Assembly: GCA_963082975.1 (NCBI GenBank)
Contig: OY720346.1
Location: 32,234,720-32,298,719 of the forward strand
Source of the DNA: Labia minor
Lineage: Eukaryota > Arthropoda > Insecta > Dermaptera > Spongiphoridae
Direction: 5' to 3'
DNA: 64,000 bases
Positions 1 to 64,000 of the stretch are shown here, piece after piece. The translations under genes and the position numbers were made by a program. The notes under the pieces were generated by a model. It was not told the origin of the DNA. It did no database searches and saw only the letters and a program-made list of their open reading frames with translations. Numbering within the stretch: position 1 is the stretch's first letter; each line of letters opens with the position of its first letter.

Positions 1-2130
1 ATGTGTAAATGACACATTTTTATTATATTTGACATTATTATTATTATTATTATTAAATGATTATTTCTTTTTTTTTTCTTTGATATTAATATTTTTTTGA
101 TAGAACATAATAATTCAATTATAGAAGGTAAAAAATATGTTCAATTTATATAATAAGAAATTTCAAAGATCAAAGCCTTGACGTTATCATTATCATTATT
201 ATTAATAATATAAATAATATATATATATTTTAAAGGTAAGGAGATTCTCTTTTATTTTTTATTTTTTGCTTCTTTTTTTATTTTAAGAAAAAAAAAAAAT
301 TAAAAACTCATATGGAAATGATGTTATTTTAAATATTTTTTTGAAAAATATTGGTTTATTTTATATTTATCTTTGAATAACAAATGTACTGGGTTGATTT
401 TTTCTGATTGAAGTTGTCTTTTAAAAATTTTAACACCTTTTTTGGATAACATTCCTGTGGCCTGTAGATATTATTTCATTTGTATTCTATTATATTTTAA
501 TTTCTTTTTTCATTTATAAAAATGTTTAAGTCATTAAAAAGTTAATTTGAAAATAAATTAGGGTAGTAATGGTTAAATTAGTTTTTATCGTACATCCTGA
601 AAAAATTGAAACTCTAAATATGATAAAGCTTAATCAAGAGGATTACTAAAATATCCATGTAGCATTTAAAAAATTTAACTTTTATAAATCAACATTTGAA
701 ATAATTTCTATATATTTCATTCTTATGTGAGTGGGTTTGAACTTAAAATAATATCATGATAGGTATTAAAAAAATTAAAAAATTATCTATCAAGAAATTA
801 TATGTATGAATTGAATTTTCATTAAGAACTACCAAGAGAATGTTTGAATTTTTAAAAATAATACATTCAATGTGGGTTGTATTTAAATGTAGTACTCATT
901 TTAATGATTATTGGGTGATTAAATAAACATTCAATATAATAATATATTGATAAGAAAATTATGAAAGTTATGAATAAACTAGATGGATGTCATAGATAGA
1001 TAATAAATAGATGTCATCTGCTGTTATTTGCATATACTATATAGGTGTACATAAGATAAAAAAATGAAAGAATTATTTTTATTTTAAATGCATTTTACTA
1101 TTATATTTAAATTATTAATAAATATTTATAAAAAAAGATAGTCCTCTCATTATCCAAATTAATAATATTGATAATAATAATAATACTATATTAGAATGTT
1201 TAACTGTCAATGTGTGACTCGACAGATGTGCTTATACTATCTGCTACTACTACATTTCACCTCCTCAATCATCCCCTTAAAACGGATGAAGTGTAGAGTG
1301 AGGGGGTGAATGGGTGGTGGGTGTAATGGGGTGTTTTTGTAATTTATGGAAATGTATGCATAGCAAACACATGCGTAGATTGTCAACCGTGACCAGAGTG
1401 AACACCACCACCACTATTAGAGAGTGTAGAAGGGAGGGAAAAGTAAAGGGAGAGTGGGTAGATATTCACCTGGACACCCAAAAGAAAGAGAGAGAGAGAT
1501 AGTAGAACTGAGGGGTTTGATTCGCATTTCACGCAGAGTCAAAAAATCAAATGATTTCAACTAACATACACTTACATACTTACATACACACATGTATCTA
1601 GTATCTATATCTAACTATAGTATATCTATTTATATATACGAATATATATTTATATATTTACAGAAATCACACATAGAAGATATATGAACATGACACTAAA
1701 AATTTATAAATTAACATTTCTCTTCTTTACTTTCTATTTTTTTATTAAATTAAATAAATTTTAATTAAAAATGTAATTAGATAATAATAAACAATATATT
1801 ATTATATTATAAAATTATAAAATTGAAATTTTCATAAAAATTACCATCACAGGTGATTTAAGTTTTAATAATTTTCTATTTGACTTGAAAAATGTAGATC
1901 AAAAATTAAATTTGTAGATAAAAGTTAAAATTTTGTATAAAAAGATATTCCACCCTTTCCAAGTTCTATGAAATTATTATTTTATATGTTTGATAGATGA
2001 TGATAATAATAATAATTGAAATATATCCATATATTGTATATAAACGTGCGTGACTAATTGGCTCTCTCTACCTATTATCTCTTTGATATTTTCTAATTTT
2101 TATAATAATAACAAAGATTAGGAAACTACC
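1..2130. other. AT-rich intergenic DNA, no gene seen
   Basis: This stretch is dominated by A/T runs and short ATT/AAT and TA microsatellites (for example around 38-56 and 1600-1660). A slightly GC-richer patch around 1250-1500 is G/A-rich and contains a short GA repeat at its end; the reading frame there is short, low in complexity and resembles nothing I know. I see no gene, RNA or element boundary. Confidence 0.6.
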
Positions 2131-2288
2131 CTTTTAAAAGGACCCGGTGGGCAGACAATATAGAAAGACAAGGAAGAGAGATAGGAGAAAATAGGACTTG
2201 GATGGGTGTAGCTCAGGATAGGGACCCTTGGAGGTATGTGTGTATGGCCAGGAACTTTCGAGTTCCATTGAGCCACAGATGATAGATA
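2131..2288 (+). pseudogene. LINE 3'-end fragment (endonuclease/RT family)
   Basis: This is a degenerate copy of the last ~50 codons of the LINE family seen more completely at 49638-51048. The alignable landmarks are the stretch encoding VAQDRD, the NFRVP-like end (GGAACTTTCGAGTTCC) and the terminal GCCACAGA followed by a GATA/AAT simple repeat. Stops and frameshifts break the frame. It is a dead 5'-truncated insertion or remnant. The target duplication is not recognisable. Confidence 0.65.
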
Positions 2289-3326
2289 AATACTTAATAA
2301 TATTAATAATAATAATAATAATAATATTTAATGAAAGTTGATTAAATTTTTTTACTCATATCATTTTTACTAAAAAGAAGAAAATGAAATGATTATTTAA
2401 AAAAATTTTTGCTTGAAATTAATATAAAATAAAAAAAATAAATAAATAAAAATGTTTAAATTAGAAATTATATTTATATAAGAATAATGGAGTTTAATGG
2501 ACATCATTAAAAAAGTTTTACTTTATAAAGTTAACATTAATATTTTTTTTAATAATAATGTCTAAAATAAATGAGTGAGTAAAAGATATGTGTGTCTTGT
2601 TGCTTGATGAATATATCGAGAGAGAGAGGGAGGAGGGTAGAAAGAAGATGATGAGAGACTTTTAGTCTAAAGGAATAAGAAAATAAACGAGGAAGAGAGA
2701 GAGAGAAGAGAGATCGTTGTTAAGGTTGAAGGAGATTTTCAATTTATTTTTTTTTTTTTTTGTAGGGATTTTTTAATGATATTTTTGTAGCAATATGTGT
2801 GGGTGAGAAGAGGTGGAAGGGGAAAAAGACACTGTTGTTGGTTGTTTGTGAGATGAGATGAGATGTGTGGTGGATGAAGAAGAGTTGTATGGAGAGGACA
2901 GGTAAAAATAAATGAATAGATTCGGATGAATGATCAAATAAAGAAGAAAGAGAAAGAGAGAATGTAAAAAAATAGCAAAAAAAATAAATGATAATGGAAA
3001 TTTTTAAAAACATGTTTAAAACCGTATTTATCTTAAAAATATAATATTATAATTAATATTATTTCAATTTATTATTATTATATATAGGAATATAAATATA
3101 TATATATATATATATAATTAATTCTATTATATACTTAAAATTTCATATAATTAAAAATTTAAATATCAATATATAAAAAAGATAACATTATAATTTCATC
3201 ATAAAATATATTTTATTTTAAATATATAAAAATAATAAGACAACTCACATAAATACAAACTACGATAGACTTAATTTAATTTATTTTCAATATATTGTAA
3301 TATATAAATATAAAAATGTATTTTTT
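2289..3326. other. AT-rich DNA with a purine-rich tract
   Basis: The stretch is AT-rich simple sequence with (AAT)n just after 2300, a purine-rich GA/GGA tract at about 2618-2720, a poly-T run near 2745-2761 and a TA repeat near 3095-3115. The open frame on the minus strand across 2744-3013 is only the complement of the purine-rich DNA (S/F/L-rich) and has no recognisable domain. No gene is called. Confidence 0.55.
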
Positions 3327-3706
3327 TTGTATACATGTATTATGATATGGAAATATAGAAAGTTATTTGAACACATGGCAGAGTATATAAAAGATAACTT
3401 TCTAGAATTATTGTTTCGGGAAAAACCCAGGGAAGTGCATTCCATCTGGTACCCAGATGATATACCTCTTCGTTACTCAAGAGGGAGTGAGGGGTGGACA
3501 ATTTTGCCAAGTGGCATAGGAGGGAATGATGACTATCTACATTTTTAGGCATTTTTTGAGCATTCTTGGATTGAGTGTAAGGGAAGTGACTTCATCAGAC
3601 CAAGTAAGATCAACTACAAGGATCGTCGAGTGGAGCGAGGAATTGTGCCTGCCCAGATAAGACGACATGATACCTTGAGGAAAATATCCAAGAATCATCT
3701 TACTTG
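3327..3706 (+). pseudogene. Unrecognised reading frame broken by one TAG
   Basis: A GC-balanced island in AT-rich DNA keeps one frame open for about 126 codons, interrupted only by a TAG at 3546-3548. The first part (3327-3545) contains MAEYIKDNFLELL and a W/P/G-containing segment. After the stop the same frame continues for 52 codons (residues such as AFFEHSWIECKGSDF and KINYKDRRVERGIVPAQ) to a TGA at 3704-3706. The frame, composition and varied residue usage suggest a real protein-coding ancestor: either a pseudogene with a CAG-to-TAG type change, or a terminal exon preceded by the AG of CTACATTTTTAG. The nominal start is a TTG, so the true 5' end is unknown. I do not recognise the protein and assign no function. 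Confidence 0.4.
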
Positions 3707-5873
3707 AAGTCCCAGTGTTCCCCGAACTCATTATTAATTACAATAACAGATAAGTGGTCGACCATATTTAAATAATTGCAATTACTTTATGAAACTCAAT
3801 TCCATTCCATTTATACTCCTCCTATTTCTAACGGTACCATTCAATTTCTTCAATTTCTTATTAATTTCATTATTATCTATTGTATCATATTAATTCTTCT
3901 ATTTATATTAAATACATAATTTTTAGTTATAATTTAAATATGCATTTTTAATCTGAACCTATTCAATTTCATCATTTCCCATATCAACCTTCGCGGATTC
4001 AATAACCATTTATTATTCTCAATTTTATCCCGAGTGCTACCAAATTAATTTAAACTTAATTCCAACCCATTTTTTTTAATAAAATACCTTACCCACACCC
4101 TCCAATATACGACAATATGTATATGTTATATTTTAGTCATTTTAGTAATTACATCATCTTATGCTTATATTCATTGTTTCACATCTAAATTTGACTGATG
4201 ATTACCAAACAATTGAAATGCCTATCTATAACCGATGAATTAAGGGTGAATTAAGTTATAATTGATTGCATACAAGGATATCTAGGAATATTTTATTTTT
4301 CCTACTTTTTATAAATGTTTAAGAATTGATGACAGAGTTTGTTTGTTTTTTCATGGCAGTATTTTCTAAATAAATAGATCCATCTATCGTAACCTACTCG
4401 AAATGCTTCTAGGTTGTTTCCCGAATGGCCCTATCATCTTTCTTTCAAGTGGTGTTGTCGTCCTCTCTACTGCCGATGAGAGAAGGAGTATAGAATGGCT
4501 CTAGTGTGCAATATACACATAGAGAAGGGAATGGGGTGGGGGGAGGTTAAGGGTTAGGGTGGGGGATTTGTGCCTGTGTGAAGACAGCCCGCGTTGGGTT
4601 GATTTATCCTTAGCTCGTTACGAATCGATTCGATAGACGACAACCCAGCCAGCCCTTTCAACTCTCAACTAAAGAGAGAGAGAGAGAGAAAGGACAGACA
4701 GATCGTAGCTCGTTACAACGACACTTGTCTCATTGTAAGGGGTTGAGGGAGAGTAAGAGAGAGAGGGTGGCATATATTTGTAGAGAAAGGAGAACAAATC
4801 TCAACACCTTAAATCACTTTATATATAATATATAATATATAATAATAATAATAATCATTTATTATATATTATTATATAATGATTATGTTCATTATTATTA
4901 TTGTATAATAAAAAGGGAAATAAAAATAATATAAATAATGAATTGGTGAATCATTCAAAGGGATGAGTAAAGTAAAAAAAAAGAAAGGGAGAGAATTTTT
5001 TTTTTATTATCAAACTTCCGTGTAATGCGAAACAAATTGGCATGAATAATTAGAAGAGAGGGTGGGTGGTGGTTGGTTGACTGTGCCTACTCGCTCAATA
5101 TCAGGTGAATCACAATAAAAAAAAAATAGAAAGTTATAATTATTATACAATGAGTCAGTCAAAAGGGCGGATAAGTCATTCAATTTATTTATATACCATT
5201 ATAGTAACTGGAACTCAACAAATTAATTATAATATTCTTTTGTTAGACTTTGTCATATTACTCATTAGTCTAAAAACCTGAGTGAGAGAAAGTTGATTTA
5301 ATGTGTAGTACTCTATAGTCGATCGAGGTATACTTTTCAATTGTAATTTAATCCGCTAAAAGTAATTAAAAATAATTTTTTTTTTTTTTTTTTTTTTTTT
5401 AATTTTTAAAAATGAATTTTGTTTTATAATTTTCAAAAAATAACAACACTTATTTTCTTTTCTCATCCATTCAGTTGCACATTTATTTATTTGTCCATTA
5501 TTTATTATTATTAAGATTAAAATGAATGTGAAACAAACCAGAAAATAAAAATATATCAACCTGAACAGATACGATTTATGCTAATTTATATAAAAAAATG
5601 AAAGAAAGAAATTTTTTATTCAACAATTCAGTAAAAAAAAAGAACTGGGTCTAAAATTGAAATTTCCTATTCAATTTTCCATTCTCTCTCGGTTATTAAA
5701 CAATTTCCATTTTCAATTTTTTTTATTTTTATTTTATTTTTTTATTTTTTTTTTTGTTATTTAATAATAAGTATAACATATATATCAATAACAAGTCATA
5801 TTTTTATAACGATGATTATTTAATTTAATAAACAATACTTAGTTTAATAACGTAATTGTTATTAAAGTAAAAT
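3707..5873. other. AT-rich DNA with a GC/purine-rich patch
   Basis: Mostly simple-sequence AT DNA. About 4380-4790 is richer in G/C and purines. It holds a run of four or more G-tracts at 4533-4565, an imperfect repeat of TAGCTCGTTAC (near 4612 and 4706) and a (GA)n run near 4672-4690. A T-run lies at about 5378-5400. I find no convincing coding frame. The patch could be a promoter/UTR-type region or an old repeat. Confidence 0.45.
4533..4565 (+). other. G-quadruplex-type G-run cluster
   Basis: Five runs of at least three G (4, 6, 3, 3 and 5 bases) are separated by loops of 1-7 bases, which meets the usual G3+N1-7 quadruplex pattern. The middle contains GGGTTAGGG. It stands out because the surrounding DNA is overwhelmingly A/T. 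No gene start is evident next to it. Confidence 0.5.
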
Positions 5874-6475
5874 TTGAAAATTAGAAAACTTTAAATACTT
5901 AGGTTCTGTAATCACGAAGGATAATAATATTCGAGAAAAATTTAAAGCGAGATTCCAATTGGAAAACGCCTGTTATCATGCAGTAAAGAGGTTTATAGCG
6001 TCAAAATTATTATAAAAGGGGATACAAATTAAAATTAAATTAAAACAATTATTTAACCGGTTGTATTATATGGGGGTGAGGCATGGTCTATGACCTTAGG
6101 TGACGAGAGAAGATTTAGAGTATTTGAGAATAGGATTCTGCGAAACATATATGGGCCAGAAGAAGAAAGATGAGGTCACCGGGGAATGGCGGATATTGCA
6201 TAACGAGAAATTGCATGACTTCTATGCATCTCCAGACATAGTTAAAATTATAAAATCGAGAATGCTGCGAAGGGCAGGGCACGTGGCTAGAAGGAGAGAG
6301 GAGAAAATGGCGAAAAATATATTGGTGGGGAGACCGAGTGGGAAACAACCGCTTGGAAGACCAAGGACGTGGTGAGTGGGTAACGTAGGAAGGGACGTGA
6401 GTAAGATGGGAGAGGGTAGGGATTGGAGGGTTGTGGCTCAGGACTTTCGAGTTCCGTAGTGCCACAGAGATAAAA
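5874..6475 (+). pseudogene. LINE C-terminal fragment, multiply broken
   Basis: This 5'-truncated fragment covers the region after the RT core of a non-LTR retrotransposon polyprotein. It reads, across frames, NFKYLGS, NACYHAV, then after breaks LHNEKLHDFYASPDIVKI, KSRMLRRAGHVARR and VGRPSGKQPLGRPRTW, ending in the FRVP/GCCACAGA terminus. These are signatures of the endonuclease-reverse transcriptase family widespread in insects. An in-frame stop after ...SKLL, a frameshift at the GAAGAAGAAA run (~6157) and a stop after PRTW make it non-functional. The first two lesions are shared with the copy at 49638-51048. The open frame 6100-6375 is part of this fragment, not a separate gene. Confidence 0.8.
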
Positions 6476-6690
6476 TTGTTATTAAATAAAAAACTTTTTA
6501 ATCACATTCTTTAATATTTTAAAAATTTGAATGATTTATATTAATATAATAAAATGAAATAATTTAAAATAAATATATACCAATTGATTTTTTATATAAA
6601 TCTGAAAAAAAGAGTAGATTTGGAGTGGTGTGATAAGAACGTTTCATGTATGTACACACACTCAATAAAATCAATAATCTTATAGATAAT

Positions 6691-7050
6691 AAGTTGACCT
6701 GTGGTCAGGTCCGAACCGACCGACGGTTTGAAGTAAATTAATTTCCAGCTACAGAAACAATTTCAAATAATTTTAATATATCTATTAATGCAATAAAAAA
6801 CAGATAGGCATATAACATAACAATTTTTAATTTTATTATATTTATAATATATAAGTAGTAGCTGGCTGTGACGTCATGAAGGACTGGGTGACGTCATATA
6901 ATTTAAAATTAAGAAAAAACTAATGAAGATGATTTTTCCCGAGGATAAAACCAATACAAAATGCATGATTCGTGGAGATATGTAAAAATATCCACATGTA
7001 AAATTTGGTGTGAAAACAATACACCCCTTACTATCGTCGGTCGGTAAAAA
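6691..7050 (+). repeat. Family A dispersed repeat, copy 1 (full)
   Basis: A ~360-bp non-coding repeat found at least five times in the first 21 kb. It starts AAGTTGACCTGTGG, has CCGACCGACGG 28 bases in, and ends CGTCGGTCGGTAAAAA, so its two ends carry a 10-bp inverted match (CCGACCGACG / CGTCGGTCGG). The centre holds two TGACGTCA palindromes (6869-6876 and 6889-6896), 20 bp apart. A hairpin-prone GTGGAGAT motif lies about 70 bp from the 3' end. No coding capacity. It may be a non-autonomous DNA element, but I cannot assign a superfamily. Confidence 0.75.
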
Positions 7051-7093
7051 TTGAATAATATTGGGTTTATTCACGGATGATATTATTATTTAT

Positions 7094-7549
7094 GTTCTTA
7101 AACTGTGGTCCGCGGGCCCCCAGGGCCCGCGAAGCCTTTACTGGGGTCCGCAAAGCCATCGTACAGGTGCACGAGAAAATGATGAGTCAGTTAAAACTTT
7201 ATTTAATATAAAAGGAGCGATGGCATGGCTTTGTGAGGAAACAGAGATCAAATACCCAAATTCAACGAAATGTGCAAGAAAACTATTGCTTCCGATTCCA
7301 TCTTCATATTTAGCTGAATTTTCTTTCTTCAATATTATAATTTCTAATAAAATGTGTTTTACAATATGCAAAAAAATCGTTATTCACCAATCACTGTTAG
7401 AAATATTCATCATATATCCTTATTATTATGAGATCGTAAGCCAGAAATTAACTAATAAAATGACGTAAAGTACCTAAAGTTGGGATGGGGTCCGTCAAAA
7501 AATTTTTTCATGTGGGGGTTCGCAGAGTACATAAGATTAAGAACCTCTG
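7094..7549 (+). mobile_element. Deleted non-autonomous hAT element
   Basis: The left end, GTTCTTAAACTGTGGTCCGC, matches the terminus of the complete hAT at 44978-48293. From about 7319 to 7549 it is nearly identical to the right end of that element (48060-48293), finishing in TTAAGAACCTCTG. In between lies a short piece encoding a hAT C-terminal dimerisation-like segment (EIKYPNSTKCARKLLLPIP, frame starting 7061), from a transposase of a different subfamily than the intact one. The extreme left CAG end is eroded or missing, and no 8-bp duplication could be matched, although the right flank ATGTAAAC fits the nnnTAnnn Buster target pattern. Confidence 0.75.
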
Positions 7550-9511
7550 ATGTAAACCGAGACATTTTTATCTCCCGGAGAATTTTTGAAGGGACACTGG
7601 GACACACAGAATATACATAAGAATAAGCAAAATGATCGTATGGGATTTGTAAGTCAGCTAAAGAATAAGAATATTTGATCTATCAAAATTAAAAAAATTT
7701 TTAGGTGATCTAATTTTATTTATTTATTTAAAATAAGTTGTACCACATGTTTATAATTAACAAAAATTATACATTAGGTTAATTTTTTAAATAAGCTTAA
7801 CTATATATATATTTTATTTCTTTCCAAATATGATTTATCAGTACAATGATAAGAAAAAAATTTGATAATTTATTAATATTAAATTATTATATAGTAAAGA
7901 TATATTCGATTTTTTTTTACACAATATATTTATATTCATATGAAATAATTTCCATAATAAAAAAAAAATAAAATATTTTTATATTTGGTAAGTTAAAAAG
8001 AAATAATAATGAAAAAGAGTTATATTTTTTTTGTGATGTTTGTGCATTTTAATTTGAGAATTTATAATAATAATTAATTCTACCTATATAGTAAAATATT
8101 TAAAATATATCAAAGTTTAAATTATGAAATTGTATATTTCAAAATGAAAATAAAAAGTTAAAGAAAATAATCGCGATATTCAATTATTTTTTTATTATTA
8201 ATTAAATTAAAAAAAAAACAATTGAATATTTAATAGGGCCTCCTCCTTTCCCCATAAATTAGCCCTTCCAAGCCTCGCCTTCCGAAATTTAGAAAAAGTA
8301 ATAATAAAGAAAGTTCGCCTTAAAAAAAAGATTAAAAAAAAATAAGGCGTTTGGTCTGTAGCCTCTTTGAATCAGCTGAGAGTGCCTTTGATTTTTTGGA
8401 TTTGGAAATGAAATCGCGACATTCGGGGCAACCTGAAATAAAACCTACCTATTAAGGGAGTGCATAGCCTCCATCAATATGGATGGAAGGCCCATGCTAA
8501 TCGAAAAAGCCCTGCGCTCAAAAGGTAACCAACAATTTGTTCCTGTTCAGGCTAATCCCATTTTGGAACTGTGCTGAATTACCTTCCCGAATTTCCGTTC
8601 ATCCAATCCACCTCAAATACACTCTCAGTAATACAAAATGGCACAATTCAGACCTGACATGCAATTCATGCAATCCATCCCTTAAATAATAGCATGGCAT
8701 TTGTTTTATCCACCCACATTTTATTTATTTATTAATTCTAATCTAATCTATGAATTAGTATGATGAGAACATGCATAGATGTAGGAGGCAACCACCTGAA
8801 AATTCCTAACAACTATATATATGTATATATCAAAAAATAGCCACCCTCCCAGTAAAACGCATCGAAACCTACTAATTCTAAAAATACCTTTGTCTCTTCT
8901 GCCTCCTTTATCAATGCTTCTTCTTGAAAGATGTACTCTGAAATTCCCTAATCTCACTAAATTCTGTCATATAAATTAATATATTTCTCTATAACCTCCT
9001 AATGAATATTATCAAAAGCAAAAAATCATTGTAATTTAATTATACTTTCTATATTATATTAAACTTTACTTTAAATATTATATTTACATTTTCTATTTTA
9101 AAGTGCGCCATGCTAAATAAATAACGATTATTACTTACATTTGGAGAGCTGTATTTAAATCATTTCATTGTCATGAAGGATAGAGAAGATAATCAAAAAT
9201 TCAAATCAACATTCAGTAGCAGGAACGAGGATTGAAACATTAAATATAAGAAGAAAAATAACTTATTAGTTTATAATCAATAAATTTAAATTGAATTAAA
9301 AATAAAATTATTAATAAATACTGACCTCGGAGTTAATAAAGGGTTGATATTTCTCGCAGATTAAACTCGAAGAACAGCTCGTAGTCTTGAATTGATGTCC
9401 ATCACTCTCGCCTCGATAAAGAAAAAAATAATTAAGATTAGATATTTATATTATATACAGAAAATAAAAAAATAAGATATAAATAAATAAATAATATTAA
9501 TAGGATTAAAT
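7550..9511. other. AT-rich DNA with a GC-balanced patch
   Basis: AT-rich simple sequence flanks a more balanced patch at about 8222-8700. The patch has no long frame, although one short frame near 8350-8455 is open (residues like FESAESAFDFLDLEMK). It resembles no repeat elsewhere in the window. I cannot identify it; it could be an old element, an exon remnant or a conserved non-coding block. Confidence 0.4.
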
Positions 9512-9568
9512 AAGTTGACCTGTGGCCAGGTCCGAACTGACCGACGGTTTGAAGTAAATTAATTTCCA
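9512..9568 (+). repeat. Family A repeat, copy 2 (5' fragment)
   Basis: Only the first ~57 bp of family A is present (AAGTTGACCTGTGGCCAGG through AATTAATTTCC). It then switches directly into a Helitron-type 3' end. The break shows that one element inserted into, or recombined with, the other. Confidence 0.7.
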
Positions 9569-9604
9569 AATACTATGTACCACTCGGGGGTACAGGGGGC
9601 TAGT
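9569..9604 (+). mobile_element. Helitron 3'-end fragment (shortened)
   Basis: The sequence from ACTATGTACCACTCGGGGG to CTAG (9600-9603), followed by T, matches the 3' terminus of the copies ending at 14625, 17070 and 58341. The second hairpin and its neighbourhood are deleted, so CTAG follows directly after ACAGGGGG. It is a short degenerate end without coding capacity. Confidence 0.55.
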
Positions 9605-10539
9605 ATTTAAATAAAAAAATAATATATAATTGTCTGTGTATAAATATAAATTCAATATACTTAGAAGTGATAATTGAAAAATTACAAATAAAACACTTAA
9701 AATATTACCTAAATGTATATTTAGCAATACATAATGGTATAACATTTAAGAATTACTAATTTTTATATTTCTTATATTCAAATTTAAATTCAGCATAGAA
9801 ATTCTATTTAACTGAAATATTTTATAAATTAACTGATCAGATGTTTTTTTGTGCGTAATTATAAAAAAGATAACATGAAAATATATATATTAGTTCAATA
9901 GCTCTTGCTTGAAATCAAAATAAGAAAAACAAGTAAATATATTGGGAGTTGTCTCGAGATATATACAATAGAATATAGAATACGAGTAATATATATAATA
10001 TATATAACGTAACGCCTACGCTGTTAAGCTAATAGAAGCTTCCGAGCTTTAAAATTATTTCCAAATTTACAATTCATTCATTCTAATAAAATATCTGCCT
10101 ATATAAACAGTTGTATATTTTTTAATGCAGATTAAAAATACTTTGAAACTTGTGATAATCAATGTATCACATATTAATTTTTCGTTATTATAACTTTTAA
10201 TGAAATAATATTATTTAGATATATTTCAAAGACACATAATAAAATTCTTGTTTAATAAATGAAAGTATTAAAAACTAACCTTTTCTATTATCTATAATAA
10301 AAGAGAATGTTAAAATGATTTCTATTTAAATTTCAATTGATTTTTGATTTTGATAATCATGTAGAATTCTCAGAAAATAATTGATATTGAAAGAATAAAT
10401 ATTTATCAGAATTTATCATTTTTTTAGATAAATTAAACAGTAAATTACAAGATAAAAGAAAAATGAAAATAAATTAGCCCTGTCGTTTGGGCGTCTCCAG
10501 AATAAATGTCACTTCAAATTGAATAATAATAATAAATAG

Positions 10540-10577
<38 letters not shown>

Positions 10578-11222
10578 CGATATATAATATATCCTATTAT
10601 ATTAAATGACATGAGAATAATGAAATAGAAAAGAGATTAATTAGAAGAAAAGAAGATATACACATTTTCAAATTCTAATAAAATGTGTAAATAATTTTAA
10701 ATTAAATTTGCAGTAATGTGCAGATATATCACGTTAATATATATATATTAATAAATAAAATATCATTCATAATATGAATATGAAATAAAAAACAAATATG
10801 ATATTTTTCTATTAAAATAATTATTAAAAAATAATCAGTAAATCATTTGAGACTTTATTACAATGATGGTAGAGGTGATGTTAATTGATTGCTTTATATT
10901 GCTGAATTATGATAATTTCAATAGAAAATACACTTACGATTTTGATATAGTTGAGAGAGAAAGAGCGTCATCGCCGCCCGCCTGGTTTGAGTTGGCATGC
11001 GCACACACACAACGAAATCGACTGACTGACTGAGTGAGCGTTTACTCGACTAGGAGGAGCCCCTGGCATTTAGGCAACCGGCAATACAAGCCACCCAATT
11101 TAAACTTGAAATATTTAAATAGTATACTCTATTATTAATTATTAATCGTATTAATTCTGCATTTAATAAGCATTCAAAAATTTTAAAATAAATTTATATA
11201 TTTGAATTTTCTAATATAAAAT
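9605..11222. other. AT-rich DNA, TA microsatellite and GC patch
   Basis: AT-rich DNA with a TA repeat at about 10543-10571. At about 10950-11095 lies an isolated GC-richer patch with CA and GACT short repeats. No coding frame, element terminus or RNA gene could be supported. Confidence 0.45.
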
Positions 11223-11564
11223 AAGTTGACCTGTGGCCAGGTCCGAACTGACCGACGGTTTGAAGTAAATTAATTTCCAGCTACAGAAACAATTTCAAAT
11301 AATTTTAATATATCTATTAATGTAATAAAAAACAGATATGGATAAAACATAAATATTTTTAATTTTATTTTATTTATAATATCTATGCAAGACCAGGCTG
11401 TGACGTCATGCATGGCTGGATGACGTCATATAATTTTAAATCAAGAAAAAACTAATAAAGATGATTTTTCTCGAGGATAAAACCAATACAAAGTGCATGA
11501 TTCGTGGTGATATGTAAAAAAATCTCCTTTGTTGTGAAAATAACCCTTCCCTTCCTATCGTCGG
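11223..11564 (+). repeat. Family A dispersed repeat, copy 3
   Basis: Full-length apart from the last ~12 bp; it ends at CTATCGTCGG. The paired TGACGTCA palindromes are intact at 11401-11408 and 11421-11428, again exactly 20 bp apart. Its 3' part is the variant ending CCCTTCCCTTCCTATCGTCGG shared with copy 5. Confidence 0.75.
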
Positions 11565-12651
11565 ATATATATATGTATTTAAATAAGTTATATTTGAAAG
11601 ATTACTAAAAATATTTTTAAAATTGATAAAATATAAATTATTTTTAAGTCTGTGAGAATTTTTAATATAGTTAGTTTTTGTATAATAGGAAATTAATTAA
11701 AAATTTATTATATATTGAAAGGAAATTAAATTAAATATATAATTTATTTAATAATAATTTTTGGATTTTTTTTTTTAATTTATTGAATTTATAAAATGTG
11801 AAATTTGAAACAATTAAATTGATTGTATCTTGTATCAATAAGCATTTAATGATAATTTATTAAAATTATTATCGAATCATTATAAATATTATATTTAATA
11901 TCATTTAAGTATGATTTTTTTTTTTTCTAACGATCAATAATAATTTCTGGGTTCAATTAATAGGTAGTTAATAAAAAGAAATTAATTTTCAATATATTTT
12001 GTTATTATCGAGTGATTAAGGGTTGATTTTAGCCGAAATCAGCTCTGGGTATGAATGCACTGCGCTGTGAGTGTGTGTGAGTGCTCACTTGCCTACTGAG
12101 GCCGTCTGAAGGAGTAGGAAAGCGAAGGGGACTCGGGGTAGAGGAAGGGTGCGCGCGCATTCAAAAACAGAATTATTTGCAAATTCATGAAATAATTATA
12201 ATTATTTATTAAATTTGATTTTAATCTTTCAATTGAATTTTAAGGTACGTTTTACACATATTAAAATTTTTTTGTTGCTCATTTTTAAAAACTATTTTGT
12301 TCCAAATATTTAAAAACTTCATCTTTATCCAATAACCATTAATCAATTGGATATATATAAATTTTATATAATTAATTTTAATTTCATAAAAAATATTTTT
12401 TATTCTAAATTAAAATTTATTTATTCTTTATTAATTTTTTTTTTTGGATTTTTCTAAACAGAATATTTACAAAATAGATGAAAAAATATAAATCATCCTT
12501 TAAGAATATTAATAATAATTAAAATTAAAAAAAATATAAAAAACTTTTTTAAAACAGCTTTTATTTAAATGCACACACCCTAAAAAGGAGAAAATAATTT
12601 CTCCACACACAGCCCGATAATTAATCCTTATAATTAATCATATCTAAAAAA
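11565..12651. other. AT-rich DNA with one GC patch
   Basis: Simple AT-rich sequence. About 12010-12165 is conspicuously GC-rich (GTGTGTGAGTG, GCGCGCGC) and unlike its surroundings. I found no coding frame or repeat relationship. Confidence 0.45.
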
Positions 12652-12912
12652 TAAGTTGACCTCTGTGGCCAGGTCCGAACCGACGATGAAGTAAATTAAT
12701 TTCCAGCTACAGAAACAATTTCAAATAATTTTAATATATCTATTAATGTAATTAAAAACAGATATTGATATAACATAAATATTTTTAATTTTATTTTATT
12801 TATAATATATATGTAATATATATGCATGTTTCGTGGTGATATGTAAAAAATCTCCACATGTGAAATTTGGTGTGAAAACAATACCTCCCTTACTATCGTC
12901 GGTCGGTAAAAA
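12652..12912 (+). repeat. Family A repeat, copy 4 (internally deleted)
   Basis: Both ends are present (AAGTTGACCTCTGTGG to CGTCGGTCGGTAAAAA), but the central ~100 bp containing the paired TGACGTCA palindromes is missing, and the 5' inverted match is reduced to CCGACGATG. The retained 3' end is the variant TACCTCCCTTACTATCG. Confidence 0.75.
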
Positions 12913-13379
12913 TGAATCGCAAATCGTGTTGGTAACCGCATCACTCAATAATGCCTGGACAAATTTTGACAATTATTTTTTTCGTTTAAGTCCGAGGATA
13001 TCCAAAAATCGAATAATTGCCGTGAAAACCCTAAAAGCAGCCCTTTTTTCCCAAACATATTTTTTAATATTATGCAATATGTACATAATTACTATTTTTC
13101 AATATTATGTAACATGTAATTACTAATTGATAAAAATAATACCTGATAATAATGACCTGAGATGAATCAGAATATTGCATTGTCATCGGAGTTACATATG
13201 TTTGCGAAATTTCAGCTCATTCAAACATTTGGATGTGGGTCAAATTCACGTTGGAAGATTTGACGACATATATATATTTAATTATATATTAGAACCTCTC
13301 TCTCTTCCTCTATTTAAAATTTTAAAAAACGTAGTGTTCTAGCCAAATTTAAATTTAAATGCCTTATGCAACATGGATA
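12913..13379. other. Unassigned non-coding stretch
   Basis: Follows family A copy 4. A segment near 13195-13260 (GCGAAATTTCAGCTCATTC) has the look of the conserved tails of RTE-type elements, but this is too short to call. No gene. Confidence 0.3.
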
Positions 13380-14410
13380 GGTAAATGAATTGGACTGGAA
13401 GAGGAGACATGTGATTAGAGAAATTGGGGAAAAATCAACCGAAATGTAATTAAAAAAAAAATTCATGAATTATGCTACGGATACGACTTAAATATAATAG
13501 GAGTTCGGCATCTGCAATAAAAGATAGCGTAAGAGAATTAATCGAAGCACGAAAAGAGGCGGGGTTAGACTTTATAAGTGTTAAGACAAAGTATTCTGTA
13601 ACAGAGAGGAATGTTAAAGTCTTAACATATGAACAATTTGAAAATTTATAAATATTTAAATACTTAAGATCTGTAATCCATAAGAATTTAAATCGACGTT
13701 GTAATCGAGTAACGCCTGTTATTTTGCAGTAAAGGGGCTTATCTCATCAAGACTATTATCAAAGAAGATCAAAATTGAAATATATAAAACAATTATTTTT
13801 CATTTTGATCGATGACTAGGGTGACCATATTTCGAAAACACCAAACCGGGACAAACGGCATACCTTTTTTTTAGAATTAAATTGAAAAAATTTTGAAAAA
13901 AAAATTACGAAATGTCCTAAATATTGAAAAAACGGGACAGTAGGGTGTCACGAAGAAATTTTGGGGACGCCGGACAGAGCACCTAAAAACGGGACAATCC
14001 CGGAAAAACGGGACGTTTGATCACCCTATACGAGAGTAGATTTAGAGTATTTGTGAGATTAGGTTTGTTCACAGCATTTATAGGACAAAGGAAGATGAGG
14101 TCACAGGGGGATGGCGGAGATGGCATAACGAGGAATTGCATGATCTCCAGATATAGTTAAGGTTATAAAATCGAGAAGGCTGGGATGGGAAGGGGACGTG
14201 GCTGGAATTGGGAGAAGCTAGAAATTGGGAGAAATCGATTGGGAAACATCCGGTGGAAGACCAAAGACCAAGGTGGGTGAATAATGAAGGGACATGGGAG
14301 AAATGGGACAGGGTAGGATTTGGTTGTAGCTCAGGATAGGGACGCTGAGAGAAATGAGGATGCTGAGGCTAAGAACTTTCGAAAACTGTAGAGACACAGA
14401 GTTAGATAAA
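13380..14410 (+). pseudogene. LINE fragment carried inside a Helitron-ended repeat
   Basis: A degenerate copy of the LINE RT/C-terminal region. Traces of the YADD-like region and the following segment lie near 13470-13560, a YLGS-like and CYH-like stretch at 13655-13740, and after a 212-bp insertion (13817-14028) the HNEELHDL and GRPKTKVGE-type end down to the ACACAGA terminus at ~14400. Frameshifts are numerous. About 50 bp later it runs into a Helitron 3' end at 14625. The same junction recurs in inverse orientation at 17070-18045, so this LINE piece is cargo of a mobile chimera rather than an independent insertion. Confidence 0.7.
13817..14028. mobile_element. 212-bp TIR element (MITE) inside the LINE cargo
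   Basis: The ends are TAGGGTGACCA and TGATCACCCTA, an imperfect 11-bp terminal inverted repeat. The interior carries inverted CGGGAC/GTCCCG-like motifs and no coding frame. It interrupts the LINE sequence, while the sister copy at 17070-18045 is uninterrupted at the same place, so it inserted after the two chimeric copies separated. TA flanks both ends, which may be the duplication. Confidence 0.65.
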
Positions 14411-14459
14411 TACAATAATAATATATAATTAATTTACTGATTAAATTAAAAAATATTTT

Positions 14460-14625
14460 ACAAGAAAACAAATAAATGTCTTATCTACTTATACTGATTG
14501 AAACAAAATGGATGAAAACCTTTTACATACAGACTTTCAACCAAATACAATGTATCACTCGGGGGTACAGGGGGCGGAGCCCCCGTCTAGGTGTAAATAG
14601 CGCCGAAGGCGCTCGGAGCAGCTAG
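14460..14625 (+). mobile_element. Helitron 3' terminus
   Basis: The terminal ~165 bp of a Helitron-like element. There are two hairpins: GGGGGC-GGA-GCCCCC at 14570-14584 and AGCGCC-GAA-GGCGCT at 14599-14613. Eight bases later comes CTAG (14622-14625) followed by T. A GC-rich hairpin just before CTRR next to a T is the diagnostic Helitron 3' end. No Rep/helicase gene is present in the window, so the copy is non-autonomous. The 5' end was not located. Confidence 0.7.
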
Positions 14626-17038
14626 TATTTAAATAAAACTTTACAAAATATATTTCTTTGAAAAAAATTTAAAAATATTGGGTTAAAAATAAAGAATCTA
14701 TTTATATATGGTTGAGATCAGATTAGTTAGTGAGTAAGATCGAAAAAACCTTATTAATTAAAATTATATTAAACATTTATTTTTAAATTCTCTATCGGTT
14801 ATTAAACAATTTCCATTTTCCAAACATAACATACAATAACATGCCAATTAATTCAAAACTTATTATTGTTTTTTCATATTAATAACAAGCTTTTAGCATA
14901 TTTTACCTTTACAATATAATATTTTGTTGTGATAATGGTAATACCAATATTTTTTTTAAATTCAACTTTTTTGTTAAATCGATATTTCTATACACGTTAA
15001 TACTTTTATTCATTCAACGTAAAAATATCAATTATATGTGAAATATTGCCATTTGCTATCTTGTTTTTTTTTCTTTTATACGAATAATTGTTTAGTATTT
15101 GATCTGATATATCTACTTCGACTTTTGTCCAATTATAATAATTTATAATTTAAACTTTCTTCTGAAATAATTTTCTTTTTATCGTAATTTAATTATACAG
15201 TACTTTAATTATTATTATTATTTTGAATATATAATTAAACAAAATTTTCTTTATGATATCATATTTAAGACGAATTTAAAGTTAAAATTGTATTCAATAG
15301 TTTTGGTGGAATAGAGATTTTTGTTTTATGCTCACAGCGCCTATCTTATTTTATCCAAATGATCTTGTCCTATTTTATGTGAACGAATGTTATATTTGTT
15401 ATATTATCCATATTATCAAATAGAAACAGATGAATTTTCAAAACATAAGATAATTTTTTAAATTCTTAAAATTTTTTGAAATTTTATAACAAGTAATGCT
15501 GGTTTTAAGGAATGTATTTTCCAAAATTAGCATCTATATCTATTACGTAATAATAAATTGTTCGAATAAAAAATTAATTGGTTTTGTATGTATGTATTCA
15601 TAAAGTAATTGATAAATATATTCAAATTATTTTCCAAAAATCCCAAATAGACGTTCTTCTTTTTAACAAAGTTATGTTTATTTTTATTATGATTTTTGGA
15701 AAAAATGGAGCTAAATTTTGGATGATGAGATGATGGAGCTAACACCTTTTATAAACCAAAAAAAATAAAAAAATTAACATTTTTCTGACTTGATAGATAG
15801 AAGTGAGAAAAAATGAAGTTGTAGTAATAAAATAATACATATTTTATTTTAAAAAAGGGAAAAAAAGGTTTAGTCACAGGAAAGTGAGTCTCGGTGTTTA
15901 TTAAATTTTCATTGATACATTTTTATTATCAATCAACATTATCTAAATATCCTAACAATATTTTGAATTTTTCTTATTTGATGTATAGACTTAAATCTTA
16001 AATTCATAATAATATTTAGTATTCTGAAAAACCTGTTATTAATTCATTAAGACTATATTTGATAAAATATGGGGCAAGATAAGGATATTTGGTAAATAGT
16101 TATAAAGTACTTTTAACACAATTAAATTATTAGTTGATTTTTGTTTGTATTGTGCTTTTGAATAAATTAACATTTTTATAATTGAAAAATAATAATTTAG
16201 GCAAATAACATATTTAATATAATTTAAAACTTCAAAAGGAAAAAAAAAGAAAATAAATTGGTTATGATAATTTTGATTCTGATTAGTTTTCATGAAAACA
16301 ACTTTTCATGATCTTCACTTGTTTTTTATGTAAGTAATTTTTTTTAATAAATTAATATTTATTTATTTATTAACTATGATTTGTATATCAAGACATGATC
16401 TTCAAACAATAATCTTTATTCTTACCTTAAATTGAAATCCAAATCTAACTGAATGAATGACTCAAAATCTTAAATAAATAAAATAAACAATTTATAAATC
16501 TCACAATCCTAATTGAATATTTTATGAATTAAATTTAAATATCTATTTTTTTTTAAATATTTTATTTTAATGTCTTATAATGACTGTTGTAAAAGGATAT
16601 TTAGACTTTCTCACTGATTAAGTAATTGAGACTTGGCTATTATATACATTTAATGGATTGATTACTGCATCTAATTAATAATTTTATATATATATAAAAT
16701 AAAAAACTTACTTTTTTCCTTTAGGCTTAGTTACATTTTTTTTAAACTAAAATCTAAACTTGATATTTCTTTGATGTAAATCATTGCTTTTTTCTAAAGC
16801 GAAATCTATCTCATCTATTAAACCATAATATTAGTAATTTTTGTCTTTTAACTTCTTGATGGCTTTGGGTTTAATTTTTTTTTTTCAAAATTGTTTTCTC
16901 CTCTGCTTTAATCTAAATTTTAATTTAATGAATAAATGGATAAATTAATTAACTTTTTTATTTTAAATTTTACCATGAATCCGTATCTAAGCCCATTCAA
17001 GTTCATCCTTGGAATGAATTCGACATAATATTATGTTC

Positions 17039-17039
<1 letters not shown>
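14626..17039. other. AT-rich intergenic DNA, nothing supported
   Basis: 2.4 kb of A/T-dominated sequence with short homopolymers. The open frames in it (for example 15527-15745 and 16039-16293 on the minus strand) are rich in N/I/K/F/Y and consistent with chance in AT-rich DNA. A TA repeat occupies about 17041-17068 at its right edge. Confidence 0.55.
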
Positions 17040-17069
<30 letters not shown>

Positions 17070-17070
<1 letters not shown>

Positions 17071-17172
17071 TAGCTGATCAGAGCGCCTTCGGCGCTCTTC
17101 TCATCTAGACGGGGGCTCCGCCCCCTGTACCCCCGAAGTAATACATAGTATTTCGTTGAAAGTCTGTGTTTA
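17070..17172 (-). mobile_element. Helitron 3' terminus, minus strand
   Basis: Reading on the minus strand, the element ends with the hairpin AGAGCGCC-GAA-GGCGCTCT (17080-17098), six bases, then CTAG (17070-17073) and T. Upstream on the minus strand come the same GGGGGC-GGA-GCCCCC hairpin and the CAGACTTTCAAC block as in the 14460-14625 copy. It abuts a TA microsatellite. It is the 3' end of the chimera that includes the LINE fragment at 17290-18045. Confidence 0.7.
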
Positions 17173-17289
17173 AAAGGTTTTCATCCATTTTGTTGCAATC
17201 AGTATATTACATTATATTATCATATCTTTTTGTGTTCTTATTTAAAAGATATTTTAATTTAATCAGTAAATTAATTATATATTACTATT

Positions 17290-18045
17290 GTATTTGTTAT
17301 ATCAATCTATCTATCCCTGTGGCTCTACGGATCTCGAAAGTTACCCCCAAGTCTGAGCTATAACCATCTAACTCCTACCCTGTCCCATCTGTCCCACGTC
17401 CCTTCCTACATTGTCCACTCACCACGTTCTTGGTCTTCCCAATCACACAGGACGTTTCCCAATCGCTTTTTCCAAATATATTTCGCCGATCTTTAATCTA
17501 CCATTCTAGCCATGACCCCTTCCCATCCCAGCCTTCTCTATTTTATAACCTTAATAACCTTAACTATATCTGGAGATGCATAGAGGACATGCAATTCCTC
17601 GTTATGCCACCTCCGCCATAGCCCGGTGATCTCATCTTTCTTTGGTCCTTAAATGCTGCAAACAATCCTAATATCAAATTCTCTAAATCTACTTTCTCCT
17701 AAGATCATCGACCACCCATATAATACAACAGGCAAAATAATTGTTTTAAATATTTCAATTTTCATCCATTTTGATAAAAGTTTTGATGAGTTAAGCCTCT
17801 TTACTGTATGATAACAGACGTTATCCGATTGCGACCTCAAATTCCTTAAATTCTTATCCAATATTATTATCCTTTGTAATTATAGAATCTAAATATTTAA
17901 ATTTTTCTACATTTTCAAATTCTACATTTTGTATGTTAATTGTGTGTTAATAATGTTTTTCTCTCCTACTATAAATATTTTGTTTTATCCCTATTAATTT
18001 CAATCCCCATCTTATTTCCTGCCTCAATTCCATCATACATTACGT
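17290..18045 (-). pseudogene. LINE fragment, minus strand, in Helitron chimera
   Basis: Minus-strand LINE remnant homologous to 13380-14410. Recognisable pieces include NVCYHTVKRLNSSKLLSKW, TIILPVVLYGWSM and ESRF in the frame 17649-17861, and the terminal TGTGGCTCTACGG complement near 17300. Between its end and the Helitron terminus lies a ~120-bp segment that also matches the corresponding segment of the 14-kb copy (ATTAATTTACTGATTAAATT). Frameshifts and stops make it non-functional. Confidence 0.75.
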
Positions 18046-19573
18046 GTATACATTAGTGTCGGTTAAGTGAGAAATTTTTTTTTGATGTTCAATTGTTTTT
18101 GCTTATAATTCTAAATTACCAAGTGTCGGTTAAGTAAACAAATTACATATATACAAACACTCTCCCCTTTATATATATAGATATATATAAGTCCTATATT
18201 AAATTATTTCATAATAGATCCTACACATTTTCAAATTTACCAATCCAGAGAGGGGCCTAAGATAATGGCGTCTATACCAAACCCCGAACTTGTGGCCCTC
18301 TCAGGTGATAACTATGAAGGTTTTTTTGGAAACAAAATATTTCATCTTGTATTTTTCCATAATGCCTCTTAATGACTCTCTTCTTCCTAGATGTTTTTAA
18401 TACTCATATTTATATCTATATCTAAATATATCTATATAGATATTCTATGTGCCACGACAGCCTTACCCTAGTAACGTCACTGTGCCAATCAGAAGGCACC
18501 ACCCAACCCTAGTATATAGTTTCATTTTAATATATATCTATAATTAATTATTTATTATTTGAGATTATTGTTTTTTCATCTCAGTCTGTGTGATTTTTGT
18601 TTCATAATGTTGTCAAAAATATTTCAGTCACTTCTATAGTATACAATTAAGAACAACACCAATGCAAGCTGAACATCAAATACTAATTCATTATTTTTTC
18701 ATAAATTATTGTTGGTAAACATAAAGTGAGGAACATCCAACTGCTACATGAAATGGCACTGCCTGACGCATAAATGAAATTAATATTATGTGTATATATT
18801 TCATTTTAAGTAAAAATTTGATTATCTATAAAATGGATTAAAAAGTATAATAATAATTTCTCATTCTTCTTCTATACGAATGTACACACATTAGGAATTT
18901 AAATTAATTTATTAAATATTGGAAAATACAGCTGTAAATCCACCCTCACCATAATATAATAAAATTCTCTTCTCGCTCTCCATCTTTGTAAGCGGATGGG
19001 CTTAATGGAAAGCTACAGTCTAGAGAGAGTAACACAATGTGTAGATAAATAATAATCTATGAAAAAGTATTTAATAAAATCTGTTGTTGTGTTTATAAAC
19101 TCATCCACTTTTACTTTACTAAAATGGATATACATTTATATACTCTCCCTAGAAGAACAAGAGAGATAGAGAGAGAATATATTTTAGAGTTAATGTGTGT
19201 ATTTATATCCACTAACCAACACTTCCATTAATAAACTTATTTGTATATTGTTTTTCCTCCCACTAAAAAGAATCAAAAGTTTATAAATAAATGGCTAAAG
19301 GTATCCAAGCAAATGATTTATTATTGAAGTTTTAGTATTTATAGACATATACATACTAAAAATAATAATATCAAATTTGAAAATCCATTATTTAATTTAA
19401 AGTAAAAGAAAATTTTAATAAAGTTTTCTATCTAATTTATTATTATGATTTTTTTTTAATAATTTTTAAATTAAAAAAAACATATCCTTATATAAATTAA
19501 TAATATACCTAAATATAATTTAATACAATAGTATATTCAGTTATAATTATATATATATATATATAATATATTA
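18046..19573. other. AT-rich DNA with a short direct repeat
   Basis: No gene seen. AGTGTCGGTTAAGT occurs twice, at 18055-18068 and 18122-18135 (67 bp apart). A slightly GC-richer block at about 18240-18330 and 18440-18515 has no long frame. The remainder is AT-rich with TA tracts. Confidence 0.45.
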
Positions 19574-19741
19574 TGTGGCACTCAGAAGCCAAAGCGATTA
19601 ACTCCACATTTAAAGAAACTGAGAAAATGAAGCCCAAAGTTCACAGCTTGTAGAAAATTCAGGTTTATTGATTACAGAAAAATGTATATTGCATTGCAAT
19701 ATTAAGATTATCAAGTTCATTATTGACTTCTGAATGGCACA
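19574..19741. mobile_element. 168-bp MITE with TA duplication
   Basis: The left end TGTGGCACTCAGAAGCCAA and the right end (read in reverse) TGTGCCATTCAGAAGTCAA form a ~19-bp terminal inverted repeat with three mismatches. TA flanks both sides (19572-19573 and 19742-19743). The size and TA target fit a Tc1/mariner-type MITE. There is no coding sequence. Confidence 0.7.
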
Positions 19742-19899
19742 TATATATTTACTACCAAAATTCATTAATTATATTATTTATTTATTTTTTAATACAATTT
19801 GATAGTAAAACAATTTAAAATAAAATTATAATAATTTAAAATATCAATAAGGAAACACATTATTAAAACAAATATAATTTGAAATTTTATCAAATTCCA

Positions 19900-21161
19900 T
19901 ATTATAATCGGTCCATACACCTTCAGTTAAACTGCGCAGTTTATCATGTGCGACGTCATATCTGAAAGATAAAATGTAAGAACTGCGCTGAATTGTGAAA
20001 GTTATCAGACCTGAACTATTAGACCCTGTTTTTCATCAGAAAACTGCATAGATCACTTAATTATTTGTTCAGTTCTGTTAGTTCTACATCAGCTTTCGTC
20101 ATGACTTCATCAACAAAGAAATATTTACTACTTGAATTCATAGAATCCACCGTTCACTACCTGAACTTTGGAAAATAATGTTTAGGATATTTTAATAGAT
20201 TAAAAAAGTTGACCTGTGGCCAGGTCCGAACCGACCGACGGTTTGAAGTAAATTAATTAACAGCTACAGAAACAATGTCAAATAATTTTAATATATCTAT
20301 TAATGTAATAAAAAACAGATATGGATACATAAATAATAAATATAAACATTTTTAATTTTATTTTATTTATAATATATATGCAAGTCCAGGCTGTGACGTC
20401 ATGAATGGCTGGATGACGTCATATAATTTTAAATCAAGAAAAAACTAATAAATATGATTTTCCCGAGGATAAAACCAATACAAAGTGCATGATTCGTGGT
20501 GATATATAAAAAAATCTCCTCATGTGAAATTTGGTGAGAAAATAACCCTTCCCTTCCTATCGTCGATCGCTAATACTACCACTTCCGGTTTCCAGATTTG
20601 CACCAAAAGTTGATCAATTCATCCCACTGATGCATTAAGTAAATATACAAAATTTCATCAAAATCTGTACACATCTATACGGACGGACGGACGGACGGAC
20701 GGACAGACATCATGCTAAAAATACTTTTTTCTGTTAAGAAAATGCATGATTCGTGGAGATATGTAAAAATCTCCACATGTGAAATTTGGTGTGAAAACAA
20801 TACCTCCCTTACTATCGTCGGTCGGTAAAAAGGCAGCATCGTATGATAAATTAATAAAATAATTAAAACCAATAGATGGTAGAGCAACGCGAGACAGTGC
20901 CATGGACAAAAATTAATAAGCTAAGATCTAGAAAAGATTTATAAATAATTAATAATTCAAAAAGATCAGGGTCTTCAGCTGATGAAATTGACACTCTTGC
21001 ACTTTCGAATTTTGAAGAGCTAATATTTTCTTGTGGACCAGGAAACTCCCGAAGCAGATGAAAAACTGAACGAATCCACACACTTTCAGTTCAGTTTATC
21101 GCGCTGATTTATACAGTTAAAACTGCGCAGTTTAACTGAAGGTGTTTGGGCCGCTATAATA
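19900..21161. mobile_element. TIR element hosting family A copy 5
   Basis: Inverted termini of about 40 bp: the left is TATTATAATCGG...ACACCTTCAGTTAAACTGCG, and the right is its near-exact reverse complement ending CGGCCCAAACACC and TATTATA at 21161. The inner ACACCTTCAGTTAAACTGCG block is identical on both arms. The interior outside the nested repeat is ~640 bp without a transposase frame, so it is a non-autonomous class II element. I found no convincing target duplication and cannot give the superfamily. Confidence 0.65.
20206..20829 (+). repeat. Family A repeat, copy 5, with two tandem 3' ends
   Basis: Starts like the other copies (AAGTTGACCTGTGGCC), contains the paired TGACGTCA sites (20394-20401 and 20414-20421, 20 bp apart) and reaches a first 3' end at about 20570. 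It then continues with a segment ending in (GGAC)6 at 20681-20704, and a second 3' end of the other variant (20744-20829) with a perfect hairpin GTGGAGAT-8-ATCTCCAC at 20753-20776. The composite suggests recombination or nested insertion of two family A subtypes. It sits inside the TIR element 19900-21161. Confidence 0.7.
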
Positions 21162-21420
21162 CCTATTTCATTATATAAATTTTATAATTAATGCAATTAA
21201 ATATTTATGTTTAAAAAATTATTATTAATTATAAATAAATTGAATATTTATAATATTGATATTTTAAAAAAAATGTATTAAGTAGATAGATTGATAAAAT
21301 ATATTAGATTAAAAAGGATTTTGTAATTTTTGTCTTTGTGATTGTACAACCCAATTAGTTGTGCTCTCTCTTTCTGTCTGAATGACTTTGCTTCTTTTTC
21401 TTATTCTTTTCTTTTAAAAA

Positions 21421-21433
21421 TCTTTCAAGATTA
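21421..21433. repeat. Left target-site duplication of the PLE array
   Basis: TCTTTCAAGATTA immediately left of the array is repeated exactly at 43632-43644 on its right edge. Up to four bases at the array side (ATTA) could also belong to the element, so the duplication is 9-13 bp. That is in the range usual for Penelope-like insertions. Confidence 0.85.
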
Positions 21434-21818
21434 TTAAGAGAATTTTTATTAAAAGACCACATTATTTGTATAAAATTATTTATTAAATTAAAATAATTGT
21501 ACAACGTTTCAACTGCTTATTCTGCAGTCGTTTTCAAGTAACCGTACGCTTGCTCCGATTCAAGCGGACTGATGCATGTCGGGACACGTCACCTCTTATA
21601 TAGGCAGTGATATTGGCGCCAATTTTTGGCTCCAATTTTTACCGCCAATTCTTAATCTCAACATGAAGTCAGCAGCAATTGTCAAAGCAAGCGTTTACAA
21701 TCAAGAAGTATGATAGTGCATTATGTCTCTAAAATGAAGATACTAAATTATTTCCATAATCAAGATATATACACAAATACACATTAGATTAATTATATTT
21801 AATTTAATTTGACAAATT

Positions 21819-24191
21819 TTACTCATCCAACACTATGTTCCACATCTTATTAAGTCTATATCCATCCTCTTTGTTAATATTATTGGGATGATTATCAATT
21901 TCTATAGATTCTTTTATTTTTCTTTTCCACCAATTATTTTCAATATGAAGTGTTTCTACATTATCTAAATTTATTTTATGTCCTGTTGTTAAGGCATGTT
22001 CTGCAATTGCTGATTGATTTGGATGTTTCAATCTAATGGCTCTCTCATGTTCAGACAGTCTTGTAGAAATCTTTCTACTTGTTTCACCAATGTATACTTT
22101 TTTGCATTCACAAGTTACCTTATAAACTCCATTATTTTCGTTTTTAATTTTGTCTTTTATATTTGAGGTGAGAGAAGATATTTGTTTATGAGGTTTATAT
22201 GTTACTCTGATGTTGTGTTTCCTCAATTTTGACGCTATTTTTTCTGTTGTTCCTTTTATATAAGGTAATGTTATTTGTGATCTGTATATTGGTTTTTCAT
22301 TTTCATTTTTGATTTCTGTCTTTTTTGTTTTACTGAATTTCCTAATTTCATATTCCGAGAAGCCATTGTTTATGAAAGCTTCCTTCAATCGTTGTTTTTC
22401 TTTTTTAATGTTTTCATTTGAGCATATCTCTTCGGCTCTTTTGTGCAGTGTTTTTATCACTCCATATTTTTGTGATGGATGGTGGTGGGAATCTGCGTGG
22501 ATATATCTGTTGGTGTGAGTTGTTTTCCTGAAAATATCAAACCTTAATCTATTCTGTTTCTTTTTAATTAATACATCAAGAAACGGTAACTCTTCATTTA
22601 TTTCCCATTCAACGCTTAGTTTTATATTTTTATGTAAATTATTTGCTGCTTCTACAAATTTAACTAAAGAATCCTTACCATGAGGCCAAATCATCAAAAT
22701 ATCATCCACATATCTAAGAAACAGTTTTGGTTTCTTTATTGCATTATTGACCAATTTTGATTCAAATTCTTCCATGAATATGTTAGCGAATACTGGGCTT
22801 AGTGGACTACCCATAGCACATCCTTCTTTTTGCTTATAAATCTTTTTATCATAAATAAAGTATGTAGATTTTTGGCAAAATTCTATTAATTCGAGAGTAT
22901 TTTTATCTAATGTAATGTTTGATTTTATAATCTCAATGGTCTCGTCAATAGGAACATTTGTGTACAAGGAGTCCACATCCAGACTCACCAATATATCATT
23001 TTTTGTAATTTCTACTTTTGATAACATTTCTACTAAGTGGGTGGAATTTTTAACGTATGAAAAATTAGTACCTGTAAATGGTTTTAACAAATGTGCTAGA
23101 TATTTTGATGAGTTGTAAGTCACTGAATTGATTTGACTAACTATTGGTCTTAAAGGTTTGTTGGTTTTATGGATTTTGGGATTACCGTATATTTTTGGTA
23201 TTTGTGGATCTTTCGGTTTTAATTTATCTTTATCTTTTTCCTCAATAGGTAGATTCTTTATTATTGATTTTAGTTTTCTACAGAATTTATCCGTTGGATC
23301 TTTTTTCTGTATTTCGTAGGTAGAAGAATTCAAAATATTTTCCATTTTTTGTTTATAATCCGCTGTATTCATTACAACAGTGGCGTTACCTTTGTCGGCA
23401 GGGATAATCTTTAGAGAGTCATCGTTTCTAATTTCCTTCAGAGCACGCATCTCAGATTTGGTCAAATTTGGTTTGGGTGGTTTAGCATTTTTCAGTATGT
23501 TAATCGTATCAAATCTAATTTCCTCTGCAATGTTGTTTGGTAAGTTATATAAGGATGATTCAATTGAACTAACTATCTCAATTTTTGGAATTTTATTCGG
23601 TGCTATGGAGAACTTTGGTCCTTTTGCTAACACTGAGATGGTATTTTTGTCAAGACTTTTATTTGATAGATTGACTACTAATTTGTTATTATCAAAATTC
23701 TGAATAGATGTTTTAGTCTTATTGAATGAAAGTTTATCAAATTTTGATTTTTGAATATCGGATTGTTTTTTATGTGTAAATTTAAAGTGTGTCTGGGATA
23801 CGTGCTGCAAATAAGAAATTTCTTCCTGGGTTAAAACAGATTTTAGATTATTATATATATTGAATAAATCAGTGTCTAATGTAAATAAAACTTGCCTGAT
23901 ATTTGTGATGCGTTCTCGTAACAGAGCCAAACTAGCATTATTATATATGCTAGTCGCTCTTTTTGTGTATACAACTCGCTTAATATAAAAGCCTTTTGGT
24001 ATAATATCTTGATCACGACATCTTTTTAAGAAATTCAAAGAACTTAATAATTTTGCTTTTTTAACAATTAATCCATCATAACTCCTTACCTGCTTTTGAA
24101 TTTTTAGGTTATATTTCTCATAAATGTATTTATTAAAGCTTTTGTGGTTATTTTGATAATTATTAAGAGAATTTTTATTAAAAGACCACAT
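21819..24191 (-). CDS. Penelope-like RT / GIY-YIG protein, left-arm unit 1
   Basis: Complete 790-codon ORF from the first ATG (complement of 24189-24191). The frame stays open 14 codons further upstream to a TTG. The protein is the same as in the plus-strand units, with the full RT and GIY-YIG endonuclease domains described at 29920-32292. Its downstream 314-bp spacer runs into a 71-bp partial ORF start (21504-21434) cut off at the left target duplication. It is preceded by its own TATA/initiator region at 24331-24268. Apparently intact and potentially functional. Confidence 0.88.
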   Translation of the reverse strand: MWSFNKNSLNNYQNNHKSFNKYIYEKYNLKIQKQVRSYDGLIVKKAKLLSSLNFLKRCRDQDIIPKGFYIKRVVYTKRATSIYNNASLALLRERITNIRQVLFTLDTDLFNIYNNLKSVLTQEEISYLQHVSQTHFKFTHKKQSDIQKSKFDKLSFNKTKTSIQNFDNNKLVVNLSNKSLDKNTISVLAKGPKFSIAPNKIPKIEIVSSIESSLYNLPNNIAEEIRFDTINILKNAKPPKPNLTKSEMRALKEIRNDDSLKIIPADKGNATVVMNTADYKQKMENILNSSTYEIQKKDPTDKFCRKLKSIIKNLPIEEKDKDKLKPKDPQIPKIYGNPKIHKTNKPLRPIVSQINSVTYNSSKYLAHLLKPFTGTNFSYVKNSTHLVEMLSKVEITKNDILVSLDVDSLYTNVPIDETIEIIKSNITLDKNTLELIEFCQKSTYFIYDKKIYKQKEGCAMGSPLSPVFANIFMEEFESKLVNNAIKKPKLFLRYVDDILMIWPHGKDSLVKFVEAANNLHKNIKLSVEWEINEELPFLDVLIKKKQNRLRFDIFRKTTHTNRYIHADSHHHPSQKYGVIKTLHKRAEEICSNENIKKEKQRLKEAFINNGFSEYEIRKFSKTKKTEIKNENEKPIYRSQITLPYIKGTTEKIASKLRKHNIRVTYKPHKQISSLTSNIKDKIKNENNGVYKVTCECKKVYIGETSRKISTRLSEHERAIRLKHPNQSAIAEHALTTGHKINLDNVETLHIENNWWKRKIKESIEIDNHPNNINKEDGYRLNKMWNIVLDE

Positions 24192-24547
24192 TATTTGTAT
24201 AAAATTATTTATTAAATTAAAATAATTGTACAACGTTTCAACTGCTTATTCTGCAGTCGTTTTCAAGTAACCGTACGCTTGCTCCGATTCAAGCGGACTG
24301 ATGCATGTCGGGACACGTCACCTCTTATATAGGCAGTGATATTGGCGCCAATTTTTGGCTCCAATTTTTACCGCCAATTCTTAATCTCAACATGAAGTCA
24401 GCAGCAATTGTCAAAGCAAGCGTTTACAATCAAGAAGTATGATAGTGCATTATGTCTCTAAAATGAAGATACTAAATTATTTCCATAATCAAGATATATA
24501 CACAAATACACATTAGATTAATTATATTTAATTTAATTTGACAAATT

Positions 24548-26920
24548 TTACTCATCCAACACTATGTTCCACATCTTATTAAGTCTATATCCATCCTCTT
24601 TGTTAATATTATTGGGATGATTATCAATTTCTATAGATTCTTTTATTTTTCTTTTCCACCAATTATTTTCAATATGAAGTGTTTCTACATTATCTAAATT
24701 TATTTTATGTCCTGTTGTTAAGGCATGTTCTGCAATTGCTGATTGATTTGGATGTTTCAATCTAATGGCTCTCTCATGTTCAGACAGTCTTGTAGAAATC
24801 TTTCTACTTGTTTCACCAATGTATACTTTTTTGCATTCACAAGTTACCTTATAAACTCCATTATTTTCGTTTTTAATTTTGTCTTTTATATTTGAGGTGA
24901 GAGAAGATATTTGTTTATGAGGTTTATATGTTACTCTGATGTTGTGTTTCCTCAATTTTGACGCTATTTTTTCTGTTGTTCCTTTTATATAAGGTAATGT
25001 TATTTGTGATCTGTATATTGGTTTTTCATTTTCATTTTTGATTTCTGTCTTTTTTGTTTTACTGAATTTCCTAATTTCATATTCCGAGAAGCCATTGTTT
25101 ATGAAAGCTTCCTTCAATCGTTGTTTTTCTTTTTTAATGTTTTCATTTGAGCATATCTCTTCGGCTCTTTTGTGCAGTGTTTTTATCACTCCATATTTTT
25201 GTGATGGATGGTGGTGGGAATCTGCGTGGATATATCTGTTGGTGTGAGTTGTTTTCCTGAAAATATCAAACCTTAATCTATTCTGTTTCTTTTTAATTAA
25301 TACATCAAGAAACGGTAACTCTTCATTTATTTCCCATTCAACGCTTAGTTTTATATTTTTATGTAAATTATTTGCTGCTTCTACAAATTTAACTAAAGAA
25401 TCCTTACCATGAGGCCAAATCATCAAAATATCATCCACATATCTAAGAAACAGTTTTGGTTTCTTTATTGCATTATTGACCAATTTTGATTCAAATTCTT
25501 CCATGAATATGTTAGCGAATACTGGGCTTAGTGGACTACCCATAGCACATCCTTCTTTTTGCTTATAAATCTTTTTATCATAAATAAAGTATGTAGATTT
25601 TTGGCAAAATTCTATTAATTCGAGAGTATTTTTATCTAATGTAATGTTTGATTTTATAATCTCAATGGTCTCGTCAATAGGAACATTTGTGTACAAGGAG
25701 TCCACATCCAGACTCACCAATATATCATTTTTTGTAATTTCTACTTTTGATAACATTTCTACTAAGTGGGTGGAATTTTTAACGTATGAAAAATTAGTAC
25801 CTGTAAATGGTTTTAACAAATGTGCTAGATATTTTGATGAGTTGTAAGTCACTGAATTGATTTGACTAACTATTGGTCTTAAAGGTTTGTTGGTTTTATG
25901 GATTTTGGGATTACCGTATATTTTTGGTATTTGTGGATCTTTCGGTTTTAATTTATCTTTATCTTTTTCCTCAATAGGTAGATTCTTTATTATTGATTTT
26001 AGTTTTCTACAGAATTTATCCGTTGGATCTTTTTTCTGTATTTCGTAGGTAGAAGAATTCAAAATATTTTCCATTTTTTGTTTATAATCCGCTGTATTCA
26101 TTACAACAGTGGCGTTACCTTTGTCGGCAGGGATAATCTTTAGAGAGTCATCGTTTCTAATTTCCTTCAGAGCACGCATCTCAGATTTGGTCAAATTTGG
26201 TTTGGGTGGTTTAGCATTTTTCAGTATGTTAATCGTATCAAATCTAATTTCCTCTGCAATGTTGTTTGGTAAGTTATATAAGGATGATTCAATTGAACTA
26301 ACTATCTCAATTTTTGGAATTTTATTCGGTGCTATGGAGAACTTTGGTCCTTTTGCTAACACTGAGATGGTATTTTTGTCAAGACTTTTATTTGATAGAT
26401 TGACTACTAATTTGTTATTATCAAAATTCTGAATAGATGTTTTAGTCTTATTGAATGAAAGTTTATCAAATTTTGATTTTTGAATATCGGATTGTTTTTT
26501 ATGTGTAAATTTAAAGTGTGTCTGGGATACGTGCTGCAAATAAGAAATTTCTTCCTGGGTTAAAACAGATTTTAGATTATTATATATATTGAATAAATCA
26601 GTGTCTAATGTAAATAAAACTTGCCTGATATTTGTGATGCGTTCTCGTAACAGAGCCAAACTAGCATTATTATATATGCTAGTCGCTCTTTTTGTGTATA
26701 CAACTCGCTTAATATAAAAGCCTTTTGGTATAATATCTTGATCACGACATCTTTTTAAGAAATTCAAAGAACTTAATAATTTTGCTTTTTTAACAATTAA
26801 TCCATCATAACTCCTTACCTGCTTTTGAATTTTTAGGTTATATTTCTCATAAATGTATTTATTAAAGCTTTTGTGGTTATTTTGATAATTATTAAGAGAA
26901 TTTTTATTAAAAGACCACAT
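24548..26920 (-). CDS. Penelope-like RT / GIY-YIG protein, left-arm unit 2
   Basis: Complete 790-codon ORF, identical in translation to the neighbouring unit 2,729 bp away. Its promoter spacer lies at 26921-27274. Upstream of that only the last ~25 codons of a preceding ORF remain (27275-27353) before the array inverts. This unit is therefore the innermost complete one of the left arm. Confidence 0.88.
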   Translation of the reverse strand: MWSFNKNSLNNYQNNHKSFNKYIYEKYNLKIQKQVRSYDGLIVKKAKLLSSLNFLKRCRDQDIIPKGFYIKRVVYTKRATSIYNNASLALLRERITNIRQVLFTLDTDLFNIYNNLKSVLTQEEISYLQHVSQTHFKFTHKKQSDIQKSKFDKLSFNKTKTSIQNFDNNKLVVNLSNKSLDKNTISVLAKGPKFSIAPNKIPKIEIVSSIESSLYNLPNNIAEEIRFDTINILKNAKPPKPNLTKSEMRALKEIRNDDSLKIIPADKGNATVVMNTADYKQKMENILNSSTYEIQKKDPTDKFCRKLKSIIKNLPIEEKDKDKLKPKDPQIPKIYGNPKIHKTNKPLRPIVSQINSVTYNSSKYLAHLLKPFTGTNFSYVKNSTHLVEMLSKVEITKNDILVSLDVDSLYTNVPIDETIEIIKSNITLDKNTLELIEFCQKSTYFIYDKKIYKQKEGCAMGSPLSPVFANIFMEEFESKLVNNAIKKPKLFLRYVDDILMIWPHGKDSLVKFVEAANNLHKNIKLSVEWEINEELPFLDVLIKKKQNRLRFDIFRKTTHTNRYIHADSHHHPSQKYGVIKTLHKRAEEICSNENIKKEKQRLKEAFINNGFSEYEIRKFSKTKKTEIKNENEKPIYRSQITLPYIKGTTEKIASKLRKHNIRVTYKPHKQISSLTSNIKDKIKNENNGVYKVTCECKKVYIGETSRKISTRLSEHERAIRLKHPNQSAIAEHALTTGHKINLDNVETLHIENNWWKRKIKESIEIDNHPNNINKEDGYRLNKMWNIVLDE

Positions 26921-27274
26921 TATTTGTATAAAATTATTTATTAAATTAAAATAATTGTACAACGTTTCAACTGCTTATTCTGCAGTCGTTTTCAAGTAAC
27001 CGTACGCTTGCTCCGATTCAAGCGGACTGATGCATGTCGGGACACGTCACCTCTTATATAGGCAGTGATATTGGCGCCAATTTTTGGCTCCAATTTTTAC
27101 CGCCAATTCTTAATCTCAACATGAAGTCAGCAGCAATTGTCAAAGCAAGCGTTTACAATCAAGAAGTATGATAGTGCATTATGTCTCTAAAATGAAGATA
27201 CTAAATTATTTCCATAATCAAGATATATACACAAATACACATTAGATTAATTATATTTAATTTAATTTGACAAA

Positions 27275-27353
27275 TTTTACTCATCCAACACTATGTTCCA
27301 CATCTTATTAAGTCTATATCCATCCTCTTTGTTAATATTATTGGGATGATTAT
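27275..27353 (-). pseudogene. PLE ORF 3' remnant at the inversion point
   Basis: Only the final ~25 codons (from within the IDNHPNN segment to the stop) of a minus-strand PLE ORF are present. At 27353 it joins, with one base of overlap (T), the plus-strand copy at codon 69. This is the 5' truncation of the left arm. Confidence 0.85.
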
Positions 27354-29563
27354 TAAAAAGATGTCGTGATCAAGATATTATACCAAAAGGCTTTTATATT
27401 AAGCGAGTTGTATACACAAAAAGAGCGACTAGCATATATAATAATGCTAGTTTGGCTCTGTTACGAGAACGCATCACAAATATCAGGCAAGTTTTATTTA
27501 CATTAGACACTGATTTATTCAATATATATAATAATCTAAAATCTGTTTTAACCCAGGAAGAAATTTCTTATTTGCAGCACGTATCCCAGACACACTTTAA
27601 ATTTACACATAAAAAACAATCCGATATTCAAAAATCAAAATTTGATAAACTTTCATTCAATAAGACTAAAACATCTATTCAGAATTTTGATAATAACAAA
27701 TTAGTAGTCAATCTATCAAATAAAAGTCTTGACAAAAATACCATCTCAGTGTTAGCAAAAGGACCAAAGTTCTCCATAGCACCGAATAAAATTCCAAAAA
27801 TTGAGATAGTTAGTTCAATTGAATCATCCTTATATAACTTACCAAACAACATTGCAGAGGAAATTAGATTTGATACGATTAACATACTGAAAAATGCTAA
27901 ACCACCCAAACCAAATTTGACCAAATCTGAGATGCGTGCTCTGAAGGAAATTAGAAACGATGACTCTCTAAAGATTATCCCTGCCGACAAAGGTAACGCC
28001 ACTGTTGTAATGAATACAGCGGATTATAAACAAAAAATGGAAAATATTTTGAATTCTTCTACCTACGAAATACAGAAAAAAGATCCAACGGATAAATTCT
28101 GTAGAAAACTAAAATCAATAATAAAGAATCTACCTATTGAGGAAAAAGATAAAGATAAATTAAAACCGAAAGATCCACAAATACCAAAAATATACGGTAA
28201 TCCCAAAATCCATAAAACCAACAAACCTTTAAGACCAATAGTTAGTCAAATCAATTCAGTGACTTACAACTCATCAAAATATCTAGCACATTTGTTAAAA
28301 CCATTTACAGGTACTAATTTTTCATACGTTAAAAATTCCACCCACTTAGTAGAAATGTTATCAAAAGTAGAAATTACAAAAAATGATATATTGGTGAGTC
28401 TGGATGTGGACTCCTTGTACACAAATGTTCCTATTGACGAGACCATTGAGATTATAAAATCAAACATTACATTAGATAAAAATACTCTCGAATTAATAGA
28501 ATTTTGCCAAAAATCTACATACTTTATTTATGATAAAAAGATTTATAAGCAAAAAGAAGGATGTGCTATGGGTAGTCCACTAAGCCCAGTATTCGCTAAC
28601 ATATTCATGGAAGAATTTGAATCAAAATTGGTCAATAATGCAATAAAGAAACCAAAACTGTTTCTTAGATATGTGGATGATATTTTGATGATTTGGCCTC
28701 ATGGTAAGGATTCTTTAGTTAAATTTGTAGAAGCAGCAAATAATTTACATAAAAATATAAAACTAAGCGTTGAATGGGAAATAAATGAAGAGTTACCGTT
28801 TCTTGATGTATTAATTAAAAAGAAACAGAATAGATTAAGGTTTGATATTTTCAGGAAAACAACTCACACCAACAGATATATCCACGCAGATTCCCACCAC
28901 CATCCATCACAAAAATATGGAGTGATAAAAACACTGCACAAAAGAGCCGAAGAGATATGCTCAAATGAAAACATTAAAAAAGAAAAACAACGATTGAAGG
29001 AAGCTTTCATAAACAATGGCTTCTCGGAATATGAAATTAGGAAATTCAGTAAAACAAAAAAGACAGAAATCAAAAATGAAAATGAAAAACCAATATACAG
29101 ATCACAAATAACATTACCTTATATAAAAGGAACAACAGAAAAAATAGCGTCAAAATTGAGGAAACACAACATCAGAGTAACATATAAACCTCATAAACAA
29201 ATATCTTCTCTCACCTCAAATATAAAAGACAAAATTAAAAACGAAAATAATGGAGTTTATAAGGTAACTTGTGAATGCAAAAAAGTATACATTGGTGAAA
29301 CAAGTAGAAAGATTTCTACAAGACTGTCTGAACATGAGAGAGCCATTAGATTGAAACATCCAAATCAATCAGCAATTGCAGAACATGCCTTAACAACAGG
29401 ACATAAAATAAATTTAGATAATGTAGAAACACTTCATATTGAAAATAATTGGTGGAAAAGAAAAATAAAAGAATCTATAGAAATTGATAATCATCCCAAT
29501 AATATTAACAAAGAGGATGGATATAGACTTAATAAGATGTGGAACATAGTGTTGGATGAGTAA
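27353..29563 (+). pseudogene. 5'-truncated PLE RT / GIY-YIG ORF
   Basis: Starts abruptly at codon 69 (counting from the TTG start, LKRCRDQD) at the inversion junction and runs in frame to the normal stop. It lacks the promoter and the first 68 codons, but RT and endonuclease regions are complete. The apparent start at 27452 is a TTG; the first in-frame ATG is far downstream, before the RT core (EMRALKEIRN), so a full protein is not expected from this copy. Confidence 0.85.
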
Positions 29564-29779
29564 AATTTGTCAAATTAAATTAAATATAATTAATCTAATG
29601 TGTATTTGTGTATATATCTTGATTATGGAAATAATTTAGTATCTTCATTTTAGAGACATAATGCACTATCATACTTCTTGATTGTAAACGCTTGCTTTGA
29701 CAATTGCTGCTGACTTCATGTTGAGATTAAGAATTGGCGGTAAAAATTGGAGCCAAAAATTGGCGCCAATATCACTGCC

Positions 29780-29843
29780 TATATAAGAGGTGACGTGTCC
29801 CGACATGCATCAGTCCGCTTGAATCGGAGCAAGCGTACGGTTA
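29780..29843 (+). promoter_or_regulatory. PLE core promoter: TATA, initiator, DPE
   Basis: TATATAAG starts at 29780. An initiator TCAGTC (29810-29815) places +1 at A29812, 32 bp from the first T of the TATA box. Bases +28 to +32 are GGTTA (29839-29843), fitting the downstream promoter element RGWYV. The spacing is that of a textbook arthropod RNA polymerase II core promoter. A CCAAT inside the palindrome ATTGGCGCCAAT lies just upstream (29759-29770). The same block recurs at TATA positions 32509, 35238, 37967, 40696 and 43425, and on the minus strand at 21602, 24331 and 27060. The outermost ones face out of the array into flanking DNA. Confidence 0.6.
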
Positions 29844-29885
29844 CTTGAAAACGACTGCAGAATAAGCAGTTGAAACGTTGTACAA
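29844..29885 (+). ncRNA. Degenerate hammerhead-ribozyme-like motif in PLE spacer
   Basis: After CTTGAAAAC comes a 6-bp hairpin GACTGC-AGAATAA-GCAGTT, then GAAACGTTGTA. GAAA after a stem II-like hairpin, a two-base-pair helix III candidate (AC/GU around GUU) and a possible GUA cleavage triplet resemble the hammerhead motifs known from Penelope-like pLTRs. The CUGANGA core is altered (U for C3 or an extra U, and A at the catalytic G8 position), and I see no good helix I. It is probably inactive or a variant. Present identically in every unit. Confidence 0.35.
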
Positions 29886-29919
29886 TTATTTTAATTTAAT
29901 AAATAATTTTATACAAATA

Positions 29920-32292
29920 ATGTGGTCTTTTAATAAAAATTCTCTTAATAATTATCAAAATAACCACAAAAGCTTTAATAAATACATTTATGAGAAATAT
30001 AACCTAAAAATTCAAAAGCAGGTAAGGAGTTATGATGGATTAATTGTTAAAAAAGCAAAATTATTAAGTTCTTTGAATTTCTTAAAAAGATGTCGTGATC
30101 AAGATATTATACCAAAAGGCTTTTATATTAAGCGAGTTGTATACACAAAAAGAGCGACTAGCATATATAATAATGCTAGTTTGGCTCTGTTACGAGAACG
30201 CATCACAAATATCAGGCAAGTTTTATTTACATTAGACACTGATTTATTCAATATATATAATAATCTAAAATCTGTTTTAACCCAGGAAGAAATTTCTTAT
30301 TTGCAGCACGTATCCCAGACACACTTTAAATTTACACATAAAAAACAATCCGATATTCAAAAATCAAAATTTGATAAACTTTCATTCAATAAGACTAAAA
30401 CATCTATTCAGAATTTTGATAATAACAAATTAGTAGTCAATCTATCAAATAAAAGTCTTGACAAAAATACCATCTCAGTGTTAGCAAAAGGACCAAAGTT
30501 CTCCATAGCACCGAATAAAATTCCAAAAATTGAGATAGTTAGTTCAATTGAATCATCCTTATATAACTTACCAAACAACATTGCAGAGGAAATTAGATTT
30601 GATACGATTAACATACTGAAAAATGCTAAACCACCCAAACCAAATTTGACCAAATCTGAGATGCGTGCTCTGAAGGAAATTAGAAACGATGACTCTCTAA
30701 AGATTATCCCTGCCGACAAAGGTAACGCCACTGTTGTAATGAATACAGCGGATTATAAACAAAAAATGGAAAATATTTTGAATTCTTCTACCTACGAAAT
30801 ACAGAAAAAAGATCCAACGGATAAATTCTGTAGAAAACTAAAATCAATAATAAAGAATCTACCTATTGAGGAAAAAGATAAAGATAAATTAAAACCGAAA
30901 GATCCACAAATACCAAAAATATACGGTAATCCCAAAATCCATAAAACCAACAAACCTTTAAGACCAATAGTTAGTCAAATCAATTCAGTGACTTACAACT
31001 CATCAAAATATCTAGCACATTTGTTAAAACCATTTACAGGTACTAATTTTTCATACGTTAAAAATTCCACCCACTTAGTAGAAATGTTATCAAAAGTAGA
31101 AATTACAAAAAATGATATATTGGTGAGTCTGGATGTGGACTCCTTGTACACAAATGTTCCTATTGACGAGACCATTGAGATTATAAAATCAAACATTACA
31201 TTAGATAAAAATACTCTCGAATTAATAGAATTTTGCCAAAAATCTACATACTTTATTTATGATAAAAAGATTTATAAGCAAAAAGAAGGATGTGCTATGG
31301 GTAGTCCACTAAGCCCAGTATTCGCTAACATATTCATGGAAGAATTTGAATCAAAATTGGTCAATAATGCAATAAAGAAACCAAAACTGTTTCTTAGATA
31401 TGTGGATGATATTTTGATGATTTGGCCTCATGGTAAGGATTCTTTAGTTAAATTTGTAGAAGCAGCAAATAATTTACATAAAAATATAAAACTAAGCGTT
31501 GAATGGGAAATAAATGAAGAGTTACCGTTTCTTGATGTATTAATTAAAAAGAAACAGAATAGATTAAGGTTTGATATTTTCAGGAAAACAACTCACACCA
31601 ACAGATATATCCACGCAGATTCCCACCACCATCCATCACAAAAATATGGAGTGATAAAAACACTGCACAAAAGAGCCGAAGAGATATGCTCAAATGAAAA
31701 CATTAAAAAAGAAAAACAACGATTGAAGGAAGCTTTCATAAACAATGGCTTCTCGGAATATGAAATTAGGAAATTCAGTAAAACAAAAAAGACAGAAATC
31801 AAAAATGAAAATGAAAAACCAATATACAGATCACAAATAACATTACCTTATATAAAAGGAACAACAGAAAAAATAGCGTCAAAATTGAGGAAACACAACA
31901 TCAGAGTAACATATAAACCTCATAAACAAATATCTTCTCTCACCTCAAATATAAAAGACAAAATTAAAAACGAAAATAATGGAGTTTATAAGGTAACTTG
32001 TGAATGCAAAAAAGTATACATTGGTGAAACAAGTAGAAAGATTTCTACAAGACTGTCTGAACATGAGAGAGCCATTAGATTGAAACATCCAAATCAATCA
32101 GCAATTGCAGAACATGCCTTAACAACAGGACATAAAATAAATTTAGATAATGTAGAAACACTTCATATTGAAAATAATTGGTGGAAAAGAAAAATAAAAG
32201 AATCTATAGAAATTGATAATCATCCCAATAATATTAACAAAGAGGATGGATATAGACTTAATAAGATGTGGAACATAGTGTTGGATGAGTAA
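29920..32292 (+). CDS. Penelope-like RT / GIY-YIG protein, right-arm unit 1
   Basis: 790 codons from the first ATG; the frame is open 14 codons upstream to a TTG, which a eukaryotic ribosome would not normally use. Residues below count from the ATG. The N-terminal region is K/N-rich. The RT follows: an ADKGNATVV motif at ~265-273, the PKIHKTNKPLRPIVS motif at ~338-352, motif A SLDVDSLYTNVP with D405, motif B GCAMGSPLSP at ~457-466, motif C YVDD at 494-497, then LPFLDVL. An H-rich segment (ADSHHHPSQKYG) links to a C-terminal GIY-YIG nuclease: GVY at 688-690, YIG at 700-702, R711 and E761. This is the standard EN+ Penelope-like protein, which cuts the target and reverse-transcribes its own RNA there. 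No lesion is visible. Confidence 0.92.
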   Translation: MWSFNKNSLNNYQNNHKSFNKYIYEKYNLKIQKQVRSYDGLIVKKAKLLSSLNFLKRCRDQDIIPKGFYIKRVVYTKRATSIYNNASLALLRERITNIRQVLFTLDTDLFNIYNNLKSVLTQEEISYLQHVSQTHFKFTHKKQSDIQKSKFDKLSFNKTKTSIQNFDNNKLVVNLSNKSLDKNTISVLAKGPKFSIAPNKIPKIEIVSSIESSLYNLPNNIAEEIRFDTINILKNAKPPKPNLTKSEMRALKEIRNDDSLKIIPADKGNATVVMNTADYKQKMENILNSSTYEIQKKDPTDKFCRKLKSIIKNLPIEEKDKDKLKPKDPQIPKIYGNPKIHKTNKPLRPIVSQINSVTYNSSKYLAHLLKPFTGTNFSYVKNSTHLVEMLSKVEITKNDILVSLDVDSLYTNVPIDETIEIIKSNITLDKNTLELIEFCQKSTYFIYDKKIYKQKEGCAMGSPLSPVFANIFMEEFESKLVNNAIKKPKLFLRYVDDILMIWPHGKDSLVKFVEAANNLHKNIKLSVEWEINEELPFLDVLIKKKQNRLRFDIFRKTTHTNRYIHADSHHHPSQKYGVIKTLHKRAEEICSNENIKKEKQRLKEAFINNGFSEYEIRKFSKTKKTEIKNENEKPIYRSQITLPYIKGTTEKIASKLRKHNIRVTYKPHKQISSLTSNIKDKIKNENNGVYKVTCECKKVYIGETSRKISTRLSEHERAIRLKHPNQSAIAEHALTTGHKINLDNVETLHIENNWWKRKIKESIEIDNHPNNINKEDGYRLNKMWNIVLDE

Positions 32293-32648
32293 AATTTGTC
32301 AAATTAAATTAAATATAATTAATCTAATGTGTATTTGTGTATATATCTTGATTATGGAAATAATTTAGTATCTTCATTTTAGAGACATAATGCACTATCA
32401 TACTTCTTGATTGTAAACGCTTGCTTTGACAATTGCTGCTGACTTCATGTTGAGATTAAGAATTGGCGGTAAAAATTGGAGCCAAAAATTGGCGCCAATA
32501 TCACTGCCTATATAAGAGGTGACGTGTCCCGACATGCATCAGTCCGCTTGAATCGGAGCAAGCGTACGGTTACTTGAAAACGACTGCAGAATAAGCAGTT
32601 GAAACGTTGTACAATTATTTTAATTTAATAAATAATTTTATACAAATA

Positions 32649-35021
32649 ATGTGGTCTTTTAATAAAAATTCTCTTAATAATTATCAAAATAACCACAAAA
32701 GCTTTAATAAATACATTTATGAGAAATATAACCTAAAAATTCAAAAGCAGGTAAGGAGTTATGATGGATTAATTGTTAAAAAAGCAAAATTATTAAGTTC
32801 TTTGAATTTCTTAAAAAGATGTCGTGATCAAGATATTATACCAAAAGGCTTTTATATTAAGCGAGTTGTATACACAAAAAGAGCGACTAGCATATATAAT
32901 AATGCTAGTTTGGCTCTGTTACGAGAACGCATCACAAATATCAGGCAAGTTTTATTTACATTAGACACTGATTTATTCAATATATATAATAATCTAAAAT
33001 CTGTTTTAACCCAGGAAGAAATTTCTTATTTGCAGCACGTATCCCAGACACACTTTAAATTTACACATAAAAAACAATCCGATATTCAAAAATCAAAATT
33101 TGATAAACTTTCATTCAATAAGACTAAAACATCTATTCAGAATTTTGATAATAACAAATTAGTAGTCAATCTATCAAATAAAAGTCTTGACAAAAATACC
33201 ATCTCAGTGTTAGCAAAAGGACCAAAGTTCTCCATAGCACCGAATAAAATTCCAAAAATTGAGATAGTTAGTTCAATTGAATCATCCTTATATAACTTAC
33301 CAAACAACATTGCAGAGGAAATTAGATTTGATACGATTAACATACTGAAAAATGCTAAACCACCCAAACCAAATTTGACCAAATCTGAGATGCGTGCTCT
33401 GAAGGAAATTAGAAACGATGACTCTCTAAAGATTATCCCTGCCGACAAAGGTAACGCCACTGTTGTAATGAATACAGCGGATTATAAACAAAAAATGGAA
33501 AATATTTTGAATTCTTCTACCTACGAAATACAGAAAAAAGATCCAACGGATAAATTCTGTAGAAAACTAAAATCAATAATAAAGAATCTACCTATTGAGG
33601 AAAAAGATAAAGATAAATTAAAACCGAAAGATCCACAAATACCAAAAATATACGGTAATCCCAAAATCCATAAAACCAACAAACCTTTAAGACCAATAGT
33701 TAGTCAAATCAATTCAGTGACTTACAACTCATCAAAATATCTAGCACATTTGTTAAAACCATTTACAGGTACTAATTTTTCATACGTTAAAAATTCCACC
33801 CACTTAGTAGAAATGTTATCAAAAGTAGAAATTACAAAAAATGATATATTGGTGAGTCTGGATGTGGACTCCTTGTACACAAATGTTCCTATTGACGAGA
33901 CCATTGAGATTATAAAATCAAACATTACATTAGATAAAAATACTCTCGAATTAATAGAATTTTGCCAAAAATCTACATACTTTATTTATGATAAAAAGAT
34001 TTATAAGCAAAAAGAAGGATGTGCTATGGGTAGTCCACTAAGCCCAGTATTCGCTAACATATTCATGGAAGAATTTGAATCAAAATTGGTCAATAATGCA
34101 ATAAAGAAACCAAAACTGTTTCTTAGATATGTGGATGATATTTTGATGATTTGGCCTCATGGTAAGGATTCTTTAGTTAAATTTGTAGAAGCAGCAAATA
34201 ATTTACATAAAAATATAAAACTAAGCGTTGAATGGGAAATAAATGAAGAGTTACCGTTTCTTGATGTATTAATTAAAAAGAAACAGAATAGATTAAGGTT
34301 TGATATTTTCAGGAAAACAACTCACACCAACAGATATATCCACGCAGATTCCCACCACCATCCATCACAAAAATATGGAGTGATAAAAACACTGCACAAA
34401 AGAGCCGAAGAGATATGCTCAAATGAAAACATTAAAAAAGAAAAACAACGATTGAAGGAAGCTTTCATAAACAATGGCTTCTCGGAATATGAAATTAGGA
34501 AATTCAGTAAAACAAAAAAGACAGAAATCAAAAATGAAAATGAAAAACCAATATACAGATCACAAATAACATTACCTTATATAAAAGGAACAACAGAAAA
34601 AATAGCGTCAAAATTGAGGAAACACAACATCAGAGTAACATATAAACCTCATAAACAAATATCTTCTCTCACCTCAAATATAAAAGACAAAATTAAAAAC
34701 GAAAATAATGGAGTTTATAAGGTAACTTGTGAATGCAAAAAAGTATACATTGGTGAAACAAGTAGAAAGATTTCTACAAGACTGTCTGAACATGAGAGAG
34801 CCATTAGATTGAAACATCCAAATCAATCAGCAATTGCAGAACATGCCTTAACAACAGGACATAAAATAAATTTAGATAATGTAGAAACACTTCATATTGA
34901 AAATAATTGGTGGAAAAGAAAAATAAAAGAATCTATAGAAATTGATAATCATCCCAATAATATTAACAAAGAGGATGGATATAGACTTAATAAGATGTGG
35001 AACATAGTGTTGGATGAGTAA
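32649..35021 (+). CDS. Penelope-like RT / GIY-YIG protein, right-arm unit 2
   Basis: Complete ORF with the same translation as unit 1, exactly 2,729 bp downstream and separated by the 314-bp spacer plus the 42-bp stretch before the ATG. The RT triad and GIY-YIG residues are retained. Head-to-tail placement means each unit's spacer gives the next unit a promoter. Confidence 0.9.
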   Translation: MWSFNKNSLNNYQNNHKSFNKYIYEKYNLKIQKQVRSYDGLIVKKAKLLSSLNFLKRCRDQDIIPKGFYIKRVVYTKRATSIYNNASLALLRERITNIRQVLFTLDTDLFNIYNNLKSVLTQEEISYLQHVSQTHFKFTHKKQSDIQKSKFDKLSFNKTKTSIQNFDNNKLVVNLSNKSLDKNTISVLAKGPKFSIAPNKIPKIEIVSSIESSLYNLPNNIAEEIRFDTINILKNAKPPKPNLTKSEMRALKEIRNDDSLKIIPADKGNATVVMNTADYKQKMENILNSSTYEIQKKDPTDKFCRKLKSIIKNLPIEEKDKDKLKPKDPQIPKIYGNPKIHKTNKPLRPIVSQINSVTYNSSKYLAHLLKPFTGTNFSYVKNSTHLVEMLSKVEITKNDILVSLDVDSLYTNVPIDETIEIIKSNITLDKNTLELIEFCQKSTYFIYDKKIYKQKEGCAMGSPLSPVFANIFMEEFESKLVNNAIKKPKLFLRYVDDILMIWPHGKDSLVKFVEAANNLHKNIKLSVEWEINEELPFLDVLIKKKQNRLRFDIFRKTTHTNRYIHADSHHHPSQKYGVIKTLHKRAEEICSNENIKKEKQRLKEAFINNGFSEYEIRKFSKTKKTEIKNENEKPIYRSQITLPYIKGTTEKIASKLRKHNIRVTYKPHKQISSLTSNIKDKIKNENNGVYKVTCECKKVYIGETSRKISTRLSEHERAIRLKHPNQSAIAEHALTTGHKINLDNVETLHIENNWWKRKIKESIEIDNHPNNINKEDGYRLNKMWNIVLDE

Positions 35022-35377
35022 AATTTGTCAAATTAAATTAAATATAATTAATCTAATGTGTATTTGTGTATATATCTTGATTATGGAAATAATTTAGTAT
35101 CTTCATTTTAGAGACATAATGCACTATCATACTTCTTGATTGTAAACGCTTGCTTTGACAATTGCTGCTGACTTCATGTTGAGATTAAGAATTGGCGGTA
35201 AAAATTGGAGCCAAAAATTGGCGCCAATATCACTGCCTATATAAGAGGTGACGTGTCCCGACATGCATCAGTCCGCTTGAATCGGAGCAAGCGTACGGTT
35301 ACTTGAAAACGACTGCAGAATAAGCAGTTGAAACGTTGTACAATTATTTTAATTTAATAAATAATTTTATACAAATA

Positions 35378-37750
35378 ATGTGGTCTTTTAATAAAAATTC
35401 TCTTAATAATTATCAAAATAACCACAAAAGCTTTAATAAATACATTTATGAGAAATATAACCTAAAAATTCAAAAGCAGGTAAGGAGTTATGATGGATTA
35501 ATTGTTAAAAAAGCAAAATTATTAAGTTCTTTGAATTTCTTAAAAAGATGTCGTGATCAAGATATTATACCAAAAGGCTTTTATATTAAGCGAGTTGTAT
35601 ACACAAAAAGAGCGACTAGCATATATAATAATGCTAGTTTGGCTCTGTTACGAGAACGCATCACAAATATCAGGCAAGTTTTATTTACATTAGACACTGA
35701 TTTATTCAATATATATAATAATCTAAAATCTGTTTTAACCCAGGAAGAAATTTCTTATTTGCAGCACGTATCCCAGACACACTTTAAATTTACACATAAA
35801 AAACAATCCGATATTCAAAAATCAAAATTTGATAAACTTTCATTCAATAAGACTAAAACATCTATTCAGAATTTTGATAATAACAAATTAGTAGTCAATC
35901 TATCAAATAAAAGTCTTGACAAAAATACCATCTCAGTGTTAGCAAAAGGACCAAAGTTCTCCATAGCACCGAATAAAATTCCAAAAATTGAGATAGTTAG
36001 TTCAATTGAATCATCCTTATATAACTTACCAAACAACATTGCAGAGGAAATTAGATTTGATACGATTAACATACTGAAAAATGCTAAACCACCCAAACCA
36101 AATTTGACCAAATCTGAGATGCGTGCTCTGAAGGAAATTAGAAACGATGACTCTCTAAAGATTATCCCTGCCGACAAAGGTAACGCCACTGTTGTAATGA
36201 ATACAGCGGATTATAAACAAAAAATGGAAAATATTTTGAATTCTTCTACCTACGAAATACAGAAAAAAGATCCAACGGATAAATTCTGTAGAAAACTAAA
36301 ATCAATAATAAAGAATCTACCTATTGAGGAAAAAGATAAAGATAAATTAAAACCGAAAGATCCACAAATACCAAAAATATACGGTAATCCCAAAATCCAT
36401 AAAACCAACAAACCTTTAAGACCAATAGTTAGTCAAATCAATTCAGTGACTTACAACTCATCAAAATATCTAGCACATTTGTTAAAACCATTTACAGGTA
36501 CTAATTTTTCATACGTTAAAAATTCCACCCACTTAGTAGAAATGTTATCAAAAGTAGAAATTACAAAAAATGATATATTGGTGAGTCTGGATGTGGACTC
36601 CTTGTACACAAATGTTCCTATTGACGAGACCATTGAGATTATAAAATCAAACATTACATTAGATAAAAATACTCTCGAATTAATAGAATTTTGCCAAAAA
36701 TCTACATACTTTATTTATGATAAAAAGATTTATAAGCAAAAAGAAGGATGTGCTATGGGTAGTCCACTAAGCCCAGTATTCGCTAACATATTCATGGAAG
36801 AATTTGAATCAAAATTGGTCAATAATGCAATAAAGAAACCAAAACTGTTTCTTAGATATGTGGATGATATTTTGATGATTTGGCCTCATGGTAAGGATTC
36901 TTTAGTTAAATTTGTAGAAGCAGCAAATAATTTACATAAAAATATAAAACTAAGCGTTGAATGGGAAATAAATGAAGAGTTACCGTTTCTTGATGTATTA
37001 ATTAAAAAGAAACAGAATAGATTAAGGTTTGATATTTTCAGGAAAACAACTCACACCAACAGATATATCCACGCAGATTCCCACCACCATCCATCACAAA
37101 AATATGGAGTGATAAAAACACTGCACAAAAGAGCCGAAGAGATATGCTCAAATGAAAACATTAAAAAAGAAAAACAACGATTGAAGGAAGCTTTCATAAA
37201 CAATGGCTTCTCGGAATATGAAATTAGGAAATTCAGTAAAACAAAAAAGACAGAAATCAAAAATGAAAATGAAAAACCAATATACAGATCACAAATAACA
37301 TTACCTTATATAAAAGGAACAACAGAAAAAATAGCGTCAAAATTGAGGAAACACAACATCAGAGTAACATATAAACCTCATAAACAAATATCTTCTCTCA
37401 CCTCAAATATAAAAGACAAAATTAAAAACGAAAATAATGGAGTTTATAAGGTAACTTGTGAATGCAAAAAAGTATACATTGGTGAAACAAGTAGAAAGAT
37501 TTCTACAAGACTGTCTGAACATGAGAGAGCCATTAGATTGAAACATCCAAATCAATCAGCAATTGCAGAACATGCCTTAACAACAGGACATAAAATAAAT
37601 TTAGATAATGTAGAAACACTTCATATTGAAAATAATTGGTGGAAAAGAAAAATAAAAGAATCTATAGAAATTGATAATCATCCCAATAATATTAACAAAG
37701 AGGATGGATATAGACTTAATAAGATGTGGAACATAGTGTTGGATGAGTAA
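35378..37750 (+). CDS. Penelope-like RT / GIY-YIG protein, right-arm unit 3
   Basis: Complete ORF, translation identical to units 1 and 2. It is embedded in the middle of the right arm, with the same spacer and promoter motifs on its left (TATA at 35238). Confidence 0.9.
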   Translation: MWSFNKNSLNNYQNNHKSFNKYIYEKYNLKIQKQVRSYDGLIVKKAKLLSSLNFLKRCRDQDIIPKGFYIKRVVYTKRATSIYNNASLALLRERITNIRQVLFTLDTDLFNIYNNLKSVLTQEEISYLQHVSQTHFKFTHKKQSDIQKSKFDKLSFNKTKTSIQNFDNNKLVVNLSNKSLDKNTISVLAKGPKFSIAPNKIPKIEIVSSIESSLYNLPNNIAEEIRFDTINILKNAKPPKPNLTKSEMRALKEIRNDDSLKIIPADKGNATVVMNTADYKQKMENILNSSTYEIQKKDPTDKFCRKLKSIIKNLPIEEKDKDKLKPKDPQIPKIYGNPKIHKTNKPLRPIVSQINSVTYNSSKYLAHLLKPFTGTNFSYVKNSTHLVEMLSKVEITKNDILVSLDVDSLYTNVPIDETIEIIKSNITLDKNTLELIEFCQKSTYFIYDKKIYKQKEGCAMGSPLSPVFANIFMEEFESKLVNNAIKKPKLFLRYVDDILMIWPHGKDSLVKFVEAANNLHKNIKLSVEWEINEELPFLDVLIKKKQNRLRFDIFRKTTHTNRYIHADSHHHPSQKYGVIKTLHKRAEEICSNENIKKEKQRLKEAFINNGFSEYEIRKFSKTKKTEIKNENEKPIYRSQITLPYIKGTTEKIASKLRKHNIRVTYKPHKQISSLTSNIKDKIKNENNGVYKVTCECKKVYIGETSRKISTRLSEHERAIRLKHPNQSAIAEHALTTGHKINLDNVETLHIENNWWKRKIKESIEIDNHPNNINKEDGYRLNKMWNIVLDE

Positions 37751-38106
37751 AATTTGTCAAATTAAATTAAATATAATTAATCTAATGTGTATTTGTGTAT
37801 ATATCTTGATTATGGAAATAATTTAGTATCTTCATTTTAGAGACATAATGCACTATCATACTTCTTGATTGTAAACGCTTGCTTTGACAATTGCTGCTGA
37901 CTTCATGTTGAGATTAAGAATTGGCGGTAAAAATTGGAGCCAAAAATTGGCGCCAATATCACTGCCTATATAAGAGGTGACGTGTCCCGACATGCATCAG
38001 TCCGCTTGAATCGGAGCAAGCGTACGGTTACTTGAAAACGACTGCAGAATAAGCAGTTGAAACGTTGTACAATTATTTTAATTTAATAAATAATTTTATA
38101 CAAATA

Positions 38107-40479
38107 ATGTGGTCTTTTAATAAAAATTCTCTTAATAATTATCAAAATAACCACAAAAGCTTTAATAAATACATTTATGAGAAATATAACCTAAAAATTC
38201 AAAAGCAGGTAAGGAGTTATGATGGATTAATTGTTAAAAAAGCAAAATTATTAAGTTCTTTGAATTTCTTAAAAAGATGTCGTGATCAAGATATTATACC
38301 AAAAGGCTTTTATATTAAGCGAGTTGTATACACAAAAAGAGCGACTAGCATATATAATAATGCTAGTTTGGCTCTGTTACGAGAACGCATCACAAATATC
38401 AGGCAAGTTTTATTTACATTAGACACTGATTTATTCAATATATATAATAATCTAAAATCTGTTTTAACCCAGGAAGAAATTTCTTATTTGCAGCACGTAT
38501 CCCAGACACACTTTAAATTTACACATAAAAAACAATCCGATATTCAAAAATCAAAATTTGATAAACTTTCATTCAATAAGACTAAAACATCTATTCAGAA
38601 TTTTGATAATAACAAATTAGTAGTCAATCTATCAAATAAAAGTCTTGACAAAAATACCATCTCAGTGTTAGCAAAAGGACCAAAGTTCTCCATAGCACCG
38701 AATAAAATTCCAAAAATTGAGATAGTTAGTTCAATTGAATCATCCTTATATAACTTACCAAACAACATTGCAGAGGAAATTAGATTTGATACGATTAACA
38801 TACTGAAAAATGCTAAACCACCCAAACCAAATTTGACCAAATCTGAGATGCGTGCTCTGAAGGAAATTAGAAACGATGACTCTCTAAAGATTATCCCTGC
38901 CGACAAAGGTAACGCCACTGTTGTAATGAATACAGCGGATTATAAACAAAAAATGGAAAATATTTTGAATTCTTCTACCTACGAAATACAGAAAAAAGAT
39001 CCAACGGATAAATTCTGTAGAAAACTAAAATCAATAATAAAGAATCTACCTATTGAGGAAAAAGATAAAGATAAATTAAAACCGAAAGATCCACAAATAC
39101 CAAAAATATACGGTAATCCCAAAATCCATAAAACCAACAAACCTTTAAGACCAATAGTTAGTCAAATCAATTCAGTGACTTACAACTCATCAAAATATCT
39201 AGCACATTTGTTAAAACCATTTACAGGTACTAATTTTTCATACGTTAAAAATTCCACCCACTTAGTAGAAATGTTATCAAAAGTAGAAATTACAAAAAAT
39301 GATATATTGGTGAGTCTGGATGTGGACTCCTTGTACACAAATGTTCCTATTGACGAGACCATTGAGATTATAAAATCAAACATTACATTAGATAAAAATA
39401 CTCTCGAATTAATAGAATTTTGCCAAAAATCTACATACTTTATTTATGATAAAAAGATTTATAAGCAAAAAGAAGGATGTGCTATGGGTAGTCCACTAAG
39501 CCCAGTATTCGCTAACATATTCATGGAAGAATTTGAATCAAAATTGGTCAATAATGCAATAAAGAAACCAAAACTGTTTCTTAGATATGTGGATGATATT
39601 TTGATGATTTGGCCTCATGGTAAGGATTCTTTAGTTAAATTTGTAGAAGCAGCAAATAATTTACATAAAAATATAAAACTAAGCGTTGAATGGGAAATAA
39701 ATGAAGAGTTACCGTTTCTTGATGTATTAATTAAAAAGAAACAGAATAGATTAAGGTTTGATATTTTCAGGAAAACAACTCACACCAACAGATATATCCA
39801 CGCAGATTCCCACCACCATCCATCACAAAAATATGGAGTGATAAAAACACTGCACAAAAGAGCCGAAGAGATATGCTCAAATGAAAACATTAAAAAAGAA
39901 AAACAACGATTGAAGGAAGCTTTCATAAACAATGGCTTCTCGGAATATGAAATTAGGAAATTCAGTAAAACAAAAAAGACAGAAATCAAAAATGAAAATG
40001 AAAAACCAATATACAGATCACAAATAACATTACCTTATATAAAAGGAACAACAGAAAAAATAGCGTCAAAATTGAGGAAACACAACATCAGAGTAACATA
40101 TAAACCTCATAAACAAATATCTTCTCTCACCTCAAATATAAAAGACAAAATTAAAAACGAAAATAATGGAGTTTATAAGGTAACTTGTGAATGCAAAAAA
40201 GTATACATTGGTGAAACAAGTAGAAAGATTTCTACAAGACTGTCTGAACATGAGAGAGCCATTAGATTGAAACATCCAAATCAATCAGCAATTGCAGAAC
40301 ATGCCTTAACAACAGGACATAAAATAAATTTAGATAATGTAGAAACACTTCATATTGAAAATAATTGGTGGAAAAGAAAAATAAAAGAATCTATAGAAAT
40401 TGATAATCATCCCAATAATATTAACAAAGAGGATGGATATAGACTTAATAAGATGTGGAACATAGTGTTGGATGAGTAA
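38107..40479 (+). CDS. Penelope-like RT / GIY-YIG protein, right-arm unit 4
   Basis: Complete ORF, translation identical to the preceding units. The spacer after it carries a single-base difference (A instead of T at 40521), one of the few distinguishing marks between units. Confidence 0.9.
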   Translation: MWSFNKNSLNNYQNNHKSFNKYIYEKYNLKIQKQVRSYDGLIVKKAKLLSSLNFLKRCRDQDIIPKGFYIKRVVYTKRATSIYNNASLALLRERITNIRQVLFTLDTDLFNIYNNLKSVLTQEEISYLQHVSQTHFKFTHKKQSDIQKSKFDKLSFNKTKTSIQNFDNNKLVVNLSNKSLDKNTISVLAKGPKFSIAPNKIPKIEIVSSIESSLYNLPNNIAEEIRFDTINILKNAKPPKPNLTKSEMRALKEIRNDDSLKIIPADKGNATVVMNTADYKQKMENILNSSTYEIQKKDPTDKFCRKLKSIIKNLPIEEKDKDKLKPKDPQIPKIYGNPKIHKTNKPLRPIVSQINSVTYNSSKYLAHLLKPFTGTNFSYVKNSTHLVEMLSKVEITKNDILVSLDVDSLYTNVPIDETIEIIKSNITLDKNTLELIEFCQKSTYFIYDKKIYKQKEGCAMGSPLSPVFANIFMEEFESKLVNNAIKKPKLFLRYVDDILMIWPHGKDSLVKFVEAANNLHKNIKLSVEWEINEELPFLDVLIKKKQNRLRFDIFRKTTHTNRYIHADSHHHPSQKYGVIKTLHKRAEEICSNENIKKEKQRLKEAFINNGFSEYEIRKFSKTKKTEIKNENEKPIYRSQITLPYIKGTTEKIASKLRKHNIRVTYKPHKQISSLTSNIKDKIKNENNGVYKVTCECKKVYIGETSRKISTRLSEHERAIRLKHPNQSAIAEHALTTGHKINLDNVETLHIENNWWKRKIKESIEIDNHPNNINKEDGYRLNKMWNIVLDE

Positions 40480-40835
40480 AATTTGTCAAATTAAATTAAA
40501 TATAATTAATCTAATGTGTAATTGTGTATATATCTTGATTATGGAAATAATTTAGTATCTTCATTTTAGAGACATAATGCACTATCATACTTCTTGATTG
40601 TAAACGCTTGCTTTGACAATTGCTGCTGACTTCATGTTGAGATTAAGAATTGGCGGTAAAAATTGGAGCCAAAAATTGGCGCCAATATCACTGCCTATAT
40701 AAGAGGTGACGTGTCCCGACATGCATCAGTCCGCTTGAATCGGAGCAAGCGTACGGTTACTTGAAAACGACTGCAGAATAAGCAGTTGAAACGTTGTACA
40801 ATTATTTTAATTTAATAAATAATTTTATACAAATA

Positions 40836-43208
40836 ATGTGGTCTTTTAATAAAAATTCTCTTAATAATTATCAAAATAACCACAAAAGCTTTAATAAATA
40901 CATTTATGAGAAATATAACCTAAAAATTCAAAAGCAGGTAAGGAGTTATGATGGATTAATTGTTAAAAAAGCAAAATTATTAAGTTCTTTGAATTTCTTA
41001 AAAAGATGTCGTGATCAAGATATTATACCAAAAGGCTTTTATATTAAGCGAGTTGTATACACAAAAAGAGCGACTAGCATATATAATAATGCTAGTTTGG
41101 CTCTGTTACGAGAACGCATCACAAATATCAGGCAAGTTTTATTTACATTAGACACTGATTTATTCAATATATATAATAATCTAAAATCTGTTTTAACCCA
41201 GGAAGAAATTTCTTATTTGCAGCACGTATCCCAGACACACTTTAAATTTACACATAAAAAACAATCCGATATTCAAAAATCAAAATTTGATAAACTTTCA
41301 TTCAATAAGACTAAAACATCTATTCAGAATTTTGATAATAACAAATTAGTAGTCAATCTATCAAATAAAAGTCTTGACAAAAATACCATCTCAGTGTTAG
41401 CAAAAGGACCAAAGTTCTCCATAGCACCGAATAAAATTCCAAAAATTGAGATAGTTAGTTCAATTGAATCATCCTTATATAACTTACCAAACAACATTGC
41501 AGAGGAAATTAGATTTGATACGATTAACATACTGAAAAATGCTAAACCACCCAAACCAAATTTGACCAAATCTGAGATGCGTGCTCTGAAGGAAATTAGA
41601 AACGATGACTCTCTAAAGATTATCCCTGCCGACAAAGGTAACGCCACTGTTGTAATGAATACAGCGGATTATAAACAAAAAATGGAAAATATTTTGAATT
41701 CTTCTACCTACGAAATACAGAAAAAAGATCCAACGGATAAATTCTGTAGAAAACTAAAATCAATAATAAAGAATCTACCTATTGAGGAAAAAGATAAAGA
41801 TAAATTAAAACCGAAAGATCCACAAATACCAAAAATATACGGTAATCCCAAAATCCATAAAACCAACAAACCTTTAAGACCAATAGTTAGTCAAATCAAT
41901 TCAGTGACTTACAACTCATCAAAATATCTAGCACATTTGTTAAAACCATTTACAGGTACTAATTTTTCATACGTTAAAAATTCCACCCACTTAGTAGAAA
42001 TGTTATCAAAAGTAGAAATTACAAAAAATGATATATTGGTGAGTCTGGATGTGGACTCCTTGTACACAAATGTTCCTATTGACGAGACCATTGAGATTAT
42101 AAAATCAAACATTACATTAGATAAAAATACTCTCGAATTAATAGAATTTTGCCAAAAATCTACATACTTTATTTATGATAAAAAGATTTATAAGCAAAAA
42201 GAAGGATGTGCTATGGGTAGTCCACTAAGCCCAGTATTCGCTAACATATTCATGGAAGAATTTGAATCAAAATTGGTCAATAATGCAATAAAGAAACCAA
42301 AACTGTTTCTTAGATATGTGGATGATATTTTGATGATTTGGCCTCATGGTAAGGATTCTTTAGTTAAATTTGTAGAAGCAGCAAATAATTTACATAAAAA
42401 TATAAAACTAAGCGTTGAATGGGAAATAAATGAAGAGTTACCGTTTCTTGATGTATTAATTAAAAAGAAACAGAATAGATTAAGGTTTGATATTTTCAGG
42501 AAAACAACTCACACCAACAGATATATCCACGCAGATTCCCACCACCATCCATCACAAAAATATGGAGTGATAAAAACACTGCACAAAAGAGCCGAAGAGA
42601 TATGCTCAAATGAAAACATTAAAAAAGAAAAACAACGATTGAAGGAAGCTTTCATAAACAATGGCTTCTCGGAATATGAAATTATGAAATTCAGTAAAAC
42701 AAAAAAGACAGAAATCAAAAATGAAAATGAAAAACCAATATACAGATCACAAATAACATTACCTTATATAAAAGGAACAACAGAAAAAATAGCGTCAAAA
42801 TTGAGGAAACACAACATCAGAGTAACATATAAACCTCATAAACAAATATCTTCTCTCACCTCAAATATAAAAGACAAAATTAAAAACGAAAATAATGGAG
42901 TTTATAAGGTAACTTGTGAATGCAAAAAAGTATACATTGGTGAAACAAGTAGAAAGATTTCTACAAGACTGTCTGAACATGAGAGAGCCATTAGATTGAA
43001 ACATCCAAATCAATCAGCAATTGCAGAACATGCCTTAACAACAGGACATAAAATAAATTTAGATAATGTAGAAACACTTCATATTGAAAATAATTGGTGG
43101 AAAAGAAAAATAAAAGAATCTATAGAAATTGATAATCATCCCAATAATATTAACAAAGAGGATGGATATAGACTTAATAAGATGTGGAACATAGTGTTGG
43201 ATGAGTAA
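40836..43208 (+). CDS. Penelope-like RT / GIY-YIG protein, right-arm unit 5 (R-to-M variant)
   Basis: Complete ORF, last of the right arm. One base change at 42685 turns AGG into ATG, so an arginine in the RT-to-endonuclease linker (residue 617 from the ATG, in the SEYEI-R-KFSKTK segment) becomes methionine. Catalytic motifs are unchanged. Because the change lies outside both active sites, function may be preserved. It is useful as a marker for ordering the units. Confidence 0.9.
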   Translation: MWSFNKNSLNNYQNNHKSFNKYIYEKYNLKIQKQVRSYDGLIVKKAKLLSSLNFLKRCRDQDIIPKGFYIKRVVYTKRATSIYNNASLALLRERITNIRQVLFTLDTDLFNIYNNLKSVLTQEEISYLQHVSQTHFKFTHKKQSDIQKSKFDKLSFNKTKTSIQNFDNNKLVVNLSNKSLDKNTISVLAKGPKFSIAPNKIPKIEIVSSIESSLYNLPNNIAEEIRFDTINILKNAKPPKPNLTKSEMRALKEIRNDDSLKIIPADKGNATVVMNTADYKQKMENILNSSTYEIQKKDPTDKFCRKLKSIIKNLPIEEKDKDKLKPKDPQIPKIYGNPKIHKTNKPLRPIVSQINSVTYNSSKYLAHLLKPFTGTNFSYVKNSTHLVEMLSKVEITKNDILVSLDVDSLYTNVPIDETIEIIKSNITLDKNTLELIEFCQKSTYFIYDKKIYKQKEGCAMGSPLSPVFANIFMEEFESKLVNNAIKKPKLFLRYVDDILMIWPHGKDSLVKFVEAANNLHKNIKLSVEWEINEELPFLDVLIKKKQNRLRFDIFRKTTHTNRYIHADSHHHPSQKYGVIKTLHKRAEEICSNENIKKEKQRLKEAFINNGFSEYEIMKFSKTKKTEIKNENEKPIYRSQITLPYIKGTTEKIASKLRKHNIRVTYKPHKQISSLTSNIKDKIKNENNGVYKVTCECKKVYIGETSRKISTRLSEHERAIRLKHPNQSAIAEHALTTGHKINLDNVETLHIENNWWKRKIKESIEIDNHPNNINKEDGYRLNKMWNIVLDE

Positions 43209-43522
43209 AATTTGTCAAATTAAATTAAATATAATTAATCTAATGTGTATTTGTGTATATATCTTGATTATGGAAATAATTTAGTATCTTCATTTTAGAG
43301 ACATAATGCACTATCATACTTCTTGATTGTAAACGCTTGCTTTGACAATTGCTGCTGACTTCATGTTGAGATTAAGAATTGGCGGTAAAAATTGGAGCCA
43401 AAAATTGGCGCCAATATCACTGCCTATATAAGAGGTGACGTGTCCCGACATGCATCAGTCCGCTTGAATCGGAGCAAGCGTACGGTTACTTGAAAACGAC
43501 TGCAGAATAAGCAGTTGAAACG

Positions 43523-43631
43523 TTGTACAATTATTTTAATTTAATAAATAATTTTATACAAATAATGTGGTCTTTTAATAAAAATTCTCTTAATAATTAT
43601 CAAAATAACCACAAAAGCTTTAATAAATACA
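43523..43631 (+). pseudogene. Partial PLE ORF start at the right array edge
   Basis: The sixth right-arm ORF breaks off after ~36 codons (TTG count) at AAATACAT and runs directly into the right target duplication. The following ~28 open codons (to 43720) are host DNA, not element. The array therefore ends inside the 5' coding region, as on the left side but 12 codons further. Confidence 0.85.
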
Positions 43632-43644
43632 TCTTTCAAGATTA
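43632..43644. repeat. Right target-site duplication of the PLE array
   Basis: Exact second copy of TCTTTCAAGATTA (left copy at 21421-21433). It marks the return to host DNA. Confidence 0.85.
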
Positions 43645-44673
43645 CTATTCGAAGACCAAACGGATAAAAAAAAAACAAGGATCAACCCTGATTGCATTTG
43701 AATTGTTCAATTGTATGTGAATTCAACAAAAATAAAAAAAAATAAAAAGGATAAGATATATATCCTAAATCATCTCTTATGTTTTTTTTTGTTCTACCTC
43801 TTTCTTTCGATAGCGGAATTCTTACTCTCTCACTCTCTTTATATATATATATATATTCTATATATTGTATATCCGTTTATTTTTTATCCTTTTACCTTTT
43901 TATTGCCGATCAATAGATTGAAAAATAACAAGAAATAAATTATAATTTCAATGGATGATTGGATTATAATTTTTTAAATATAAATTATTAAATTAAAATA
44001 AGATTATATTGATACCTCTGTTATAAATAAATAATTAAAATACTGAATCGGAATAATGTTGGGGATTTTGTAGATACAACACACAATTAAAAATATTTAT
44101 AATATTAATGCGGATCCAGTGATCATTTCCCAGTATTGTCTCTACCTGATATATATAATAAATATTAATTCAAAAAATTACTATTTCAATTATGATATAA
44201 GTTATTTCATGGCACCACTTAGTTCTCTATATATAATATGATAGATACGATATAAATAAATATTTTGGATTCACTATTAAATTGAAAAAATACATATATA
44301 TATAGAGAGAGAGAAATATATATTATATTTTCTCTCTCATCCGTTCTATTGGTATAATATTATTGTATTATATTTTCATCTTTTTCAATCATCAATGATG
44401 TTGATAAATCCCTTATAAAATGAAAAGTTATCCTATTCAATCAAATATTTTGCATTTCAACGATAAATTGAATATAATGCTATTTTTGTATTATGTATCT
44501 ATTTTGTTATATATACAAATATATATATATATCTATTATATATAGTAATTTTTTATAAATTCCAAGAATTAATTAAATTATTAATTTAAATTTTTGAATT
44601 AAAAAAAATATAATTTATAATTTAAAATATTGAAATAATCTTTATATTAATTATTAATTATTGTTAGAGGTTA
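43645..44673. other. AT-rich DNA, nothing supported
   Basis: A/T-dominated with TA runs near 43840-43855, 44295-44310 and 44520-44550. The open frames are low-complexity (N/I/K/Y) and not credible as genes. Confidence 0.55.
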
Positions 44674-44855
44674 GATGAGAGACGGTCAATAAGTCCGTGA
44701 CTTTTTGAATTTTAAGTATCTTAAATCGAATAGCAACACTGCTCTTGTTAGCAGGCTACCATCAACTGACTCCTGACGAAATTTGAACCAGCTGGGTCTT
44801 TTAGTTTTTGTTTGGCATCCATTAATAGCCGCCTACGTCGTGATTTGAGAAGAAA

Positions 44856-44977
44856 ATGGAAATATGTGAATTTCGTGGCCTGATTAAACATTAAGTTTTC
44901 CGGAAAAAACAATACTGAAACCGAGTTTTTGTGCCGTTTCGAAACTATAGATGGATCCATCACAAAACACCATAGAC
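44856..44977 (+). pseudogene. Mariner transposase N-terminal remnant
   Basis: MEICEFRGLIKH followed by a stop resembles the helix-turn-helix start of mariner transposases (EFRAVIKH-type). It is cut short and disrupted by stops, then interrupted by the hAT insertion. Confidence 0.5.
44970..44977. repeat. hAT target-site duplication, left
   Basis: CCATAGAC, repeated exactly at 48294-48301. Eight bases with TA in the centre (nnnTAnnn) is the pattern reported for the Buster group of hAT elements. Confidence 0.9.
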
Positions 44978-45442
44978 CAGTGGTTCTTAAACTGTGGTCC
45001 GCGGACCCCTGGGGGTCCGCGAAGCCTTTACTGGGGGTCCGCGGTCCTCGGAAAAAAATCATCGTAAAAATATATACATATATAAATATTTAAAGTTCAT
45101 TGTTTAACTATATCCTCCTAGAGAATTACGGCTATAATTTAATACTATTAATAATACTATTTTATTTTATTAAATTGATAATTATGTCAATTAATTTTTT
45201 GTGAATAAATAAACATATATAAAAAACTATATATAAAATTTGAATTTTCATCCATTCATTCATTTAAAATCATTTTTCGATTGTTCCTTTAAAATAACCC
45301 CTCTTAGGGGCTCGGAAGGGGAGGCATATAAGGGAATTTTCTTTCACTTTGTTATTGGGGAAAACCAGGGGAGGGGACAGTCTTACCCGGAAAAACCCAA
45401 ATTGTCAGCGTCCACTCTGGGGTTTTAAACAGTTTTAAAGCA

Positions 45443-45970
45443 AATGTTAATTATAAGTTCATTTCTCAACGAGTTGTATCTTTAAATTATTTTTATTAAT
45501 GTTAATTATAAGTTCATTTCTCAACGAGTTGTATCTTTAAATTATTTTTATTAATTTAATTAGCTATAATTAAATTATAGCTAATAATAGTTTATTATAG
45601 CTAATAATTTTTTTTAATTTTTAGTGTAATTTGCATGATCATTATTTTATAAAAACACTAAACACATTTTGCAATTTCCCAGAAAGGCTGTTTTTGAGAG
45701 TAAGTATAAGTTAGTTTTATGAATAAAAAATATTTATTTTAATAATATTTTAGAATCAAATTACGAAATTAATAATATTTTAGAATCAAATTACGAAATT
45801 AATAATATTTTAGAATCAAATTACGAAATATATTTATTATATAAATTAATATTCATTTAAAATGATATTAAATCATTTATTTAAAATGATTTAAAACATT
45901 TATTAAAATGATTTAAAACATTCATTTAAAATGATATTAAAACATTCATTTAAAATCATATTAAAACATA
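45443..45970 (+). repeat. Tandem duplications in the hAT leader
   Basis: There are three separate tandem repeats: a 55-bp unit twice (45443-45552, containing TCTCAACGAGTTGTATC), a 30-bp unit three times (45740-45830, TTTTAGAATCAAATTACGAA) and 20-30-bp degenerate units of ATTCATTTAAAATGATATTA (about 45850-45970). Subterminal repeats are common transposase-binding regions in hAT elements, but a binding role here is inference. Confidence 0.75.
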
Positions 45971-46047
45971 GCTAGTAAATAATAATTCGTTATATTTATA
46001 TTATATTTATATTATTGTAGTTCAATGTTAATAAATTACTCCATAAA

Positions 46048-47907
46048 ATGGATCGTTGGCTACAAACTGGTTCAACACAGAAACGGAAAGAATCAGATGA
46101 TGAGGCATCAACAGCAAACTCTACCAAGAAACGCAAAACTAGAAAATATTCGGATGATTATTTATCATTTGGATTTACTTATATTTGCAACAATGATGTG
46201 GAAAGACCAGTCTGCGTTCTATGTCAGGAAAGTTTATCCAATGAAAGTATGAAACCTGCTAATCTCAGACGTCATTTACAAACAAAGCACAGCGAGCATG
46301 TTAGTAAGTCTATCGAATTTTTTAAAATGAAAAAAGAAGAACTTAATTCAAGTCAGAAATTGATGGTAAAGACGGGATCTGGTGGTATGAGTAAGAAAGC
46401 AGTAATGGCATCATATGAAGTAGCTCTACTTATTGCTAAAGCAGGAAAGCCGCATAATATAGCAGAGCAATTAATTCTTCCTGCTACAAAAGTAATTACA
46501 AATATAATGTTAGGAACTAAAGCAGCAAACGATATAAATTTGATTTCATTATCAAATGATACGGTTAAGAATAGGATTGAAGACATGTCATGTAATATAA
46601 AAGAAGAATTAATATCGAGAGTGCGCAAAAGTCACTATTACTCATTACAATTGGATGAAAGTACTGATGTCACTAATAATGCCAATTTGTTAGCTTTCAT
46701 TAGATATGAGTTTGAAAATCAAATACAAGAAGATGTATTGTTTTGTGATTCACTACCTTCACGAACGACAGCTAATGACATATTTAACAGTTTGAATAAT
46801 TTTATAACCGAAAATGAAATAGAGTGGCCAAAATGTGTTGGAATTTGCACTGATGGTGCTCGTGCAATGTCAGGTACAAGAACTGGATTGATTGCTCTTA
46901 TTAAAAATGTTGCGCCTCAGGTTGTTTGGAATCATTGCTGCATTCACAGAGAATCATTAGCAGCCAAAAATATGTCACCAGATTTGAAAAGAACATTAGA
47001 CGAAGTAGTTAAAATTGTCAATTTCATTAAGGCTCGTCCACTTAATTCCAGAGTTTTTAAAATTTTGTGTGAGGAAATGGGTAGTCAACATACACATTTA
47101 TTATTACATACAGATGTACGTTGGTTGTCCCGCGGGAAAGTACTCATTCGCCTTTTTGAGCTTCGAGATGAAATACGATTGTTTTTAATAGATGCGCATT
47201 TTGAACTGACCGAATGTTTCAATGATTTTATCTGGTTAGCTAAGGTGGCTTACTTGACTGATATTTTTACAAAATTGAACGAACTTAATTTGAGCCTGCA
47301 AGGTACTGTTGTAAATATATTTAAAGTTGAAGATAAAATAGAAGCAATGATTAAAAAAATCGACTTGTGGTCGAAACGCATCCAGAACGGTGTATATGAG
47401 TCTTTTCCAACTCTCAATGATTTCATAGAAAGCTCCAGTGAAAAATTGCTTAATCAAACGAGTCAATTATTTGTTGAACATTTAATTACTTTGAAAAGCA
47501 ACTTCAGGAAGTATTTTTCTACTCCTGATCCTTGCAATAACTGGATCAGAGATCCATTTAATATGGAAATTACAAATGCTAAACATTTATCTGCACCTGA
47601 ACAAGATATTCTCGTGGAATTATCATGTGATACAACTTATAAACTAAAATTTAACAAAACTGAATTGAGCAACTTTTGGTTACTTCTCAGGTCAGATTAT
47701 CCTGCGCTTGCAAATAAAGCACTTCAACACTTGATTCCATTCTGCACAACATATTTATGCGAACAAGCTTTTTCGGTACTATTTTATATTAAGTCTAAAT
47801 ATAGAAACAAATTAAATGTAGAGCCGGATCTTAGATTAAAAGTTTCCAATATTAAGCCAGATATTGAGATTCTTGTTTCAAGAAAACAACTGCATACATC
47901 TCATTAA
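46048..47907 (+). CDS. hAT transposase, ZBED/Buster type
   Basis: 619 codons, ATG start, no lesion. The N-terminus is basic (KKRKTRK near 27-33). A BED-type zinc finger has C56, C59, H76 and H81 (CVLCQ...RRHLQTKH). The transposase core has LDESTDV with D203, CTDGARAM with D269 and an HCCIHR motif (296-301), then TDVRWLSRGKVL. The C-terminal dimerisation region reads DYPALANKALQHLIPF and CEQAFS, which supplies the late acidic residue. The architecture matches SCAND3/ZBED5/FAM200-like proteins, which derive from this hAT group. The protein binds element ends in the nucleus and performs cut-and-paste transposition. TIRs and the 8-bp duplication around it support a transposon rather than a domesticated gene. 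Confidence 0.92.
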   Translation: MDRWLQTGSTQKRKESDDEASTANSTKKRKTRKYSDDYLSFGFTYICNNDVERPVCVLCQESLSNESMKPANLRRHLQTKHSEHVSKSIEFFKMKKEELNSSQKLMVKTGSGGMSKKAVMASYEVALLIAKAGKPHNIAEQLILPATKVITNIMLGTKAANDINLISLSNDTVKNRIEDMSCNIKEELISRVRKSHYYSLQLDESTDVTNNANLLAFIRYEFENQIQEDVLFCDSLPSRTTANDIFNSLNNFITENEIEWPKCVGICTDGARAMSGTRTGLIALIKNVAPQVVWNHCCIHRESLAAKNMSPDLKRTLDEVVKIVNFIKARPLNSRVFKILCEEMGSQHTHLLLHTDVRWLSRGKVLIRLFELRDEIRLFLIDAHFELTECFNDFIWLAKVAYLTDIFTKLNELNLSLQGTVVNIFKVEDKIEAMIKKIDLWSKRIQNGVYESFPTLNDFIESSSEKLLNQTSQLFVEHLITLKSNFRKYFSTPDPCNNWIRDPFNMEITNAKHLSAPEQDILVELSCDTTYKLKFNKTELSNFWLLLRSDYPALANKALQHLIPFCTTYLCEQAFSVLFYIKSKYRNKLNVEPDLRLKVSNIKPDIEILVSRKQLHTSH

Positions 47908-48293
47908 ATATGTAAGTTATATTTAATGAGATAGATGCAGTTATTTTTTAAAATATTTCTTATTTAATATTTTCTGAAAAAAATTATAAAATATTTATAT
48001 GAATTTAATGTAAGTACCCATTATAATTTGTGAGATTTGTTGCTATGACAATGTTTGTATTTTCTTTCTTCAATATTATAATTTCTAATAAAATGTGTTC
48101 TACAATATGCAAAAAAATCGTTATTCACCAATCACTGTTAGAAATATTCATCATATATCCTTGTCCTTATGAGATCGTAAGCCAGAAATTAATTAATAAA
48201 ATGACGTAAAGTACCTAAAGTTGTGATGGGGGTCCGTCAAAAAAAATTTTTTCAAGTGGGGGTCCGTGGAGTACATAAGTTTAAGAACCTATG

Positions 48294-48301
48294 CCATAGA
48301 C
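48294..48301. repeat. hAT target-site duplication, right
   Basis: CCATAGAC, identical to 44970-44977 and directly abutting the right terminus CCTATG. Confidence 0.9.
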
Positions 48302-48410
48302 CAAACAACAGTCAAAACAGTTTTGACAAGTCAATCTTATTTTTTGGAAGGGATAAAAAAGTGTATAGAGCTCAAAGGAGACTACGTAGAAAAAAAAATT
48401 ATCCAAAAAC
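48302..48410 (+). pseudogene. Mariner transposase C-terminal remnant
   Basis: Resumes right after the hAT duplication. The frame reads FLEGIKKCIELKGDYVEKK, matching the usual mariner C-terminal pattern (..I.KW.KCI.L.GDYVEK). The catalytic region is absent. Confidence 0.55.
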
Positions 48411-48457
48411 CTGTGTTTCTTTCAAAAAGTCACGGATTTATTGATCTGCCCTCGTAC

Positions 48458-49637
48458 TAATATATAATCAAACATAGAAAATATGTGACCTAACGTCAAT
48501 TTATTGAACAATTAAATAAATGATTTCCAATCAAGTTTAAATTTTAATAATAATCAGCAGAAAATAAAAAATACTATAAAAAATTAAAAAAAAAAACAAA
48601 CCTTATAAATAATAAAACTTATTTTGTCTAACGACTCCTTTTCAGAAAAAATATTTCTCAGCCCCCGATAAAAATTATTTTATTTTTTTTATAAATTTTC
48701 ATAACAATTACTTAAATAGATTTTTCCTCCATTTTCGTAAAATTTAGTAAAGAAAGCTGTAAGTTAGAAACATTGTTGTCAGATAATATGAAACTATATG
48801 AACTCAGAATTGAAAGATTTTCCTCAAATGCATCTTTGGCCAGCCAACATGGTCTCTCTGGATTGCTGCAAATTGATATATCATATCATACATCGTATTT
48901 AAAAAAGTTTAATTTTCAAAAATCTAATATAAAAAAAAATTTGTTTAATAATAGTTTTTGTTCTCATCAACACCACTGCTTTTTATTTGAGAGGTATTCA
49001 TAAAATTTTCATTACTTCTGCTTAATTTCAATTAATTATTTTTACATTTCTTAATCTAATGTTTTATAATAATTGATATTGATTATGTGGACCCTACAAC
49101 AAATAAACATCTTTCTTCTCATACAATTTTGATCATTTGTTTACTATTTATTTTATGTATTTTTTTTTTATATTATTGATTAAATAGTTTAATTAATTAA
49201 ATCCCACAATTAGATGATAAAATAATAGAATATAACAATAAACAAAAATAATCCAATAATATGTAAATATTATTTTAATTTTAACAATGTATTGCTAATT
49301 TGATTTTGATAAATACATTCTCATTTTGGAAACAATTCTTTTTTATTAAAATTTATTTATTATTTATTTTTATTATATTTGATTAAGTCATAAATTTGTA
49401 TTATATGTATATATATATATAAACTACCTCTAACTCTAATATATTAACTAAATATTATACATACATTGTTTTTAATTTTCAATCTCATTAATAATTTATT
49501 TTTAATTATTTATTTAGTCATTTAATACACTTAATTATTATTGCTTGATAAATTTAATTGTGTATGTGAATTACTTATATTGTATAAAATTAAAATTAAT
49601 ACATTTATCTATTATTTAAATTATTTTTTATTAATAG
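48458..49637. other. AT-rich DNA with one possible exon-like frame
   Basis: Mostly simple AT sequence. A frame open from about 48731 to 49003 includes MKLYELRIERFSSNASLAS and QHGLSGLLQID, less biased than its surroundings, and an AG acceptor-like TTTAG at 48743-48747. I do not recognise it. It could be an exon, a pseudogene or chance. Confidence 0.3.
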
Positions 49638-51048
49638 TGTATGCATAAATTAGTTCTTTCGATCTGGCATAATGAAAAGATTGCTTTAGAATGGCAGGAG
49701 GCAGTTATTAAGCACTCTTTAAGAAGGGTAATAGAACCAACTGCAATAACTATAAAGGAATGTCTCTTTTGACGATATCGTATACGATTCTCTTGAATAT
49801 TATTTCACAATTACGACCATATGCAGAGGAAATTTTAGGAAAATATCAGTGCGGGTTCAGGCCAAACCGATCAACTGTAGATCAGATATTCTCATTAAGG
49901 CAGATATTAGAAAAAAAACGCAAATGCAATATCTCTGTTCCCCAAATTTTTGTAGACTTTACAAAAGCATGACTCAATAGACCAGGAAAAACTTTTTCAA
50001 ATCTTGATCTTAATGGGAATTCCAAAAAACTAGTACGTATGATTCAAATTTGTCTTGTAGCTAGTAAAGGAAGAGTAAGATGCGGGAATCAACTATCAGA
50101 AACTTTCGAAATTCGGAATGGGTTAAAACAAGGAGACGCATTATCACCAATTTTATTTAATCTATTTCTGGAATATGTAATTAGACAAATTGGGAAAAAA
50201 TCAAACGGAATAGAATTAAACAAGTATTAACTTACGCAGACGACTTAAATATAATAGGAGATTAGGCAATTGTAATTAAAGATAGCGTAGAAAAATTAAT
50301 CGAAGCAGGAAAAGAGGTGGGCTGGAAATAAATATTGCTAAGAAAAAGTATTTAGTAACAGAGAGAAATAGTATTAACACACAAAGTCTTATCAAACAAA
50401 ATATAGAATTTGAAAATGTAGAAAACATTAAATACTTAGGTTCTGTAAACACGAAGGATAATAATATTCGAGAAAAATTTAAAGCGAGATTCCAATTGGA
50501 AAACGCCTGTTATCATACAGTAAAGGGGTTTATAGCGACAAAATTATTATAAAAGGGGATACAAATTAAAATTAAATTAAAACATTGTCGGTTGTATTAT
50601 ATGGGTGTGAGGCATGGTCTATGACCTTAGGTGACAAGAGTAGATTTAGAGTATTTGAGAATAGGATTCTGCGAAACATATATGGGCCAGAAGAAGAAAG
50701 ATGAGGTCCCCGGGGAATGGCGGATATTGCATAACGAGGAATTGCATGACTTCTATGCATCTCCAGACATAGTTAAAATTATAAAATCGAGAATGCTGCG
50801 ATGGGCAGGGCACGTGGCTAGAATGAGAGAGGATAGAATGGCGAAAAATATATTGGTGGGGAGACCAAATGGGAAACGACCGCTTGGAAGACCAAGGTCG
50901 CGGTGAGTGAATAATATTGGAAGGGACGTGAGAGAGATGGGAGAGGGTAGGGATTGGAGGGTTGTGGCTCAGGATAGGGATACCTGGAGAAGTGTGGTTG
51001 CTGCGGCCAAGAACTTTCGAGTTCCGTAGAGCCACAGAGATAGATAGA
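49638..51048 (+). pseudogene. LINE with RT domain, 5'-truncated and broken
   Basis: The best LINE copy here. Frames give KKGNRTNCNNYKGMSLL, EILGKYQCGFRPNRSTVDQI and VDFTKA (49760-49972); then GNQLSETFEIRNGLKQGDA and LSPILFNLFLEYVIRQIG (50039-50230), followed by a YADDLNIIG catalytic motif in a shifted frame (~50233); then KYLGSV, NACYHTV, LHNEELHDFYASPDIVKI, KSRMLRWAGHVARM and GRPNGKRPLGRP, ending at GCCACAGAGATAGATAGA. The LINE endonuclease and N-terminal part are absent. The stop after TKLL and the frameshift at the GAAGAAGAAA run (~50694) match the copy at 5874-6475. Confidence 0.88.
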
Positions 51049-52020
51049 TTTTTTATTAATTAAATTCCACAAGTGTCTAGTATTTTTGAATAATTTGAGA
51101 ATAAATAATCTATCTATATCTCGAATATGTGTATTATATACATACCCTCTTTAAAACCATTTCTATAATAAACTAATGACTGATGAATATCATTTTTAAT
51201 CAAGGAATATCGTTCCATTAGAAAATGATAAAAAGATAAACATCATCATCAGTCATTCAACTGAAATAAATAATTAAGAATTCACTATATATCCATCCCT
51301 CTATATTATTATTATTATAGATTGAAGAAGCTTACTTAATACATATTAATTTTACATATTAAAGCATAATCATTAATTTTTCCACCCTTCATCTTCTTCA
51401 ACGGTTGTCATATATATTCTGGATTGAACAACTACATATAATCAATCCATTTGCTATCAACTAATCAACAATTCATTAACGCCAACCTTTAAAACATTAA
51501 TAATCAAGAGGTAGAGATCTAAACAACACCTCTTCTCCTTTTTGTTTCTATAATATCTAACTTCATCTTAATATCAGCGGAACAACTCTCTTTCTATCAT
51601 TTATCTCTTTTCATAGAATCTCAATTAAGATTAGAACAGTTCAATGCCTTTTGATATTTTCATTCCACTCTGCTCTTACAAAATATAAAATACATTAACT
51701 CTTTCTGAAAATACATCAAAAATATAATTTAGCTATTTTTATTATCTAAATAAATATAAAATAATAAGAAATGTAATTTTTAAGTATTTTTTGAACTAAA
51801 ATAAAATCACTTAATAATTATCACCAATCAGTATTTTAGCAGTTTTCGATATCATTTTGTTCAATAAAGTATTCAGTAAGTTTGTTCAGTAAAGGAGTAA
51901 AGTATTGTCAATATTAATTATGATAAAAACTTAAAAACATGAAAAGGAATGTGAGCACTTAATCATATTCTATTTTAGAATTGATATTATTGATATTTTT
52001 ATTTACCTAAATATTTATTT
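51049..52020. other. AT-rich DNA, nothing supported
   Basis: Somewhat less extreme in composition than elsewhere (scattered CATC/TTC), but without open frames or recognisable element ends. Confidence 0.5.
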
Positions 52021-52458
52021 ATACAACTAAGGACAACAAACGCAAGACAATTACAATTTTACGTGGGAAGAAACAGATTTACATTGGACCTAAATCAAGT
52101 CTGCACCCTGTGCAATTTAATTAAAAAAGAGGATTTATTCCACTTCCTGATAGAATGCCCTATTTATTACGCTCCACCAAGAGATGAATACATCATGAAG
52201 TATGTGTACCCATGTGAGGAGGTACATGAGGGCAATTTTGTCGAAATCCTGCTAAACGCTGGGAACGACACCCAATTGACGGACTGTCATAAATACATTT
52301 CAAGAGCACTAAAAATAAGATCTTTCGTCATGAACGAACCTCCAGCATGGATTGTTGGATCTTTGTTTTTTCTTTGTTCTCCTTTTGGACTGTTTATTAT
52401 TATTTGCTTCTTTACAATTTGTTTTAACTTTTTCTATTGTTGCTGTAAAATTTTGTGA
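52021..52458 (+). pseudogene. LINE C-terminal zinc-knuckle region (second LINE type)
   Basis: The frame is open from at least 52021 (LRTTNARQLQFYVGRNRF) through CTLCNLIKKEDLFHFLIECP, a C-x2-C...H...C knuckle typical of the C-terminal end of non-LTR retrotransposon polyproteins, then ISRALKIRSFVMNE, to a TGA at 52456-52458. The last ~40 codons are hydrophobic and probably read-through 3' UTR. Everything upstream of the knuckle, including the RT, is missing, as expected for 5' truncation. The apparent start at 52063 is GTG, so this is a fragment and not a gene. It is a different family from the 49638 copy. Confidence 0.75.
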
Positions 52459-52530
52459 ACAAAAATTCGATATAATTTGTAGGCCGAATTGACAAAGACA
52501 ATCAAAGTTTTGTTATTATTATTTATATAT
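52459..52530 (+). mobile_element. 3' UTR and tail of the second LINE type
   Basis: GTAGGCCGAATTGACAAAGA followed by a TTATTATTATT simple-repeat tail, the typical termination of a LINE ending in a short microsatellite rather than poly-A. Confidence 0.55.
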
Positions 52531-53110
52531 AAATATAATGAAGTTATTATATTTAATTTAAGTGCATTCATAACTATTAACTAAAATAGAAATCATTTGT
52601 AAACATGAAAATGTGTAATCTGTCCTGAATAATGGGAAAAAAAAAATAAAATTCCAAGAATGTATAAAATTTCTTAATGAATGGATGATTGTATATATTT
52701 AATAAACTGAGATTTGTGAGTAGTGAGTGAGAAAAAAAAGGGAGAAAAAAACTCTTAAATTTGAATTAAATGTTTTTGTTAATTAATTGTTGTTTTTTGT
52801 TTTTATTGTTTTTTATTTATTTAGTTATTTTTGTTGCGTTTACATGGAAATTTTTTGTTTATATCGATTCTCTAATAACACTGAATCTATTAAATCAGGT
52901 GTTATTTATATGGAACGACATTTATTGTTATTGTTATTAAAACAAAGTTTTTATCCCCTTTCATCTCAAATTTTATAAGTTATTTTGCTTCATTGTTATG
53001 GAATATTGTAAAAGATGAAATTGTATAATTTGTATGCCGAATTGGCAAAAGATTATTAACATTAAGTGCATTATATCTGAGGGGAATTACTTTGAAGGGG
53101 ACAAAATGAA
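52531..53110. other. AT-rich DNA with a second LINE-tail remnant
   Basis: TTTGTATGCCGAATTGGCAA at 53027-53046 repeats the tail motif of the LINE at 52459-52530, followed by GATTATTAACATTAAG. It suggests another very short, old insertion of the same family. The preceding frame 52787-52978 is F/L/Y-rich low complexity and not called. Confidence 0.4.
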
Positions 53111-54457
53111 TATTGATGAATAAATAAATACTTTTCGAAATAATTCAAAATTCATCTTTTCTTTTGTCCTCTTTTTCTTCTATTTTTAATTCCTTCGAAT
53201 TATTATTTTTTTACTTAAATACATGTTTTCAATTCCAAAATTAATTTAATAATCTTTGAATACAATAAATAATTCTTGGATTCTTTTCTTACTTCCTCCG
53301 GGAACATTTTTACCTATTTTTATTTTTATTTTTTCGTGACTAAGACTAAGTATTCTCTCTTTTCAATTGGATAACATTCTATTTCCGGATTCGAATTTAA
53401 AAAAAAAACAGTTGACACGTTTGGACACGCACGCAACATTACTTTTCTTATTCGTAATAGCAAAATATAAGTACAAGTATCATCATAACTGTCTCTCTGA
53501 TGATTTCACCGCCATAGTGATAATAATAATAAGTTCCAACTGAACCTATCTATATAATAGGCACAATAACAATAATCATAATAATAATAAGATTCACTTT
53601 TGTTCTATTATTTTCTATTATAATACACACAAATAATAGATATTTTTATTAAATGATGATGTCTAAAAGTCATTATAATTTTATGAAACCCACCCACGCA
53701 TTATGTCATTGGTCATTTATAATATTTCGTTTTATTTGTTTTTTAAATTATAATATTATAAAATAAAATTAATTCGTCCTCGTATAATGAACATAAATGT
53801 CGATTTTTTGTATTTTGGATTTTATTATAAAATAAAAATAATAATAGTAATATCTATGTATATATTGATTTTATTTCATTTTTATTACCCAAGGCATTTA
53901 AAAATGTTTTAACCCCCCTTCACCCTACCCTTCTCTCTTCATCTTCAGGTGTTAGATTTTAATATGAATAGATACATATTTTTATTATTTCAATATTTTG
54001 AAAGGCAAATAATACATACATTAAATCAATTTTAAATTTTTAATTCTCAACCTAACGCATGTTCATATAATTTTTTATTAAACTCACAAAAAATAAGTCA
54101 TATAAATAAAATAAAAAAATCAGTAGAGCGAGTCAGTGTACCAGGGTGGTACTCTGATAGAAACACGTTTAAATTGTTTTATAATTTAGTGCTTATGTGT
54201 TTTTAAGATAAAAAAAAAATCAAAATTTTTGTTTTTTGATCATCAATGCTTTTTAGTTGATTTGTGACTTTCACGTTGGTGTATTTATGTAATTGCTGTG
54301 TAGACTAAGTATGTAATCTGGTCATCTTTACTATTGAACTAGAAAGACCTGTTAATAATGCTATAAAAAAATTTTTCTGAGACTAAGACTAGGAAAATTA
54401 AATTTTATTGTTATTACTAATATATGTATTATAGGATGTGTTTTATATGTTTTCAGA
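53111..54457. other. AT-rich DNA with ATA/AAT microsatellites
   Basis: Short AAT/ATA repeats near 53520-53590, 53840 and elsewhere. No coding frame, element end or RNA gene is supported. Confidence 0.55.
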
Positions 54458-54757
54458 AGTATTCTATCTATCTCTATCTATGTGGCTCCGCGGAACTCGA
54501 AAGTTTTGGCCGCAGCAACTCTCCAAGAGTCCCTATCCTGAGCCACAATCTTCGAACCACTACCCTCTCCTCCTATCTCTTTCCTTCTCCACCCAACGCG
54601 TCCTTGGTCTTCCAAGCGGGCTTGTCCCACTCGGTCTCCACTCCAATATATTTTTTGCCATTCTTTCCTCTCCCATTCTAGCCACGATCCCTGTTCATCA
54701 TAGCCTTCTCGAGTTTATAACCTTAACTATGCCTGGAGACGAATAGAATTCATGCAA
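54458..54757 (-). pseudogene. LINE C-terminal fragment, minus strand
   Basis: Reverse-strand copy of the same 3' region as 50750-51048: the complement contains the HEFYSSPGIVKVIN-like start, MGEERMAKNILE-like middle, PLGRPRTRWV and VAQDRDSWR-like end, with GTGGCTCCGCGGAACTCGAA marking the 3' terminus at 54481-54500 next to a TCTA microsatellite. Frames are broken by indels. The two plus-strand frames at 54424-54746 are shadows of it. Confidence 0.75.
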
Positions 54758-56029
54758 AAATATTGCATTTATTATATTATATCTTCTCACTATTTTTAAT
54801 TTTTAACTAAAATAAATAAGTTCTAATTTTTATTTATTTTATTTTTATAAAAATATAATTTTATTCATTGAACAAACTATTTATTTCAGAATATTCAATA
54901 ATATCAATAATTTTTATGATTTTCTGTAAAAAATAAATTATCCATAATTTTATGTTTAAATTAAATATTATTCAATATCCGCGTAGTAATTATTTGATTT
55001 TTGAATAATAAATGAATATTGACTGCTAAAACATGTTTTACCATTAAATATTTTTTATAGTTTTCAATGTGTGAAATATGGCATTTGTCCGAGGCGACAC
55101 AAATGCTACTTCACTGAAAAAATATATTTTTGAATTTTTTTTACCAAAACAAAAATCGGAATATTTATTATTCCTAAATTCTCGACTATATTACTACCAT
55201 TCTGCCTTGGTCAACCTTAGTTCAATCTGATATTGATTGTGCAAGATATTTTGGAGCCTGACTTAAGTAAAACTTCACCTTTCCAATCAATCCAAAAATA
55301 CCCCTATGTCTCTTCATGATTCGGACTAAGCATCCAAAAATTACTTTCTCTTAACTCTTTTCCAAATAGAGTCAAACTGAATGAAAACGTCAATAAAATC
55401 TCATCATACCTGAAAACAAACCGGAAAAACATCTTATTTTTATATATAAAAATAAATATATATTATGAGAATTTAAATAAAACAAATAATGATAGATTGT
55501 TTTTTGGTAGAAAAAACATTTATTATAGATTTAGTCAGTTCTATTTATTTATGATTTGTGGGAATAGGAGGTTGTGGAGGGGAATTAGGAAGGGTTGAAA
55601 AAGGGATACGATAGACCATCTGTTCTCTAGTTGTATGGTTCATTAAAGGTTTTGTGAGATTAGGATACAAATTATTTATATCAACTATTCCCCACCCATT
55701 TCAATCTATATATTATCATAATATTTCAAATGACAGCTGTTTTTGTAAAAGATTTTTCATATGTAAAAACTGTTTTATATCAAAATATAGAAGCTTATAA
55801 TAATAAATATAAAACTACTGAAGTGGCAATTCTTTTAAAAAAAAACTTTTAAAATCACGGATAAATATAATTAACAGCTAACCAGAAAACCGTATAATTT
55901 TAATTAAGGACAAATTTTTACCCCAATTTGAAAAAATGATATAGCCTGTGTTGTTTTGTTCAAAAGATATATAATAAAAAATAAAATAAAATGTGATTAA
56001 TTATTATACTCAATAAATAATAGTTAAAA
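54758..56029. other. AT-rich DNA, nothing supported
   Basis: AT-rich, with a slightly G-rich patch near 55560-55690. No gene or repeat relationship was recognised. Confidence 0.5.
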
Positions 56030-56400
56030 AATATATAATATTATTTTAAATTTAATTTATTATTATATATAGCTGTATTTCTTAAATACAAAATATTATG
56101 AATAAAATAAAATTAAAAATATTTATTTTAATAATAGTTTGTAATCAAATTACGAAATATATATTATGTTATATCCACAGGCCATACTTTTCTATCTTTC
56201 AGTGCATGAATACTTACGTTTAAGGGCTGTATATTTTATGACTATTTTTTTTTAATTTATGTTCTTTTAAATTATTTGAAGTTGTTTAATATATTTTGTC
56301 GTTTATTTATTTTAAATAATAATCTTAATCTTAAATATTCATAGTTCATAAGGAATATTTTTTTTAAAGTACCGAGCCGCGGCTCGGTGAACCGGGTACT
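56030..56400. mobile_element. Possible hAT-related remnant with GC palindrome
   Basis: AATATTTATTTTAATAAT and AATCAAATTACGAAATATA at about 56118-56162 match the leader of the hAT at 45725-45840. At 56371-56388 there is a perfect 18-bp palindrome, ACCGAGCCGCGGCTCGGT, followed by GAACCGGGTACT; GC palindromes of this kind are usual just inside hAT ends. No transposase frame or duplication was found. Confidence 0.35.
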
Positions 56401-58204
56401 ATATAATTATAATAACAAATTTCAATTAATTAAATATAAAATTATTTATTAAATTAAAATACTCTTCCCCTTGTATCTTTTATAATCATTATTATCTTAT
56501 AACAATTATTAAAGTTTTTCTCTCATGTATGTTATTTTTGTCTATCATTTTCCAAACATTTTATTAAAAAATAATTTCATTAAAATAATGATGAAAATTA
56601 AATTTAAAAATAGTTGATAACTCATAATGTGGTATTTTGAGAAAAAGAAATTATATAAAAATTACTAAAATACTTATTTATTATAAAAATTTAAAGTTGA
56701 ATTTTTTGACTCAAATTAAATATATATTAAATTATAATAAAATGTACAAATATGCTTTAATTATAATAGAGAATAAATTTAAAATAAATATAATAAATAA
56801 ATAAATGAAAAATAATAAATTAAAAAAGACCTAATAATAAATAAATTAAAATTGAAATAAAAATATTCTGCTGTTAAATGTGGATATTCTAAATTTATTA
56901 TAATTTCTAAATTATTTACATTAAATCAAAAAACATACCAATTTTTCATGTTTTGTTTTATTTTAGCATTTTTCGATTTCTATTTTTATTTGTTTCTATT
57001 CTAATAACTAAATTAATATAACTATATTATTATAATTTAGAAAATCATTCTACCTAAGAGTATGCGAAATGTATTTTACAAGAAACGAATAAATAAAAGA
57101 AAAATAACTAAAATAAATATTTACTATAATTATAAGAAATCAAAAAAATTAATTTATAATAAAAATTTATAAATAGATAAAAAAAAAAGATTCTTTGAAA
57201 GTATTATAATGTAGAAAATAATATAGAAGAAAATAGAGAGAGATGATGATAATATCAAATTGAGTTTTATGTGTTAATGAATAACGTTTTGCCGTTTTCA
57301 GCATTGAATAAGTGGCTTTTTTGGTGTAAATGTGTCTGTATATGCCTTACAATAGAACCAATTAGAATGAATTGGAATTGTATTTGAATGTAGCCATGTA
57401 ATAAGAGGGTCTGAGGGTGTCTATAAATGTTGCCTATAGCTCTCTCTCTCTCTCTATCTATCTCTCGAAATATTTGAGCAACACTGTGTGGAGTGGGTGA
57501 ATGGAAGTTGGCTGGAGAGACAGTAGCGAGAGGTTGGGAAGGGTGGGTGTTTTAAGCACTGCCAACTCAGCGATTCAATTAAATAGATACCGCCGCAGAT
57601 TTCGGCCACAGAATTGGCCAACTTGGCAACAGTGTACAATTCAAATAGCCCTTTTGTAAAATATAGTGAAATACATGTGAAAAGATAGATAGATAGAGGG
57701 AGTGTGTGTGAGTATATATATATATATTTGTGTGATATTCATTAAAGATTGAAATATATATAAAAAATAGCATATTTTTTTTACATCTTTCTACTAAAAA
57801 TAATTATAAAAAAAGAGAGAATTTTTTTATATTTTTTTATTTTTATAAAATCAAATATTATGGTAAATTATTAATTTACCGTAACGTAATTGAAATATAT
57901 AATTTATGACCAATAGAATATAATTATAATTTCATTATTTAACAATTTAAAATAGTTTGTATTTTTGTATTGTTTTAATATCATCCTCTTTCGGAATGAT
58001 TTATTAAACATGTATGTTATATAAATTGAATAATACGGTCCCAATTGAGTATCCCCTGTTATTATATATATAATATCCAATCGTCACTCACTCACTCGCT
58101 GGTCCGAAAAACGTAACATTCGGACGACTCCTTTTGTTCAGTGGGTCTTTCAAAAAAATATTCCAATTTTGAGTGAAAACGAAAATCCAAATGAAATAAA
58201 AAAT
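56401..58204. other. AT-rich DNA with one GC-richer patch
   Basis: Mostly simple AT sequence. A patch at about 57440-57650 starts with a CT/CTAT microsatellite and is GC-balanced, but it has no recognisable frame or RNA. The minus-strand frame 57454-57639 is not credible as a gene. Confidence 0.45.
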
Positions 58205-58341
58205 ATACTGATTGAATTAAAATGAATTAAAACCTTTCGCATACAGACTTTCAACAAATTACTATGTATTGCATCGGGGGTACAAGGTGCGGAGCCCCCT
58301 GTCTAACTTCGCAGAGCGCCTCTGGCTTTCTGGGAAACTAG
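58205..58341 (+). mobile_element. Helitron 3' terminus, diverged copy
   Basis: TACTGATTG, CAGACTTTCAAC, TCGGGGGTACA and GCGGAGCCCCC appear in the same order as at 14460-14625, ending with CTAG (58338-58341) then T. The last hairpin has decayed (GCAGAGCGCCTCTGGC). It is non-autonomous. Confidence 0.6.
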
Positions 58342-58499
58342 TTTAAATATAAAGAAAATAGATTAATTTCAATTTTCATTTTAATTAATTAAATAATTAA
58401 TTATTTAGAAATTAAATATTAAAATTCATATAATTTCATTTTAATAATTCTGATAATTATTGAAATTAATATTATATTGTATTCATTGTAAAATGGATA

Positions 58500-58990
58500 T
58501 GTGTTAAGAGTCCCCGCAGACCACAGACTTTCTATCGGCCGATAGTTTAGTTGGGCTCTTAACCAGTACGCAGATGTATGCAAGTGCGCACACTATGACG
58601 ATTTGGTATCGGCCGATAAATAAGTTTCATGGGCTTCCCGATTCACTTCAAACTTAACTGCCGGCCAACTATTAATATTGGTTATGCTCATTCGATAATT
58701 TCGAAAATTTTTTCGGGTAATCGAGTAATTTGGAAAGCATCGTGGAAAATTGTCTATTTAATAATCTATCACTAAGGATAGGATGCACCCAATATTCCCG
58801 GGCTTTCTTTTTGGTTTTCCTCCTCCGTTGTATGAGAGCAATAATAACATTTCTGTGCAATGTTTTATTAATTTTCATTGTGTGACCACTCTTTTCAACA
58901 CTAGCAAATAGTTAGAGAATAGTCGGCAGGCTGTTGGCTAGTTTGCGCACTCATCACTGACTGTTTAGTTGGCGTGGTGTGCGTACTAGC
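58500..58990 (-). mobile_element. PIF/Harbinger-like remnant (boundaries uncertain)
   Basis: A GC-balanced block containing a transposase N-terminal-like frame on the minus strand and two copies of the palindrome TATCGGCCGATA (58541-58552 and 58607-58618). I could not match terminal inverted repeats or the 3-bp duplication expected for this superfamily, so the limits are only those of the unusual composition. Confidence 0.4.
58672..58878 (-). pseudogene. PIF/Harbinger transposase N-terminal fragment
   Basis: 68 codons from an ATG on the minus strand. After a basic stretch (QRRRKTKKK) comes EYWVHPILSDRLLNRQFSTM and LLDYPKKFSKL, which fits the W-V-H-P-x..R...F..L...L....KF pattern at the start of Harbinger/HARBI1-like nucleases. 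The frame stops where the family normally continues into the DDE domain, and no such domain is found nearby. A truncated remnant, or a MITE-like derivative carrying a piece of its parent. Confidence 0.5.
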
Positions 58991-59265
58991 AGGCCAACCC
59001 GATTGTTGAAAATAATTCATTCTCTTATCTATGAATTTTGTAATTATTTTTTAATATACTTTATTTTTTTCTCGAAAAATAAAAAATGATGGTTAAAAAT
59101 TACATTATCAAAAGAAATAGGAAAAACCGAAAGTGTTCAGTAAATCAAGTTCTTTATTTTCACATATGTAATTTGATTAAGAGATTTGTATAATTTTATC
59201 AATTAATAAATAAATGTCATGAGTTATTAAAGCTTTGTGGCTGTTTTTATTTATAAGGGAATTGG

Positions 59266-59349
59266 TATTTGTTATTGTAAATTTATTAAAACTAATGTGT
59301 ATTAGTGTATATTTTTTGTAGTTTTTGAATAAATTTACAATAACAAATA
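59266..59349. repeat. Inverted repeat / foldback, 22-bp perfect arms
   Basis: The arms 59266-59287 and 59328-59349 are perfect reverse complements (beginning TATTTGTTATTGTAAATT), separated by 40 bp. The outer flanks echo the symmetry imperfectly (TTATAAGGG at 59251-59259 against CCCCTTATAA at 59376-59386 or close by). It could be a decayed foldback or MITE. Confidence 0.6.
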
Positions 59350-61013
59350 TCAATATGTGGTTTTATTTACAAAATCCCCTTATAAATGTCATGAATATTC
59401 ATCAATTTTTTTGTTAGTAATTTAATCAAATTTAAAAGGAATCTAATTAAACAGCTTCAATTAATATTTGAGAAATAATATTATAAATTATAATAAGATT
59501 ATATATTATAATATTATAAATTTATATGTAAATTAGAGAATTATATATATAAATATAATTAGGGTGGGTGATTTTTGTCTTTGAGGAGTCAGGTACGAAT
59601 TCCGGTGAGAGAAAGGCATTTTCAAAAGTTCAAAAATTAATTAAATTTTACAACCAAATATAAACGAAAAACATCAAACTCGAATTGCTCATTAAAAGTA
59701 ATCTTATTATTAACTAGTAATTAATCCATTAATAAAAATATTGTTGTTTTTATAGTACTTATTATTTTATTTTCTATTTTAAACTGTATATTATATATAA
59801 CTTTAATACTTTTAAACTATCTTATAGTTTAGCTAGGCAAATTTTGAACTTGTTAAAATTGTGCCGCAATAAAAACTGATTTACATATATCACCGTTAAT
59901 TTGCAACTTTTTTTTTTATAAATCATAATTTTCTTTTTGTGATGTGTTTTTAATATATTTTTAGTTGGAAGTGGATTAATTATAAAGTATAATTTAAATA
60001 TAATTTATCCTTATATATTTCAGTTTACACTTAATTGTAATTTAAACATATTTTATCTTCTTAAAATTATACTTATCTTCTCTCCATTACAAATCTAATA
60101 ATTTTAATATTTAATAATTTTTAATTGATATTATTGTTATATTTTTATTAATTTTCAGAAAATAGAATATGCTATATATTTAATTTAAATGATGATAGCT
60201 TTAGAGATAATATTATTATTATTAACAGTAAAGAGTACTATTATTAGTAGTATTAGAGTAGAAAGTAATTAATTAATGTAAATTGAGTGTTATATTTATC
60301 CACACTGGATTTACAATAAAGTTAATCACATCATTTACAAACGAATTTTAATCGGAATAATTGAGTGTCGATATTGATCATCGACACTTGTTGAAACATT
60401 TTATAAATATCTATATATCAATCTCTCTCTATATATATTAGACTCTCTTTACCCACTCCCTTTCCTCGAATCTCTATAACTTTAGCACTCGCTACTCCTG
60501 TGTTTCATCCATTCACACATACACAATCCAATCTCACTTTCACTCTTTCAGAGACCCATCTCTTTTTATATATATTAAGAATTGTTTTATTCGAAAAAAA
60601 CATCCAATAATAATTATAAAAATTACAAATTAGATTTAATTTTCATAAATCTAAACAGAATTTATAAAAACTGAAAATCAGAATCTGGTAGTCAAACGGA
60701 TAAAACATGCTATCTAAATAGAATAATATAATAATAATAATTTAATAATTTTATTTCGTAAACTAGAAGAGGCCCAAAAAAATTTCATAAGGAAAGTTAT
60801 TTGAAATTGCAAAAGGAACCCACTGGTAAAGTATTATCCAAATCCACGAAATTGCGTTTACTTGAATAATTACCAAAATTCGTTTTTATCCGTGATTGAA
60901 TTAATTGAAATAAATATTTACATTCTTTATATAAGTGTATTTGGAGAAAAAAAACTAAAATATCAAAATTAATAAGTAAAAATTATATAAATATATATAT
61001 ATATTGGGTGAAG
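59350..61013. other. AT-rich DNA, nothing supported
   Basis: Low-complexity A/T sequence. A pyrimidine-rich stretch at 60420-60565 is the only compositional feature. It ends in a TA repeat used as target by the mariner. Confidence 0.5.
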
Positions 61014-62267
61014 GAAAAAGTATTTTCGGTTTTTTGTCAAGAAGTGCTACTGATGGTAGTATCTCCTGATACACTACCCATGGAAGGTCAAGCATACGCG
61101 CGTTTTAAAGTTGATATTACAGGTTATATTTTTGTTGTTGTCCGCTTTATTATTCGTTATTTGTGTTAAAAGTTATAATCGTGTGAAAATGAGTGAAATT
61201 TCCGAAGAAATCCGCCATGATATGCTTTTTTATTATAAGAAGGGCAAATCTGGTGCGAAAACATGCAGGGAAATCTGTGCAGTTTACGGTGAGGATGCTG
61301 TTTCGGAACGTACCGTACAACTTTGGTTTAATCAATTCTATTCTGGAAATTTCGATGTGAAAGATGCACCTCGCTCTGGCCAGCGAGTCACTGAAAGAGC
61401 CGATGAAATTCTGCAACTGGGGGAGTTAGACCGGCACTCAAAACATCGCATACGCACTAAACATCGATCAGAAAACTGTTTGGAATCATTTAAAAAAGGC
61501 TGGCTACTCAAAAATACTCGATTTTTGGGTGCCGCACGATTTAACGCAAAAAAATTTAATTGATCGAATTTCTATCAGTGAAATATGTTGTTAAAACGTA
61601 ATGAAATCGACCTATTTCTCAAGCAAATTGTGACGGTCGATGTAAAATTGATAAAATACGAGAATAAAAAACGCCAAAGGTCTTGGACAAAGGCTGGTGA
61701 ATCATCACAAAGGACTTCGAAGCCTGGATTGACGGCCAATAAGGTTATGTTGTGTGTATGGTGAGATTGGAAAGGAATAGTTTATTATGTGAGGTGCTTC
61801 ATCCTAGCCATTAATTCAGTTCTCTACTGTGAACAATTAACTAGATTACAGCAAGTAATTCAAAAAAAGCTTCCAGAATTGATCAATAGAAAGGGTGTTG
61901 TCTACCATCATGACAACGCATCTTTGATGACTCTCCACAAACTGACTGAACTTGGTTGGGAAGTTTTAATGCATCCACCATATAGTCCAGACCTTGCGCC
62001 ATCCGACTACTATTTGTTTCGCTCTTTGCAAAACTTCCTTGATGGAAAAAAATTGGCCAACAAAACATCCGTCTAAAACAGTGTGGCCGAATTTTTTGCC
62101 AGTAAACAACAGAAGTTCTACATTGATGGAATTATGAAATTACCCGGCAAATGGCAAAAGGTCAGATAATAATGGGAGGTTTATACTTGATTAAAATTGA
62201 TTATCAATAAAGAAAAATTTCATTCACATTGGGACAAAAAACCGAAAAGACTTTTTCCTTCACCCTA
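61014..62267 (+). mobile_element. Full-length mariner element (1,254 bp)
   Basis: The ends GGGTGAAGGAAAAAGTATTT and (reverse complement) GGGTGAAGGAAAAAGTCTTT form a ~33-bp inverted repeat with few mismatches. TA duplications lie at 61012-61013 and 62268-62269, inside a TA microsatellite. The size is standard for mariner. The single gene inside is broken. It is a different family from the deleted mariner at 44674. Confidence 0.85.
61189..62169 (+). pseudogene. Mariner transposase, frameshifted
   Basis: The start MSEISEEIRHDMLFYYKKGK (ATG 61189) and the HTH segment SERTVQLWFNQFYSGNFDVK are in frame to ~61425. Frame breaks then scatter the rest: VTVDVKLIKYENKK with the first catalytic D but a mutated GDEKW context (~61630), LPELINRKG and YHHDNASL with the second D (61789-62076 frame), HPPYSPDLAPSDYYLF with the third D of a DD34D triad, then FYIDGIMKLPGKWQKV at the end. 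All three catalytic positions can still be seen, but frameshifts and stops (including TAA after KTSV) abolish one continuous protein. The 39 codons upstream of the ATG in the frame from 61111 are leader. Confidence 0.88.
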
Positions 62268-64000
62268 TATATATATATATATATATATTTAAAAATTTAA
62301 AATAAATCTTAATATTAATAATACATTTATTTAAGTTAAATTAATTAACATAAAGCATCTAAAATTAAATATAATAATGAAGTTAATTAAATATAATAAT
62401 AAAGATAATTAAATATTCACAATCGATTAAAAACAAAAAAAAAGAATAAAATAAATAATTAATCTCTTAAATTTAAATAACTAGCATATATATATATATA
62501 TTATTAACGATGTACTATATCTGTCTATCTATCTATCAATCATGATTATTGAGATCAAAGAGACGCCTCTTTAATCTAGTTAATAAATTTTGTTCATTAA
62601 ATTGAATTTTCCATTTGGAAATGATTTTAGAGTTTATTTCTGGAAAATTTAATTTCTCATTTGTAAAATCAACAAAATAGGAATATAAATTCTTGGAATA
62701 AAAGAGATTATTTTACTTAATCTTCTACCCATCCATTATCTAAAAAGACAATTACATATACAAATCAAAAACATCAATAATAATAATAATTTAATTATTA
62801 AATTTCTGCTTTTAATTATAAAAAAATACTAATTTTAAAAATTACATTCTGATTTAATTAAATAGTCAATACATAATAAATAAAGTTTTTTTGTTTAAAT
62901 AGCGAATTCTAAACTTGTTCAGAAATTGAGCGCCTTCTTAGTCGAAGTTTGATTGTTAGTGAAGCACAAAAAACTTAATTAATAATTTAAAATTCGATAT
63001 TCTCGAGGTACATGAAACTTATTTCGAATTAGTATCCCATATAATCAACAGGTTTTAGCATTTACAATTTTTAAAAAATATTTCGCATACATTTTTTACT
63101 ATAATAATTTTTATGAAAATAATAGGAAACAAATTATTAAATATTAGATAATAATATAGAAATGTTAATACTCAAAATATAAAGTTTTATGGAGATGATA
63201 CAAAATAAAAGATCTTCAACACAAAAATTCAAAAATTTTTAGTAGAACTATGTTAATTCAATTATTATTATCTATTAAGTAATTTAATTAATTAAAATAT
63301 AACGAAAATTATTTTTATTGAGATTTATTTTATTTGCTTATTTAAAATAATTTAATTATATTTATGTAACTATTGATTGATAAGGATGTATTTTTATATT
63401 TGTTTTATTATATATAACGATAAAATGTAATATGTAGGTGAAAATATGATGGTTGGAAAGGGTTTTGAGGGCCTTATTGCCATCGTGAATGTGTAACCTC
63501 ATTATACACCATCTGTGATGAAGGGAAATGAATGTTTATGGAGTTTTTTTCTAAGACCCGAAGGCTTATCTCTTTCTCCACGTAAGGAAAATTATTACAG
63601 GCGGCCTTCCCAGAAATAGAGAGAAAGAGAGGGAGAGAGTGGGAGAGGTGGCCCAGGATACGAGAAACAAGCACAGGATTTAGGGCATGATTAATACTTT
63701 ATGACTACTCAAATCTGGCCTTTCCCCACCTCTACTATCATTCTTTTTCATTTTTTTTAAATACATATATAGATACATACATACAGGGAGTGAAAAAAAA
63801 ACAGAATAGAATTTAAATATTATAAAACGTAAGAATTAACATCAGAAATTCTATTTATTATATATAATTATAAGATATATAATTTTAAATCTCACTACTA
63901 CATATATCACAGGTACTTAAAATATCCTTATAATTAAAATTAATTAATTATAATTATAATTTATTAACCAGTTAAAAAAGAAATTAAATAATTTAATTCG
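62268..64000. other. AT-rich DNA with one GC-balanced patch
   Basis: Simple AT sequence apart from about 63430-63740, a purine-rich, GC-balanced patch (GAGAGAAAGAGAGGGAGAG). Its only frame (minus strand 63474-63674) is short and unrecognised. No element ends were found. Confidence 0.45.

Follow-up and report, generated by a model that had tools for sequence, protein, structure and literature searches.

In the window, that is, the whole stretch of 64,000 nt analysed in this study, we found a very large and recent-looking two-armed insertion of a Penelope-like element (PLE). Eight copies of the element lie between two copies of one target site duplication (TSD), and they are arranged head to head, with 2.17 units on the minus strand followed by 5.97 units on the plus strand. 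The outer ends and the central junction agree with target-primed reverse transcription at both sides of the target on a multi-unit template. Thus, we regard it as fairly probable that the array is one insertion of a PLE of the endonuclease-bearing type, which was primed from both strands of one staggered cut and was copied from a template of several units.

Structure of the array

The array matches the PLE unit from 21430 to 43632, and its period is exactly 2,729 bp (Table 1). This period is kept at the unit joins of both arms, with zero extra bases. The complete ORFs are two on the minus strand and five on the plus strand, and one further plus-strand ORF is N-terminally truncated. Compared with one reference unit, there were only two substitutions in 22.2 kb. 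One of them (40521) is located at unit position 42 in the spacer between ORFs, and the other (42685), at unit position 2206, changes R to M in the ORF. Both substitutions are in the rightmost unit, and the chance of sharing this unit would be 0.02 if they were spread at random. The exact period and the two substitutions fit one recent copying event. These results bear out the preliminary description of this DNA, which had reported near-identical units with eight ORFs, seven of them complete, and a 13-mer occurring once on each side of the array.

The tandem and partial tandem copies form pLTRs, and an inverted copy is found at the 5′ side, as is often the case in PLEs. Elsewhere in the window, the sole element-like fragment is a 41-bp match with 83% identity at 59278. 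In addition, mariner- and hAT-like genes are located near the array, and they would point to an animal host, perhaps an insect.

Table 1. Coordinates of the features of the PLE insertion in the window
Feature	Position	Strand	Remark
Left copy of the 13-bp target duplication TCTTTCAAGATTA	21421..21433	.	Final 4 nt (ATTA) also element
Left arm	21430..27353	-	5,924 bp, 2.17 units; outer end +33 from ATG; zero substitutions
Complete PLE ORF, minus arm	21819..24233	-	
Complete PLE ORF, minus arm	24548..26962	-	
PLE ORF, N-terminus cut off by the central junction	27350..29563	+	
Head-to-head junction	27353..27353	.	Joins unit positions 2653 (minus arm) and 519 (plus arm)
Right arm	27353..43632	+	16,280 bp, 5.97 units; outer end +68 from ATG; carries 35-bp tail
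Complete PLE ORF	29878..32292	+	790 codons from the MWSF methionine; RT domain, YVDD, C-terminal GVY...YIG motif
Predicted promoter in spacer	32509..32541	+	TATATAA starts 32 nt upstream of the A in the TCAGTC initiator
Hammerhead-like motif, one of 9 identical array copies	32571..32612	+	Stem I 3 bp, stem II 6-7 bp, GAAAC-GUU
Complete PLE ORF	32607..35021	+	
Predicted stem-loop over ORF start (+2 to +49)	32650..32697	+	+33 inside; +68 is 19 nt past it
Complete PLE ORF	35336..37750	+	
Complete PLE ORF	38065..40479	+	
Complete PLE ORF	40794..43208	+	One substitution (42685, R to M)
35-bp tail	43598..43632	+	Right end only, missing at left
Right copy of the 13-bp target duplication	43632..43644	.	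nt 1 (T) also element

Target site duplication and outer ends

A TSD around the insertion, as in EN+ Penelope/Poseidon-type PLEs, is present. The two copies of TCTTTCAAGATTA are the only ones in the window on either strand. Two matches to this sequence were found in 0 of 100 shuffles, and in a flank control a 13-mer was common to both edges of a pseudo-insertion in 85 of 200,000 random position pairs. Since ATTA at the left and T at the right also match the element, only 8 of the 13 bp are unambiguously host. The AT content of the target is 72% versus 73% in the surroundings, and there is no AT excess at the target. We also considered the near-palindromic target AATCTT-TC-AAGATT as a sign of symmetric dimer cutting and rejected it: an inverted repeat at least as long was found in 10.7% of 20,000 random flank places.

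Counted from the ATG, the two outer ends are offset by 35 bp. The resulting tail is in the range of the optional 30-40 bp tail that PLEs carry at one end near the ORF start. The offset matches this tail, that is, the interval between two RT start sites, and by analogy +33 and +68 may be the RT start positions. The purified protein of the anole PLE is able to cut both DNA strands and to extend them. It begins reverse transcription at an internal position of the RNA, most often at two neighbouring sites of an AC-rich stem-loop that lies 111-118 nt into the ORF (PMC11167929). The interval bounded by these two sites corresponds to the optional 30-40 bp tail of the genomic copies (PMC11167929). The same start site serves either strand in the anole system as described there, and it lacks homology to the cut DNA (PMC11167929). 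Because the anole start is equal on both strands, which strand is assigned to +33 and which to +68 carries no added meaning. Furthermore, the element and the target have 4 nt in common at the left end and 1 nt at the right end, so the RT start is uncertain by this number of nt at the respective end. In rotifer Penelopes with a single TSD, one inverted pLTR optionally carries a tail of 31 bp (PMC3846280), and the array has the same asymmetry, with the tail at the right and none at the left.

Central junction

The two arms meet with a 1-nt overlap, and their junction contains neither filler nor host DNA and is not palindromic. No second target duplication was recognised there, the longest string common to the two 33-bp sides being a 7-nt AT run. 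The sole matching hairpin register has a loop of 596 nt; therefore, the junction is not a palindrome of the self-priming type. The centre of the array is explained if the arms are separate cDNAs that were joined through a short overlap.

Identity of the element

The ORF matches RVT_1 (E = 4.3e-16, residues 354-543) and contains YVDD, and the matches from a PDB sequence search with the ORF are RTs. By eye, we found the motif GVY (688)...YIG (700) in the C-terminal part. A Pfam search of the ORF gave no match to a GIY-YIG endonuclease domain, and a GIY-YIG chain was absent among the PDB matches. In addition, a weak UvrC match (profile positions 16-88, E = 0.046) was far below the cutoff of that model. 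No NCBIfam cutoff was reached for an endonuclease, and the NCBIfam RT models also matched below their cutoffs. An AlphaFold single-sequence model of the endonuclease end had a pLDDT of 37 and was unusable. The putative GIY-YIG domain is assigned here by motif and domain order. Together, the parts of the element are those of a Penelope/Poseidon-type element, to which we assign it by anatomy rather than by a tree.

Pattern scans for relatives returned 3 stretches from viral contigs and 21 from the genomes of prokaryotes, and none of them was confirmed as a PLE relative; few eukaryotic sequences are expected in these collections, and such scans reach close relatives only. Two DNA patterns had zero matches in the viral contigs. 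Six prokaryote contigs matching one DNA pattern were rejected as chance, and tblastn to the ORF was never better than E = 0.12. In addition, one phage record had an RT match with 27% identity (E = 3e-6) over 21% of the query.

Promoter, hammerhead-like motif, and stem-loop in the spacer

Each unit has one predicted TATA box with an initiator, and none was found on either strand in 41.8 kb of flanks. We take TCAGTC to be an insect-type initiator, and its distance from the TATA box is the textbook spacing.

The hammerhead-like motif starts at 29842, 32571, 35300, 38029, 40758, and 43487 on the plus strand, and its minus-strand copies are at 21499, 24228, and 26957. It keeps a hammerhead layout, but its core departs from CUGANGA at positions 3 and 8. 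A descriptor for the minimal type I hammerhead of PLE pLTRs matched the motif when two core mismatches were allowed, and there was no match with zero or one mismatch. The two-mismatch descriptor found nothing in the 41.8 kb of flanks and nothing in 4 Mb of null sequence (one strand); the latter result is optimistic because the descriptor was written post hoc with two mismatches allowed. Rfam gave no hammerhead match, and the whole window was without a match at gathering scores. Ribozyme activity of the motif is doubtful because of these two core changes and because no match is obtained at one mismatch. As a conjecture, this doubt would make a route through a circle weaker and would favour a long uncut RNA. 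It might be speculated that the altered core lets concatemers escape cleavage.

Within the predicted stem-loop at the ORF start, the pair probabilities are 0.61-0.98 in the lower stem and 0.34-0.50 at the positions above. A search of a 511-bp stretch around a single spacer against Rfam gave mir-558 (E = 0.0098) and nqrA-II with scores under the threshold; we rejected both as chance matches. The mir-558 match coincides with this stem-loop.

Origin of the array

For an insertion primed from both strands, we propose the following course. At the left, the 3′ end of the top strand would prime at position +33 of the element, and at the right, the 3′ end of the bottom strand would prime at +68. Synthesis along the multi-unit template would then proceed for 2.17 units at the left and for 5.97 units at the right. 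At 27353, the two cDNAs, each truncated at an arbitrary point, would be joined through an overlap of 1 nt, and repair would yield one target duplication. If transcription began at the predicted promoter of a unit and the RNA were used from +68 in the following unit, the copy could not be longer than 1.06 units. Both arms exceed this length, so a multi-unit template would be needed. Three kinds of template would produce the exact 2,729-bp period. The RNA may have been a concatemer read through from a source array, it may have been circular, or it may have been a unit RNA that underwent repeated homologous strand transfer at its redundant ends, which comprise the 176 nt between the predicted start and +68. 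A published PLE scenario invokes mRNA of multiple copies, and the anole ribozyme is described as dispensable for insertion in vitro (PMC11167929). The layout expected from twin priming was found: the ends are at start-type positions by analogy with the anole, there is one TSD, the arms are inverted, and no host DNA lies between them.

The single TSD, the lack of a duplication at the junction, the end positions, and the near-perfect identity support one founding insertion. The preliminary description had left the choice between a single arrival and growth inside one insertion. Its common part, one founding insertion, stands on the TSD, the ends, and the identity, while expansion is also compatible with the substitutions in the edge unit. 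Its premise that separate insertions each leave their own duplication is not strict, since a case of the rotifer Pen2_Av inserted without one has been described (PMC3846280). On the evidence of the window alone, arrival as a block of several units is favoured over later expansion.

Several observations count against priming from both strands on a long template. The start positions +33 and +68 are not those of the anole (about +111-118), the anole start was equal on both strands, and the 4 nt common to the left end and the target are set against an anole start that lacked such homology. The target shows no AT excess, and the GIY-YIG domain is assigned by motif. In addition, a continuous copy of 16 kb is long for an RT. 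Furthermore, the occurrence of both substitutions in the rightmost unit is also given by edge-unit divergence under unequal exchange. On this last point, together with the exact period and the near-identity, a smaller two-armed PLE insertion might have come first, its arms then growing by unequal crossing-over with homogenisation by gene conversion. Such tandem repeats are indeed prone to unequal exchange. Nevertheless, two arms of opposite orientation would both have to grow, and there are zero intermediate or decayed units in the array. The smallest in-register left arm would be 466 bp and has no internal direct repeat to recombine; therefore, the left arm of the founder must already have been longer than one unit. 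We consider this course unlikely, though it keeps some chance.

Another concern is the assembly, in which the copy number could be wrong or the inverted join false, as short reads cannot order near-identical units of 2.7 kb. This is improbable: the structure at both outer ends and at the central junction is as expected for a PLE, including the tail offset and the one TSD, and the approximately 13 kb of identical plus-arm DNA from the junction to the first unique substitution is within the reach of long reads. It is very improbable that the array was built stepwise by an element that repeatedly inserted into its own pLTR beside an older copy. The anole protein did cut its own ORF-pLTR junction target in vitro, and the pLTR has been named as a possible site (PMC11167929). 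However, duplications or tail-length offsets would then be expected at the unit joins, and the exact 2,729-bp period is seen instead. Snap-back of the cDNA, with one arm self-primed and copied from the other, has been proposed for head-to-head rotifer Penelopes with palindromic inverted junctions (PMC3846280). Here, the junction has no palindrome and the 596-nt loop stands against it. With 2.7 times the length of the minus arm, its supposed template, and with 35 bp more of the element at its outer end, the plus arm is not a simple fold-back copy. The arm lengths contradict snap-back in its simple form, which we rejected, and we give the idea as a whole hardly any credence.

A wider idea might be put forward, although we hold it to be distinctly unlikely. 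The pLTR hammerhead would have decayed at core positions 3 and 8, and the lineage would thereby have switched from single-unit insertion to concatemer insertion. An uncut multi-unit RNA or a circle would have been copied from both target strands at once, and the inherited unit of transposition would be an array with several intact ORFs.

Comparison with known systems

Long tandem and inverted PLE structures have been published (PMC3846280), and therefore the locus belongs to a known architecture, of which it is a very large variant. This agrees with the preliminary description, according to which multi-unit arrays and flanking inverted copies are known for PLEs; tandem and inverted copies have in fact been published within one TSD. 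The notable features of this locus are its size, the presence of several units in both arms, and outer ends that match the tail offset. Among the matches listed from titles and beginnings of abstracts of open-licence papers, we met no PLE insertion with multi-unit arms on both sides and with ends differing by the tail; the classic D. virilis Penelope papers are outside this scope, and we make no claim of priority.

The Penelopes of Adineta vaga (Pen2a_Av and relatives; Pen3/Pen4) are similar in that an inverted copy lies head to head at the 5′ side, followed by direct copies. In the cases described, one TSD (8-10 bp) surrounds the whole structure, and a tail is optional on one inverted end. 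However, Pen2a_Av, as described, has an inverted pLTR of about 180-220 bp and a single element in direct orientation, whereas the inverted and direct parts have 2.17 and 5.97 units here. In addition, unlike the A. vaga elements, the array has no palindrome at the junction. Terminons, which are endonuclease-deficient telomeric PLEs, differ by their attachment to telomeric repeats, their giant size, and the lack of the cis GIY-YIG of canonical PLEs, and they are not known to form a two-armed insertion with a TSD.

Twin priming of L1 is comparable, because two primers at one target produce an inverted part inside one TSD, with a join at a short overlap. Nevertheless, one L1 primer uses the poly(A) tail and the other an internal site, while here both ends are at nearly the same element position and the template would be multi-unit. 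Metazoan retrozymes with type I hammerheads also occur as tandem genomic multimers with hammerhead motifs, and PLEs have been proposed as the machinery that mobilises them (PMC7229834). However, retrozymes are non-autonomous units of 150-450 bp with active ribozymes, whereas the units here are coding units of 2.7 kb with a changed core.

Poseidon of Anolis carolinensis (PAc), a member of the Penelope/Poseidon clade, resembles the present element in several ways. Both have a single ORF with an RT and a C-terminal GIY-YIG (here putative, by motif), tandem genomic copies with pLTRs, and a hammerhead motif (here hammerhead-like) near the ORF start. The two tail-bounding RT start sites of PAc are also at the ORF start. 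However, they are at about +111-118, whereas the ends are at +33 and +68 here, and the hammerhead-like core of the present element is altered at positions 3 and 8 and is located upstream of the ATG. Furthermore, PAc is known by its in vitro products, in which both strands are cut and extended, whereas the array is a completed two-armed insertion of 22 kb. The locus looks like the completed product of such a reaction, keeping two start-type ends, both arms, and one target duplication. Because these are retained, the locus gives concrete predictions, namely the end positions, the type of junction, and the arm lengths, which could be counted in any long-read genome with this PLE family.

Substitutions in the array

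Only two substitutions (40521 and 42685) were found in the whole Penelope-like array, and both are located within the rightmost unit, the plus-arm edge. This placing is left unexplained by the preferred model, a single insertion in which both target strands primed reverse transcription of a multi-unit template.

Other repeats around the array

Several copies of a dispersed repeat (~90-150 bp, 76-97% identical) lie left of the array. Close on its right side is an open, hAT transposase-like ORF of 619 aa, whose Dimer_Tnp_hAT match (E = 8.5e-4, 19.5 bits) is below the cutoff of 21.4; clustered short tandem repeats (periods 55, 30, and 24) adjoin this ORF. In addition, there are broken fragments of LINE-like reverse transcriptase, recognized by RVT_1, and one part of them (50631-50906) closely resembles a 91-aa stretch elsewhere in the window. 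A mariner/Mos1-like transposase is also broken; its second piece matched weakly, and HTH_48 matched with E = 1.3e-20.

Positions of repeats and transposon-like features in the window
Feature	Position	Strand
91-aa stretch resembling 50631-50906	6100-6375	
Dispersed repeat copies	~6896-7050, 11428-11564, 12822-12912, 20421-20830	
Tandem repeats	45443-45969	
hAT-like ORF	46048-47907	+
LINE-like pieces	49712-50906	+
Mariner/Mos1-like transposase	61060-62076	+
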